From the NCBI GenBank assembly GCA_964036045.1, contig OZ038391.1:45271621-45335620 (forward strand): DNA of 64,000 nucleotides. Reading direction: 5' to 3'. The notes beneath the pieces are model-generated. The model was not told the origin of the DNA, did not search any database, and saw nothing but the letters and a program-made list of their open reading frames with translations. A program made the translations under genes and the position numbers. Positions 1 to 64,000 of this stretch are shown here, piece after piece. The stretch's first letter is position 1; each line of letters opens with the position of its first letter. This DNA is from Eutreptiella sp. 'Long Island Sound 2002'. Its lineage: Eukaryota > Euglenozoa > Euglenophyceae > Eutreptiales > Eutreptiaceae.

Positions 1-1619
1 GGCGGCTCGTCTTGGCTGGACATGTGATCCAGCACCCTCTGTACGAAGGTATCCCCGTCATAGGAACCAGAGACGATTGAGTCCACTTCCCACCAGGCTT
101 TGTCCTGGCCTTTGCCCTCACGCTGGTTTCCCCAGTCGTGAAAGGGCTGATCCATATACCCCTGAACCAGATCCCACTCCTCTTCAGTGAGGGGGTCTTC
201 GGAGTCCGATTCTTCGATGTCAACAGGGGGAACCGCAAAGCATTGCCTCCAAGGCTCTGCTATGATGCGGTTGACACACACGAAGTCCGTGGTGTCGGCC
301 TGATCAAGGCCCCCATCCACATAGTGGAAGTCTGTTGGCCATCTCTGGGGTGGCATGGGCTGTCCCTTAGCGTCTTGATAGACACTCTCTCCAGCCGGTA
401 GGACGACCTTGTTTAAGGTCATGTTGGTCAGTGAGGCTACCCAATGTCGGGTACTTTCCTCCTCGGTGCATCCCATAGGAACAACCAGCACTGCCTTGGA
501 GCGGTCCTTGCGAATCTTCGCTATCGCTCTTGGAATGTCCCAACGGGGGCAATGGATCCACATCAAGCCCTGATGCGGACCCCAGTGCTTCTTCCACGCA
601 GAGTTTTGTGCGCTCCAGTACTTCTCACATACCCGAAGATGGGCGGAGGTTCCTGAAGAGAACGCATCCAGGGCCAGATCCGACGCTCCCAGGTCCGCAA
701 CCACTCGGTTCGCCACTTCCGGCCTTACGCCGTACTCCTGATTCGCTGGCCCAGTGGGCTCAGTGTCCAGCGCGGCCACTTCGAGCTGATTGCGTTCGGG
801 GTGGATCCATTGGCATTCCACATGGTGCTCAGGTGACGAAAGCCACGAGAGTTGGTCGTCCTGGTACAGGGTCATGGAAGCCTGGGCCGGGAGGACGCCG
901 GAGTCCGTCTCCATCATGAAGTCGTACCCGACGATCATGTCCCATTCCATCTCGGCCTTGTAGAAGCTACCGTGCAGGAGGATTTCCTTGCCGAGGTCTG
1001 GGCGGCTCAGCTCACGATGGTTCACGAACTGCAGCCTAATGGCCGCTTCCTTCGTGCCTCCCACCATGTACTGGCCGTTCGCCACCTTCAGCCTGACAGG
1101 CTTCCGACTGTCGGTCAGACACTCTGGTGGAAGTAGGCCAGCCTTGACCAAGCTGACTTGAGCTCCCGTGTCGACCAACACGTCGAAAACCTTTTCCACT
1201 TCCCCGCATAGGGCACGGACCTTAAGATGCAACTGCCGCTCGCGACCGACACGGCGCACGGCGTGCAAACTCAGGATCTCCCGCCGTTCCAGAAGCTCCA
1301 CAAGCGACTGGTGCAGGTCGTGGACAATGGGCTCAGGCTGCCCATCTGCAGCATCCAGCTGCGGTCCGGGTGATCCTCCGATACTCTCGGATAGATCCTG
1401 TAGTACATCAAACACATTCTTGGTCGCGAAGGACGGACGGGTGCAAGGGTTCGTGCCTTCACTTGCCCTCACCCCGCCTCCGCGACTGGGCGCCAGACCG
1501 GGCCTTCCGCCCGCGGCAGTCCCCTTGTGTTTACCGACTCCCGACAGGGATGGTTCGGCGCTTCCCACGTCACCATCCTGCGACCGCCCTAGCTGGGGCC
1601 CTTGGCTGCAGGGGCTCCG
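1..1619 (-). CDS. pol: LTR-A pol, N-terminal part: protease and linker, continues past the window edge
   Basis: After the UAG at 1620-1622 the same frame stays open to base 1. It encodes an aspartic protease with the active-site motif LVDTGAQVSLV at about 1178-1146 and, further on, a WDMIVGYDFM flap/hydrophobic motif. A long linker without recognised domains follows. It matches the linker of LTR-B at 9310-9980 almost residue for residue. Reverse transcriptase, RNase H and integrase would lie beyond the left edge. The protease would cut the Gag-Pol precursor. There is no separate methionine start near the beginning, so expression as a Gag-Pol readthrough product is the simplest reading. The frame is open only if the UAG is decoded as a sense codon part of the time. 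Confidence 0.85.
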
Positions 1620-1622
1620 CTA
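1620..1622 (-). promoter_or_regulatory. Candidate UAG readthrough site between gag and pol of LTR-A
   Basis: A single TAG separates gag and pol in the same frame. The downstream context is CGGAGCCCC. LTR-R has TAG followed by AGGAGCCCC at its own gag-pol junction, and LTR-C has TAG followed by GGGGGC. A following CGG or G-rich triplet is a known permissive context for readthrough in several RNA viruses. That this site works here is inference. Confidence 0.65.
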
Positions 1623-4600
1623 GGGGGCGTCGGTTGTGGAAGAGGGGGTGTTCTCCTCGGCCTCAACGTCGTTGATGCCCTTCTTTCTTCCCCCTTTACC
1701 TCCTCCTTTACCCTTCTTGTCCTTGTCCTTGTTCTGGTCATTCTGGTTGTTCTCCTTGTTCTTGTTATCCGACCTGGGGACCCAGTTCCGCTTGATCTCC
1801 TGGATCTCCTTGGCCAACTCGGTTCCCACCGACGACATCAGCTTGGCCAGCTCGTCCTTGTCCACCTCCATCTTGGCTTCCCGGATACCCGCGGTCGCAC
1901 GCTTCTTCGACCCGTGCGCCTTCTTGTAAGCCTCCGTGTCGGCCTTGTGGATGGGGCATGTTCGGTGGTCATGGTTGAAGCCTTTCTTCCTCCCATAACA
2001 CACGAAACAGCCCTGAGGGTGAGCTCGTATGAACTCCCCAAAGGACAGCGGAGGGTCGCCAATGCGGCGAGGGTCCCTCTTCTCCTGCTTCCTCCAACCC
2101 TGCTGCAGGGGCTTCCAGTTTGCTGGCTTGGTCCCCGCGCTCAGGTTCTTGGCCACGAAGGCACACACGGCCACTTCGGCGGGCTCATCGTCGTCGTCAT
2201 CGTCGACGAGAGTCTCATCGCCGCCGGCTCCCGCTGGGTCCATGGCGTCTTCCCCGCCAGGTCCCTCGCCAACGTAGTTGACGTCGCGGTCGCCGGGCCT
2301 CAACCCGCGGGTGTGGTGGAGGTTTCGGTACTCCTTGAGTACTTCCTCGCCAACCCACTCCAGGATCTCGTCGCAGCTCATCCGCGCCGGGATGGGCTGC
2401 AGACGGATGGTCTGGCCGCTCAACTCACAATCGTCAAGGCGCCAGATCGCGGTCTTCTCGCGATCGCCCGAGACGGTGATGAGAAGAGCGTTCCGCAGGG
2501 AGTGCCGTTTGACATCCCGGGCCACGTTCTTCTTCGCCCAAGACACAACGTTCGTATGATACTCCTTGGGGAGCATCATCTTGACCGTGTGGTTGGACTT
2601 GGCCCTCTTGGATTCCTCCTTGGTGACCCTCTTGATCCATGCTTCCGGCAGCATGGAGAGCAGGCGAGCCTGCTCGTCACCCTCGTTCCAATCCTCCACG
2701 TTGCGGCGGAAGAGGGTGTATTTCCCTCGGAAGTCCCGCCACTCTCGTAGGCGGATCTCCCGTCCATCATGCTCAAGCTTGATGGACTTCCAGCGCTTGG
2801 CAGCCACCTGCGGAGCGTCCACCCGCTCCTGCTCGTTGAGCCACTTCTTGGCGTCCTTGAGGGTCTTGATTTTCCCCTCCTTGGTCGCCACGAAGTATAG
2901 CTCGCCGAGCACTTCCGGCAGGCGGTACCTGAACCGTTTGAAGACATATCTCTCCGCATCCGCGGGAGGTTGGTCTTCAGTGACGGCCAGCCCCCAATCG
3001 TCCAGCTTCTCCAAGAAGCGGTCGAGGTTGAGGGGATTGCCGTCGTACATGGGGGGCTTGATGTCCTTCAAGTCTTCCCACACGGCGGCGTCCGCGGCCT
3101 TAGAGACCATGAACGCCGGCCGCGAGGTCGACCGAGGTTCCCATCGGCCTCGCCCACGGACTCCCACGGCCGCCACGTCCATCTCCTCCATGGAATCCCT
3201 GTGGCTACGCCGCGGTTCCTCCACGTACGCTGAACCGAAATGTTCACGCCGTACTGCATCCATGTACGCATCCTCATCACGGCGCCGGCGGCTGCGTTCA
3301 GCGGCCTCCCGTCGTACACCACGCGGCGGGCTGATGTCGAACTCCTCCAGGTCCAGGTCCAGGTCCAGGTCCTCACCTTCGCCGACATCCCACTCCACGT
3401 CTCCTCTGGGGACCTCATCCCTGAGTCCACCATAACGTCCTCCAGCCCTGGGGATTGGCACCGGGGCTGGTGGCGGGCGTCGGGGGCGTACAGGCGTCCG
3501 CGGTGGAGCACGGCGGTTGTGGTAGTCCGCGCTGAGCCACTCATCGCGCCATTCCTCACTGCCACTGCCGGGCGGCACGCGCTCGTTGCGGCGGCCCGCG
3601 CTGTGGTGAGAGGGGGCGGAGAGAGAGGGGGCACTGGCGCTGGGGCGACTCCTGGGGGCTCCGCCGGGGGCGTGGGGTCTGCCTGGACCTGGTCCGGGTC
3701 CCCAGCCGTCGTCCGACGAGCCAGACTCCAGGGGTGGGTGGTCGCTGCCGACTCTCCCACGGGCTTCCAGCGCATCCAGCCTCTCCTGCAGGCCGCTGAC
3801 GACGTTGGTCAGCGACTTGGTCTCGGCCCTGGCGATGTCCAGGTCCTTCTGCGCGCGCGCGGCGACCGTGGAGATGCGAGCCATCTCGCTCTTGCCCGTG
3901 TCTACCTCCAGCTCGAGCAACTGGACTCTCCTGCGGAGGTAGACAATCCACCACCAGGTGGCATCCGGGTCGCCGTTCCCTGGTGGGTCGTCGGGGTCCC
4001 CAGGGGGTCCTCCAGGAGGGCCTCCGCCGGGTCCGCCCGGTGAAGGGGGTCCTCCCCCGCCCGGTGGTCCGCCTCCAGGGGGTCCACTTGGTGGGCGTCC
4101 TCCAGGGGGTCCTGATGGTCCTCCGCCAGGGGGTCCCGGTGGGTCTCCGCCGGGTCGCCTCGGTGGGTCCGAGGATGGGCGCGTGATGCCGAACTCCATG
4201 TCGTCATCTTCGTCCATGTCGCCCCACCTGGGCGTCTCGGTCACGGAGGACTCGGAGCTCCGGTAGGGAGGAGGGGGATCCTCATCCTCACCTTCCATGG
4301 GGACGTCTCCGCCACCTCCGCCCGTCCAAGCCACCACTTGGCGATGTCGACGGCCTCGTTCATCCCCGTCACTGGCGGTGAAGAAGGGGTCACTGTCGTG
4401 GGGGTGCCCACCCGCTGGCCTCCGCGGCCTCTCGGGGGTCTTCCCCTTGCCCTTCCTCCGTCGACGGGCGGTGGTGCTACCGCTCCCACTGCTGCCCGTG
4501 TCCGCCTCATCCAGCTTCATCCTGGAGGAGGCGTCCCCTTCGAAAAGTCTTCGAAGGGTCTCCACTCGCGATCCTCCCGGGGGAGTCTCGTGGCGGAGTT

Positions 4601-5942
4601 TGGCCTCTGCCTCCTCCATTGCGGCGGCGGTGGCTGCGGCAGCTCGCGCTTCGGCCTCTTCCCGAGCACGAGCCGCCTCGGCTTCCCGGGCCTGCAGCAG
4701 CTGCGCCTTCTGCGCCTCCAACGCCGCCAGCTCCGCCTCCGTCTTGGCCTTCTCCTCAGCGACCTTCCGTCGCGCGGCCTCGATGGCTTCCTTCTTGGCG
4801 GCGTCCTCCTGGGCCTTAGCCGTCGCTTCGGCGTGGGCCCTTTCCTCCGCCTCCTTCTTTGCCCTCCCTTGGGCAAGCGCCTCTTCCAGCGCCTTCACCT
4901 CGGCCTCCTTGCAGGCAATGGCCTCCTGCGTCAGGCGGGCTTCCTCGTCGACTGCCGCCAACTCACCGTTGACCTGGGCAGTTGCTGCACTATGGGCGGC
5001 CACGGCCGTGAGTCCAGCCGCGATGGCCGCCACGGTCTGGGTGTGGATGGCCATGCCATGCGCCCACTGCGCAGCCTCCTCCTGGGCGATGCCGGCGGCG
5101 CCCTCCACAGCAGCGCTGTACTGCTTGGCCCGTTGCCGGGCAACCCGACGGTTGCAGGGCACCCCACAGGCGCGCTCACAGGCGCGCGCCACGTCCCTTT
5201 CGGGAGCGACGCTGCTGCTGGAGCTGGCCTGGTCGGCCGGCGTCCTCCCGCGGTGGGCCGACTCGATGTCGCTGCTGGGGCCTGCTGAGGCCTGCCGGGC
5301 CTTCAGGAGCAGCGAACGGGGCTTGGCCTGGGTCTGCTTGGCGACTTGGATGTAGTCGCCAAGGGTGGTGGAGCCGGGGTGGTGTCCACCATTGGGCCGT
5401 TGGGGACTGGGGGCTGGGGTTCCGCCCTTGGCGCCTTGGGCGGCTTCGGCAGCCAGGGACTCCTGGTACTCCCGCCACCTCCGGTCCCTCTTCTTGTCCC
5501 CGGCGGACCGCTTCTCCGTCCCCGGAGACGCGCTGCTGCTGCCCTGCAGCCTGCGCTCGCTTCCCGGTTCCGGGAACTTCTTCTCGATCACGTCCCACAG
5601 GGAGACGTTGATCGAGGCGCCCGACGGGTAGGCGTTGGGGTCCTCGTCCTCCTCGATCCCGTCGGGGCGCAGCCCTTCGCCGGGCCTGTCCGGCCGGGTC
5701 CACGCCCTCCAGCGCCTCTGCTGGTGGCGGTACTCGTACCCCTCCGCCCGCAGCCAGTCCTCCACGGCCTGCAGGCGGTCGGGGGCGATGTCCGTGCGGA
5801 GCTCGAAGCTCCTGGGCATGCCCCCTTCGCACTGGGGGTTGCTGTGGCGGTAATGCTGGTCCCAAACCAACCCACGCAGCAGGCGTGCTGCATGGGGGTG
5901 GGGCCGCGGCCACGTCCTGCCCGCTTCCTGCCAATTCACCAT
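1620..5942 (-). CDS. gag: LTR-A Gag, about 1440 residues
   Basis: The open frame extends a little further upstream (to a GTG at 5984), but the first ATG, at 5942, sits in a good initiation context (GCC before, G after), so I place the start there. Going leftward the protein has a charged N-terminal region; a long Ala/Glu/Lys coiled coil (about 5080-4540); Ser/Arg/Lys-rich linkers; a Gly/Pro collagen-like tract (about 4180-3960); a second short coiled coil (about 3930-3780); an acidic LDLDLDL repeat made by (AGGTCC)n near 3345-3372; a Ty3-type capsid-like region (about 3085-2340); and a zinc-finger-like CX2C...HxH...C segment near 2012-1955. A Lys/Gly/Asn-rich nucleic-acid-binding tail ends it. 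It is several times longer than ordinary Ty3 Gag proteins, the extra length being N-terminal. It would form the particle and package RNA. No disruption was seen. Confidence 0.85.
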   Translation of the reverse strand: MVNWQEAGRTWPRPHPHAARLLRGLVWDQHYRHSNPQCEGGMPRSFELRTDIAPDRLQAVEDWLRAEGYEYRHQQRRWRAWTRPDRPGEGLRPDGIEEDEDPNAYPSGASINVSLWDVIEKKFPEPGSERRLQGSSSASPGTEKRSAGDKKRDRRWREYQESLAAEAAQGAKGGTPAPSPQRPNGGHHPGSTTLGDYIQVAKQTQAKPRSLLLKARQASAGPSSDIESAHRGRTPADQASSSSSVAPERDVARACERACGVPCNRRVARQRAKQYSAAVEGAAGIAQEEAAQWAHGMAIHTQTVAAIAAGLTAVAAHSAATAQVNGELAAVDEEARLTQEAIACKEAEVKALEEALAQGRAKKEAEERAHAEATAKAQEDAAKKEAIEAARRKVAEEKAKTEAELAALEAQKAQLLQAREAEAARAREEAEARAAAATAAAMEEAEAKLRHETPPGGSRVETLRRLFEGDASSRMKLDEADTGSSGSGSTTARRRRKGKGKTPERPRRPAGGHPHDSDPFFTASDGDERGRRHRQVVAWTGGGGGDVPMEGEDEDPPPPYRSSESSVTETPRWGDMDEDDDMEFGITRPSSDPPRRPGGDPPGPPGGGPSGPPGGRPPSGPPGGGPPGGGGPPSPGGPGGGPPGGPPGDPDDPPGNGDPDATWWWIVYLRRRVQLLELEVDTGKSEMARISTVAARAQKDLDIARAETKSLTNVVSGLQERLDALEARGRVGSDHPPLESGSSDDGWGPGPGPGRPHAPGGAPRSRPSASAPSLSAPSHHSAGRRNERVPPGSGSEEWRDEWLSADYHNRRAPPRTPVRPRRPPPAPVPIPRAGGRYGGLRDEVPRGDVEWDVGEGEDLDLDLDLEEFDISPPRGVRREAAERSRRRRDEDAYMDAVRREHFGSAYVEEPRRSHRDSMEEMDVAAVGVRGRGRWEPRSTSRPAFMVSKAADAAVWEDLKDIKPPMYDGNPLNLDRFLEKLDDWGLAVTEDQPPADAERYVFKRFRYRLPEVLGELYFVATKEGKIKTLKDAKKWLNEQERVDAPQVAAKRWKSIKLEHDGREIRLREWRDFRGKYTLFRRNVEDWNEGDEQARLLSMLPEAWIKRVTKEESKRAKSNHTVKMMLPKEYHTNVVSWAKKNVARDVKRHSLRNALLITVSGDREKTAIWRLDDCELSGQTIRLQPIPARMSCDEILEWVGEEVLKEYRNLHHTRGLRPGDRDVNYVGEGPGGEDAMDPAGAGGDETLVDDDDDDEPAEVAVCAFVAKNLSAGTKPANWKPLQQGWRKQEKRDPRRIGDPPLSFGEFIRAHPQGCFVCYGRKKGFNHDHRTCPIHKADTEAYKKAHGSKKRATAGIREAKMEVDKDELAKLMSSVGTELAKEIQEIKRNWVPRSDNKNKENNQNDQNKDKDKKGKGGGKGGRKKGINDVEAEENTPSSTTDAP

Positions 5943-6394
5943 GGCAGCAGGGGCGTAGATGGTCTTGAAGTCCTTGATGTGCACTCGTTCACCTCAACGA
6001 ACTGGTTGTGGTTGTTGGGGAGGGTGCTGCAGCACTGGATTGGAAGTGCGGCTGGTGCTGGTCAGCCGGTGGTTGTGGAGGTGGTTGACGCGGCCTTGCT
6101 GGTCGGCCGGTGGAACTCCGGGTCGGCCGATGGGGCTGATGCAGGAGTCCTGGTCTGTGCACCTCTTTCAGGGCTGCTGCGCGGTCAGGGCGGTGCTCTT
6201 GACGGCGCTGCGGGCTCCGTGACGAACTCGGCGCTGCCGCTGAGTGGCGCTGCGAGCTGCTGCGCTGCGCTGCGAGACGCTGCGCTGCGCTGCGAGCTAC
6301 GAGCTGCGCCGCGCTGCTGCGACGCGCTGCTCGGGGTTGGTGGCCCCGAGTGGCACGCGAGGGTTGGGTAACCCCGCGGCGGTGAAACGCTTTT
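5943..6394 (-). other. LTR-A leader between 5' LTR and gag
   Basis: About 450 bases. On the plus strand it contains an imperfect CTGCG-type simple repeat at about 6236-6330. I found no TGG-initiated primer-binding site directly after the LTR end at 6395, unlike LTR-R and LTR-C. The packaging signal and primer site are therefore unassigned. Confidence 0.5.
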
Positions 6395-9251
6395 GACGCG
6401 TTCCCGTGGGGGGCCGGCCACGGGACGCCGCGGTGACACGCACAAGTGAGCAGGCAGGCAAGGCACTACGCTCACAAGGGCATCAATACGCCTGTGTCAT
6501 GTGACAAAGCGTTTCAGAATCCTTGCCACTCTGCAAAGAGGGAACGAAAGTATGTACAGCAACACATCAGGATATGTACACATGGGGTTAAGACTGGACT
6601 GGGGTAAGGGCATCAAGGGACAATAGACACTCAGTCCCAACTCATATCCCAATCCCAGGTCCGACCCTCTCAGTGGCTGATGGGGGCGGGGGCTCAAACA
6701 CAACCCATGCCCTGCTCAGTCCGGACCCTGAAACCCTGCCAATGGGAGAGGGGTCCCGCACAGCCACAGGCGAGTTCCTGGGAACCAATGGGCTCCAAGG
6801 CCAACCGACAGTGGCTCCCTATGCTCCCTTAACGGCAGGTCCCAACTCCCCTCTGAGCCAGAGATATGGCCCCGCCATTATCACCCAGGAGTTGGTAGCT
6901 GAAAATGGGCTGTTTCAGCCCAAACTGAAATTAGCTTGAAAAACTCCAAAATTGACCCCTCGTCCGGACCCGCCAGAGGTAGGGACGAGGCAACTGACCC
7001 TATGCCCTTCAAGTACGAACTCCCTGGAGCCCTCACCCAACCTGGTTCCCTCTGAGGTCCCGGCATCAGGGCAACACGGATGAGTCAAGTGGGGTCATGA
7101 TGCCAAAATCACCAAAATTGGCGTCATTCCCATGCGTGGCTCGCCCGGCCAAGGTAAGGCCAATGGCTCACAGGGTAGGAGGCAGGACCTAGGACTTATA
7201 TCTGAGCGTACAACTTGGATTTAGGTCCGGGCTCCCTATGGGCTTAGAGAAATGGGGCCGCCAATTGACCACACGGAAGGGGGAAATTGGGGTCCCAAAA
7301 TTGGGTCATTTTGGCTGCTTGAAATGAGCCAAAATTCGGTGTGCTCCCAATAGTATATCTCCACACCGGCTTGGAGATCGGATCCGCCATCCCATACGCA
7401 ATCCACCGGGAGTCCAACGGAGACTCCCATGCCTTTGGCTCTCAAAGATCTCCATGCTGCTCGGCGTGGTGACGATCCCAATTGGGTCCACAAATGCAAA
7501 AATGGCAAAATTGCCCATACTCAATTTGGCCTAGCGCCTTAACGAAGGCGGCTCCGCTTCGCCCACGTGGTGTGTGGACCATGGGGACCATTACCCATAA
7601 CAGCCATGTCATATATGGTCCATTGGTCCATGCGTCCGGCGTGCACGAAGGTTAGAACATGGGGCACGGCGGGCAGCGAAAGTGGAAAAATGCTCAAAAT
7701 GGCCAAAATTGCACACACTCATGGTTAGGGCAAATGAGGCACATGCCCGACTCGGACCGGAGTGTGCCATAGGATTGGTATCAAGTCACATATGTCCAAC
7801 ATATCTTTGGGGCGTCGCCCAACTCCTCCGGTATTGGGAATGGCAGGGTCGCCAAGTGAGCCCATGATTTGGGATAGTCCCAAATCGCCAACATGGCGGC
7901 CACGGTATGCCAAGCTCAAGAGGAGTTATTCGCCGGGTCCAAGATATGTTGGCGACCGAAGTATGTACCCTCATAACATACTTGGGTCATGATGTCGATT
8001 GAGCGCAACGTTGAGATATACGTTCGCCACTTGACATCATGACGAGCCAAAAATGGCAAAATTGGCACAAAGACACACAAAAGTGCATTGAAAGGTGCAC
8101 AATTATATTATAATATCTTTGGCTTGGTTCGCGCAATCACCTAATCCTTCTAAACACAATGACTTGACACCAATGACCTTCGATCCCACATATGTGCTCC
8201 ACTTGGGGCGCCTTGAAAGGTTACGAGCGCTGCTTCCCAAGTGGGCACATGAAAATATGGAAAATTGTAAAATACACACCTTGCTCCCAACGCATCGCTT
8301 CGGGATCACCACACAAGCTTCCCTTCACGAAGGTTAGGCTTGCAATTGACCGTAGGGAGTACGGAGAAGGGGCTTGCACAATATGAGGTCCATTGGCGGG
8401 CTTGGCTTGGAGCAATGGACCCGCCAAATGGGCACGCAACACAACACATGGCACATACCACATATTGCCCAAAAAGGTGGCTCCCACCACGATATGTCAT
8501 GCCCCTCCAAGGGCATAACTTTGTGTCAATCGCTCATAGGAACTCAAGGAGAGTTCCTATGCAACACCAACACTTGCGCGCTACACTCGAAGGTTATCTT
8601 AACGCACGCAATATCATGGCCAAAGAGTTATAACGCAAACTCTACCCAATTGACCATGATCCATTACACTAGCGCGCACGTGTGGAGACGCAAGGCATAT
8701 AATGCTTCCTAAATTACGTCGGGAGTATTGTGAATACATCCCACGTTTCCTTATCGTCAATACTCGCAAGCAACACGAGATATGACCTTCACAAGTGGCC
8801 TCACGAATCAACTTTGTTTTGCCCATATCTTTAAGACAAATGGAGGGGAGGATAAAAGGGAAGTTGATTCGTGCATACGGAAGCACGTAGGTCCACTCGA
8901 AAGAGGTCAAATCAAGTGCGGGGATGTCGAAGTCGAAAATCCGATTTCGACATCCTGAAAAATTCGGATTAAGGTTGCGAGTATTAATTATGAAAATTGC
9001 GGAAGCATCCATGCAGTTCCTGGCGACTTTGGAGCCTTCGTCGCGGATAGCGTTAAAATTTCCATTATAAACAGTTAAACTGGCGGTTACGGTAAAGTCG
9101 CGAACCAACCGCCAGCAGTCAAAACAGTGAGTATCGGAACGGAAGCATAAAAATTGACGGAAACAATATGAAAATAAAACCCTGTTGATTCCTGATATTC
9201 TGATACTCAAATCTCCGCTGGCGGTGCATCGGTTGCCGATGCGGGGCTTCA
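6395..9251 (-). repeat. 5' LTR of LTR-A (2.86 kb)
   Basis: On the minus strand it starts TGAAGC (T at 9251) and ends CGTCA (A at 6395). Both ends are set by comparison with the LTR of LTR-B (53140-56141), with which it shares long stretches, for example 6400-7700 against 54800-56141 in reverse complement. It is also distantly related to the LTR of LTR-R: the segment around 8700-9215 matches 29870-30390. The LTR is unusually long for Ty3/gypsy. Many short ORFs in it are noise. It holds a 32-base inverted repeat at 8923-8954. Confidence 0.8.
8923..8954. promoter_or_regulatory. Conserved palindrome in the U3-like part of the LTR
   Basis: The arms GATGTCGAA and TTCGACATC with inner TCG/CGA pairs form a hairpin or dyad with a short AAAATC loop. 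The identical 32 bases occur in the otherwise divergent LTR of LTR-R at 30079-30110. A transcription-factor site or RNA structure is inferred. Confidence 0.6.
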
Positions 9252-11024
9252 CGGCACGGAACACGCCGTGCATGGGGTTAGTGGACCGGAGACCGGTTGT
9301 ATGCCGTAACCTGGCCATGGGGTTCTGGGTACCGCTTCAGTACTGGAGCGCCCAGGACTCCGCGTGGAAGAAGCACTGGGGTCCGCATCAGGGTTTGATG
9401 TGGATCCATTGCCCCCGATGGGACATTCCAAGGGCGGTAGCGAAGATTTGCAAGTACCGCTCCAAGGCAGTGCTGGTTGTTCCTATGGGATGCACCGAGG
9501 AGGAAAGCACCCGAGATTGGGTGGTCTCATTGACCAACATGACCTTAAACAAGGTTGTCCTACCGGCTGGAGAGAGTGTCTATCAGGACGCTAAGGGACA
9601 GCCCATGCCACCCCAGAGATGGCCAACGGAATTCCACTACGTGGATGGGGGCCTTGAACAGGCCGACACCACGGACTTCGTGTGTGTCAACCGCATCATA
9701 GCGGAGCCATGGCGGCAATGCTTTGCGGTTTCCCCTGTTGACATGGGAGAATCGGAGGACCCCCTCACTGAAGAGGAGTTGGATCTGGTTCAGGGGTATA
9801 TGGATCAGCCCTTTCACGACTGGGGAAGCCAGCGTGAGGGCAAGGGCCAGGACAAAGCCTGGTGGGAAGTGGACTCGATCGTCTCTGGTTCCTATGATGG
9901 GAATACTTTCGTAAAGAGGGTGCTGGACCACATGTCCAGCCAGGACGAGCCCCTCGGCGGCAACCCACCCACCTACGGCGACCTGTTCCGAGGCAAGACC
10001 AGAGGTGGCCCTTCGGGCCACCTGGGAAGACTACCTGAGCGGAAACCGAGTGCGGTCGCTACCCATCAAGTAAGCTCAGTGGTCCAGGTGCCCGGAAAAG
10101 CCAAGGCGGAGTCCGATGAGTGCCCCAAGATCCAGGCATTGAGGGCCAGGCTGAAGCAGAAATATGGTGAAACCTTCTTCAGCGGAGAACCTTTGTTTCT
10201 CCCACCGGTGCGTGGACCGTATGGCGAGGCCAAGATACAACTGAAGCAGGACCCCCGTGGGAATCCACACCGGGAGTTCGCCCTGAGGGGCGAGAGGAAG
10301 GAGGCCATGGAGAAGATCCTCCGTGATTTCATCGAGAGAGGCTGGCTTGAGCCGTGCCACTCCGAGTGGGCCTCCCCATGCTTCGTCGTCCCCAAGTAGG
10401 TGGCCGGTGAGTGGCGGCTCGTGGTCGACTACCGCAGCCTAAACGCCCAAACGCAGCATGACAGCTATACGCTGCCCCTCATTGAGGACATGCTGCAAAA
10501 ACAACACCGGCGGAGGATCTTCACGGTGATCCACCTGAAACATGGTTATCATCAGATGCCTCTCGCCGAGGAGTCCCGTGCCTGCACAGCCATGAGCACC
10601 CCACTTGGACCTCTCCAGTGAAAGGTGATGCCCATGGGCGTTACCAACGGCAATGCGGCTTTTCAGCGGATGCTGGAGAACCTGCTTGAGCCGGTGCGTG
10701 ACTGTGCGGACCCCTTTGTGGACGACGTGATCATCGCGTCAGGGGACCCCAGTATGAGCTATGAGGAGCTCCTGGAGGCACATGAGAGGGACGTCACCCG
10801 ACTGCTGGACCTTCTGGTTCGGCACAAACTCACGGGCAGCAGTGACAAGACCACCATTGCGGTAAGCGAGGTGGTCTTCGCTGGCCACGTAGTTGGGAAC
10901 GGGCAGCGGAAGACCATACCTGGCAAGGTGGCTGCGATTGAGCACTGGGAAAAGCCCAAAACGGTCTCTGAGCTACGGGCGTACTTGGGGTTCTGCAACT
11001 ACTACTCGGGGTATATCAAGATGT
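9252..11024 (+). pseudogene. pol: LTR-B pol, left fragment: linker and N-terminal reverse transcriptase
   Basis: Reading starts abruptly at the border of LTR-A. The linker matches LTR-A pol. The reverse transcriptase start (ERGWLEPCHSEWASPCFVVP) is followed by a TAG at 10397-10399 where LTR-R has a lysine codon. RT continues with LVVDYR, then a TGA at 10619-10621 where the right-hand duplicate has TGG. The FVDD catalytic motif lies near 10717-10728. The fragment stops at YSGYIKM, where N1 is inserted. The last 628 bases (10397-11024) are duplicated at 33391-34018. Confidence 0.85.
10397..11024 (+). repeat. Left copy of 628-bp target duplication flanking N1
   Basis: Matches 33391-34018 base for base in length, with roughly 15-20 substitutions by eye. 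The repeat ends exactly at the two ends of N1. It is a piece of LTR-B reverse transcriptase, so it is a duplication of target sequence and not an element terminus. The TAG at its start is in both copies and so predates N1, whereas the TGA at 10619 is only in this copy. Confidence 0.85.
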
Positions 11025-13568
11025 GAGGTTCGAGGTTTGTTTTTTGCGGGTACTAGATGCCTTTTGGCCCCGGGGGGCCACCTGGTCGGGCCAGGTGATA
11101 TCCTCCCAACTGGGTCCTAGTGGGGGGCCCTCCAAGACGCACCTCCTGCCTGGTGGCGGAGTCCCCCGGGTTCACCGGGCTGGGAGCCCCGTCCTTCCCC
11201 GGCTTCCCCGTTTCGCCACTCCCCGGTCAGTGCATCAATTCGCAGCCGTGGCTGCGGGCGCTTACCCACTGCGTCACCCCCCTAATGCGTGGTCGCCCGG
11301 GGAGCCGGCGCCGCCGGGCCCGTGCTACTGGCTTGTCGCCAGTGGGACCCCCTTGGGCTGGCGCGGAGGCTGCCTAGCCTAGGGGTTGGGGCGTGGCGCT
11401 GTGCGCCACTACTGCCTTGGCGGGTACAGTGCCCCGTCAGTGTGTGCGCGGCGCTCGCGGCCGGTTTGGGGGGTTCGGGCCGGTACCTGGTGTTGTGTCT
11501 CTCTCGTTTCCCATTCCTGCCCCGCGTGTTCCGCGCTGCGTGTGGCGGGCCGTCCCGTCCGGGTGTCCCTTATCCTCGCTTGCTGGTACGCCATTCCACG
11601 CGGTCTGTGCGTTCCGCGCGCTCGGTCCGGTTGCCCTTCTGGTAGTCCCCGCGTGCCCCTTTCGTGTGTGTGCGCTCAAGCTCCCGCAGCGTCTGCCCCC
11701 CCCCCGTCTGGGTGGTGTGGCGTGCGCATCTCGCGTGGTCCCGGCACTGGGCGCTGGTAGGGCCGTTCCACGTGGTCCGTGCCCCTCCGCGTGTCCTGCC
11801 CCGGATCCTTGCTCCGTCTGGCGTGCTTGGGGGGGGGCGGTCCGGTCCCGGTTCCCCCCTACTGGGCTTGGGGTTGTGGGGGTGGCGGTAGGGGGTCCCC
11901 GGGGGGGGTGCCTTCTACTGTTGTGGGGGCGTCTGGGGTCAGGCGCTCCCCCTCCCCCGACTGCCCGTCCACTGGGCGGGCTGTTGGGGTCCGCGATCCA
12001 CGTGTTGTGGGCGCGGGCGTGCGGGTGTGGGGGCTCTTCCCTGTCCCCTCGGCCTGCACGCCCTGTGGGGGCTGCGCGCCGCGGGGCGGGTCCGTGGTGT
12101 TCGTGTGCCGGGGGGCGGGCGGGGCGGGGGGGCGTGCGCCGTACCCCCCCGTTTGTGCGGCCGGGGGGGGGCCTGTAGGGCGGGGGGTCGCTCTGCCTCA
12201 TTCCGTCCCTCTGCCTTCCCTGGGCAGGCAACAAAGCGGGTGTCACTGGCGTTGTGCTGTCCATGGGGGGCGTGGCCCCCCATATCACTCTTTTTCTGGG
12301 CGCGATCTGTGCGGCGTCCTGGCGCGCTGGCGCGGGCTCGCTTGTTCTCCGCGGCCCCCATGGGAGCCGGCGGCTGGGGCGTGGGGGCGGGTCGCGCTCC
12401 GGCTCCTCTCTTTGGCGGGGGGGGGACCATCCCCCCTGCCTCGGGAGGTGGGGGCTGGGTCCCCCGTGGCTTGCGGGCCGGTGGGGGGGTGGGGGGTGGT
12501 GCGTCGCGCCGCGGCCTCCCTGCTCTGCTTCTGGGTGGCGGCCTGCGGTACTCAATCCTGGCCCCCCTCGTGTCGTCGGCGCACTGCTTTCCGGCGTGCG
12601 CGTGCGGTCGGGGTCGCGGGGCCGCCCAGGGGTGGGGGCAGGTGAGGGGCGGCCCCTGGACCGCTCCCCCGGGGGCCCCTGCAGACCTGAACCCCCCCTC
12701 TGCCCTCCCTGAGTGGGCTGTGGTCACGGGAGGGTCATGTGGGGCGCGGCCCCCATACTGTTCCGTTGCGCGCGTTGCTCCGGCACGCTGGTGTGGACGC
12801 TGCGTGCCCCCCCGGGGTATACTCGTGCCGTGGGGGTTGCCGCGCGGCCGCGGGCGTCGGCCGCGGTCCGGTCGGCCGCCGACGGGTCAGTGCGGCGGGG
12901 GGGGGGGGGGAGGGGGGGGGAACCCCCCCGCCCTGGTTCGCGCGCTTGTCTTCCCCGGGCCGGCCTCTGATAAGGCCGCTCCGTTTGCGCCGTCCTGGGC
13001 GTCGCCGGTCCGCTGTCGGCCGCCAGCAGGCAGGGCGTGTGGGCGCCTGCCTCGGCCGTGGTGCCCCCGCACCCCGGGTGCAGCGGCCTCTTCGGGGGGG
13101 GTGTGGGGCCGCCGTTTCTTCGGTCCGCCTCCGTCCGCTCTTGGGCCTGAGTGGGAGGGGGGGGGGGAGTGGGGGGGGCCCTCTGGTCCCCTGGCGACGC
13201 CTCCTGACGGCCGGGGGGGGGGCGGCGGCATGGCGGTCCCGGCCCCGGGGGCCAGCCATCGGCTGGGGGGTCGCACCCTTCCCCCGCCCCCCTCTACCTA
13301 GAGCTGGACCCTCGTGCAGGCCCTCGCTGGGGCCCCTCATCCCCACGGCCGCCGTCGCGCGGCGCTGGCCGGCCGGGGGCGGCCGCGAGGGTTAGCGGGC
13401 AGCGGTTAGCGGGCTGTCAGGCAGCTGGTTCCCCCCCGCGCTCGTTGTCTCCGCCGTCCCTCCCGCGGGAGGTCGCGCGCTCTCCTGCGTCATGCCGTAC
13501 CGTGGCGGGGGCGTGGGTCGGGGGGCCCAGCTCCCCCCCCCACTTTCTCGCGTCCGCCGTCTGGGCCC
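11025..13568 (-). other. N1 3' noncoding region with hairpins and C-runs
   Basis: About 2.5 kb after the last ORF. It is very GC-rich, and in the sense strand it is dominated by runs of C up to 13 bases (seen as G-runs on the plus strand, for example 12897-12920). Numerous long ORFs in all frames here are composition artefacts. Near the 3' end lies a stretch resembling a tRNA box A and a small GCAGCC/GGCTGC hairpin (about 11225-11290 on the minus strand). The terminal hairpins are at 11079-11097 and 11066-11079, followed by the tail. The same region is found in N2 (37412-39806) and N3. Confidence 0.7.
11066..11097 (-). other. Two adjacent 3'-terminal hairpins of the N family (N1 copy)
   Basis: Sense strand: CACCTGG-loop-CCAGGTG (7-bp stem), immediately followed by GGCCCC/GGGGCC. 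They lie 30-40 bases before the 3' end in N1, N2 (39728-39759) and N3 (51053-51084). By analogy with LINE 3' stem-loops they may be recognised by the reverse transcriptase. Confidence 0.65.
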
Positions 13569-14564
13569 TCAACTGCGCCGTTGCTTGTGTGGGGGCTGGG
13601 GCTGTGGCGGCGGCGGGTTGCGCCAGCGGTAGCGCCAGTGGGCGAGGGCGCTGCGCAAGGCCCGGGGGAGCCAGTTGTTGGTGTCCGCATCCGTGATGCG
13701 GAGCACCGCTCCCCCTTCCAGAAAGGCCGGCCACGTCGGCTCCCTGTCGGGCCACGCCGCCCGGATCACTGACCTGAGGACCCTCTCATGGTCCTCTGGG
13801 GCAGCCCACCCCCCCGGGGGTACCTCTCGGTTTCCTCCGTCTCTCCGGAGGAGCACGGCATTGAAGGGCCGGTTCCTCAACCCCCTGGTGGTCCCCTGGT
13901 TGGCCCAGCAGAACCACCCGTACACCTCCCCCACCAGGGGGAGGGCCTCCTCCCCCAGAGGATCCGGGACCGTGCTCCAGTCCCGGTCCCACGGCCGGGC
14001 CCCCTCTGCCCCTCGCGCCGGCTCCCCTCGCTGCCCCTGTGCCTGCGGCGCCGATGCCGCGCCCCGCCCCCCCTCCGCCGAGGCCATCCGCGCTGGCTCC
14101 GCTCTCGGCGCGGGGGGGGCTGGCTGGTGCTGGGGTCGTGGGGGTTGGGGGGGGACGAGCTCCCCGGCGTCAGGGTCGATGTTGTAGAGGTGGTGGTGGT
14201 GGTAGTGGTGGTGGTGGTGGTGGTGGGTGTGGTGCGCCGGCATCTGTTGGATGCCGGGGGGGATGCACCTCACCGGCTGCACGTCCGGCTGCGGGGGCGC
14301 CCCGCTCCCCGCCCCCCTCCCTTCGGCTTGCCCTCCCTCCCGGGCTCCCATGCCCCGTCCCGTCTGTCCCTTGTGGCCCGCGGCGCCCTTGCCCTTGCCC
14401 TTGGGCCCCTTTCCAGCCCCCTGCCAGTGCCGCGGGTCCCGCCCCCCGTCCCCCACGCCCTGGCCCGCCTGCTCGCCCACCGCCCCTCGCCCCGCCCCCT
14501 GCACCTGGGCTCCCTGCCCGCGCCCCTGCGCGCCCTTCCCGTGCCCTGGTCCCTTCCCGGCCCC
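13569..14564 (-). CDS. N1 ORF E: Gly/Lys/Gln-rich, His-tract protein with conserved C-terminal domain
   Basis: The frame is open from just after a TAG (14567-14565) to the stop at 13569. It has no clear ATG at its beginning. In order it shows a Gly/Gln/Lys/Arg-rich basic segment, the motif PPGIQQMP, a long His tract encoded near 14170-14225, YNIDPDAGEL, a Pro/Ala/Glu linker and a globular ~120-residue C-terminal domain (WDRDW, VYGWFCWANQG, VPPGGW, ITDADTNNWLPRAL, HWRYRWR). It ends with PPHKQRR. The same protein occurs in N2 and N3, and a related C-terminal domain ending PPHKRRR occurs in N4. The frame also continues upstream through the TAG into the downstream part of ORF D, so D and E may be one protein. 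A nucleic-acid-binding, ORF1/Gag-like role is a guess from composition. Confidence 0.55.
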   Translation of the reverse strand, partial: GAGKGPGHGKGAQGRGQGAQVQGAGRGAVGEQAGQGVGDGGRDPRHWQGAGKGPKGKGKGAAGHKGQTGRGMGAREGGQAEGRGAGSGAPPQPDVQPVRCIPPGIQQMPAHHTHHHHHHHYHHHHLYNIDPDAGELVPPQPPRPQHQPAPPAPRAEPARMASAEGGRGAASAPQAQGQRGEPARGAEGARPWDRDWSTVPDPLGEEALPLVGEVYGWFCWANQGTTRGLRNRPFNAVLLRRDGGNREVPPGGWAAPEDHERVLRSVIRAAWPDREPTWPAFLEGGAVLRITDADTNNWLPRALRSALAHWRYRWRNPPPPQPQPPHKQRRS

Positions 14565-14567
14565 CTA

Positions 14568-15871
14568 CCCTGAGTCGCGCCGTTCGCTGCCTGCGCTCTG
14601 CTCCCCCCCGCTGCTGCGCCCTTGCTCCTTGCCGCGCCAGCCCTGGCCTGCTCCTTGCGCGCGCTCTTAGGCACTTTCCCTGTCACCTCCTGCCCCCCGC
14701 TCCGCGCTCCCGTGGCTGGCACGCAGCTCTGCCTGCGCGCCCTCCCCTCCTTCCTGGATCACGCGCCGGGCGTCCTGCTGTCGTTGCAGCTGCGGCAGCG
14801 TGACGCCCGGCGGCGAGCGCTCGGGCGCCGGGGGGCGTACGTGCCTCGACCGCCCCGGGGGGAAGGGCTTGGGGGGGAACTGCTTGGGGGGGCTGTTGTG
14901 GGTGTGGGTGGGGTTGGCGTGGGCGCGGTCCTTCGCGCTCTCCCTGCCCACTGCTGCTGCGGCGGCGGCCGCCGGCGAGGCGCCCGTGGCCCGTGCGGGG
15001 CCCTTCCCCTGCCTTGCGGCGTGCTGGGGGTTTCGGCGTGGCCGGCCGAGGTGGTGGCGCGGCCCGCCAGGGCCGCGGTCGCAACCCCTCGCGCGCCCTC
15101 CTCGCTCTCCTCCGCTGGTGTGGCGGCCGCCGGCGAGGCGCCCGTGGCCCGTGTGGGGTCCGTCCCCCGCTTTCGCGGCGTGCTGTGGGTCGCGACGTGG
15201 CCGGCCGAGGCGGTGGCGCGGCCCGCTGGGGCCGCGGTCGCAACCCCTCGCGCGCCCTCCTCGCTCTCCTCTGCCGCTGTGGCGGCCGCCAGCGAGGCGC
15301 CCGTGGCCCGTGCGGGGTCCGTCCCCCGCTTTCGCGGCGTGCTGGGGGTCGCGGCGTGGCCGGCCGAGGCGGTGGCGCGGCCCGCCGGGGCCGCGGTCGC
15401 AACCCCTCGCGCGCCATCCTCGCTCTCCTCTGCAGCTGCGGTAGCCCTCGGCGATGCGCCCGGTTCCTGCGCCGGGGCTACCCCCCGTGTCGGCGGCGTG
15501 CCGGGGGCCGCGGTCGGGGCCGCGGCCTGGCTTGCTGGGGCTGCGGTCTCCACTTCCTGCGCGTCTGGGGCCCCCTCCCGGGGCGGGGCGGCAGGGCTTG
15601 CTGCTTGGGCGGCGGGGGCGGTCACCTCGGCTGGCTCAGGTTCCCGGGCCGGCGGCGGCGGCCCGACCAGCACCGCCGCCTCCGCCAGCCTCCGCTCCTC
15701 GCGCTCCGCGAGGGTCTCCCCCGTCCACTCCGGGGAGGCTGGGGAGCGGGAGCGGGACCGGCGGTGGTGGCGGTCGTCCCGCTGGGGGGAGCCATCGGAG
15801 TCTGCCATCACTGTTATCCTGGTAGGCATGCGTGGTGGCAGGCGCGCCCTTCCCACTACCTCCTGGTGCAT
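14568..15871 (-). CDS. N1 ORF D: SR-motif protein with 159-bp tandem repeats, frame-disrupted
   Basis: The ATG at 15871 overlaps the stop of ORF C as TGATG. The N-terminal region has an RSRSRSP motif and an acidic LAEREERRLAEAAV helix. Next come about three copies of a 53-residue Ala/Glu/Pro/Ser repeat, period 159 bp (about 15480-15000, checked at the recurring GCGCGCCCTC near 15091, 15250 and 15409). Comparison with N2 suggests a one-base indel near 15020 that moves N1 out of frame. In the correct frame the sequence continues with GRESAKDRAHANPTHTH and TLPQLQRQ...ARRVIQEGGEGAQAEL, then a TAA near 14668 where N2 has CAG. The frame-1 ORF runs on to a stop at 14759. It is low-complexity and unrecognised. 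Confidence 0.5.
15000..15480 (-). repeat. 159-bp coding tandem repeat in N1 ORF D
   Basis: About three units of 159 bp, each encoding an Ala-rich acidic 53-residue repeat. The same array is present in N2 at about 35520-35990. Confidence 0.75.
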
Positions 15872-16458
15872 CAGTGCCGTGCCGTGGGCAGTGCCGTGTG
15901 ATGCTCTGCGGGGGGGAGGGGGGGAGGGGGTGGGGGGCCGGCTGTGGCGTCAGCCCCGCACGGCCGGGGGCCGGCGGCCATCCATCGGCATTGAGAGGGG
16001 AGGCGGGGGAGCCACGCGGCCCACGCGTCGCGCCACAGCTCCCAGTCTGGGGCGGGGCCCAGGGCCCTGAGCCCCCAGGGGTCGTCGGGTGGTGTCGGGG
16101 GGAGCCGCACTAGGTGGACCCCCGTAACGGAGGTGACCTCCTGTGTTCGCAGGAAGGTGTGTACTCCGTCCCGCGCCGCGGGCGCCGGGAGGGGGGGGCG
16201 GGGTACGGGTGCTGCCCCATAGAGGTGGGTGGGGGTGATCCCCAGGACCCGCCCTGGGTCCCCGCGGGTCGCGACGACGAGGAGGAGCAGGGGGGTGCCA
16301 GGGCACTCTTGCCAGAGGACCTGCCCCCTGTGGTGGGCACCCCTGGTTCTGGAGAGGGGGGGGGACAGGTCTGGGGTAGCCCAGCCGCGGGGCGTGTGCG
16401 TCGCCGGCGGGAGGGCGGGGCACCAAGTGGGCTCCCTGGGGAACGCCTCGCATACCAT
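15871..16458 (-). CDS. N1 ORF C: unknown 195-residue protein
   Basis: It starts at an ATG in a strong context (GCCATGG), three bases after the TAA of ORF B and in the same frame, and ends in a TGA that overlaps the ATG of ORF D (TGATG). The protein has a compact N-terminal part containing a hydrophobic LLLLVVATRGDPG strand and an EVTSVTGVHLVRL strand, then WELWRDAWAAWLP, and a Pro/His-rich end. I do not recognise a family. The tight stop/start spacing suggests translation coupled to its neighbours. Confidence 0.6.
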   Translation of the reverse strand: MVCEAFPREPTWCPALPPATHTPRGWATPDLSPPLSRTRGAHHRGQVLWQECPGTPLLLLVVATRGDPGRVLGITPTHLYGAAPVPRPPLPAPAARDGVHTFLRTQEVTSVTGVHLVRLPPTPPDDPWGLRALGPAPDWELWRDAWAAWLPRLPSQCRWMAAGPRPCGADATAGPPPPPPLPPAEHHTALPTARH

Positions 16459-16461
16459 GGC

Positions 16462-17103
16462 TTAGGGGGGGTTAGGCCTGGTGCCGTCGTACAGCGAGTT
16501 GGTCAGCTGGGGGCGGGCGGATGCCTCGTCCGCGCCTTCCACAAACACCGTGATCTCGCCCACCTCCAGGTCCTCGTCCGGTGGGTGTAGAAGGTGGAGC
16601 GACGCATCCAGCTCGGACACTCCCCCCGGGTACGTGGCCCGCGCCTGGTTCAGGTACGGGGCCGCGTCCCCGGGGTAGCGCGTCCTGAGGGCGTGCAGCA
16701 GGGCTGGGGCGCTGCTGCGGAGGGACATGGCAGACCCTGCTCCCGTCAGCCGCAGGGTGTCCCCCATGGACAGGGGCTGGCCCGACCGGTTGGACTCGCA
16801 CCACTCCATCCAGTGCCCATAGAGGGCCGCCTCCAGGCTGATGAGCCCCGGCTGGACGGCGTTCACGATCCGGTGCATCGCCGGGAGCAGCGTAAAGCCC
16901 CCCGCTCCGTTCAGGGCGCGGACGGCCGGGAGGGCGGTCTCGTTGAGGAAAGCCCTCGCACTGCCCGTCAGGTCACACCGTGCGGCAGTGTGCGCCTCGT
17001 GCGCCTCCGCCACCGCGTCCGTCACCAGGCCCCGGACGGCCGCCTCGTGCGCTTTGCGGCGGGCCCTGGTGTGTCCCGGCCCATCACCCCGTCGGCGTGG
17101 CAT
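16462..17103 (-). CDS. N1 ORF B: unknown 213-residue protein
   Basis: True ATG at 17103, about 40 bases after the stop of ORF 2. The gap contains a pyrimidine-rich stretch ending CAG. The N-terminus is basic (PRRRGDG...RARRKAH) and is followed by predicted helices (AAVRGLVTDAVAEAHEAH, FLNETALPAVRAL) and an acidic C-terminal segment (PPDEDLEVGEITVFVEGADE). Composition is normal for a globular protein, unlike ORFs D and E, so it is likely a real gene. No family was recognised. Its stop TAA is followed by GCC and the ATG of ORF C in the same frame. Confidence 0.65.
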   Translation of the reverse strand: MPRRRGDGPGHTRARRKAHEAAVRGLVTDAVAEAHEAHTAARCDLTGSARAFLNETALPAVRALNGAGGFTLLPAMHRIVNAVQPGLISLEAALYGHWMEWCESNRSGQPLSMGDTLRLTGAGSAMSLRSSAPALLHALRTRYPGDAAPYLNQARATYPGGVSELDASLHLLHPPDEDLEVGEITVFVEGADEASARPQLTNSLYDGTRPNPP

Positions 17104-17142
17104 GGTACTGCGGGCTCTGCAAAGGGCGGCGGCGGGTGGGGG

Positions 17143-17808
17143 TCAGGGCGCGAACACGTGCGACAGGTGCGCAACGGATGTGGGGTCCCGCAGGTGCACG
17201 TGGATCAACAGAAGGGCAGCGCCCGCGGGGCCCGCGCGTTCGTGTGAGGGGGTGTGTGCCCCCTCGATGCGCCGGTGCAGGGCCTCCTCCGCTGTGCGCC
17301 TGCGCGGGCCTGCGGGAGGCTCGGGCCAGGGGCACGCGGCAACCTGGGCGCACCGCGCGCACCTGTTGGCGCCTGTCGATGCTGCGGAGGACACCGTGTC
17401 ACATTCTCCGCAGAGCCGGCAGGTGTGTGGGAGGTGGGAGGGCGGCGACCAAGGGGCGAGATGGCGGAGCCAGAGGTCGTCCCAACTCTGTCGGAGGGGG
17501 TCCCGGATCTCCAGCAGGCGGGCGCGGACGCGGCGCCGGTAGTCCCTGCCAAGCGTCTTCCGCTGGACCTCCCGCCACGTGTCGTCGGGGAGGATCCCGT
17601 GGTCGTGGAAGGCGGCGATGAGGTCGTCCCACGCCGGGCGGGGGTGCCCATGGGGGGGGGTTGCCATGTACACGTGGCGCCCGGTGAGGTGACGCGTCAG
17701 CGCATCCCATCGGCACCCGTTCGCGGTGTCCCGGTGGAGGAGGGCCAGCAGGGTGCCGTCCGCAACTGCCTCCCATCCCACTCGCAGCCCTTCGCAGCCG
17801 TCCAGCTC
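17143..17808 (-). pseudogene. N1 ORF 2, C-terminal part (split by LTR-R)
   Basis: The coding frame continues in register from 30557-31057 once LTR-R and one copy of its 4-bp duplication are removed. This part has a helical region (DALTRHLTGRHVYM, WDDLIAAFHDHGILPDD) and a Cys-rich zinc-ribbon-like motif CRLCGEC...CARC around 17410-17360, and it ends HLSHVFAP. Residues upstream of 17808 in the same frame come from LTR-R and are not part of the gene. Function unknown; a nucleic-acid-binding or structural role is possible from the zinc motif. Confidence 0.65.
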
Positions 17809-17812
17809 CTGG
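17809..17812. repeat. 4-bp target duplication CTGG, left of LTR-R
   Basis: CTGG lies next to the 3' LTR end and is repeated at 30557-30560. It restores the ORF 2 frame of N1 when collapsed. Confidence 0.8.
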
Positions 17813-19679
17813 TAAAGAAGGTCCCTACCAGGACCGGCCCACGCTGTGCCCCTTCCGCCTGTTACCCCTGCTGATTTACTCCGGATCAACGATTGCATTC
17901 CTCAAATACCAGGGTCCAAAATCCAAAAATATAGAAAGTGTAATCCTCCTTCAACCCTGAACAGCAACCTGATCCCACAAATACAGCAATAACCCAATCC
18001 ACAATCCAATCCAAATGGCGGGCTTCCGTTCAGCACATCGATTGTCTCACGATGGCGGGCATGTACAAGAATTGCACCAAGGAAGAAAGCCCTGAAATTG
18101 GCATATGAACACAAATAAAGCAAAGTTGGGGAAAGAGGTAAACATACACATTCACAGCCATAAACCCCTCATTCCCTGGACTCAAGACCTTCCCTTGACT
18201 CACCAACATATTGCCCTGAACCAGGTCAAATGAAATGGCTGAATGCCATGTGTCACAAGTCAATACACAAACCCCAAAAATGTGTTCACTCCCAAGCCTC
18301 AAAATCCTAGCCCAATAGGGGAGGTGGCGTGTCATGGCCTAGAGTGGCACTCAGGACCATGCCCTACCCTGACATAACCTTGGTTGGACTTGGAGTCGAT
18401 TGGGCTTGGAGAACTGCCCCATGCTGATGACCTCACAACATGGCAAAATCAGGCAAATCACACCATTATGCCCAAAAGTCAATTATATACCCAAAAATGC
18501 ATACGGCAAATATCCAAATGCTCCATGCATGTGTCAAACCGGAAAGTAGTATACAAGGGTGATATAGACCAAAGGTGGATGCCCAAGAATATCCAATCAT
18601 TGGCTCCGAAACCTCTCCGATTATGTACATGGCATGCTTCACAAGTCAGCTCATGAGTTGGAGACCTAATTTTGTGAGGCCTCGTGTGCCAAGCCAAAGT
18701 GACCACGTGATCCAGCATATGGTGTGGTACAACACCGAAGCATATGCCAACATATAAGCAACATACCATAGTTCACGGATCTCTAGGCACTTTACTGTTA
18801 GCCGACCAGTTGAGCACATAAAACACAAAAATGAGCATAAAATGAGGTCAAAAACATGAAAATATGTCCAAATACAAAGTTGTCATGATAATATATCTCT
18901 ATGCTCACCCATGATATCCGCTCATGGTTCAATACACAAATGATTGGAACCATTTGCGAACCATTCCCCCACTTGGATCCCCAATCAGGCGCATGGAGAT
19001 ACCTTCGCCACCCATATCTACATGCCCCATGAAAATGGGAGTGCACTCATGGATCTCTTTGCGAAACATACCATGAGCAATACATATGCCGTAGACTTAG
19101 TCTAGCGCTTTGAATTCCACAATTGGGACATGGGCAAAGCCCTTGTCACGTGTGGCTCCCCATCTCTTTGGCCACACAAAGATATATAACATGGGCGTGA
19201 GCATATCGAAACACATACCATGCATATAACACATACCCTCAAAAGTGGCTCCCACCATGATATGCCATGCCCCTCCATGGACATAACTTCACGTTAAAAA
19301 TGCGTAGGAACCCAAGGAAAGTATCCATGCAACGCCAACACTCATGCGGTACACTCGAAAGTCGCAATAAAATATTCGGTTGCACGGTCCAAGAGTTATA
19401 TATCACTTTATACCCTCTTGACCCTTATCCCTTGCTACAGCGGGCATGTGTACACACCAAAGGTTGATTCCTGATATTCTGATATATAAATCTCAGCTGG
19501 CGGCGCTTCGGTACTGAATATGGCCGCTCATAGCCGGAATGGCCAAACCTATCACACCATCACTTCAGGTTAGATCAGGTGGATGGGAGAGTATGATATC
19601 AGCCAATGGCGGCTTGCCGGCACATAGATACACACCCCAAGTGACCCCAAGATGGCCACGGGGGTCCGAACCAGCTTCA
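17813..19679 (-). repeat. 3' LTR of LTR-R (1.87 kb, with a 491-bp deletion)
   Basis: Runs from TGAAGC (T at 19679) to CTTCTTTA (ending 17813). Relative to the 5' LTR it lacks 29850-30340 (491 bp) and a 34-bp AT-rich simple-sequence tract near 28505. Together these exactly explain the length difference of 525 bp. The deleted part includes the conserved palindrome. Confidence 0.9.
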
Positions 19680-19690
19680 CCCCCCTTCTC
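19680..19690 (-). other. Polypurine tract of LTR-R
   Basis: GAGAAGGGGGG on the minus strand lies directly before the TGAAGC start of the 3' LTR. This is the expected primer for plus-strand DNA synthesis. LTR-B has a similar GGAGGGGGG followed by TGAAGC. Confidence 0.85.
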
Positions 19691-20070
19691 AGAGCGTTGT
19701 TACCGCTCGGAAGTCATTGAAGAGAGGACTGGAGGACCCCAATGGGCTCCAACCCCCCCCCCATGTCCCAAGGACACATGGAGGCCCCACACACGTCGTA
19801 GGCGTCCACCACGCCCCAAGGGAGGGGTGAGGACACTGATAATCAGTGCTCTACGCCATATCCGGTCTCCTCTTGATCTACAACATGGACCAAGGGGATC
19901 AAAGATAGAGAAACGTCGTCGGTCGACCTAAATAAGTATACCACAATGAAATATATAAATGTGGAGATCGAGTGAAGGGGGTATATGGCCAATAAAGGCC
20001 CTAAAATCCCCAGAACGCCCTCGCCCGTCTCCCCAAGCACAGAAACAAACAAAATGCCAAGGGGGATCCA
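19691..20070 (-). other. LTR-R region between pol stop and polypurine tract
   Basis: About 380 bases with no supported gene. Short ORFs here lack any recognisable feature. Confidence 0.6.
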
Positions 20071-23000
20071 TTACGGTGCTACAGCAGCCACCAAATGGAC
20101 CAATACGTCCTTGACATCCAAAGAAATGTTCTTTTTCTTCAGGTAGTCCATCCAGACCGTGGTGTACCTCGGCACAAAGCTGCTCGGAGGCTCCCACGAA
20201 TCCCTGGATGCGGCGAATCCCTTCCAACGGACCTTGTAAAGCCTCCCTCCAGGCGTCCCCGGGTCAGGCTTGTCCGCCAGGATCCTCTCGGCGGTGAAGT
20301 CGTCGTCCTCACCCTCGTCGTCCGAGTCCACATCGCCAGCGGTGAACTCGAAGCTGACGGGACGTCCGCTGGGGTCTGGTGCTCGGGGACGAAGCTGGGT
20401 ATGGTCACCGTCCAGGATCTTGTTATCCCCCACACAAACCGCATATACATCCTGCCCGACCTTCCGCACGATTACCCCCGGCACATACCAAGATGCCTGC
20501 CGATGCCTGGACAGGACATCCTTGTGGTGCCGCTCCACCCACACGGTGTCTTGGAGAGCATACTTCTGGACCTTTCCCTTCTTGAAGTACTTGGCCCTCT
20601 TGTCATGCTCGTCCTGAAGTGCCTTGCACACCTTGGCCGCCGTGTCGTCCGCCTCAGCCATCATAGCGTTCGCATCCCGGGCCACTTTGCCATGGTTCAA
20701 CCACGGGAGAGTGCGTGACACTCGATGCCGTAGGAACAGGATACGATGGGGCGACAGTCCAGTGGGTCCCGGAAGGTTGTGATACGCCTGGAGCACTCTC
20801 CACAGCGAGTTATACCAGTTCCGGCCCGGTTCGTTAATGTGCAGCTGGCGGAACTTCTCGAACATCTGCCGCCCGGCCACTTCAGCACGGCCATTCGACC
20901 GGCTATGGTACGCCACGGTCTTGGCGTGCCGAATCCCCATGTGCTTGCACATCGTCTTGAACCACGTCCCCACGAATTGACTGCCCCAATCGCTGCAGAT
21001 GACAGCTGGGACATCGAAAATCGTCAGCCAATGCCTGATCATGGCATTAGCGACGGTCTTGGCCTGCAGCCCCACTCCATGCTTGTCCTTCTTGTCCTTC
21101 TTCTTGAACTTCTTGCCCGGGACTGCCACGATATATCCGCTGTGCCTATCCACCGCCAGGATGACACAGTCATATGTCTCTCCTTCCACGGTGACCTCAG
21201 GCATGGCGAATACATCCATGGCCACGGACCGCATAGGGGCCTCCGGTATAGCCGTGTACACCGGGTTGCCCGCTGTGGAATGGTTGGGGCTCTTCGTGGC
21301 CCGACACACGGCACAGTCGCTGCAGTACCTATCCAGGATGGCGTAGTACCCCGGAGGGAACTTGAAGCGCCAGTCCAGGTCCTGCTGCATCTTGTCTCGG
21401 CCAGGGTGCATGAGCTGGGCGTTGTGCCAATGGTCAATGAGCTCCTCCACTCGGTTCTCGGGCACCAGCAGCTTGTCCTTGAGGAACAACTTGTCGCCAT
21501 CCTCGGTCAAGCCCTCGGGCCATTCGTCGTCCGACGGGGCGCTCACGGCATTCCAGTACTTGCTCCAGTGCTCGGATGCCGCATAGTCATCCAACCAGTC
21601 CTCTGTGAGCACCGACCTGACTAGCTCTACAGGGGCCACCATCCATCGCTCGAGGGTTTCCTCTCGAATAGCTTGGACGCGGGCGCCCCAGAACTTGGCC
21701 AGGTCCGTACGGTTTGCCATTACCACAAAGCACTTGACCCCCTCTTGCTCCATGGCCTTCTTCATCTCGATGATGCGCTTGGCCTCCTCGGTCTCTTTGG
21801 CGTCCCCATGGCTGGATATGTCCATCCACGCCTTTCCCGCGGGGTAGGCCCATCGACTGAGGCAATCTGCCACAGTGTTGTCCTTCCCCGGGACGTATAT
21901 GACACTGAGGTCGAACTTGGCGAACGTCGCATGCCATCGGGCCCTCCTTGCCGCCGGTCCCAAGGGGGTGTCGACGTGCTCCTTGTGCCAGCTCTGCAAG
22001 GACTGATGGTCCGTGCAAACCACCACCGGTTGCAATCCGATGTGGCCAGACCACTTCCTAAGCGCACAAACAATGGCGTACGTCTCCTTCTCCCTCGCGG
22101 TCCAGGTGCGGCGTTGGCCCTCGGCCAGGATCCGACTCCAAAACGCCACGGGCACGTGTGACCCGTCGTCCCGGATCTGCTCGAGGACTGCCCCTACAGC
22201 ATAGTCCGAGGCGTCCGTCCGTAGCACGAATCCCTTGTCCGGGTCCACCAAGAATAGCCCCAACTGCCTCAGGAGTTGCTCCTTCAGGCTGTTGAACGCA
22301 TCCTCAGCCTCAGGGGTCCAGGCAAGCTTCTTCTTGCTCCCCTTCCGGCCATCGAACTTGCCTACTTGCAGCATCTTGTGCAGCGGCCCCGACAGTTCTG
22401 CATACATCCGGACATAGCCCGAATAGTAGTTGCAGAACCCCATGAAGGACCGGAGTTCGCTGATGGTCTGGGGCTTCTCCCAGTGGTGCAGGGACGCCAG
22501 CTTCCCAGGCATGGGACGGCATTGCCCATGACGAACCACGTGACCCGCGAACTCCACTTCCTTCACGAAGAGTGAGGCTTTGGTGGGCTTGCACACCATG
22601 TTGTGCTTGTCCAACTCGCTGAGCACTCCGCGCAGATCCTTCTCATGCGCGTCGATGAGCTCGTCCTCAGTCATGTTCTCCGTGCCGGACCCGATGATGA
22701 TGTCATCCACGAAGGGGTCGGCACAATCCCGGACAGGACCGAGTAGGTCCTCCATCATGCGCTGGAAAGCAGCGTTGCCATTCTTGGCGCCCATGGGCAC
22801 CACTTTCGAATGCATGGGCCCGTGCGGCGTCGACATCGCTGTGCAGGGCCTGGAGTCCGGGTGTAGCGGCATCTGGTGATAACCGTGTTTCAGGTCCAAC
22901 ACCGTAAAAATCCGCTTTTTCTGTTGTTTTTGGAGGATGGAGTCGATCAGGGGAAGCGAGTACGAGTCGTGCTCGGTCTGCTCGTTCAAACCTCTGTAAT

Positions 23001-25137
23001 CAACCACCAACCTCCACTCGCCCTCCTCCTTCTTGGGCACGATAAAGGCTGGGCTGGCCCACTCACTGTCGGAGGGTTCGGTCCATCCCCGCTCAATGAA
23101 CTCGGCCAACAACTTCTTCATGGCCTCGGCCCGATCGCCCTGAAGTTGGTACTCCCGATGACGATAGATCTTCGGGTTCGGCTTCAGCTTGATCTTCGCT
23201 GTGCCAAACCTCCCACGATCTGGAGGGTTCTTGTTGGCGACGCCACTGAATAGCCGCGGATAGGCTTTGATCAGCCTCTCCTTCAGCTCGGCGACCTTCG
23301 GGTTCTCCTGGGCCTGTTCCGCCGCTTGCTTCGGTATCGATACAACCGACCGCACTGCGGTGTAGGCCTCTTCCGGGTCCGAATCCGACTTCTCCTCGTC
23401 CGATATGCCGTCTTCCTCGTCGTGGGGTGCACTTCCCACCGATAATCTTCGAAAATTTGCGGCGTCGGGCTGGTTATTGTCGCTATCGGCCCCCATTCTT
23501 GGAAAATCCCACGTTGGCGGGTCCGACCCAACCGGACCATCATATTGGTCCGCGATGTGATCCATGACCCTCGCCACGAACTCATCCTTCTTGTACTTGC
23601 CGGTGACCAACATCTTGTCATCCCACCAATGCGGAGATGTGACCATGGCCCGCCTCTTCTTGGCTGCCACGCGGTCGTGCATCCCCATCCGCATGTAGTT
23701 GACGACGTCGTCGATCTCGGCGTGGGACAGGACGTCAATGCCATCAATTGGCTGATCCGTCCCCTCCTTGGGCTCAAACATGACCTTCATGGGCACCGCC
23801 TCCACCCTACGGATGAATGCTTCATCACCCGTGGGCTGGGCTTGCGCCCCATCCACCAGAAAAGCCTTGGTACCCCACGCTTGACCCGGGGAGGGCATTG
23901 ATACCCCCTTGGCGTCGATGAACAACTCCTCCTCTGGCCCGAATGACATCTCGTTCAGGGTGATGGAGTCCAGCGTCGACTTGAGACCCTCCAGCGGACA
24001 TAGGGTGGATCCTATGCCGGTTATGACCCGGATCCCCTTCGCCCTATCCGCGACGATCTTCTCCACCGTACGTCTGGTGTTATCCAGGGAGCCATGCCAA
24101 TACATGGGCCCCCACTCCTTCAAACCCCAATGCCTATGCCAGGCTGAGTCTCCTCGATGCCAATGCCTCCTACACTTCCGCAAAAGTGGGGCATCCCGGG
24201 AAGCGGAGACGTCCGTCTCGGGCGCTTCGGCTCCCAGCGTCCGGATCATCCTGCCATACACCTGCGGGGCCATACCATACTCCGTGAGCTGAACTCCACG
24301 GTCTCCTCTGGACTTGGCACCCACAGCTTGCACCGCTTGGACGATCCGATCCTCTTCCTCAGCATTCCATTGGGATGATCTGCATGCATAGTCCGTGGAC
24401 AGCCATGTGAGGCATTCATCATCCTCCCGGACCAGCGTTGCACGATGGGGAAGGGCTCCAATGGCGTTTGCCACCATGAAGTCATACCCCATGATCATAT
24501 CCCAATCGGTAATGTCGGCCACATAGAAGTTCCCGGATAAAGTGCTTTCCTTCGCCTGATCAGGGCGGTTCAAGCGCTCATGCTCCCAGAATTCCATACT
24601 GATGGTGGCCTCATGGGTGCCGCCACCCATAATCTCTCCGTTGGCGACCTTCAGGCGGACCGTTCTCCGGCTGGGCTGCAGGAGTTCCTCCTTGAACAAC
24701 CCTCTCCGGACCAGGCTCACCTGGGCACCCGTATCCACTAACACATCCACCACCTTCTCCTCTCGTCCGCACCGTACTCGCGCTTTCAAGTGCAACTGCC
24801 GCTCGTCGCCTTGAGGTGTATGGACGACTCTCACGGCATGCAACTTTAGCACGTCCGGGTGCATCAGGACTTCAAGGGTATGGTCACGGATGGTGTAGAT
24901 CTTGGGTTGGTCCTGCCCGTCCACGGGGCTCTCCGTGGTCGCTCCTTCTTTCTTGCCATGTCCCGTACCCACACGTACTTCCCTTGGCAGGGCGCTCCAG
25001 GGGTTGGGAGTGGCGAAGCTCAGTGGTTTTGGCTCTTCCGGACCCTTCTTCGGCACCCGATGTGCCTTCGCTTTCTCTGGGATTCCACTGATTTCCGGAG
25101 GAGAGACCTCCGAGGTCCCACTCCCGTGGGGGCTCCT
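20071..25137 (-). CDS. pol: LTR-R Pol: protease, reverse transcriptase, RNase H, integrase, chromodomain
   Basis: An uninterrupted frame of about 1690 codons after the UAG (1661 counted from a GTG at 25056). In order, numbering from that GTG: protease VLVDTGAQVSLV near residue 104; a long linker; RT with WRLVVDYRGLN near 680 and the catalytic FVDD near 781; RNase H LRTDASDYAVG near 943 and TDHQSLQSW near 1016; integrase HHCC zinc finger (HWHN...H...CSDCAVC) near 1207-1244; DDE residues in MDVFAMPE (~1281), CSDWGSQF (~1355) and AEVAGRQ (~1393); and a chromodomain with YKVRWKGF...SWEP near 1590-1645. This is the classical Ty3/gypsy order. The chromodomain suggests integration directed by chromatin marks. 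All catalytic residues are present. Confidence 0.95.
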   Translation of the reverse strand, partial: RSPHGSGTSEVSPPEISGIPEKAKAHRVPKKGPEEPKPLSFATPNPWSALPREVRVGTGHGKKEGATTESPVDGQDQPKIYTIRDHTLEVLMHPDVLKLHAVRVVHTPQGDERQLHLKARVRCGREEKVVDVLVDTGAQVSLVRRGLFKEELLQPSRRTVRLKVANGEIMGGGTHEATISMEFWEHERLNRPDQAKESTLSGNFYVADITDWDMIMGYDFMVANAIGALPHRATLVREDDECLTWLSTDYACRSSQWNAEEEDRIVQAVQAVGAKSRGDRGVQLTEYGMAPQVYGRMIRTLGAEAPETDVSASRDAPLLRKCRRHWHRGDSAWHRHWGLKEWGPMYWHGSLDNTRRTVEKIVADRAKGIRVITGIGSTLCPLEGLKSTLDSITLNEMSFGPEEELFIDAKGVSMPSPGQAWGTKAFLVDGAQAQPTGDEAFIRRVEAVPMKVMFEPKEGTDQPIDGIDVLSHAEIDDVVNYMRMGMHDRVAAKKRRAMVTSPHWWDDKMLVTGKYKKDEFVARVMDHIADQYDGPVGSDPPTWDFPRMGADSDNNQPDAANFRRLSVGSAPHDEEDGISDEEKSDSDPEEAYTAVRSVVSIPKQAAEQAQENPKVAELKERLIKAYPRLFSGVANKNPPDRGRFGTAKIKLKPNPKIYRHREYQLQGDRAEAMKKLLAEFIERGWTEPSDSEWASPAFIVPKKEEGEWRLVVDYRGLNEQTEHDSYSLPLIDSILQKQQKKRIFTVLDLKHGYHQMPLHPDSRPCTAMSTPHGPMHSKVVPMGAKNGNAAFQRMMEDLLGPVRDCADPFVDDIIIGSGTENMTEDELIDAHEKDLRGVLSELDKHNMVCKPTKASLFVKEVEFAGHVVRHGQCRPMPGKLASLHHWEKPQTISELRSFMGFCNYYSGYVRMYAELSGPLHKMLQVGKFDGRKGSKKKLAWTPEAEDAFNSLKEQLLRQLGLFLVDPDKGFVLRTDASDYAVGAVLEQIRDDGSHVPVAFWSRILAEGQRRTWTAREKETYAIVCALRKWSGHIGLQPVVVCTDHQSLQSWHKEHVDTPLGPAARRARWHATFAKFDLSVIYVPGKDNTVADCLSRWAYPAGKAWMDISSHGDAKETEEAKRIIEMKKAMEQEGVKCFVVMANRTDLAKFWGARVQAIREETLERWMVAPVELVRSVLTEDWLDDYAASEHWSKYWNAVSAPSDDEWPEGLTEDGDKLFLKDKLLVPENRVEELIDHWHNAQLMHPGRDKMQQDLDWRFKFPPGYYAILDRYCSDCAVCRATKSPNHSTAGNPVYTAIPEAPMRSVAMDVFAMPEVTVEGETYDCVILAVDRHSGYIVAVPGKKFKKKDKKDKHGVGLQAKTVANAMIRHWLTIFDVPAVICSDWGSQFVGTWFKTMCKHMGIRHAKTVAYHSRSNGRAEVAGRQMFEKFRQLHINEPGRNWYNSLWRVLQAYHNLPGPTGLSPHRILFLRHRVSRTLPWLNHGKVARDANAMMAEADDTAAKVCKALQDEHDKRAKYFKKGKVQKYALQDTVWVERHHKDVLSRHRQASWYVPGVIVRKVGQDVYAVCVGDNKILDGDHTQLRPRAPDPSGRPVSFEFTAGDVDSDDEGEDDDFTAERILADKPDPGTPGGRLYKVRWKGFAASRDSWEPPSSFVPRYTTVWMDYLKKKNISLDVKDVLVHLVAAVAP

Positions 25138-25140
25138 CTA
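25138..25140 (-). promoter_or_regulatory. Candidate UAG readthrough site between gag and pol of LTR-R
   Basis: TAG followed by AGGAGCCCC, in frame with both gag and pol. Pol has no other start for about 28 codons. The downstream eight bases match those after the UAG of LTR-A. Confidence 0.65.
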
Positions 25141-27944
25141 GACTTGACTTCCCGCAGCCCCTTCCGGCTGCGATCCGCCAGGACTTTGTCCACCACGTTG
25201 CTGGGCTTTGAGTTCCTCCAACGTCCTCAACATGTCCTCAGCAACTTCCTCGATCGACCTCTCTCGTCGGTCTTGGCCAGGTCCACCACCATAGCCTCTT
25301 CCTCCGCCTTTTCCTTGGCCTTTGCCTTGGCCTTTTCCCCCGTCTCCGCCCTTCGCTTTCCAATCGGAAATCCGCTGCTCCTTGGGCTTCTTCTCGGGGT
25401 GGGCGGCGAAGTAGGCCTTCTTGTCCGCCTCATACACCTTGCACTGACGGTGGTTGTGTGCATGGTTGTTTCCCTTGCCATTAAAGACCAAGCACCCGTC
25501 GTGCTGAGACCTGTACTCCCGGAACGAGAGCGGTGGGTTCCCGATCCTCCTTGGCTCTCTGCTCTTCTTGGGTCCCGTTCGGTTCCATCTGGATCGATCC
25601 TGCCCATGTTCTCTCACGTTGTGCGCCACAAACGCGAAGAAATGGGCCTCCTCGTGATCCTCCTGGGACCCGGCCCAGTGGTCTTGGCCACTTCCACTAC
25701 CATCCTCCGCGGAGTTGGCCGTGTCCTCCTGGATCTCCCGATGATGGCGGTCTTCTCGGTGGCCTCGTTGTCCATGACCGTGCTGATCCTGCACGTGGGC
25801 CTCGTTCTTCGCATTGAGCTTCAACTCCACCGTGATGTACTTCACGATCTCGTCCAGGCTCATGCGGGCGAAGATGACCTGCATCATCAGCGGCTCCCCG
25901 CACCTCCACTCCACGTTGTTGAGGCGCAGCAACCTTTGCTCCATGGAGTCTCCAAATACCTCCACGTACACGGCGTTCTTCAGTCCCAACATCCGGTTGG
26001 GCTCGCCCAGGTTCCTCCTGAAGAACTCCATGATACCCGCATGGGTATCCTCCGCCGCCATGATCCTCACCGCCACCCGCTTCTTGGCCCGCTTCTTCTC
26101 CTCGTCCTCCACTCTCCTCTTCCAGTTGCCGGGGAGGACTTCCTTCAACAAGTGGCGGATGTCACTGGCCTCGTTCCAGTCCTCCACCAGCTTGAGGCAT
26201 CTGCGGTACTTCCGCAGATACCGGTTCCACTCCCGGACCCGCAACTCACCGCGGTCCAGCGGCAGCGGGATGGACCACAAGTCCTCCAGCTTCTGGTTCG
26301 GAGCGTCCACCCGCTCCTCATCCTCCAACCACTGGAGGCAGGCGTGCTCCGTACGGATCAGTCCTTCCCGGATCTGATCCCGCAGCTCCTCCTTCACGTC
26401 CTGCGCCAGCCGGTGTGGGAATGTCCGGCATACCCACTTGTCCCGCGGCGCTCCCCGCATCTCACCGACGACCTCCTCGGCGAAGTCCTCCCAATCCAGG
26501 ATGAAGTCATCCAGGTTGGAGGGATTGCCATTGTAGTAGGGGATTTTGATTCCCCTGAGGTCGTCAATCCTGATGGCGTCTCCGACGTGCCCAGCCACCA
26601 CTCTCTGAGACGGATACCACCTGTGGCCGGGGGGTGTGAGTACACTCCCCGTACATCCTTCTCCTCCATGGAATGCGGTCCAGTTGGGCCTGAACCCATG
26701 GGGTTTGGAATGCGGGAAGGACTTGCTCCGTCGGCCGTCCATATCCCCGTATTGGGGTCCTTCGCCCACAGGTTTCCGCCTGGGTGGCCTCGACCATGTC
26801 CGTCGGCGCTTCCCATGGTTCGCCCCTGCATGGTCTGGCTCTGGATCTCCTCTTCCGCATAAACTGCATGGGTATTCGTAGTTGGCGGTAGGTCCTGGGC
26901 GGCGTGGGACATCTGTACCGTCAGGCTCCTCGGGTCTGTGGTTACGTGCCCTTCCCGCATGGACCCAGCCGGTGCCGTGTGTTCCCCGAGCATTGTGGAT
27001 TCGCTGAACATGGGAACAAACGGCAGCGCACCCGCGTCAACACGCGGAGGCGCGTAGGGTGCCTCTGCAGGGCCGCCCATGGGTTTATCCATGGCGCTCC
27101 TGAGGGTCTTAACCCGCTCCACCAGCTCTGCCGCGGCCGTCTTTGCCGGGAGCTCCGGACCCGAGGCGAGGGGCTGTAGCTCCTCTAGCCTTTTCAGGTG
27201 TCCCGACATGTCCTCCACCAGGTGGAGGAGGCTGTCCACCACTCGCTGCTGCTTCTCCAGGGCCAGCTCCAGATTCTCCCGGTACCGGTCCCGTTCCGCC
27301 CGCAGCTCCTCCATGTCTTTCTCCACGGCCGACTGGTCATCCAGCATCCCCAGGACGTCCTCCTCTAGACCGTCCTTCGCGTTGTCCAGGCGGTCTAGGC
27401 GATGCACGATGGCGTTCATCCCCATCTTTTGGTACTTGCCGATGAGGAACGACACGTGCTCGCAGTGGCACTCAGCGTGCTTTCCACCTGATCCGGTGCA
27501 TCCCGCGGTTCCCGGCGCCTCGGAGTCCTCCGCCATGGTCGTGTTGCCCATGCTATCCCGCGTTGGCTCCGTGTGCCGGGCCACAGGCGCCGTCCTGGCT
27601 CTGGCGGGCCTCTCCAACGCCTCGGCATCATGCTCGAGGCTGCGTTCTGAGGCCGTGTGCGCCCTTGTGGGCGGTCTGGCCGTCTCCTCCGACTCCGAGG
27701 GTTGCTCATAAGCTGTCCGATAGCCCTGGGAGTGCTCGGAGTCCCACAGCCTGACCAGGGTGGGGTCCGTATCCATAGCCCCGGCGTCCCCTGCCGCGGG
27801 CTTGGGTGACCCGCGCTTCCGGTAGCGCCGGGCCCGTCCTCCACTGCTGCCTGACTGGCAGGCCTCATCAGAGTCCTCCGCGGCGGATCAAAGGTTGCAT
27901 GCCTTTCGGCAGCAACGCTCGCACATGGAGACCAGGTCCTCCAT
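25138..27944 (-). pseudogene. gag: LTR-R Gag, disrupted by one stop and one frameshift
   Basis: The likely start is the ATG at 27944 (MEDLVSMCERCC). A TGA at 27890-27888 lies in frame soon after. A coiled coil follows at about 27430-27050. The frame changes near 26630 in a run of six C, after which the capsid-like region (about 26560-25830; YNGNPSNLDDF...) resembles that of LTR-A Gag. Next is a degenerate zinc-finger region (C at about 25500; the second Cys of the LTR-A motif is Phe here, with HxHxH...C kept) and a Gly/Lys/Gln-rich basic tail (about 25370-25270). In life it would form the virus-like particle. The two lesions probably make this copy dependent on others, unless the C-run shift is tolerated by slippage. 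Confidence 0.8.
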
Positions 27945-28150
27945 GTCAAGTCCTCCTCTTCCCGAATGTCGTACTTCTCTTCGGGCTTCAACTTCCGGAG
28001 TTCGCCATGTTCTTGAGCGTCTCGGCTCTTCTCTGGCTCCAATCTCCGGCGTGGTCTCCACCGAGTCCACAATACGCACCCGGGGCGTACCTGGGCAGGG
28101 CTCATAGGGGCCCAAGTCCCCGGGTCGGCGGTAGGTAGGGGCAGCAGGTA

Positions 28151-28164
28151 CGCCTCTGCTACCA
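28151..28164 (-). other. Primer-binding site of LTR-R (initiator Met tRNA)
   Basis: Immediately after the 5' LTR the minus strand reads TGGTAGCAGAGG, the complement of CCTCTGCTACCA. That is the 3' end typical of eukaryotic initiator methionine tRNA. LTR-C has the same site at 59918-59930. Confidence 0.85.
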
Positions 28165-30556
28165 TAAAGAAGGTCCCTACCAGGACCGGCCCCCGCTGTG
28201 CCCCTTCCGCCTGTTACCCCTGCTGATTTACTCCGGATCAACGATTGCATTCCTCAAATACCAGGGTCCAAAATCCAAAAATATAGAAAATGTAATCCTC
28301 CTTCAACCCTGAACAGCAACCAGATCCCACAAATACAGCGATAACTCAATCCACAATCCAATCCAAATGGCGGGCTTCCGTTCAGCACATCGATTGTCTC
28401 ACGATGGCGGGCATGTACAAGAATTGCACCAAGGAAGAAAGCCCTGAAATTGGCATATGAATACAAATAAAGCAAAGTTGGGGAAAGAGGTAAACATACA
28501 CACAGCCATTTTCATATTCATATTCGTATTCACATATTCACAGCCATAAACCCCTCATTCCCTGGACTCAAGACCTTACCTTGACTCACCAACATATTGC
28601 CCTGAACCAGGTCAAATGAAATGGCTGAATGCCATGTGTCACAAGTCAATACACAAACCCCAAAAATGTGTTCACTCCCAAGCCTCAAAATCCTAGCCCA
28701 ATAGGGGAGGTGGCGTGTCATGGCCTAGAGTGGCACTCAGGACCATGCCCTACCCTGACATAACCTTGGTTGGACTTGGAGTCGATTGGGCTTGGAGAAC
28801 TGCCCCATGCTGATGACCTCACAACATGGCAAAATCAGGCAAATCACAACATTATGCCCAAAAGTCAATTATATACCCAAAAATGCATACGGCAAATATC
28901 CAAATGCTCCATGCATGTGTCAAACCGGAAAGTAGTATACAAGGGTGATATAGACCAAAGGTGGATGCCCAAGAATATCCAATCATTGGCTCCAAAACCT
29001 CTCCGATTATGTACATGGCATGCTTCACAAGTCAGCTCATGAGTTTGAGACCTAATTTTGTGAGGCCTCGTGTGCCAAGCCAAAGTGACCACGTGATCCG
29101 GCATATGGTGTGGTACAACACCGAAGCATATGCCAACAGATAAGCAACATACCATAGTTCACGGATCTCTAGGCACTTTACTGTTAGCCGACCAGTTGAG
29201 CACATAAAACACAAAAATGAGCATAAAATGAGGTCAAAAACATGAAAATATGTCCAAATACAAAGTTGTCATGATAATATATCTCTATGCTCACCCATGA
29301 TATCCGCTCATGGTTCAATACACAAATGATTGGAACCATTTGCGAATAATTCCCCCACTTGGATCCCCAATCAGGCGCATGGAGATACCTTCGCCACCCA
29401 TATCTACATGCCCCATGAAAATGGGAGTGCACTCATGGATCTCTTTGCGAAACATACCATGAGCAATACATATGCGGTAGACTTAGTCTAGCGCTTTGAA
29501 TTCCACAATTGGGACATGGGCAAAGCCCTTGTCACGTGTGGCTCCCCATCTCTTTGGCCACACGAAGATATATAACATGGGCGTGAGCATATCGAAACAC
29601 ATACCATGCATATAACACATACCCTCAAAAGTGGCTCCCACCATGATATGCCATGCCCCTCCATGGACATAACTTCACGTTAAAAATGCGTAGGAAGCCA
29701 AGGAAAGTATCCATGCAACGCCAACACTCATGCGGTACACTCGAAAGTCGCATTAAAATATTCGGTTGCACGGTCCAAGAGTCTTATATCACTTTATACC
29801 CTCTTGACCATTATCCCTTGCTACACCGGGCATGTGTACACACCAAAGGCGTTCAAAGCTTCCTAAATTGAGTTGAGACCAAGGCGCTTGCAACGCAACT
29901 TTCCTTATTCTCTTTCCTCACACTCGCTCGTAGATATGGCCCTTCAAAGTGGTCCCACGATTCACTTTTGTTTCCCTTATATCTCCAAGTCAAATGGGTG
30001 GCAAGTATATAGGAAAAACCTGATTTGGGCATAGGGAAAAGAGTATGACCACTCGAAGAAGACCAAATCAAGTGCGGCGATGTCGAAGTCGAAAATCCGA
30101 TTTCGACATCGCGAAAAATTCAGAATAACATTTCGAGTGCATATTTAGAGAATTGCGGAAGCAACGAACCCTTTACTGATGAAATCTGACCCTTCATCGG
30201 AGTTTCCGCCAAAATATCTGGAAATAACAGTTAACCAATCGGTTACCGCAAAATCGCGAGCCAACTGACAGTCGCCGATACATTGACAATCAGAACGGAA
30301 GGCGGAAAAATTACGGAAACATTATGATCATAAAACCCTGTTGATTCCTGATATTCTGATATATAAATCTCCGCTGGCGGCGCCTCGGTACTGAATATGG
30401 CCGCTGATAGCCGGAATGGCCAAACCTTTCACACTATCACATCGGGTCAGATCAGGTGGATGGGAGAGTATGATATCAGCCAATGGCGGCTTGCCGGCAC
30501 ATAGATACACACCCCAAGTGACCCCAAGATGGCCACGGGGGTCCGAACCGGCTTCA
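28165..30556 (-). repeat. 5' LTR of LTR-R (2.39 kb)
   Basis: Begins TGAAGC at 30556 and ends CTTCTTTA at 28165, directly before the primer site, so the termini are TG...TA instead of the usual TG...CA. It is the full-length version of the 17813-19679 LTR. It carries the 32-base palindrome at 30079-30110 and a TATATA-like stretch near 30357-30366. Small ORFs in it are not supported. Confidence 0.9.
30079..30110. promoter_or_regulatory. Conserved palindrome in the LTR of LTR-R
   Basis: Identical over 32 bases to 8923-8954 in the LTR of LTR-A, although the surrounding LTRs are diverged. It is absent from the 3' LTR of LTR-R because of a deletion. Confidence 0.6.
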
Positions 30557-30560
30557 CTGG
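30557..30560. repeat. 4-bp target duplication CTGG, right of LTR-R
   Basis: Partner of 17809-17812. Confidence 0.8.
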
Positions 30561-31057
30561 CGCAGCGCGGCTGCAATTTCGGTGGGGAGCATGAGGAGCA
30601 AGGGCCCCTGGGTGTCGCCCAGCCGGGACAGGGCGTCGCCGTATACCGGCCCCCAAGCTTTGAAGTGCGCCACGGCGACCTGGGCGGCCCCGCCAATGGG
30701 GGGGTGCAGCCGTACGGTGGCCGCAGCGTGTCCCAATGTGCGTATTTCCGTAGCCCGGAGTACGTTGGCGGCGTGAAGGACGATGCGGGGCGGGACGGGT
30801 GTCCTGACGATTGAGGACACGTCCCCAGTCCATCCCGTTTGCGGCCCCGAGGCCGCCTGCAGCCATTCCCCCGTCGCCGCGTCCGACGGGTGGTCAGGTC
30901 CCGCCCCGCGGATCACGGTGGGTCTCGGCCGGGTGTCCGGCCCCCATCCCTTGAGCGGGATGGCGGCGTATCGTTGCGCAGGGGTCTCCGGGGCGCGCGT
31001 GGTGGCGCACCACCGGCCCCACTCGCGCGCCCATTCCTCACCCACAATGCGCGCCTC
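30557..31057 (-). pseudogene. N1 ORF 2, N-terminal part (split by LTR-R)
   Basis: The frame follows the TGA that ends ORF 1 (31060-31058) in the same reading frame. There is no ATG near the start; the first potential start in the frame is a GTG at 31045, so it may be made by readthrough or reinitiation. The first ~163 residues show EEWAREWGRW, a WLQAASGPQTGW segment and a hydrophobic PLLLMLPTEIAAALRQ end, where LTR-R cuts. The frame resumes at 17808. No recognised domain in this half. Confidence 0.6.
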
Positions 31058-33389
31058 TCACGCGGTCATGGAGCCGCGTCCGATGATCCACGGTGGGAAG
31101 AGGGCGTTTTGTAGGTGCTTCGAGAACCCCCCCGGCAGGTCCTGGTACGGCCGGGGGCCCTCTTGGGGCGGGCACTCCAGAGTGCCATTCACGACACGGA
31201 GGGAGGCTACGAAGTCCTTGTCAGGGCGCGGGGGAGGGGGAGGGTGGTCGCCCTCCGCCGCAGTGAGCCACCGGTGTGACCGGGCCGCCGCGCTTTGGGG
31301 CTCGCGGAGGAGTTGTTCCAGCCGGTGGTTGCGAAGCTCCCATGCGAAGTCCCCCAGCCGGAGCATGTGGTGGAGGAAATTGTCCACAGAGGTCCCTCCC
31401 GGCGAGTCGTAGCAGGCTATGGCGCGGAGCTGCGCCTCCGCGTCCTGGGGCACCAGTCCGGAGCAGAAGACTTCCGTCCATGTGGCGCCTGCGGAGTGCC
31501 ACGAGGCCACCCACAGGGCTTTGTCCCCGGGTGGGAGGTGGCGGGTCGCCTCGTGTACCGCCTGTCGGTAGTGGGGCCAGAGGAGCTGTGAGTGGGCGCA
31601 CCCCACGTGCATGTGCACCGGGGTCTCCTCCGGGCCGCCGCATAGGAGGCACGGTTGTGGGACGATGGCGACGCCGGAGAGCCGCTCCTTACGGACGCGG
31701 AGCCTGCGCTGCACCGGCGTGTGGCCGTCTCGGGCCCGCAGCGCCCGGCGGTTGGTGGCCGTCGCGGTGAGGTCCCGAGTGTGGACATAGGCTGTGGCGT
31801 GGGCCGCGCCCAAAGGTGTGTGTCCCCGGTGCGTCAGCGCATGGTCCGTCTGCGACCGCTGCGCGACCTCGCCGAGCACCCGCATCGTGGGGGGCCGTAG
31901 ATCGAGATGGCCGTCACGGCCGGCGACAATGAGTTGGGCGTGGCCAGGGTCCGGGGGCGTGTTCTGCAGGACAGTGTCCTGGGATGCCGCCCAGTCCGCC
32001 TTGTGCAGTAGGGCGTCACTGTGCTGCGAGGTGGCTCGGACGTACCAGAACGGGTGCCAGGCGTGTTGCCCTCGCGCGCACAGGCTGTCCCGGAGCCACC
32101 GCAAGGGCATCTGGTTGACCACCTTCGCTGCGCCCGCGGGGACCCCCGTGGTCCGCTCGCGATCTGCGTGCCGCAGGAGGTGGAGGATTACTTCGGCGTC
32201 CACCGTGTGGACCCATGGTCTGTGTGCACCGTAATGTAGGGGGAGGGAGGCGGCCACCCCCTCTCCGTCGGGCACCGTGCCCGAGATGGCCACCGCCCAC
32301 GTGCGGGTGAGGTTGGCAGCGAGAGCGACGCTGGTGGCGTGTTTGCAGGGTCCGCCCCCGGACGCGTCGGATGAGGTGTGGCCCCAGGCCTCCGGGATCC
32401 AGTAGTACCCGGTGGGGCTGAGCCACCCCGCGTTGAGGTCGGCGGAGTGCCACCGGACGTCGGGGTGGCTGGTGGTCAGTTGGTCCACGCTCAGCGCCCT
32501 GGTGTCGCCGGGGCTGATCGCCGGGTGGTCGATCAGCCGGATCTCCGCTCCGGTGATCGTGCTTGCCCAGGACCGAAGTGCCGTCACATGTTCCTTGAGC
32601 CTCGCCGGGCCTCCGCGCTGGTGCACCACCAGGTGCCCCGTGTCCTTCGGCTGGTCCTCCAACGCGTGCACTGCCATGTGTGGGTTGTGCGGCACCCCCG
32701 TAGCTACCAGCAGGGCGGTGCCACGGGGGACCCCACAGGGTTCGGGCTGGCCCGCCCCCACCTGCACTATTACCCACTCGGCCCGGAGCTGCGCTTGCCC
32801 CGTCGCTTGGGTGCATTGGTCGTCCGTGGTCACCAACCACAACGGCGTCGGCGCGTGGGGCCGGGGGCGCAGGGGCTCGGGCCATGCCACGTCCGCGTTA
32901 GGCTCTTGGTGCTCGCTTTCCGCGAGTACGTCGCGGAGGATGTACATGAGGGCTGCTGGCGGGTGGTACGCCGCCCCCCGCGTGGGGGGGGATAGGCCGC
33001 CCCGGCGGCGGTAGCCCCCGACGTGGAGGTGCAGGCCGTCCGGGGTCACCCGTGGGCCGGTGTGGGCGTCCTGTTTAGCCCTCGTGGGGTGGACGAGTCT
33101 CAGGCGGGGGTCCCGCGTGCCGGTGGTGTGGAAGAGGTGGACCAAGGCGTCGCGCCACCTGGGGTGGTTGGAGGGCTCCTGCTCACGGCGGCAATAGTGG
33201 AGGTGTTCATCGGCGCATTGGTTGAGGCATTCCCGCACCGCCGTCGGCCACGGGTCGTCGTTGTCGGGGAAGGGGTGGCGTGGCCCGTGGTGCCCATGCC
33301 ACGGCGTTGTGAGCGGCACCGTCAGACGGCACGTGTCGCGGTGCGCAACTTGGCGGTGCGCAGCGTGACGATGTTGCCCGGCGGGGACT
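31058..33389 (-). CDS. N1 ORF 1: RNase H domain plus CX2CX8HX4C zinc finger, 5'-truncated
   Basis: The frame is open to the 5' end of N1, so the N-terminus is missing. Counting from the GTG at 33319, an RNase H fold is suggested by D318 in SSDASGGG, E353 in GEGVAAS, D374 in VHTVDAEVIL, and H433 with D442 in HSDALLHKADWAAS. This is the order and spacing of the D-E-D-(H)-D active site. A C557-x2-C560-x8-H569-x4-C574 zinc finger follows, as often found at the C-terminus of LINE polymerases. Reverse transcriptase would be expected upstream, in the missing part. The ORF ends in TGA (31060-31058) and the next ORF continues in the same frame. The domain calls are mine by motif, not by search. Confidence 0.7.
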
Positions 33390-33390
33390 G

Positions 33391-34018
33391 TAGGTGGCCG
33401 GTGAGTGGCGGCTCGTGGTCGACTACCGCGGCCTAAACGCCCAAACGCAGCATGACAGCCATACGCTGCCCCTCATTGAGGACATGCTGCAAAAACAACA
33501 CCGGCGGAGGATCTTTTCGGTGATCCACCTGAAACATGGTTATCATCAGATGCCTCTCGCCGAGGAGTCCCGTGCCTGCACAGCCATGAGCACCCCACTT
33601 GGACCTCTCCAGTGGAAGGTGATGCCCATGGGCGTTACCAACGGCAATGCGGCTTTTTAGCGGATGCTGGAGAACCTGCTTGAGCCGGTGCGTGACTGTG
33701 CGGACCCCTTTGTGGACGACGTGATCATCGCGTCCGGGGACTCCAGTATGAGCTATGAGGAGCTCCTGGAGGCACATGAGAGGGACGTCACTCGAGTGCT
33801 GGACCTTCCGGTTCGGCACAAACTCACGGGCAGCAGTGACAAGGCCACCATTGCGGTAAGCGAGGTGGTCTTCGCTGGACACGTAGTTGGGAACGGGCAG
33901 CGGAAGCCCATACCTGGCAGGGTGGCTGCAATTGAGCACTGGGAAAAGCCCAAAACGGTCTCTGAGCTACGGGCGTACTTGGGGTTCTGCAACTACTACT
34001 CGGGGTATATCAAGATGT
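33391..34018 (+). repeat. Right copy of 628-bp target duplication flanking N1
   Basis: Same length as 10397-11024. The CAG of the left copy is TAG here at 33658-33660, while the left-copy TGA is TGG here. The two copies have therefore decayed separately since N1 arrived. Confidence 0.85.
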
Positions 34019-35435
34019 ATGCCGAGTATGCAGCCCCCATGACGACCATGCTCAAGGGCAACCGAGAGGAGACCAAGAAGGGGTCCAAGAAGGCTCTGGT
34101 CTGCAATGCTGAGTCCGACCGTGCCTTTGAAGGGATGAAGCAGGCGCTGCTATCCGCAGTGGGTCTGCACCTCGTGGATCCTGACCGAGGGTTCGTCCTG
34201 CGCACCGACGCTTCCGACTACGCCGTTGGCGCTGTGTTGGAACAAGTCCTTGACGATGGGAGGCACGTGCCAGTGGCCTTCTGGAGCCGAGTCCTGGCGG
34301 AAGGCCAGAGACGGACGTGGACGCCCCGAGAAAAGGAGGCGTATGCCATCGTCATGGCTCTCAGGTAATGGGCTGGGTACAGAGCCCTCCATCCCGTCAC
34401 CGTCTGCACCCACCATCAGAGTCTGCAGTCGTGGCACAAAGAGCACGTGGACACCCCCTCAGGTCCCGCCTCCCGACGGGCAAGATGGCATGAGACCTTG
34501 GCCAAGTTCGACCTCACGGTTGTGTATGTTCCTGGTAAGGACAACACGGTGGCGCACTGTCTCAGTAGGTGGGCCTATCCCGCCAGAAAGGGCATGACGG
34601 ATGTCTCTGCCCATGCCAATGAGGCTGAGACCGCTGAGGCCAAGAGGATCATAGAAATGGAGCGCCTGATGGAGGAGGAGGGTGTTAAATGCTTCGTCGT
34701 CATGGCTGCGGAGCCCCCGTCGGAACGAGGATGGGCAGAGCGGTCAGAGTACTCGCCCCTGAGAGAGCTGAGTCCGACAAGCACCTCTTCCCTGAATGTT
34801 GCCTCCAGGACGACTGGACCGACGACTACGCCAAGTCTGAGGCCCTTGAGGCCGAGTATAGGGCTGTGACCGACCCTGATGACGGGCAGAAATGGCCAAA
34901 GGGGCTGACTGAGGAGGATGGCAGGCTCTACCGGAATGGTAAGCTGCTGGTCCCAGAGTCCCGAGTGCTCGAGCTATGTGAGGCTTGGCACCACCACATG
35001 ATGCACCCAGGGGTCAAGAAGCAAGCCCTGGATATGCAGCACCGGTTCGAAATCGACCAGATCAGTCTCTGCGGCGCTATCAAGAAGGTCAGAAAGGGTT
35101 GCTTGGTCTGTCAGTCCTGCAATCCCGACAACCGGAACGTCAAGGGTGAAGCCCAATGGACTCTGGTGCCTGACCAGCCCATGGAGAGCGTGGCCATGGA
35201 CGTCTTCTCCATGCCCGAAGTTCACATAGGCAAGGAGACCTTTGACTGTGTGGTCCTTTGTGTGGACCGCCACAGCGGCTATGTAGTAGCCGTTCCGGCA
35301 CGCAAAAAGCAGTTGCTTGCCAAGGAAGTGGCAGTCATGATGATTCGTCATTGGCTGACCGTCTTTGACATCCCCCGCACCATTTGCAGTGACCGAGGGC
35401 CCCAGTTTACTGGTGGCTGGTTCAAGGCCATGTGT
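33391..35435 (+). pseudogene. pol: LTR-B pol, middle fragment: reverse transcriptase, RNase H, integrase core
   Basis: RT restarts at the duplicated segment, with FVDD near 33711-33722. RNase H shows LRTDASDYAVG near 34198-34230, and a TAA follows at 34366-34368. A frameshift lies near 34690-34780. The integrase has the HHCC finger (HHHMMHPG...CLVCQSC, about 34988-35120), the first catalytic Asp in MDVFSMPE and the second in CSDRGPQF (about 35386-35409). The sequence stops at FKAMC where N2 is inserted, so the third catalytic residue (Glu) is beyond N2, at about 39865. Stops: TAG 33391, TAG 33658, TAA 34366. Confidence 0.88.
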
Positions 35436-35437
35436 TC

Positions 35438-36415
35438 CCTCAGCAAGCCACGCCGCGGCCCCGACCGCGGCCCCCGGCACGCCGCCGACACGGGGGGTAG
35501 CCCCGGCGCAGGAACCGGACGCATCGCCGAGGGCTGCCGCAGCCGCAGAGGGGAGCGAGAAGGGCGCGCGAGGGGTTGCGACCGCGGCCCCGGCGGGCCG
35601 CGCCACCGCCTTGGCCGACCACGCCGCGACCCTCAGCACGCCGCGAAAGCAGGGGACGGACCCCGCACGGGCCACGGGCGCCTCGCCGGCGGCCGCCACA
35701 GCAGCGAAGGAGAGCGAGGAGGGCGCGCGAGGGGTTGCGGCCGCGTCCCGGGCGGGCCGCGCCGCCGCCTCGGCCGGCCACGCCGCGACCCCCAGCACGC
35801 CGCGAAAGCCGGGGACGGACCCCGCACGGGCCACGGGCGCCTCGCCGTCGGCCGCCACAGCAGCAGAGGAGAACGAGGAGGGCGCGCCAGGAGTTGCGAC
35901 CGCGGCCCCGGCGGGCCGCGCCACCGCCTCGGCCGGCCACGCCGCGACCCCCAGCACGCCGCGCAAGCGAGGGAAGAACCCTGCACGGGCCACGGGCGCC
36001 TCGGCGGCGGCCGCCGCAGCAGCAGCAGTGGGCAGGGAGAGCGCGAAGTACCGCGCCCACGCCAACCCCACCCACACCCACACCAGCCCGCCCAAGCAGT
36101 CCCCCCCCAAGCCCCCCCCCCCCGGGGCGGGCGCGGCACGTCCGCCCCCCGGCGCCCGAGCGCTCGCCGCCGGGCGTCACGCTGCCGCAGCTGCAAAGAC
36201 AGCGGGACGCCCGGCGCGTGATCCAGGAAGGAGGGGAGGGCGCGCAGGCAGAGCTGCGTGCCAGCCACGGGAGCGCGGAGCGGGGGGCAGGAGGCGACAG
36301 GGGAAGTGCCCAGGAGCACGCGCAAGGAGCAGGCCAGGGCACGCGCGGCAGGGAGCAAGGGCGCAGCAGCGTGGGGGAGCAGAGCGCAGGCAGCGGACGG
36401 CGCGACTCAGGGTAG
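35438..36415 (+). pseudogene. N2 ORF D remnant with 159-bp repeats
   Basis: Starts mid-protein. It has about three units of the 159-bp Ala/Glu/Pro repeat (about 35520-35990; the recurring GGGACGGAC at 35653 and 35812), then GRESAKYRAHANPTHTHT. A frame change in a run of C near 36120 separates this from TLPQLQRQRDARRVIQEGG. The downstream frame ends at the TAG at 36413-36415, which N1 also has at the same place. Confidence 0.6.
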
Positions 36416-37411
36416 GGGACCGGGAAGGGACCAGGGCACGGGAAGGGCGCGCAGGGGCACGGGCAGGGAGCCCAGGTGCAGGGGGCAGGGTGAGGGGCGG
36501 TGGGTGAGCGGGCGGGCCAGGGCGTGGGGGACGGGGGGCGGGACCCGCGGCACGGGCAGGGGGCTGGAAAGGGGCCCAAGGGCAAGGGCAAGGGCGCCGC
36601 GGGCCCCAAGGGACAGGCGGGACGAGGCATGGGAGCCCAGGGGGGAGGGCGGGACTAAGAAAGGGGGGCGGGGAGCGGGGCGCCCCCGCAGCCGGACGTG
36701 CAGCCGGTGAGCTGCATCCCCCCCGGCATCCAACAGATGCCGGCGCACCAGACCCACCACCACCACCACCACCACCACCACCACCCGCACCTCTACAACA
36801 TCGACCCAGACGCCGGCGAGCTCGTCCCCCCCCAACCCCCACGACCACGGCACCAGCCAGCCCCCCCCGCGCCGAGGGCGGAGCCGGCGCGAATGGCCTC
36901 GGCGGAGGGGGGGCGGGGCGCAGCATCGGCGCCGCAGGCACAGGGGCAGCGAGGGGAGCCGGCGCGGGGGGCAGAGGGGGGCCGGCCATGGGACCGGGAC
37001 TGGGGCGCGGTCCCGGACCCTCTGGGGGAAGAGGCCCTCTTCCTGGTGGGGGAGGTGTACGGGTGGTTCTGCTGGGCCAACCAGGGGACCACCAGGGGGT
37101 TGAGGAACCGGCCCTTCAATGCCGTGCTCCTCCGGAGAGACGAAGGAAACCGAGAGGTACCCCCGGGGGGGTGGGCTGCCCCAGAGGACCATGAGAGGGT
37201 CCTCAGGTCAGTGATCCGGGCGGCGTGGCCCGCCAGCGAGCCGACGTGGACGGCCTTCCTGGAAGGGGGGGCGGTTCCCCGCATCACGGATGCGGACGCC
37301 AACAACTGGCACCCCCGGGCTTTGCGCAGCGCCCTCACCCACTGGCGCTACTGCCGACGCAACCCGCCGCCGCCACAGCCCCAGCCCCCACACAAGCGGC
37401 GGCGCAGGTGA
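36416..37411 (+). pseudogene. N2 ORF E: His-tract protein, disrupted
   Basis: Same frame as before the TAG. A TGA at 36491 (CGA in N1) and a TAA at 36656 break it. The rest, from about 36698, is intact: PPGIQQMP, a His tract (36754-36786), YNIDPDAGEL, and the C-terminal domain with VYGWFCWANQG, VPPGGW and ITDADANNWHPRAL, ending PPHKRRRR. Homologous to 13569-14564 in N1. No known family. Confidence 0.6.
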
Positions 37412-39806
37412 TGGCCCAGACCGCGGATGCGAGAGAGTGGGGGGGGCAGCCTGGCCCCCCGACCCACGCCCCCCCCACGGTACGGCACGACGCATGAGAG
37501 CGTGCCACCTCCCGCGGGAGGGAGGGCGGAGACAACGAGCGCGGGGGGGAAGCTGCTGCCTCGCAGCCCGCTAACCGCTGACCGCTAACCCTCACGGCCG
37601 CCCCCGGCCGGCCAGCGCCGCGCGACGACGGCCGGGGGGATGAGGGGCCCCAGCGAGGGCCTGCAAGAGGGTCCGGCTCGAGGTAGAGGGGGGCGGGGGA
37701 AGGGCGCGACCCCCCAGCCGATGGCTGGCCCCCGGGGCCGGGACCGCCATGCCGCCCCCCCCCCCCCGGCCGTCAGGAGGCGTCGCCAGGGGGCCAGAGG
37801 GCCCCCCCCACTCCCCCCCCCCCCCTCCCACACAGGCCCGAGAGCAGGCGGGGGGGCCGCCCCCCCACCCCCCCCCCGCACCCCCCCCAGCTGGGGAGCC
37901 ACAGGCGCGGCCCTCCGCCCCCCCGGAGCCGAGGGGACGCCCCCCCCCCCCCAGAAGGGACGGCGACGCGTTCGGGGGAGCAGCGGCTGGACCTGCTCCC
38001 GGGAGCCCACACTAGCGTGCCGGAGCAACGCGCACAACAGAACAGTATGGGTGCCGCGCCCCACATGACCCTCCCGTGACCACAGCCCACTCAGGGAGGG
38101 CAGAGGGGGGGTTCAGGTCTGCAAGGGCCCCCGGGGGGGCAGTCCACGGGCTGCCCCTCACCCCCCCCCACCCCGGGGAGGCACTTCGACCCCGACCGCA
38201 CGCGCACGCCGGAAGGGAGCGCGCCGACGACACGAGGGGGGCCAGGATTGAGTACCGCAGGCCGCCGCCCGGAAGGGGAGCAGGGAGGCCGCGGCCCGAC
38301 ATCCCCCCCGCCCGCCCCCCCACCGGCCCGCAAGCCGCGGGGGCCCCGGCCCCCACCCCCCGAGGCAGGGGGGATGGTCCCCCCCCCGCCCGAGAGAGGA
38401 GCCTGAGCGCGGCCCGCCCCCCCGCCCCAGCCGCCGGCTCCCACGGGGGCCGCGAAGAACAAGCGAACCCGCGCCAACGCGCCAGGACGCCGCACAGATC
38501 GCACCCAGAGAAGCCTGGTGAGCACGAACCGGAGTAATATGGGGGGCCACGCCCCCCATGGACAGCACAACGCCAGTGACACCCGCTTTGTTGCCTGCCC
38601 AGGGAAGGCAGAGGGACGGAATGAGGCAGAGCGACCCCCCGCCCTACAGCCCCCCCCCCGGCCGCACAAACGGGGGGTACGGCGCACGCCCCCCCCCCCC
38701 AGCCCGCCCCCCGGCACACGAATGCCACGGACCCGCCGCACGGCGCGCAGCCCCCACAGGGCGTGCCGGCCAAGGGGACAGAGAAGGGCCTCCACACCCG
38801 CACGCCCGCGCCCACAACACGTGGATCGCGGACCCCAACAGCCCGCCCAGTGGGCGGGCAGTCAGGGGAGGGGGAGCGCCTGACCCAAGAACCCCCTTGA
38901 ACAGTAGAAGGCACCCCCCCCGGGGACGCCCTACCGCCACCCCCACAACCCCAAGCCAAGTAGGGGGGAACCGGGACCGGACCGCCCCCCCCCAAGCACG
39001 CCAGACGGAGCAAGGGACCGGGGCAGGACACGCGGAGGCGCACGGACCACGTGGAACGGCCCTACCAGCGCCCAGTGCCGGGACCACGTGAGGTGCGCAC
39101 GCAACACCACCCAGAGGGGGGGGGAGCGGACGCCGCGGGAGCGCGAGCTCACGGACACACGAAAGGGACACGCGGGGACTACCAGAAGGGCAACCGGACC
39201 GAGCGCCCGGAACGCACTCACCGCGTGGAATGGCGTACCAGCGAGCGAGGGTAAGGGACACCCGCACGGGACGGCCCGCCACACGCAGCGCGGAACACGC
39301 GGGGCGGGGAGGGGGAAACGAGAGAGACACAACACCAGGTACCGGCCCGAACCCCCCGAACCGGCCGCGAGCGCCGCGCACACACTGACGGGGCACTGCA
39401 CCCGCCAAGGCAGTAGTGGCGCACAGCGCCACGCCCCAACCCCTAGAGTAGGCAGCCTCCGCCCCAGCCCAAGGGGGTCCCACTGGCGACAAGCCAGTAG
39501 CACGGGCCCGGCGGCGCCGGCGCCCCGGGCGACCACGCATTAGGGGGGCGACTCAGTGGGTAAGCGCCCGCAGCCACGGCTGCGAATTGATGCACTGACC
39601 GGGGAGTGGCGAAACGGGGAAGCCGGGGAAGGACGGGGCTCCGAGCTCTGTGAACCCGGGGGACTCCGCCACCAGGCAGGAGGTGCGTCTTGGAGGGGCC
39701 CCCACTAGGACCCGGTGGGGAGGATATCACCTGGCCCGACCAGGTGGCCCCCCGGGGCCGAAAGGCGTCTAGTACCCGCAAAATCAAACCTCAAACCTCA
39801 AACCTC
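37412..39806 (+). other. N2 3' noncoding region
   Basis: 2.4 kb, C-rich in the sense strand, colinear with N1 11025-13568. It contains a box-A-like stretch at 39548-39567 followed by a GCAGCC/GGCTGC hairpin (39570-39583) and the terminal hairpins and tail. Long ORFs here are compositional. Confidence 0.7.
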
Positions 39807-40676
39807 ATGGGAATACGTCATGCCAAGAGCGTCGCCTATCTCAGCCGGTCCAACAGCCGGGCTGAAGTGGCTGGAAGGCAGCTGTTCGAGAACCTGCGCA
39901 AGATTCACATCACCAATCCACGTCGGATCTGGTTTCAGGAGATGTGGCACGCTCTGAAGGCGCATCATGACACCCCCACTCCAGGTGGTTTGTCCCCTCA
40001 CCAGATTCTGTTCGGCAGGGACCCCCTAAGTCGGGGACTTCCCTTGTCTGGTGATGGTATGGCCATGGACGCCAAGGAATTCTTCGCGCGGCAAGAGGCA
40101 ACGGCGCGGGACATCCGCCAGCAGCTCGAGAAGGAGCATGCTGAGCGTCAGAAGTCCGCCCCGAGCTCGCCAGCGCAAAAGTTCAGGATGGGAGACCCGG
40201 TGTGGGTGATCAGACCCCGCCCTATGGGCACCCACCGCACCAAAACCTGGTTCACACCCGGAGAGGTGGTCCGCAGGATTGGTGATGACACCAAACGCAT
40301 CAAGGTGGGTCATGGACAGTTCCGGGAGCGCCACGAGAGTCAACTCCGTGTGCGGGAACCCGACCTCCGTGGCCAACATGTGTGCCTGGACTATGCCGCA
40401 CATGGGGCTGATTCGGACGACGACTATGCTGAGCAGGACGACTATACCGTCGAGAAGATCCTGGCCCAGCGTCCGAACGCCTCGGCACCCGGAGGCCTGG
40501 AGTTCAAGGTTCGTTGGCGAGGCTATGGGCCGTCCCACGACACCTGGGAACCCGTCTCCTCGTACTTGCCGCGGATTAACACCCCCTTCATGGACTACAT
40601 CCGCAAGCACAAGACCAAGATCCATGTCTTAGACTTGGCACCACTTACCCGGGCGATTGCAGCCAGGGGCGCCTGA
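39807..40676 (+). pseudogene. pol: LTR-B pol, right fragment: integrase C-terminus and chromodomain
   Basis: Continues the integrase after N2 with GIRHAKSVAYLSRSNSRAEVAGRQLF, carrying the catalytic Glu near 39865. An integrase C-terminal region with a basic DPVWVI segment follows, then an acidic linker (DSDDDYAEQDDY). A chromodomain (VEKILAQRP, FKVRWRGYGPSHDTWEP) lies at about 40446-40560, and the frame closes at 40676. This segment itself is open. In life the chromodomain would bind methylated histone tails and direct integration. Confidence 0.9.
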
Positions 40677-42167
40677 TCACCGCCCTGAGCTCTCTCCTGA
40701 TGCAGTTTGAGCGCTTGTTTGGTCGACGGATCGTCCCTCACTTACTTGCTCTCTTCCATCTTCCGGTGACCTGCCATCAGAGTGGCCATACACCCCCCCC
40801 TGCTGAATCCAGGGGAGGATGGCCCCTCTCTTCCACTCCTATTTGTCACTCCCCGCCTGCTGAATCCTTGGGAAACCAGGCAGGGCGACTGACGTTGACA
40901 TTTCCTGAGCTCTTGGGGCCTTGAAGCCCATACGACGTTGCGCAACGGATGCCGCTGTCATCGGCATTGCAATTTTTGGGTGTGTGGTCTGGTCCCATGG
41001 CACTTGCGGGATCCAGACCAGTCTACGTGTGTCTGCAGACTATATATGGCCTGAACTCAGGCGTTTTCTCGTCCACCCTCCTGCATATGCCTTATCCTAA
41101 CCGGGGCGTGGTTTGGCGCTCTATCCAGAGTGTGTTTACACGCCTATTTACCACGTTTATTGCTTATTTCTCTGTTCCCCAGGATATGTGCATCTGTATG
41201 TTAAGTGTTGTCAGTCCATCACCCAGATATCGACCGTTTTTCCCCCCGAAGGGATGCGAATCGGAATACGAAGGCGCCCTGATTCGCCGTGTACATGCTC
41301 TTACATCAGGTCCAGCCTGGACCAGTACCTAAGTACAGGTTCTTCTGTTTGAGTGCCCGTGATAACGTGTGCCCTAGTGGCTGTGATGTGCTGAGATCCT
41401 GATGGCGCCAGGCGGGAAGCCCAGTTGCCTGACTACACTCCCAGCGGTCCGCCACTGTCAGTCCCAGTGTGAGCCTACCGACTCGCAGACGCACTTGCAG
41501 TCGGGTGGCGACCTACGGTGTCCTGACCTCGGTCAGTCTGCCTGGGAAACTGGTGGTTTGAGGAGTCGACGCCTCCACCCAGACTGCATGGGGACTCCCT
41601 CATGCATGGCCTTCGTGGTAATGGGGCGAGGGAAAAGACGGCCTTGATGCCCGATCCCTTATGGAGGAGCTCGTGCGGCTTTACCACTCTGGACTCGCGT
41701 CGTGGATATGGACATGGTGCGCCCAAGGAAGGACCCGTGGGGACTGTCCCCCAGACTGCGGCCTTGGGAAGCCTGGGGTAGCCTGATGGATCTTTGTGGT
41801 CGCTTTCGACCTGTGGGACCACCTCGGTCGTCGTGTGACGCCTATGTTGGCCGTGTATGCCACTGCCACTGTGGTGGTGACCGTCGCAGCCGGCACCCGG
41901 TGCGCCTGGTGTGAGTTAAGGGGTCCTTTGGATGCCGAACAATCGCCGCCCGGACCCGGGACTTGATACTTGATACTACACTTGCAGTTACTAACAGCTA
42001 CAGCACCGTACCTGTCTCACTGTGGGATTGTACTGGGCAGCCTAACCCGCAAATCGGCCTGAAGTGAGGATGTGACACCCCCCCCCCCTTCAGGGTATGG
42101 TCCTGGGTACCCGCTGCCATGCTTGGGTGTTATCGAGCCCCCCCGGGGTTTGCTCTAAGGAGGGGGG
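40677..42167 (+). other. LTR-B long 3' noncoding region before the LTR
   Basis: About 1.5 kb between the pol stop and the LTR start. I found no convincing ORF. It holds a run of C (42077-42086) and a polypurine tract at its end. From 41056 on it belongs to the segment duplicated around N4. Confidence 0.7.
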
Positions 42168-42192
42168 TGAAGCGGTACCCAGAACCTATGGC
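41056..42192 (+). repeat. Left copy of ~1137-bp target duplication flanking N4
   Basis: Repeated at 52026-53164 with only a few differences by eye. It covers LTR-B 3' noncoding sequence, the polypurine tract and the first 25 bases of the LTR (TG at 42168). Its borders coincide with the ends of N4. Confidence 0.88.
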
Positions 42193-43280
42193 TACGCCCT
42201 ACACAACCCCGCAGCGGTACGGCAGCACCTCCAGGGACTCGGGGAACACGACGCCGTGCTGTGCCTCTAGACCTCTGGCACCAGCACCCGCATCCGGGCG
42301 GCCACCCTGGTCCAGGCGGCCACCCTGGGGGAAGGCGTCCGAGACTTCCTCTTTGACGCCTTCCTCCACGTCGCCCAACACGACCGCCCCCCACGCGCCA
42401 CCCCAGACGGCGAGAGCCCGCCCCCCACGGGGAGCCGGATCTGAGTGCCCCCCATCGACTGGGGGCGACACCTAGTCGGACACTTCGTGCCGGGGCGGGT
42501 GGACACCAAGGGCCACACCCGCTACCACGAGCCCAACATGGCCCACCCCCCGACCGGCGCCACCCCCGACAGCACCAAAGAGTGGGAGCGGGAAACATGG
42601 GTAGCCCGGATGGCCTCCCTGAGCAACTCCCGGCACCACGTCCCGGGGGACATCCCCACCCCCGACGAGCAACAGCCAGCCCCCTCCACGTACATGACCC
42701 TCATGTACAATCTGCACTGCACCCTCTCCACCACCAACTACCACGCACCCACTGACCACTGGGTGGTACACAGCACCGACTCCCTCCTCCCCGCCGACTA
42801 CGCCCCCCCCCCACACAGCCCAGGCCCCGACACGTACGCCAGGGGGGACGACCCGGACGACCCCCACATCTGGGGCACGTGGGAACGCAAATCCCTGGAC
42901 ACGCTGCTCTCTATCCGCAGCAGCAGCCAGGGCCTTGGTAGGGCGATGTATTGCCTCGCCAAGTGGACCCAACGGACATGGAGGATCCCTGGGGACCGGT
43001 GGGTGTGGGTGGTCACGCTGCGCCCCCAGCAGAGGGAAGCCCCCCCAAACCGCAGGGGACCCACCCCCCCACGCCCCACCACCCTACAGCTCTGCCCGTA
43101 CATGGTGGCAGCCCGCCTCATGACGCTGCTGTGGCCGGGCCCAGACACCCCAACCCAAACTACCCCCACCTCACAGAGGAGGACATGCCCGGCATCCAGC
43201 GATGCTTCTTCCAGACCCTCGACTACCTCCAGCAAACACACCCGCACGTCCTGGAGCAGATATGGCCACCCCCCGGGTAA
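42193..43280 (+). pseudogene. N4 upstream ORF remnant, unknown protein
   Basis: The frame at the 5' end reads AVRQHLQGLGEHDAVLCL, then TAG (42268-42270), then GEGVRDFLFDAFLHVAQHD, then TGA (42442-42444). It is open again through SLSNSRHHVPGDIPTPDE, YMTLMYNLHCTLSTTNYH and GLGRAMYCLAKWTQRTW to about 42960. After a frame change, YPHLTEEDMPGIQRCFFQTL runs to a stop at 43280. Composition suggests a real globular protein that has decayed. The FLFDAFLHVAQHDRPP segment faintly resembles VDVCLRQMLARDPHP in the ORF at 62198. Function unknown. Confidence 0.5.
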
Positions 43281-43889
43281 CCCACGTGCCCGCGCAGCCA
43301 AGACAACGCCGCCACACCAGCTCCAGCACGCACGGATCACCAGGGAAAACGCGCGCACACGCCCGGTGCCCGAACCCGCACCCTTGTTCTCGCTACTTGC
43401 AGGACCCAGCATCATACGCCCGCCCCCGAAGCCCAAGACCCTCCGCCGTCTCCCACAGCCCTCTCCTCCGCCTCCGACTCCACAACCTCCACCACCACGA
43501 CCACCTCATCCACCGCCACAACCACGTCCTCATCCAGCACTCCACCCCCAAGGCCGCGGGGGACACCCCCCAAGCGGGCCCCCAAACACGCCCCCACCGC
43601 GAGCAACCCCGCCGCCACCAAGGCCCACGCCCCGACGAGGCCTACACCCGCGACCCAGCCGAAACCCAAGACCGCCGCCAAACAGCCACCCAAACCCGTC
43701 AGCGCGCCACGACCGCAACCCGCAGCCAAGCTCAAACCCAAGTCCAAACCCGGCGCCACGACGACAGCGCAAATCCGGCCCCCCGAGGACGTCCTCTTTG
43801 ACATTCGGCCCCAGCCGTCCCAGGCCCGAAGGCAGCAGCGCCCAGCGCGGCGCCCCCCCACCAGCACCGACGCCACCGCCACCACCTTC
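43281..43889 (+). other. N4 low-complexity Pro/Thr/Arg/Gln-rich stretch
   Basis: Open in more than one frame because of its CCX-rich composition. I cannot decide the coding frame. It probably encodes the disordered middle of the N4 protein. Confidence 0.4.
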
Positions 43890-44735
43890 ATGGTGGAGCG
43901 CGCCGCGGCCGAAGCACGACGCACCTCGTCCCGCCACCTCTCAAAGCCCGCACCCCAGGCCCACAGACCGCCCCCGACCAGGCCAGAACAACGCCAGGGT
44001 CCGCCAGCAGCGTCCCCGCCCCCCTACCAACCCTCGATGTCAGCCCACATACAGCGCATGCCCCACTACCACCGCTGCCGCGAGTCCCCGCCCAACCCCG
44101 AGGCGGAGACCGTGCGCGCACACCCGCGGGTCCACATCCGCGCGCGCCCCCACTCCCCACGCACCCCCACGGAACAGGACTACGAGGAATCCCCCAGGCC
44201 CGCCACCGCCACCGGTCCCCACGACCCCGTCACACCCACCCACGCCCACTCCTCCGCCCAAGACAGCAGGCCCGCCCAGGAACAGTGGTGGCAGCGCTGG
44301 ACCTACACGCAGCTCTGGGAGCTGCGAAAGTGGGCCCGGGGAGAGCCCTTCCTCGAGGGCCTGGTCCATCGGCCCCGCAAGGGGTCGGTGGAGAACTGCC
44401 GCCTCCGGCCGGCGGGGGGGTGGATGCCGCAGGCCGCATGGGAAGCCATGCTGGCCGATGCGCTCCACCCCCTGGGAGTCCGGCCCCGCAACCTCCCCGC
44501 GCCCCAGGACCACCCGTATGTCCCCAGGCGCCTGCGGGAGACCCTCCAGGAGACGCAGCGGGACGGCATCCGCCTGTGGGACATCACCCAAAGCCCAGCC
44601 CCGCACAAACACACCCCCTCACCACCCCACAAGCGTCGGCGCACCGACACCGGCGACACCCACAGCACCCCAGGAGCCCTGCGCACCACACAACACGACG
44701 TGCCTGACCCCCCGGCCAGCGGCGCCGCCACCTAA
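43890..44735 (+). CDS. N4 C-terminal protein domain related to ORF E
   Basis: An intact 281-codon frame. A disordered N-terminal part is followed by a globular ~120-residue domain (EQWWQRWTYTQLWELRKWARG, FLEGLVHRPRKGSV, RLRPAGGWMP, PRRLRETLQETQRDGIRLWDI) and a basic end PPHKRRRTD, then a short tail. The order 'Leu/Arg-rich strand, GGW, helix, Pro-Arg-x-Leu-Arg helix, PPHKRRR' parallels the C-terminus of ORF E in N1-N3. The basic end could be a nuclear-localisation or nucleic-acid-binding tail. It may be only the 3' part of a longer ORF. No known family. Confidence 0.55.
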   Translation: MVERAAAEARRTSSRHLSKPAPQAHRPPPTRPEQRQGPPAASPPPYQPSMSAHIQRMPHYHRCRESPPNPEAETVRAHPRVHIRARPHSPRTPTEQDYEESPRPATATGPHDPVTPTHAHSSAQDSRPAQEQWWQRWTYTQLWELRKWARGEPFLEGLVHRPRKGSVENCRLRPAGGWMPQAAWEAMLADALHPLGVRPRNLPAPQDHPYVPRRLRETLQETQRDGIRLWDITQSPAPHKHTPSPPHKRRRTDTGDTHSTPGALRTTQHDVPDPPASGAAT

Positions 44736-45195
44736 CCCCGTTACCCAGCAAAGCACCACCACGGGGCGCCACGCCAGGCCCCGCCCAGAAGTCACCAAAC
44801 GAACTGGACGCCGAAGGACGCCAACGCACACGACAACGGGCACCACTACGCCCAAAGGCACCGAACCCAGGCCCGCTACCGTCGCAACCGCCTAACCGAG
44901 CCAGAACCCAAGCACAAATCAAACCCGAGCCACACCCCGAAACCGCTAACCCTTGACTCCTAGCCAGGCCCGCCGAGGGAACAACGTAACCATAGCCCAC
45001 ACCCACAGCCCACACAGCCGCCTAACCAGCCAGCTCCAGAAGCAGAGAGACACCTCACCAAACCCACCCTGACCCAAGCCCGTGTACATCAGGACGCGCG
45101 AGCCGCAGCCCTGGGGCGCGACCGCCGCCACAGCACCGACGACACACGCCAGAGGACACAACGCTATTGCACCGCCGCACCAGCTGCCCATGCCT
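44736..45195 (+). other. N4 3' noncoding region, upstream part
   Basis: About 460 bases, CA- and C-rich, with no supported gene. Confidence 0.5.
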
Positions 45196-45983
45196 GTGCC
45201 TGCAGTGTACGCGCGCCCCTGTCTTTCTTTTTTTTCTCCAAAAAAACAAAAAAAAAAGAAAAAAAAACACACACAAAAAAAAAAAAAGAAAATTAGGGGG
45301 GGAGGAAGAGGGACACAACCACCCATGGCACACGCGCACCGCACACAGCGCGCACACCGGTGAACGGGAGCCAAGTGGCCCAGGACACCGCACATGCAAC
45401 ACAACACACCGAGCGAGCACACCAGTGAATGGGAGCCAGGTGGCCCAGGACACCGCGGACACAACACAGCAAACCGCGCGGGCACACCGGTGAACAGGAG
45501 CCCAGCGGCCCAGGACACTGCACACACGTAGGGCGGTCGAGGGACAGGAAAGAACCAATACCCCATTGGTCGGACGCACTGGGGCGACCCAGCCGACCCA
45601 CCGGGCCAGTGGCAGGAGCGGTACTCCAAGGCCACTGGTCCGATCCCGGCCAGGCTGCATCGGGGACCATGGCAAAGGTCACCCGGAGCCATGGAAGCAA
45701 CCGGTGACAGGCGAGCCGGTACACAGTCCAGGAGGGGGTCACCTGCCACGCAGAGTGGCCCCGCAACTCAAGCCACAAGGGTGAGGCGGTCGTACCGTAG
45801 ACAAGCGGGAGCAATACCCCTTGTGGTGAGAGATACTCCACACGGCTGGGCAGCCCCCAGAGCTGCCGCCCAAAGGAGGGGGCATCTGGCCCTACCCATG
45901 GACACATGTGGGGACACCCTCCCACCTGGGACACATGGACCGGGTGGCCGCGACAATGCCTTCCCAAGCACATGCCGGAGCGG
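45196..45983 (+). repeat. Left copy of ~785-bp target duplication flanking N3
   Basis: Repeated at 51131-51909. The length differs (788 versus 779) only in T/A homopolymer tracts near 45230-45293; substitutions are about 1% by eye. It is N4 3' sequence and includes three 65-bp tandem units. Confidence 0.88.
45356..45550 (+). repeat. 65-bp tandem repeat, three units, in the N4 3' region
   Basis: Units start near 45356, 45421 and 45486 (ACCGGTGAACGGGAGCC type) and contain GGCCCAGGACAC. Also present in the duplicate at about 51287-51480. Confidence 0.75.
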
Positions 45984-46971
45984 GGCCGGGGAGGGGCCAG
46001 GGCACGGGAAGGGCGCTCAGGGGCGCGGGGAGGGTACCCAGGTGCAGGGGGCAGGACGAGGGGGGATGGGAGAGCGAGCGGGCCAGGGCGTCGGGGACGA
46101 GAGGCAGGACCCGCGACACAGGCATGGGACTGGAAAGGGGCCCAGGGGCAAAGACAAGGGCGCCGCGGGCCCCAAGGGACAGGCGGGACGGGGCATGGGA
46201 GCCCAGGGAGGAGGGCGGGGCAAAGGGAGGGGGGCAGAGGGCGGAGCGCCCCCGCAGCTGGACCTGCAGCCGGTGAGGTGCATCCCCCCCGGCATCCAAC
46301 AGATGCCGGCACACCACACCCACCACCACCACCACCACCACCACCACCACCTCTACAACATCGACCCTGACGCCGGCGAGCTCGTCCCCCCCCAACCCCC
46401 ACGACACCAGCACCAGCAAGCCCCCCCCGCGCCGAGGGCGGAGCCGGCGCGGATGGCCTCGGCGGAGGGGGGACGGGGCGCGGCATCGGCGCCGCAGGCG
46501 CAGGGGCAGCGAGGGGGGCCGGCACGGGGGGCGGAGGAGGGCCGGCCATGGGACCGGGACTGGGGCGCGGTCCCGGACCCGCTGGGGGGGGAGACCCTCC
46601 CCCTGGTGGGGGAAGTGTACAGGTAGTTGTGCTGGGCCAACCAGGGGACCTCCAGGAGGTCGCGGAACCGGCCCTTCGATGCCGTGCTCCTCCGGAGGGA
46701 CGGAGGAAACCGAGAGGCACCCCCGGGGGGATGGGCGGCCCCAGAGGACCACGAGAGGGTCCTCAGGTCAGTGATCCGGGCGGCGTGGCCCGACAGGGAG
46801 CCGACGTGGCCGGCCTTCCTGAAAGGGGGAGCGGTGCTCCGCATCACGGATGCGGACGCCAACAACTGGCTCCCCCGGGCTTTGCGTAGCGCCCTCGCCC
46901 ACTGGCGCTACCGCCGGCACAACCCGCCGCCGCCGCAGCCCCAGCCCCCACACAAGCGGCGGCGCAGGTGA
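45984..46971 (+). pseudogene. N3 ORF E, interrupted by a stop
   Basis: Homologue of N1 ORF E: Gly/Lys/Arg-rich start, PPGIQQMP, His tract (about 46318-46350), YNIDPDAGEL. The TAG at 46624-46626 replaces the Trp codon of VYGWFCW. The rest of the C-terminal domain (WANQGT, PPGGW, ITDADANNWLPRAL) follows in the same frame to the stop at 46969-46971, ending PPHKRRRR. Confidence 0.65.
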
Positions 46972-47065
46972 AGGCCCAGACGGCGGGTACGGGAGGGTGT
47001 TGGGGGGGGGATGGGCCCCCCGACCCACGCCCCCCCCCACGGTATGGCACGACGTACGAGGGCGC

Positions 47066-49250
47066 GCCACCTCCCGCGGGAGGGAGTGCGGAGGCAACGA
47101 GCGCGGGGAGGAACCTGCTGCCCCGCAACCCGCTAACCACTGACCGCTAACCCTCACGGCCACCCCCGGCCGGCCAGCGCCGCGCGACAACGGCCGGGGG
47201 ATGAGGGTCCCGGCGAGGGCCTGCGCGAGCATCCGGCTCTCGATAGGGGGGACGGGAGAAGGGCGCGACCCCCTGGCCGATGGCTGGCCCCCGGGACCAG
47301 GACCGCCATGCCGCCCCCGCCCCTCCCCCCCGGCCGACGAGAGGCATCGCCAGGGGGCCAAAGGGCCCCCCCCAACCCCCCCCCCCCCGCACAGACCCGA
47401 GGGCGGGCGGGGGGGCGGCCCCCCCAGCCCCCCCCCCCCGCACCCACCACAGCAGGGGAGCCACAGGCGCGGCCCTCCGCCCCCCCAGGGCCGGGGGAGC
47501 GCCCCCCCCTCAGGAGGAACGGCGGCGCGATGAGGGCAACGGCGGCTGGACCTGCTGGCGCGAACCCACACCGGCGTGCCGGAGCAACGCGCACAACGGA
47601 ACAGGAGGGAGGCCGCGCCCCACATGACCCTCCCGTAACCACAGCCCACTCCGAGGTGACAGAGGGGGGGTTTCAAGTCAGATGGGGCCCCCAGGGGGGC
47701 GGTCCACGGGCCGCCCCTCAGCCCCCCCACCCCGGGGCGGCACTTCAGCCCCGACCGCACGCGCGCGCCGGAAGGGAGCGCGCCGGCGACACGGAGAGAA
47801 CCAGAAAGGAGTACCACAGGCCGCCGCCCGGAACGAGAGCAGGGAGGCCGCGGCGCGACACCCCCCCCCCCCGCCCCCCCACCGGCCCGCCAGCCGCGGG
47901 GGCCCCGGCCCCCGACCCCCGAGGCAGAGGGGATGGACCCCTCCCGCCCGAGAGGGGAGCCGGAGTGTGACCCGCCCCCCCGCCCCAGCCGCCGGCTCAA
48001 ATGGGGGCCGCGAAGAACAAGTCGGCCCACGCCTGCGCACCGGGACGCCGCGCAGATCGTGCCCAGAGAAGCCGGGTGGGCGCGAACCGGAATGGTATGG
48101 CGGGCCACGCCCCCCATGGACAGCACGACGCCAGTGACGCCCGCTTTGTTGCCTACCCAGGGAAAGCGGCGCGCCACCTCCCGCGGGAGGGAGTGCGGAG
48201 ACAACAAGCGCGGGGGGAAACCTGCTGCCCCGCAACCTGCTAACCACTGACCGCTAACCCTCACGGCCACCCCCGGCCGGCCAGCGCCGCGCGACAACGG
48301 CCGGGGGATGAGGGGCCCCAGAGAGTTGCGTGAGAATCCGGCTCTCGGTAGAGGGGGGCGGGGGAAGGGCGCGACCCCCCTGGCCGATGGCTGGCCCCCG
48401 GGGCCAGGACTGCCAAGCCGCCCCCCCCCCCCTTGGCCGACAGGAGGCATCGCCAGGGGACCAAAGGCCCCCCCCCCCTCCCCCCCCCCCCCCTCCCACA
48501 CAGGCCCGAGAGCGGGCGGGGGGGCGCCCCCCCCCCCCGCACCCACCCCAGCTGGGGAGCCACAGGCGCGGCCCTCCGCCCCCCCAGGGCAGGGGGGGCG
48601 CCCCCACCCACAGGAGGAACGGCGACACGGTAAGGGCAACGGCGGCTGGTCCTGCTCCCGCGAACCCACACCGGCGTGCCGGAGCAACGCGCACAACGGA
48701 ACACGAAGGAGGCCGCGCCCCGCATGACCCTCCCGTAACCACAGCCCACTCCGAGGGGACAGAGGGGCAGTTTGCAGGTCAGCTGGGGCCCCCAGGGGAG
48801 CGGTCCACGGGCCGCCCCTCACCCCCCCCCACCCCGGGGCGGCACTTCAGCCCCGACCGCACGCGCGCGCCGGAAGGGAGCGCGCCAGCGACACTGAGAG
48901 AGCCAGAAAGGGGTACCGCAGGCCGCCGCCCGGAACGAGAGCAGGGAGGCCGCGGCGCGACACCCCCCCCGAGGCAGGGGGGATGGGCCCCCCCCACCCG
49001 AGAGGGGAGCCGGAGTGTGACCCGCCCCCCCGCTCCAGCCGCCGGCCCACATGGGGGCCGCGAAGAACAAGCGGGCCCACGCCTGCGCACCGGGACGCCG
49101 CACAGATCGTACCCAGAGAAGCCGGGTGAGCACGAACCGGAGTGGTATGGGGGGCCACGCCCCCCATGGACAGCACAACGCCAGTGACGCCCGCTTTGTT
49201 GCATGCCCAGGGAAGGCAGAGGGACGGAAAGAGGCAGAGCGACCCCCCGC
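47066..49250 (+). repeat. ~1.1-kb tandem duplication in the N3 3' region
   Basis: A unit starting CGCGCCACCTCCCGCGGGAG near 47066 starts again near 48171. Both copies contain the same C-rich blocks and CTAACC-type motifs. N1 and N2 have one unit, so this duplication is specific to N3. Confidence 0.75.
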
Positions 49251-49256
49251 CCTACA

Positions 49257-50110
49257 GTCAGTCGGCGATCCGGCGGTGCTACTCTCCGCCTCTTACCCCT
49301 GTGCACGTCAGTCGGCGATCCGACGGTGCCGCACCCCACCCAGCCCCCTCCCCCCCTGTCCTGACCCCGTGCACGTGGACTGGGGCCTCCTGGCACGCGC
49401 AACACGCTTCACAACGCACAGCCCCACCCTCAGGACTGGATTCATAGCCGACAACACCCCTAAGTCGCGTAAGAGACTCCCGCGGCCCAGTAGTGAGAGC
49501 GTCGGTCTTCAATCGTCCAGTGCGGGGGTTCGATCCCAGGCGTTGGTGCTCCTGGGATCCCTGCACGTAGGGCTCTCTAGTTGGCGACGTGGGAACCACC
49601 CCCCCCTCCAGCAACTCGCGCCACCACCGATACCGGTGGATCGGGTGGAGGTCTCGTTCGTTTTCCCCCCCACCCTAGAAAAACAAAACACATGGGAGCC
49701 ACCCACCCCTGCAGCAGTGCGCACCGTCACCTGTACTCGAACAGGTCGACGGGAGGCCTCGTCCGGTATTCGAAGGGATCGGTGGGAGACCACCGATCCC
49801 GGGGTTGGAACCAGCTCCTTCGCGGCGCGCGCCTGGTGCGCTACCTCCGGGGCGGCTGCCTTCTGAGATACACTGGCAGCCAGATCACGGAACAAACGCG
49901 CCCGCAACCCCCTCCCCCTGTGCTAAGAGTAAGCCCGCGGTAGGGGTGCTCTGCTGGGCCATGAACCGGAACATTGGTGCACCACTCCAGCCACGGTCAC
50001 CCCAACCCCCCCACGCATCCCGCAGGGCTAAGCTCCGTGCGCATCAGGCTCGTCATGGGAATCCGGCGGACCGGCGCCTGGACACCAAGTCGACACCTCT
50101 CTCCCCCCCC
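49257..50110 (+). other. N3-specific block with tRNA-like promoter boxes
   Basis: About 850 bases not found in N1 or N2 at this position. A 22-bp motif containing CAGTCGGCGATCCG recurs twice (49259 and 49310). At 49482-49500 there is a box-A-like sequence and at 49527-49537 a box-B match (GGTTCGATCCC), spaced as in tRNA-type Pol III promoters. A perfect 11-bp hairpin with a GAGA loop lies at 49775-49800. It could be a tRNA-derived SINE or the remains of another insertion. I see no complete tRNA cloverleaf. Confidence 0.45.
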
Positions 50111-51130
50111 ACAGGAACAGAGCGGGGCCCCCACAACCGCACGCCCGCGCCTACAACGCAGACCCCGACAGCCCACCCAGTGGACGGGCAGTCGGGGGAA
50201 GAGGAGCGCAAGACCCCGAACGCCCCACGCAACGGTCGAAGGCACCCCCCCCGGGACGCCCTGCCGCCGCCCCCACAACCCCAAGCCAAGTAGGGGGGAA
50301 CCGGGACCGGACCGCCCCCCCCCCAAGCACGCCAGACGGAGCACGGGACCGGGGCAGGACACGCGGAGGGGCACGGACCACATGGAACGGCCCTACCAGC
50401 GCCCAGTGCCGGGACCACGCGAGATGCGCGCGCCACACCACCCAGCGGGGAGCGGACACCGCGAGAGCGCGAGCGCACACACACGAAAAGGACACGCGGG
50501 GACTACCAGAAGGGCAACCAGACCGAGCGCGCGGAACGCACAGACCGCATGGAATGGCGTACCAGCGAGCGAGGATAAGGGACACCCGGACGGGACGGCC
50601 CGCCACACGCAGCGCGGAACACGCGGGGCGGGAAGGGGGAAGAAGGGGAGACACAACACCAGGTACCGGCCCGAACCCCCCCGAATCGGCCGCGAGCGCC
50701 GCGCACACACAGACGGGACACTGCACCCGCCAAGGCAGTAGTGGCGCACAGCGCCACGCCCCAACCCCTAGGCTAGGCAGCCTCCGTGCCAGCCCAAGGG
50801 GGTCCCACTGGCGACAAGCCAGTAGCACGGGCCCGGCGGCGCCGGCGCCCCGGGCGACCACGCATTGGGGGGTCGACGCAGTGGGTAAGCGCCCGCGGCC
50901 ACGGCTGGGAATTGATGCACTGACCGGGGAGTGGCGAAACGGGGACGCCGGGGAAGGACGGGGCTCCGAGCTCTCTGAACCCGGGGGACTCCGCCACCAG
51001 GCAGGAGGTGCGTCTTGGAGGGCCCCCCACTAGGGCCCGGTGGGGAGGATATCACCTGGCCCGACCAGGTGGCCCCCCGGGGCCGAAAGGCGTCTAGTAC
51101 CCGCAAAATCAAACCTCAAACCTCAAACCT
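50111..51130 (+). other. N3 3' noncoding region, distal part
   Basis: Colinear with N2 38770-39806: C-rich, with the box-A-like stretch near 50873-50890, terminal hairpins at 51053-51084 and an (AAACCTC)n tail. No genes. Confidence 0.7.
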
Positions 51131-51909
51131 GTGCCTGCAGTGTACGCGCGCCCCTGTCTTTCTTTTTTCTCTCCAAAAAAGCAAAAAAAAAAAAAACACA
51201 CAAAAAAAAAAAAGAAAATTAGGGGGGGAGGAAGAGGGACACAACCACCCATGGCACACGCGCACCGCACACAGCGCGCACACCGGTGAACGGGAGCCAA
51301 GTGGCCCAGGACACCGCACATGCAACACAACACACCGAGCGAGCACACCAGTGAATGGGAGCCAGGTGGCCCAGGACACCGCGGACGCAACACAGCAAAC
51401 CGCGCGGGCACACCGGTGAACAGGAGCCCAGCGGCCCAGGACACTGCACACACGTAGGGCGGCCGAGGGACAGGAAAGAACCAATACCCCATTGGTCGGA
51501 CGCACTGGGGCGACCCAGCCGACCCACCGGGCCAGTGGCAGGAGCGGTACTCCAAGGCCACTTGTCCGATCCCGGCCAGGCTGCATCGGGGACCATGGCA
51601 AAGGTCACCCGGAGCCATGGAAGCAACCGGTGACAGGCGAGCCGGTACACAGTCCAGGAGGGGGTCACCTGCCACGCAGAGTGGCCCCGCAACTCAAGCC
51701 ACAAGGGTGAGGCGGTCGTACCGTAGACAAGCGGGAGCAATACCCCTTGTGGTGAGAGATACTCCACACGGCTGGGCAGCCCCCAGAGCTGCCGCCCAAA
51801 GGAGGGGGCATCTGGCCCTACCCATGGACACATGTGGGGACACCCTCCCACCCGGGACACATGGACCGGGTGGCCGCGACAATGACTTCCCAAGCACATG
51901 CCGGAGCGG
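51131..51909 (+). repeat. Right copy of ~785-bp target duplication flanking N3
   Basis: Matches 45196-45983. Begins right after the N3 tail and ends CCGGAGCGG, where N4 resumes. Confidence 0.88.
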
Positions 51910-52025
51910 CTCAAGAGGCACCTGACATAGGGCAGTGGGAGGGGCAGGACGTCCCCTTGGTAAGACCTTCTTCCTGCAATGTCAAAGGAGGCATCCCGAG
52001 CTCCCGAAGATACCTACCTACCTAC
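51910..52025 (+). other. N4 3' end with (CTAC)n tail
   Basis: The last 116 bases of N4. The tail repeat TACC/CTAC at 52011-52025 abuts the duplicated LTR-B segment. Confidence 0.7.
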
Positions 52026-53164
52026 CTCAGGCGTTTTCTCGTCCACCCTCCTGCATATGCCTTATCCTAACCGGGGCGTGGTTTGGCGCTCTATCCAGAG
52101 TGTGTTTACACGCCTATTTACCACGTTTATTGCTTATTTCTCTGTTCCCCAGGATATGTGCATCTGTATGTTAATTGTTGTCAGTCCATCACCGAGATAT
52201 TGACTGTTTTTCCCCCCGAAGGGATGCGAATCGGAATACGAAGGCGCCCTGATTCGCCGTGTACATGCTCTTACATAAGGTCCAGCCTGGACCAGTACCT
52301 AAGTACAGGTTCTTCTGTTTGAGTGCCCGTGATAACGTCTGCCCTAGTGGCTGTGATGTGCTGAGATCCTGATGGCGCCAGGCGGGAAGCCCAGTTGCCT
52401 GACTACACTCCCAGCGGTCCGCCACTGTCAGTCCCAGTGTGAGCCTACCGACTCGCAGACGCACTTGCAGTCGGGTGGCGACCTACGGTGTCCTGACCTC
52501 GGTCAGTCTGCCTGGGAAACTAGTGGTTTGAGGAGTCGACGCCTCCGCCCAGACTGCATTGGGACTCCCTCATGCATGGCCTTCGTGGTAATGGGGCGAG
52601 GGAAAAGACGGCCTTGATGCCCGATCCCTTATGGAGGAGCTCGTGCGGCTTTACCACTCTGGACTCGCGTCGTGGATATGGACATGGTGCGCCCAAGGAA
52701 GGACCCGTGGGGACTGTCCCCCAGACTGCGGCATTGGGAAGCCTGGGGTAGCCTGATGGATCTTTGTGGTCGCTTTCGACCTGTGGGACCACCTCAGTTG
52801 TCGTGTGACGCCTATGTTGGCCGTGTATGCCACTGCCACTATGGTGGTGACCGTCGCAGCCGGCACCCGGTGCGCCTGGTGTGAGTTAACGGGTCCTTTG
52901 GATGCCGAACAATCGCCGCCCGGACCCGGGACTTGATACTTGATACTATACTTGCAGTTACTAACAGCTACAGCACCGTACCTGTCTCACTGTGGGATTG
53001 TACTGGGCAGCCTAACCCGCAAATCGGCCTGATGTGAGGATCAGACACCCCCCCCCCCCTTCAGGGTATGGTCCTGGGTACCCGCTGCCATGCTTGGGTG
53101 TTATCGAGCCCCCCCCAGGGTTTGCTCTAAGGAGGGGGGTGAAGCGGTACCCAGAACCTATGGC
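52026..53164 (+). repeat. Right copy of ~1137-bp target duplication flanking N4
   Basis: Matches 41056-42192. The LTR-B 3' region, polypurine tract (53131-53139) and LTR start are repeated here, and this copy continues into the rest of the LTR. Confidence 0.88.
53131..53139 (+). other. Polypurine tract of LTR-B
   Basis: GGAGGGGGG immediately before TGAAGC. The same sequence ends at 42167 in the left duplicate. Confidence 0.8.
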
Positions 53165-56141
53165 CCATGGCCCGGAGGCCTGTTAGCCGTCACACCCGTT
53201 ATGGCCCGTGGCCCGGAGGCCTGTGAGCCGTCACACCCGTGCGGAAGCCGTTGACACCGGCTGTCAGCGGCATATCCCTGTTCTCTAACCCGCAAAATCT
53301 GGAATCGGATTTCTAACCATTAAGTCGATGTGGAATTACCATAATTTTACTTTCTTGGTCAATTTGCGGTTACAAATCGGTGTAATACCCGATTTCAACC
53401 GCAATTTCTAATTGTCGTGAAATCGCCGCTTGACGTTGCCCGTTCCGTGCACTGCATTAGATGATTCTGTAAAACGATTTTTTCGGAAGTCAAGACTGAA
53501 ACACTCTTCGAGTGATCCGCAATTTTTTCCTTGATAAAACGCATCTCGTCTCAGATTTTTCCCAGAAAATCTGGGCGGCTGTAGGCGCTTTGAACCCCCA
53601 AGTGAAATAACAAGGGTTACGAGTGTTCAAGCGCCCAAGGACGAATTAACGTGCCTCATAGGTACTGTGTATGAGGTTTTGCCCCCCATAGTCATAGGAT
53701 GAGGCCAAAGGATCCCAACTCCATAGGCCCAAAGGATTATTTATTTTGAGTGTTTTCCAAGAAATGGGCAATCTCACGTACTTGGTGTCCAAGTACGTGT
53801 AGAAATATGTTGAGTTGGCGTTTTTTCCCTCTTTGCTTGCCTCTACATCCGGGGCATATCCCTTGTCTTCCCTGGATAGTGCATATATGATCTTCATATA
53901 TATATTGGCAATATATTTTGCGTGCATGCTAAAATTCGGCTTTCCGAAAGGAGGTCAATTTTTGACCAAAGCACTTCCATGCGTGTTAAGGGACCAAAGT
54001 TACTCTAGAATATAAGCATACTTTGATTCTAGGCCACTAGGTTGGGTGTAGAAGGCGAGGGTAGGGTTGTATACCATATTTGGTGTCATATCACGTGCCC
54101 TTTTGGCGGGTGCACCATTCCAAGACTAACCCGCCAATGGACCCCATATCTCACGAAGCCCTTCATTGTACTCCCAACCAACACTCGCAAGCCTAACCTT
54201 CGTGAAGGGACGCTTGTGGACCGCTCCCGAAGCGATGCGTTGCGAGCAAGTTGTGTTTTTTGCAGTATTCCATATTTGCATGTGCCCACTTGGGAGGCAG
54301 CGCACGCGGCCTTCCAAAGCGCCCCAAGTGGAGCACATATGTGAAATCGAAGGTCATTGGTGTCGAGTCATTGTGTTTAGAAGGATTGGTCGATTACTCA
54401 ATCCAAGCCGAAGATATTATAATATATTTGTGCAATTTTCAGGGCACTTTTGTGTGTTTTTTCGCCAACTTTGCTGTTTTTTGCCCGTCATGATGTCAAG
54501 TGGCGACCGTGCATCTCAACGTTGCGCTCAATTGACATCATGACTCAAGTATGTTATGAGGATACACCCTTCATTGCCCAACATATCTTGGACCCGGTGA
54601 ACAACTCCCCTTGGGCTTGGCATACCGTGGCCGCCATGTTGGTGATTTGGGACGATCCCAAATCATGGGCTCACTTGGCGACCCTGCCATTCCCAAAACC
54701 GGAGGGGTTTGGGCGACGCCCAAAAGATATGTTGGAAGCATATGACTTGATACCAATCCTATGGCACACTCCGGTCCAAGTCGGGCATGTGCCTCATTTG
54801 CCCCACCCATGAGTGTGCGCATTTTCGGCCATTTTGAGCAATTTTCCACATTTTCTGCCCGCCGTGCACCATGTTCAGCCCCCTCGTGCATGCCGGACGC
54901 ATGGACCAATGGACCATATATGACATGGGTGTTATGGATATTGGTCACCATGGTTCGCACACCACGTGAGCGAAGCGGAGCAACCTTCGTCAAGGTGCTA
55001 GCCCAAAGTGAGTGTGGACGATTTTGCCACTTTGGCATTTGTGGACCCAATTTGGATTGTCACCACGCCGAGTGGCATGGAGATCTTTGAGAGCCAAGTG
55101 GATGGGAGTCTCTGTTGGACTCCTGGTGGATCAGGTATGGAATGGCGGATCCAATGTCCAAGCCGGCGTGGAGATATACTATTGATGGCACCCCCGATTT
55201 TGGCTCATTTTGAGCAGCCAAAATGACCCCCTTTTGGGACCCCAATTTCACCCCCCCGTGTGGTCAATTGGCGGCCCCATATCTCTCTGCCCGCAAGGAG
55301 CCCGGACCTAATTTCAAGTTGTGCACTCAGATATAGGTCCTAGGTCCTGCCTCCTATCCTGTGAGCCATTGGCCTTGCCCTGGCCGGGCGAGCCACGCGT
55401 GGGAATGATGCCAGACTTGGTGATTTTGGCATCATGACCCGACTTGATGAACCCGTGGTGCCCTGATGCCGGGACCTCAGAGGGAACCAGGTTGGGTGAG
55501 GGCTCCAGGGAGTTCCTACTTGAAGGAAATAGGGTCAGTTGCCTCGTCCCTACCTCTGGCCGGTCCGGACGAGGGATCAATTTTGGGGTTTTTCGAGCTA
55601 ATATCAGTTTGGGCTGAAACAGCCCATTTTCAGCTACCAACTCCTAGGGAATAATGGCGGGGCCCTATCTCCAGCTCAGGGGGGGGTTTGGACCTGCCGT
55701 TAAGGAAGCATAGAGAGCCACTGTCGGTTGGCCTTGGAGCCCCTTATTTTCCAGGAACTCGCCTGTGGCTGGGCGGGACACCCTCCCCTATTGGCAGGGT
55801 TTCAGGGTCCGGACTGAGCAGGGCATGGGTTGTGTTTGAGCCCCCGCCCCTGCCAGCCACTGAGAGGGTCGGACCTGGGATTGGGATATGAGTTGGAACT
55901 GAGTGTCTATTGTCCTGTGATGCCCTTACCCCAGTCCAGTCTTAACCCCATGTGTACATATCCTGATGTGTTGCTGTACATACTTTTGTTCCCTTGTTTC
56001 AGAGTGGCAAGGCTCCTGAAACGCTTTGTCACATGACACGAGCGTGATGATGCCCCTGTGAGCGCAGTGCTTTGCCTGCCTGCTTGCTTGTGCGTGTCCA
56101 CCGCAGCGTCCCGTGGCCAGGCCCCCCACGGGAACACGTCA
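53140..56141 (+). repeat. 3' LTR of LTR-B (3.0 kb)
   Basis: Starts TGAAGCGG after the polypurine tract and ends CACGTCA at 56141, where LTR-C coding sequence takes over. Reverse-complement similarity to the LTR-A LTR is clear from about 53600 to 56141 and weak before. Near the start there is a 41-bp tandem repeat, two units (about 53160-53241). AT-rich segments at 53280-53560 hold no gene. The antisense tail of an LTR-C ORF (55907-56141) is an artefact of the junction. Confidence 0.82.
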
Positions 56142-57643
56142 GAACCATCATCCCACTCAGGGGAACATTGCTGCCCATAGTGCAGAGAATACACTAGCGG
56201 TATCTCAGGATCAGGCAGCGTATAGGAATCATCGTCCTCCTCAGACCAGATGGAAGATTTCCAGGTCTGTCTGAGGTATTGCAGCCGCTCTTGGCGCTCA
56301 ATACCTTCCGCCTTCAGGTACAACAGCCGCCGGAGTTCCTGAGTGTCATGCTCAGACAATGGCATGTTATTAGAAGTAGGCCGCGCCAGAGCATCAGCAC
56401 TCCGGGCCACGGGTTCACCTGTGTGCATAGGCTGCATGTGTAGCACTGGCTTCCCAACAGGGGAAGCAGGCTCAGAGGTTGACTCTAGATCTACCTCCTC
56501 TAGCAACAGCTGGGCTAAGAAGGCACTGTGTTTTAGGTCAACACAGCTGGGCTCAAAAGGAGGAATAGTACTGGCGATCTCAGACAGTTGGTCGTCAGCA
56601 TCCTCCTTTACAGCTGCAGGTTCCAGATAGCCATCAGGAGACTCACACCCTGTAAGTGTCGCAGATAGGTGCTCAGGAGATCGATTTTTCAGATCAGAAA
56701 GGGTCAGGCCACAATTTTCCGCCATGACCTCTTTCAGTAGCAAGTGGTCTAGGTCACACAGGGGTTCAGGATTGAGAGATCCATCAACAATGGACAGGAA
56801 ACTGGCCCACTCAGGGGCCTGCATAGCTGTGTCTGAGTCCTCAGGCACATAGATGGGGCCGTCGGGGAGTTGCACTCTTCCCACGGTCATTCGATCTAGC
56901 ATACGGCGCCAGTAAGCATGTTCACCAGAGCAGCCCCAGTCAGGGGTGCACATGACAACCCTTCCTCCCTCATAAACGATTTTGGTTAGAACCTTCGCAA
57001 GCAGGGAGAGGGGAGGGTTAGCATACGCTAGGCCCATTGCTTTCCAGAAGAAACGGAAAGCATTGTTCAATTGTTTCGAGCAGTACAACTGCATGATGTG
57101 CTGTTGTTGGCTCGGAAACAATTCCACCTGGATCTCATCCAGGTTTACCTGAAGGGTCGCCAGTCCATTTTCAAGAACGTGACGGGCCAATTGGTAGTTT
57201 TCAGTACGATAGTTAGTCTTGGATGCGTAGCGCAGCCCAGACACTTTTCCTCCTGACAGCTCCAAAGGTATGGAGAACAGCCCACTGCCAAAGTCGCAGT
57301 GCAAAGAATAGGGGCGATGGAGAGACAGCATTTTTACCTGGGGGTTTCTTCGTAGGAAGTCTGTACCAATAACGATGTCAAAGGCGTCGGTGTCCAGCAC
57401 TCTGCAGTGTAGGGTCACGGTTTCGTCGCCCAGACATATAGTCACATCGACCCCCCCCAAGGAATGGATGGTACGCCCATCCCCTACTCTTATGGCCACG
57501 GTCTTAGTTTTCTTGAAAGTCTTTAGCAGGCGCCGGGCCACTACGGAAAGTGTTGCACCGGTGTCAATCACCGCTCGAAAAACTTGATCCCCGATTTTCA
57601 CGAGGATCCAGAAAACCAAGTCCTCCTCTTTGGAGCCGCCCCC
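56142..57643 (-). pseudogene. pol: LTR-C Pol start: retroviral-type aspartic protease, truncated by LTR-B
   Basis: Follows the knuckle ORF in the same frame after a TAG. The first part has the protease active site VIDTGATLSVV (about 57565-57533) and the flap/hydrophobic motif IVIGTDFLRRNP (about 57380-57345). Beyond it are a conserved-looking segment (PDWGCSGEHAYWRRMLDRM...LPDGPIYVPED) and an acidic, Pro/Ser-rich linker (SIWSEEDDDSYTLPDPE). After 56142 the frame continues only by chance into the LTR of LTR-B. The protease would process Gag-Pol. Active-site residues are intact. Confidence 0.8.
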
Positions 57644-57646
57644 CTA
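57644..57646 (-). promoter_or_regulatory. Candidate UAG readthrough site between knuckle and protease of LTR-C
   Basis: TAG followed by GGGGGCGGC, in frame on both sides. This is the third LTR element in the window with a UAG-NGG junction. UAG followed by G-rich sequence is the arrangement used by gammaretroviruses. Confidence 0.6.
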
Positions 57647-58123
57647 CTCCTCATCAGGGAACGTGACATCCACCCCTGCAGCTATGAGGGACCTGGCCAT
57701 CCAGGCCAAGCGCCTCTTCTTGGAGTTCTTCCCCTCAGGGGTAGCGTTATCCCCCTGGGGGCGCTTCTTGGGATCACCTGCGGCAGGAGGGGATGTAGCA
57801 GCAGGAGAGAGTGTAGAAACGGGCGCTGATGAGCGCCTCTGGGGGTTGGGGGGTCCGTTTTTGCCACCCTCCTTGCCACCTCCTTTACCACCTTTATCCC
57901 CATTCTGGGGGTTTTTGGTGGGTGTTTGGGTCTTCTGGCGTTCGGCCTCCTGACGCTTGAGTCTATCACTCTCGCGTTTCTTTATGTGACATTCGTCTTC
58001 GTAGTGACGACGTTTGCCACAATAGCCACAGGTGATGGTACACCTGAAATGATCCTCATGGGTCACAGGTTTCCCATCCTTGGTATGCTGCTGTTGTTTC
58101 ATCTGCAGCATACAGCTACTGCG
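57647..58123 (-). CDS. gag: LTR-C nucleocapsid-like region with one CCHC zinc knuckle
   Basis: Same frame as the preceding Gag but separated by a TAA (58126-58124), which I take as a mutation. It contains CGYCGKRRHYEDEC, a CX2CX4HX4C retroviral zinc knuckle (about 58050-58009), then a Lys/Glu-rich and Gly/Lys-rich basic segment, a Pro/Ser/Ala linker, and SKKRRLAWMARSLIAAGVDV near the end. This part of Gag binds nucleic acid and packages RNA. Confidence 0.75.
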
Positions 58124-59847
58124 TTAATCGCAGTCAGGGGCATGACAAGGCCCCCCCTTGTCATTGACAGGTTTGCAGTAGAACAAAGGGGGTGTACCTG
58201 CCTCAGGTTTAACCTCATTCATGGCCCCTAGGTTATGCCTTCCTTTACCACCTCCCTGGTTGGCGTTAGTGGGATTTTTAGCCCCTTTTCCTTCGCCACG
58301 TTCGGGGGTTGGGTTACCCCCTCGACCCAAGTGCTTCTTGAAGAATTTCTCCATGTGGGAGTCATTCTCCCTCTCAAGAGCTAGCTCAAACAGGAGGTCG
58401 ACCAGTTCATTGTACGAGTGGGTCCGACTCTTCCTCTCAGAGGTAGAGCGGCAATCATCCCACGTACGTTGGGGGATCTTACTCATGAGCCACAGGTGTT
58501 GTTCAGTGGCTCCGTAGGAACCCACGTTCATCCTCGAAAACAGATACTCCAAGTCGCACACGTATTCAGAGATTCGCGCAGCGGAAGGAAACTCAGGGAG
58601 CATAGGTAGCTCCTCTATCTGTCTGCGCACACTGAGGTCAGTCTCATAGACTTGGAACGTTTTCTCCAACCTCTGGAGTACCTCTGCCCAGGTGGAACAG
58701 GTTTTCACAATCTGTTTCACCTGTTTTTGCCAAAATTTCTTTTTGCATGAGCATTTCAACAGTGAGCATTTGGTGGCCACATCCACATGGGATTGGCCAG
58801 TCAGCAAAAGAAACTCAGCAAATTCTTCTGCCCATTCGGGCAGATTTTTGGGGTCGAACTCCGGCAGTTCCAGCTGGATGTTCGCCTGGGCAATAGGTCT
58901 GCCCGTCTTCCCACCCCCCGGGGTTAGGCCAGAAGGTGATACGCCGATAAGAGGTGCCAGGGCTGACAGCCCTCTTTTCTCAGTCTCTGTCACAGGCACG
59001 TCCTGTAGTTCAGCCATGGGCACTGTCCTGGCACGGGGGTGAAAGGGGCTGGGGCAGGTGACCTTGGGCAACAGCCTTGAGACCCTTGATCTCTTTAGAT
59101 CTTCGGCCAGGGTACTCAGTCCCGGGGAGGGGGAGGACAACTCTGGCTTGGGTAAGGGTTCTGCAATACCCAGTTGCGCCTTAATGGCCTCCGATAGGGA
59201 CGTCACATCTGGGTCTTCTGATCCAGACAGGAGTTTGGCCAGCAGTTGGGCCGTATGATCCAGGGCACCGTAGGTTGGCCTTGGATGATGTTGTCCCTCA
59301 ACTCGAGTCGGGCCTACTTTGGGAGCCCTTCCGGTTGGACAACATGCTCTTGGATACTTGGTTCTGGCCGCCTTGGCAGGGATGCTGTCCCGGCTCTGTC
59401 GGACGGCCGGCCACAGTGCATGTAGGACCCTAGGTCTGTACGTGGTCTGGATCCGTCTACTGCCAATGGCTCCTCCCCATCTTCTCCACGAATGGATTTG
59501 TAGTACTCCTCATGGAGGATGTGTTCATCCATTTTCTTCCTCAGTTCCTCGTATTCCTCAGGGCCTCCAATCGCTGTTGAGGATGATGCCGGACAGGCAG
59601 ATGGGGAGACTGAGGCTGCTACGCGCCTGTGGAGATGATGCAGGCTGTCTCCACCGTGGGCCGCTAAGGCCTCGGTGGTAAGGATTGTATTTTCTTCCGC
59701 CCTTGTGCGATCTGGATCTCCTTGGGACCCAGATGCGACACCGAGATGTGGAGCTCGGTAAGGTGGTTCACTCATAGGGTGGGCCATGCTGCCCATTTGT
59801 ACTTGGACAGTTCTTATGGGCCAGGTCCTGACGCTTGGCGTGGACAT
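58124..59847 (-). pseudogene. gag: LTR-C Gag (capsid part), one frameshift and one stop
   Basis: The ATG at 59847 (MSTPSVRTW) opens the first part, which reads to GLPK and hits a TAG at 59316-59314. A missing single base there would restore the frame to KVGPTRVEGQHH and onwards to 58127, so I call a 1-nt deletion near 59316. The main part has LPEWAEEFAEFLLLTG, QVKQIVKTCSTWAEVLQRLE, YVCDLEYLFSRMNVGSYG, WLMSKIPQRTWDDCR and a Gly/Lys-rich end with CHAPDCD before the TAA. It is a helical capsid-type region. The family looks familiar to me from dinoflagellate genomes. Function: particle assembly. Confidence 0.75.
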
Positions 59848-59917
59848 GATGAACTTGTTGTTGAGCTTTGTGTGCTGCACTTCTTCTCAGGGTTCGTTCC
59901 AAAGGTCACAAGGGACT

Positions 59918-59930
59918 GCCTCTGCTACCA
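59918..59930 (-). other. Primer-binding site of LTR-C (initiator Met tRNA)
   Basis: Minus strand TGGTAGCAGAGGC, identical to the first 13 bases of the LTR-R site. It lies about 70 bases upstream of the gag ATG and marks the inner end of the 5' LTR. Confidence 0.8.
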
Positions 59931-60640
59931 GAAAGATGTCCTTGATTAATGCCCTAGATATTTTGATGAAATCCTGCAGGTTTTGAAGTTGAAAACCCAA
60001 ACCAAAGCAGCAAGTAGAGCAAGAACAGGATGTGGATCGAATGAATGAATAGTTTTGAAATCCAGTGTAACACAGAAGGGCTGCAGATAGACAAAGCAGG
60101 TATAAACGAAAAGATTCCATCACAAATGGATAATACAAAAGATTTTATATGAAAACTGGTCTGACTCTAGCCTCCAAGATAGCATCAAGCACTTCATGTG
60201 CACTCTTTTGGGTGAAATGGTGCTGGTTAGGAATGTGGGGCATAGATGTCAGGCCAACACAGAAAATGACTTGTCCAAGCAACTGAATTCAGAAACAGTT
60301 AAAAAGTAGAACCACAATAAGTGGTAGAAACAATTGAGTATAGGGGTCTTGGGGTGGGAGACCACTAGGCTTAACCTCCAAGGCCTCAAGCATGAGATGC
60401 CTATTTTTTTTCGGTATATCCTCCATGAAGGAAGGTACCTCCGCTCAGTTGAGTGGTAGGGGTGAACTTCATGGGGGGGCTAGGGTTACAACCCTAGTTA
60501 CTTTGAGAAAGTGTACTTTAGGCTTCAAAAGAGAGATAAAAATACTTAAGTTAGTCTTAGCATCAACAAAAGGGTGTTAAGGGGGGCTTGGCCTGGATCA
60601 AGCCCTCCAAGAAAGACATGGCAGTGAAGTTTTCTTACTC
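59931..60640 (-). repeat. Probable 5' LTR of LTR-C
   Basis: The inner end is fixed by the primer site; minus-strand LTR end ACATCTTTC directly before TGG. The outer end is a guess from the change to the tandem-repeat region. The second LTR is not in the window. Lower GC than the surroundings. No genes. Confidence 0.45.
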
Positions 60641-60650
60641 AAAATGCTCT

Positions 60651-61340
60651 GAAAATGGGCCGCTTCGGGACTAACAATGCGTCAAAAATGGGTCAAAAAA
60701 GCGTTTTTTCCACAAATGATCCTGGACCATTTATGATGCCCAAACAAGTGGTTTTAGCCCGTTTTGAGCCCGTGGCGACGGGTTTTGGCCATTGCACCTT
60801 CCCAACGGCTTGGGCTTTACTTTATCTTAGCCATCCTAGAGCCTAGGTGGTGCCCTTGCCAAATCCCAGTTTTGGGCCAGAAACTCACCACCCGCGGCCC
60901 GCGGCGGTGGCGCTGAGTTGGGAGGTGCCCCCCCAAATCTGCGCAGTTTTGGGCTCAAAACAGCCATTTTCCGCCCAAAACAGCCCTAGTAAGGGTTCAA
61001 AACAGCCAAACGAAGGCAAACGGCTGCTACACTACACATGTGGCTTGACTTTCTCGTGACCAAGGGACCTTTGGTGCCCTTCAACTCCACGACATGTCCG
61101 AGAAACGGCCCAAAAAGGCGCCAAAAAGCCCCAAAAACTGCGCAATGTGCACCATCACCTCGAAACCAAGAACGGGCCGTATCTTGGGCTACGTGGCTGA
61201 AAAACCAATTCCGGGGGCACCAAGTCCGCCAGCAACCCCCCACCTTTTATGGTTTCCAAGTCTCAGAATTGCCCAACAAGACACGTAGACCCCCGTACAA
61301 CTGGTCACTTGGTGCAGCCTGAGGGCCGGCCAGCCCACGC
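60651..61340. other. Spacer with one diverged ~162-bp repeat unit
   Basis: 60651-60800 resembles the tandem units at 61380-61800. The remainder (60800-61340) has many short AAAA/CCCC-alternating words and no supported gene. Confidence 0.45.
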
Positions 61341-61379
61341 ACAGTGGGGGCCAACGGTGGGTCCACCAGGGTCCCCAAG

Positions 61380-61800
61380 GCAAAAAAAATGATTTTTTCT
61401 AAAGTTGTTCCTAGACCACTTGGGATGCTCAAACAAGTGTTTTTAGACGGTTTTGAGCCCGTGGTGGCGCGTTTTGGGCCATGGAAAATCCCAAAATGCC
61501 TTGAAAATGGGCCGTTTTGGGACCAACGATGGGTCGAAAATGGGTCAAAAAAGCGTTTTTCCAAAAATGATTCCGCACCATTCATGATGCTCAAACAAGT
61601 GGTTTTAACCCATTTTGAGCCCGTGGCAACGGGTTTTGGCTGATGGAAAATGCCAAAATGCCTTGAAAATGGGCCATTTTGGGACCAAAAATGGGTCAAA
61701 AATGGGTCAAAAACGTGTTTTTGCAAAAGTGATCCCGGACCATTGGAGATGCTCAAATGAGTGTTTTTAGCCCTTTTTGAGCCCGTTTTGACCGAGTTTA
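61380..61800. repeat. Degenerate ~162-bp tandem repeat
   Basis: Three units. The landmark GATGCTCAAA recurs at 61424, 61585 and 61748 (161 and 163 bp apart), with GAGCCCGT and AAAATGGGCC in register. A separate unit has the landmark at 60735. Satellite-like; no coding potential. Confidence 0.7.
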
Positions 61801-61903
61801 GCCCCTTCCACCACATGTATGCACCGCTTTGTGCCCTTCGCACGTACCTTAGAGCCGTGTGGTGGAGCCACCTAGAGTTGGGAGAGGGGTGTAAATTAGA
61901 GGA

Positions 61904-62072
<169 letters not shown>

Positions 62073-62197
62073 GCAAGAGGGGTGCGCAGCTGTGTCGTGC
62101 GAAGTGTCGTGCAACCATACGCCAACGGCAATCGGGACGGGCCATGGAGTCCACCCGTTCTCCCGTGTCCTTAGCTCACACAGCCTTCGTTAGCTAA

Positions 62198-64000
62198 ATG
62201 TCGCTATCTGTCCCCACCAATCCCGCGGAGTTGCCAGCCTTCCGGCGACGTGCCCGGCGCCTGGTAGACACAGTGTCTGATCTCGTCAGACACGGGCCGC
62301 ACACGTACGCGGCGTTCCAGGCGCGCGTGGACGCGGACCGTCCGGCCAGGGACAACGGGTGGGACCACTTCGTCGACGTCTGCTTGCGGCAGATGTTGGC
62401 CCGCGATCCCCACCCGTACAACGCGCCCGACGTTCAGGCGCGGTTCGCGGCGGGCACGGTGCCGTTCGGGGTGCACCTACTCAACCGACTACTCCGATGT
62501 CTACAAGATCTCGGGCAGCTCGAGGACGCGCAGCGCGGACGGCCCCCAGTGGGGTCGGCGGGGCAGCCGGGGTATGCGGCGCCGGGTGCGTTTCCGATGC
62601 CGCCGCCCCCTAGCCTCGGGCCCATGCCCATCCCGCCCTTTGGGACTCACCACCACCACCAACTTCATCTCCATCACCTACTTCATCACCCCGTCGGGTT
62701 CCCCATGATGCAGCATCACCTCCCACACCAACACGTACACCCCGCAGCTGTGCCACAGCCCCCCGTCCATCTTCACCTTCACCACCAACTGGCGGCTGTG
62801 CCACAGCACCCTGTCCACCTACACCATCACCATCATCATCACCATCCGCACCGGCATGTGGAGTACCCGCATCCCCTGCCCCAGCAGCACCCAAGACCGC
62901 CTCAGCACACGGTGCCGGTGCCGGAACCGGTGCCGGTGCCATGGCCGGGGCGGAGTGCCCAGCAGCAGGGGGTGTCGCAAGGGGCTGTGCCACAGCACCT
63001 CGTCCACTTTCACCATCACCGTCACCATCACCATCCGCACCAGCAAGTGGAGTACCCACATTCCCTGCCCCAGCAGCAATCACTGCCGCCTGAGCACACG
63101 ATGCCGGTGCCGGAACCGGTTCCGGTGCCTGAGCCGGGGTGGGACGCCCAGCAGCAGGGGGTGTCGCAAGGAGCTGGGCCACAGCACCCAGTCCACCTTC
63201 ACCATCACCATCACCAACATCGTCCACACCAGCATGTGGAGTACCCACATCCCCTACCCCAGCAGCACCCACGGCGGCCTCAGCACACAATGCCGGTGCT
63301 AGAGCCGGTACCGGTGCCTGGGCCGGGGCGGAGCGCCCAACAACAGGGGGTGTCGCAAGGGGCTGTGCCACGGCACCCCGTCCACCCTCACCGTCACCAT
63401 CACCATCACCGTCCGCACCTGCATGTGGAATGCCCTCGCCCCCCGCCCCAGCAGCACTCACGGCCGATGCCTCAGCACACCGTGTCGGTGCCGGTACCGG
63501 TGCCGGCTCCTGGACCGGGGCGGGGCGCCCAGCAGCAGGGGGTGTCGCAAGGGGAGGCACATGGTGTGCCCCCGGGCGAGGCGAAGGGTATGGGGGCACC
63601 TGCGCCACCCCTGGCAGAGCCTCAGCCGGAGGTTCCCGCGGCGGGGTCGCCACCGCGGACGGTCCAGATGCCGGACCCAGCCGTGCCTCGCGAGGCCTCG
63701 CCCGTGGTGCCGACGGGCCCGGAGCCAGTGGTGCCGGGTGGGATGCAGGGCGCGGCCCCCGTGGGGAGGACTACGACGGGGGTACAAGCGGGGGAGGATG
63801 CGGCGCAGGAGGCGGCAGTGGCTGGCCCGCGAGACATCAGCGAGCTGCTCGCGCAGGCCCTGGAGGAGTACCGGCGGACGGCCGTGAGGAGTGGGGGAGC
63901 CGCGCCGGAAGGGGCTGACGCCGGCGAGCTGATAGCGCAGGCGCTCGCGGCTGTCGCCCCGAGGACGGACGGGGCCAAGGAGACGTCGACGGAGGCGGTT
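62198..64000 (+). CDS. Unrecognised ORF with helical N-terminus and His/Pro/Gln-rich 63-residue repeats, open at window end
   Basis: The ATG at 62198 begins 601 codons with no stop to the window end. Residues 1-115 look globular and helical (AFRRRARRLVDTVSDLVRHG, WDHFVDVCLRQMLARDPHPY, GVHLLNRLLRCLQDLG). A Pro/Gly/His-rich linker follows. Four repeats (about 62790-63550) have a period of 63, 63 and 64 residues, each with an HxHHHHH tract, VEYPHPLPQQ, HTVPVPEPVPVP and AQQQGVSQG. The C-terminal visible part returns to normal composition (DISELLAQALEEYRRTAV, AGELIAQALAAVAP), suggesting two short related helices. The His-rich centre recalls ORF E of N1-N3. It may be ORF1 of another GC-rich element with its 5' end near 62067. 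Function unknown. Confidence 0.65.
   Translation, partial: MSLSVPTNPAELPAFRRRARRLVDTVSDLVRHGPHTYAAFQARVDADRPARDNGWDHFVDVCLRQMLARDPHPYNAPDVQARFAAGTVPFGVHLLNRLLRCLQDLGQLEDAQRGRPPVGSAGQPGYAAPGAFPMPPPPSLGPMPIPPFGTHHHHQLHLHHLLHHPVGFPMMQHHLPHQHVHPAAVPQPPVHLHLHHQLAAVPQHPVHLHHHHHHHHPHRHVEYPHPLPQQHPRPPQHTVPVPEPVPVPWPGRSAQQQGVSQGAVPQHLVHFHHHRHHHHPHQQVEYPHSLPQQQSLPPEHTMPVPEPVPVPEPGWDAQQQGVSQGAGPQHPVHLHHHHHQHRPHQHVEYPHPLPQQHPRRPQHTMPVLEPVPVPGPGRSAQQQGVSQGAVPRHPVHPHRHHHHHRPHLHVECPRPPPQQHSRPMPQHTVSVPVPVPAPGPGRGAQQQGVSQGEAHGVPPGEAKGMGAPAPPLAEPQPEVPAAGSPPRTVQMPDPAVPREASPVVPTGPEPVVPGGMQGAAPVGRTTTGVQAGEDAAQEAAVAGPRDISELLAQALEEYRRTAVRSGGAAPEGADAGELIAQALAAVAPRTDGAKETSTEAV
62790..63550 (+). repeat. Coding tandem repeat, 189-192 bp, four units
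   Basis: The landmark GGTGTCGCAA recurs at 62971, 63160, 63349 and 63541. All spacings are multiples of three, so the frame is kept through all units. The opposite-strand ORF over it is a shadow. Confidence 0.85.

Follow-up and report, generated by a model that had tools for sequence, protein, structure and literature searches.

The window, by which we mean the whole stretch of 64,000 nucleotides analysed here, lies within contig C14 of a genome assembly whose 2205 contigs add up to 2.28 billion bases, and its G+C content is 62.6%; all the evidence presented below was taken from assembly sequence. Repeats within the window were identified by self-BLAST, followed by global alignment of each pair. 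Three elements, N1, N3 and N4, are each bounded at both ends by direct repeats, of 628, 782-791 and 1137-1139 bp respectively, with identities of 97.5-98.2% (Table 1). The two copies flanking N1 are identical at 612 of 628 positions; those flanking N3 (791 and 782 bp) share 775 identical positions, with 7 mismatches and 9 gaps, and those flanking N4 (1137 and 1139 bp) share 1118, with 19 mismatches and 2 gaps. The repeated segment, indicated as X, is in each case a piece of the target into which the element was inserted.

Table 1. Elements and target copies (X) in the window, with window positions
Feature	Position	Strand	Remarks
X(N1), downstream copy	10397..11024		LTR-B reverse transcriptase region; RT motif inside
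N1, 5'-truncated LINE copy	11025..33390	-	(AAACCTC)n 3' tail at 11025; LTR retroelement inside, about 17813-30557
X(N1), upstream copy	33391..34018		self-BLAST, global alignment
N2, N family	35438..39805	+	inserted in LTR-B integrase; duplication 0-5 bp
X(N4), upstream copy	41056..42192		according to the sequence-only reading, LTR-B 3' region together with the start of an LTR
N4, (CTAC)n 3' tail	42193..52025	+	own sequence 42193-45983 and 51910-52025; N3 and second N3 target copy between
X(N3), upstream copy	45193..45983		N4 3' region; contiguous single copy in L051
N3, 5'-truncated N-family LINE copy	45984..51130	+	(AAACCTC)n at 3' end
X(N3), downstream copy	51128..51909		first 3 bases ambiguous with tail
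X(N4), downstream copy	52026..53164		self-BLAST, global alignment

The sequence-only reading of this DNA, an earlier inspection made without database searches, had reported these three pairs and had equated the borders of the repeats with those of the elements. Both observations hold, as the pairs were recovered where it had placed them, with each downstream copy starting at the end of the tail and each upstream copy running up to the opposite end of the element. It had also suggested looking for sites with one copy of the target, and paralogous sites of this kind were found for all three elements by joining the upstream flank, one X and the downstream flank and matching the product to paralogs. 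Across the N1 join, a single-X paralog is present in the window itself (22046-23140, 66.5% identity); the N3 join is matched by L051 (94.7%), and the N4 join by L014 (88%) and L040 (85%), both gapped. Because these paralogs are contiguous across the joins, the related target copies hold a single X, as expected of the state before insertion. The three cases in the window are thus all real, but a fourth element, N2, which belongs to the N family, is without a long duplication: its site within LTR-B is intact in the flank of L024, and any overlap there does not exceed 5 bp.

Other features of the window include an LTR retroelement nested in N1, with LTRs at 17813-19680 and 28165-30557. These share about 96% identity, and the right one contains some 490 bp of additional sequence (29849-30340). 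Towards the end of the window an (AT)85 run (61903-62072) and a 189-bp tandem repeat of four units (62794-63554) were observed.

Identity of the elements

N1, N2 and N3 belong to one family, being 88-93% identical over their longest matches, and the 5' part of N1 (30560-33390) recurs in the neighbourhood of other N copies, those on C5, C11, C14 and C1 being examples. The open reading frame at 31058-33472 on the minus strand of N1 corresponds to the C-terminal region of a reverse transcriptase (RT) protein and shows a weak zf-RVT match. It has 168 database relatives, and RVT_1 (PF00078) was present in some among the 120 listed. The close relatives P0108, P0112 and P0140 carry this domain. The APE-type endonuclease domain PF03372 scored above the cut-off in P0140 and P0171, just below it in P0125, and below it in P0135, P0235 and P0237. 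Since the relatives that reach further upstream encode both endonuclease and RT (P0140 and P0171, with the endonuclease of P0125 just under the cut-off), the N family is classified, on protein similarity, as a LINE (non-LTR retrotransposon) with an APE-type endonuclease and a long 3' part. The PDB sequence matches comprised both R2-type and LINE-1 ORF2 proteins. From the stop of the N1 reading frame to the tail there are about 7 kb, and the protein of relatives like P0003 extends some 400 amino acids beyond that stop; Pfam scans of the reading frames within the N 3' part gave no match. The tails consist of (AAACCTC)n, with an end point within the unit that varies among copies.

At the upstream junction of all 12 copies compared (N1 and N4 excluded), longer copies go on with different sequence, which indicates 5' truncation. 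Where a copy has no long repeat, the junction was set at the point where its match to the element stops. Little or no microhomology was seen at the upstream junctions when judged by eye. Two further origins of the flanking repeats were considered and rejected. The repeats are not LTRs of the N elements, because no match is seen between those of one copy and those of another: the pairs in the window and those of L030, L036 and L046 (see below) are mutually unmatched in comparisons with the window and the sampled loci, and the N elements are thus without terminal repeats of their own. Transduction of 3' or 5' sequence was rejected in five of the six long cases, in which both the upstream flank with X and X with the downstream flank are contiguous in paralogs.

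N4 was described in the sequence-only reading as a member of a second, related family. This relationship was not borne out, as N4 and N1-N3 gave only short GC-rich blastn matches and none in the translated comparison. The 816-amino acid reading frame of N4 had no Pfam match, and RT was not found in it. As judged from the copy in the window, which may be truncated, N4 resembles a LINE only in its (CTAC)n tail and its long duplication.

Target duplications across the genome

A 300-bp query from the 3' end of N yielded 1101 first-look candidates in the genome, of which 40 were scored. Flanks were examined for 29 N copies outside the window, 26 from the scored list together with L007, L012 and L018, and these comprise ten resolved copies, one complex copy (L053) and 18 without resolved junctions. 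Six of the 18 lie in tandem-array contexts (L018, L026, L027, L031, L040 and L043) and in another six the element is longer than the sequence examined (L025, L038, L039, L041, L044 and L052), so that all twelve were left out of the tally. Four more have an LTR-type edge and are uninformative as cases of "no duplication": in L024 and L035 an LTR retroelement ends at the upstream edge, and in L048 and L047 the edge looks like such an end by eye. The remaining two, L007 and L042, are equally uninformative, because they share 962 bp of upstream sequence and their edge is therefore not a truncation.

Some of the copies set aside have features of their own. The sequence common to L007 (1-964) and L042 has no match to N1-N3, and these copies perhaps represent an N subfamily with a different 5' module. 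The LTR-type edge of L024 (and, by eye, L048) is also the end of an inverted pair of about 2 kb in the window (6391-8436 / 54094-56144, 88% identity), which is read as an LTR-type element inserting into N elements. In L027 and L031, runs of a 71-bp unit resembling a short N-internal stretch lie directly upstream of the element match, a minisatellite expansion. The downstream flank of L044 (C10:13029211-13029410) falls in a dispersed satellite, which on C14 and C18 has copies spaced by about 1.1 kb.

Among the ten resolved copies, three have a long duplication, of 667-668 bp at L030, 1749 bp at L036 and 505 bp at L046. Four have a short one: 6-8 bp at L037, where the target is an N4-family copy, about 13 bp at L012 (read by eye in a repeat-rich stretch), 15 bp at L051 and about 27 bp at L050. 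In the other three (L028, L029 and L049) no repeat was found beside the truncation point within the flanks examined, which reach about 2.3-4 kb. The duplications reported for the window therefore recur elsewhere, which confirms long duplications as a recurrent outcome, yet not as the rule. The sequence-only reading had named short or absent duplications in most other copies as evidence against its interpretation, and this is what seven of the ten resolved copies present; within the window, too, N1 and N3 have long duplications and N2 has 0-5 bp. No resolved N copy has a duplication between about 30 and 500 bp, a gap that may be due to chance as the copies are so few.

The six long cases are found on four contigs (N1, N3 and N4 on C14, L030 on C8, L036 on C3 and L046 on C9), and in all six the borders of the repeats coincide exactly with the ends of the element. 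A single contiguous X was found in paralogs for five of them, N1, N3, N4, L036 and L030; L046 lacks such a paralog in the set. As a control, 50 sequences from 49 loci were compared by blastn (E 1e-20, best four hits per locus), and the only repeats of at least 120 bp, more than 1 kb apart and outside tandem arrays were those bounding N elements at L030, L036 and L046. The complex copy L053 (C4) differs in structure: the 58 bp that end at its 5' junction are found again downstream, 269-326 bp past the 3' junction, and the sequence preceding the downstream 58-bp copy is different. It may represent filler from template switching, or else a long duplication of which part was deleted.

Origin of the paired repeats

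We consider it probable that N elements integrate as LINEs by target-primed reverse transcription and that, in a minority of insertions, the new copy is joined to the target where its second strand is broken 0.5-1.7 kb away, so that the target in between is duplicated. Ectopic or allelic recombination could produce the same arrangement if two copies of a repeat each carried an N copy, one at point P and the other at point Q, the exchange leaving a chimeric element flanked on both sides by the segment P..Q as X. This is conceivable insofar as the targets of N1, N3, N4, L030, L036 and L046 are all repeated sequence and N copies are as numerous as the candidate count indicates, but the two X copies should then not be each other's closest relatives. 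Patterns at informative sites, scored for the paired repeats against only two or three paralogs each, group the pair for N3 (14:0:1), for L036 (27:0:1) and, with three pairs of paralogs, for N4 (4:1:0, 6:0:0 and 12:0:1); for L030 they do so weakly (3:0:0), and the rank of its partner repeat, row 4 of the 40 scored, counts against the pairing. Of the 40 places scored for the L046 segment, three match it as a whole, and these fall within 33 kb at the L046 locus, whereas the match stops at about base 412 in the other 37, of which 34 carry the remainder some hundreds of bases further on. Since the whole segment is found only at its own locus among these places, its repeats are local duplicates, contrary to what recombination between dispersed copies would give. 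N1 is the case that agrees with such an exchange, as its repeats do not resemble each other more than they do LTR-B copies elsewhere: in the 40 rows scored for the downstream repeat (self included), the upstream one ranks at row 25, below 23 of these LTR-B copies (98% vs 97%), and the nearest-relative test thus lends the duplication reading no support here. This ranking can also arise if N1 inserted soon after LTR-B. The reciprocal deletions of 0.5-2 kb that recombination would leave were not noticed, which is an incidental observation and not a systematic count. Taken over the six cases, we regard recombination as an unlikely source of the repeats.

The remaining alternatives appear less likely still. 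Pre-existing direct repeats, such as the LTRs of one retroelement, could mimic a duplication if the sequence between them was deleted at insertion and overlapping remnants were left on both sides, and the LTRs of a single element would likewise be sisters. Such an event can be envisaged at L030, the target of which has same-strand relatives in LTR-like pairs 4-48 kb apart, so that a deletion between two LTRs could imitate a duplication, and at L046 a third X copy (99%) lies 26 kb away. Against this, the target of N1 in the RT region and that of N3 in the 3' part of N4 are single contiguous copies in their paralogs; the L036 target runs from the internal part of a retroelement to about the first 12 bp of its LTR and is single-copy in paralogs as well, and the relatives of the L046 segment do not occur in close pairs except at the L046 locus. 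We therefore think deletion improbable as an explanation. An assembly artefact, with allelic or mis-joined copies of the target set on both sides of an element, would agree with paired repeats that differ by 1-4%, as alleles could. It would nevertheless have to place borders exactly at the element ends in every long case, on four contigs and with differing divergences, and we give it very little credence.

Proposed mechanism

Under the duplication model, an N element, as a LINE with an APE-type endonuclease, would insert by target-primed reverse transcription. At many sites the second strand would be cut within about 0-30 bp, giving a short duplication or none. In a sizeable minority, the second strand would instead be broken 0.5-1.7 kb from the first nick and the 5'-truncated cDNA joined there; the intervening strands would be separated by a helicase, by strand-displacing synthesis or by a passing fork, and the filling in of both separated strands would duplicate up to 1.7 kb of target. 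We infer the order of the nicks, the manner of strand separation and the involvement of host factors in placing the second cut. The widely staggered cuts or extensive strand displacement suggested by the sequence-only reading are close to this scheme, in that a far-off second cut, combined with separation of the strands, fits best, but not as the general mode of integration.

A broader possibility, which we advance tentatively and with some doubt, is that LINEs in the germline routinely integrate by a second mode as well, with kilobase target duplication, which would account for about a third of insertions and result from a host-placed distant cut as in human cells deficient in nucleotide excision repair (NER). 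Such a mode would provide a means of dating insertions and would seed tandem arrays, and it might perhaps extend to unrelated elements such as N4.

Comparison with known LINE systems

The target duplications of LINEs typically measure a few to twenty bases, usually 5-20 bp. Long LINE duplications have already been reported from cultured cells (PMC5223499, PMC2666801), and events of this type are therefore known. It is the frequency in a natural genome that stands out and appears unusually high; in the literature searched, the coverage of which was partial, no report of frequent kilobase LINE duplications in a natural genome was found, though such reports may exist.

A close parallel is L1 in NER-deficient human cells, where the median duplication was 1495 bp compared to 14 bp in complemented cells, and duplications longer than 100 bp were present in 4 of 7 inserts in XPA-deficient, 21 of 23 in XPC-deficient and 22 of 28 in XPD-deficient cells (PMC5223499). 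As in N, duplications of hundreds of bases to kilobases are mixed there with short ones, deletions occurring as well, and the authors propose that a distant, unrelated nick is used (PMC5223499). Those insertions were of an engineered L1 and took place in mutant cultures (PMC5223499), whereas the N copies belong to another LINE family in a natural genome. For ZfL2-2 in chicken DT40 cells, the categories described resemble those of N, namely long and short duplications, blunt joining and truncation, but the long duplication was rare, with one of 25 inserts in wild-type cells showing a 1228-bp duplication compared to three of ten resolved N copies (PMC2666801). Truncation combined with long duplications also likens the N copies to 5'-truncated L1s in HeLa cells, which are described as often having extremely long duplications, deletions or short duplications (PMC2912911). 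The survey of genomic human L1s in the same source was restricted to duplications of 5-30 bp and called for the study of longer ones (PMC2912911).

The site of the second-strand cut and the joining of the 5' end form the least understood half of LINE integration. A single family with two outcomes, short and kilobase-sized, in one genome is a natural counterpart to the cases known from mutant or cultured cells, and the two classes allow truncation points, sites and host repair genes to be compared. Long LINE duplications can also be used to date insertions; under the routine mode proposed above, they would do so as LTRs do.

Possible tandem growth after insertion

Long duplications, being direct repeats, would also permit tandem growth, and some segmental or tandem duplications may be LINE-made. 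At L036 together with L045 (C3:102945552-102957552), the order is X-El-X-El-X, with three X copies of the 1749-bp target, and both elements have an identical truncation point. This is as expected if an X-El unit was doubled by unequal exchange between the long repeats.
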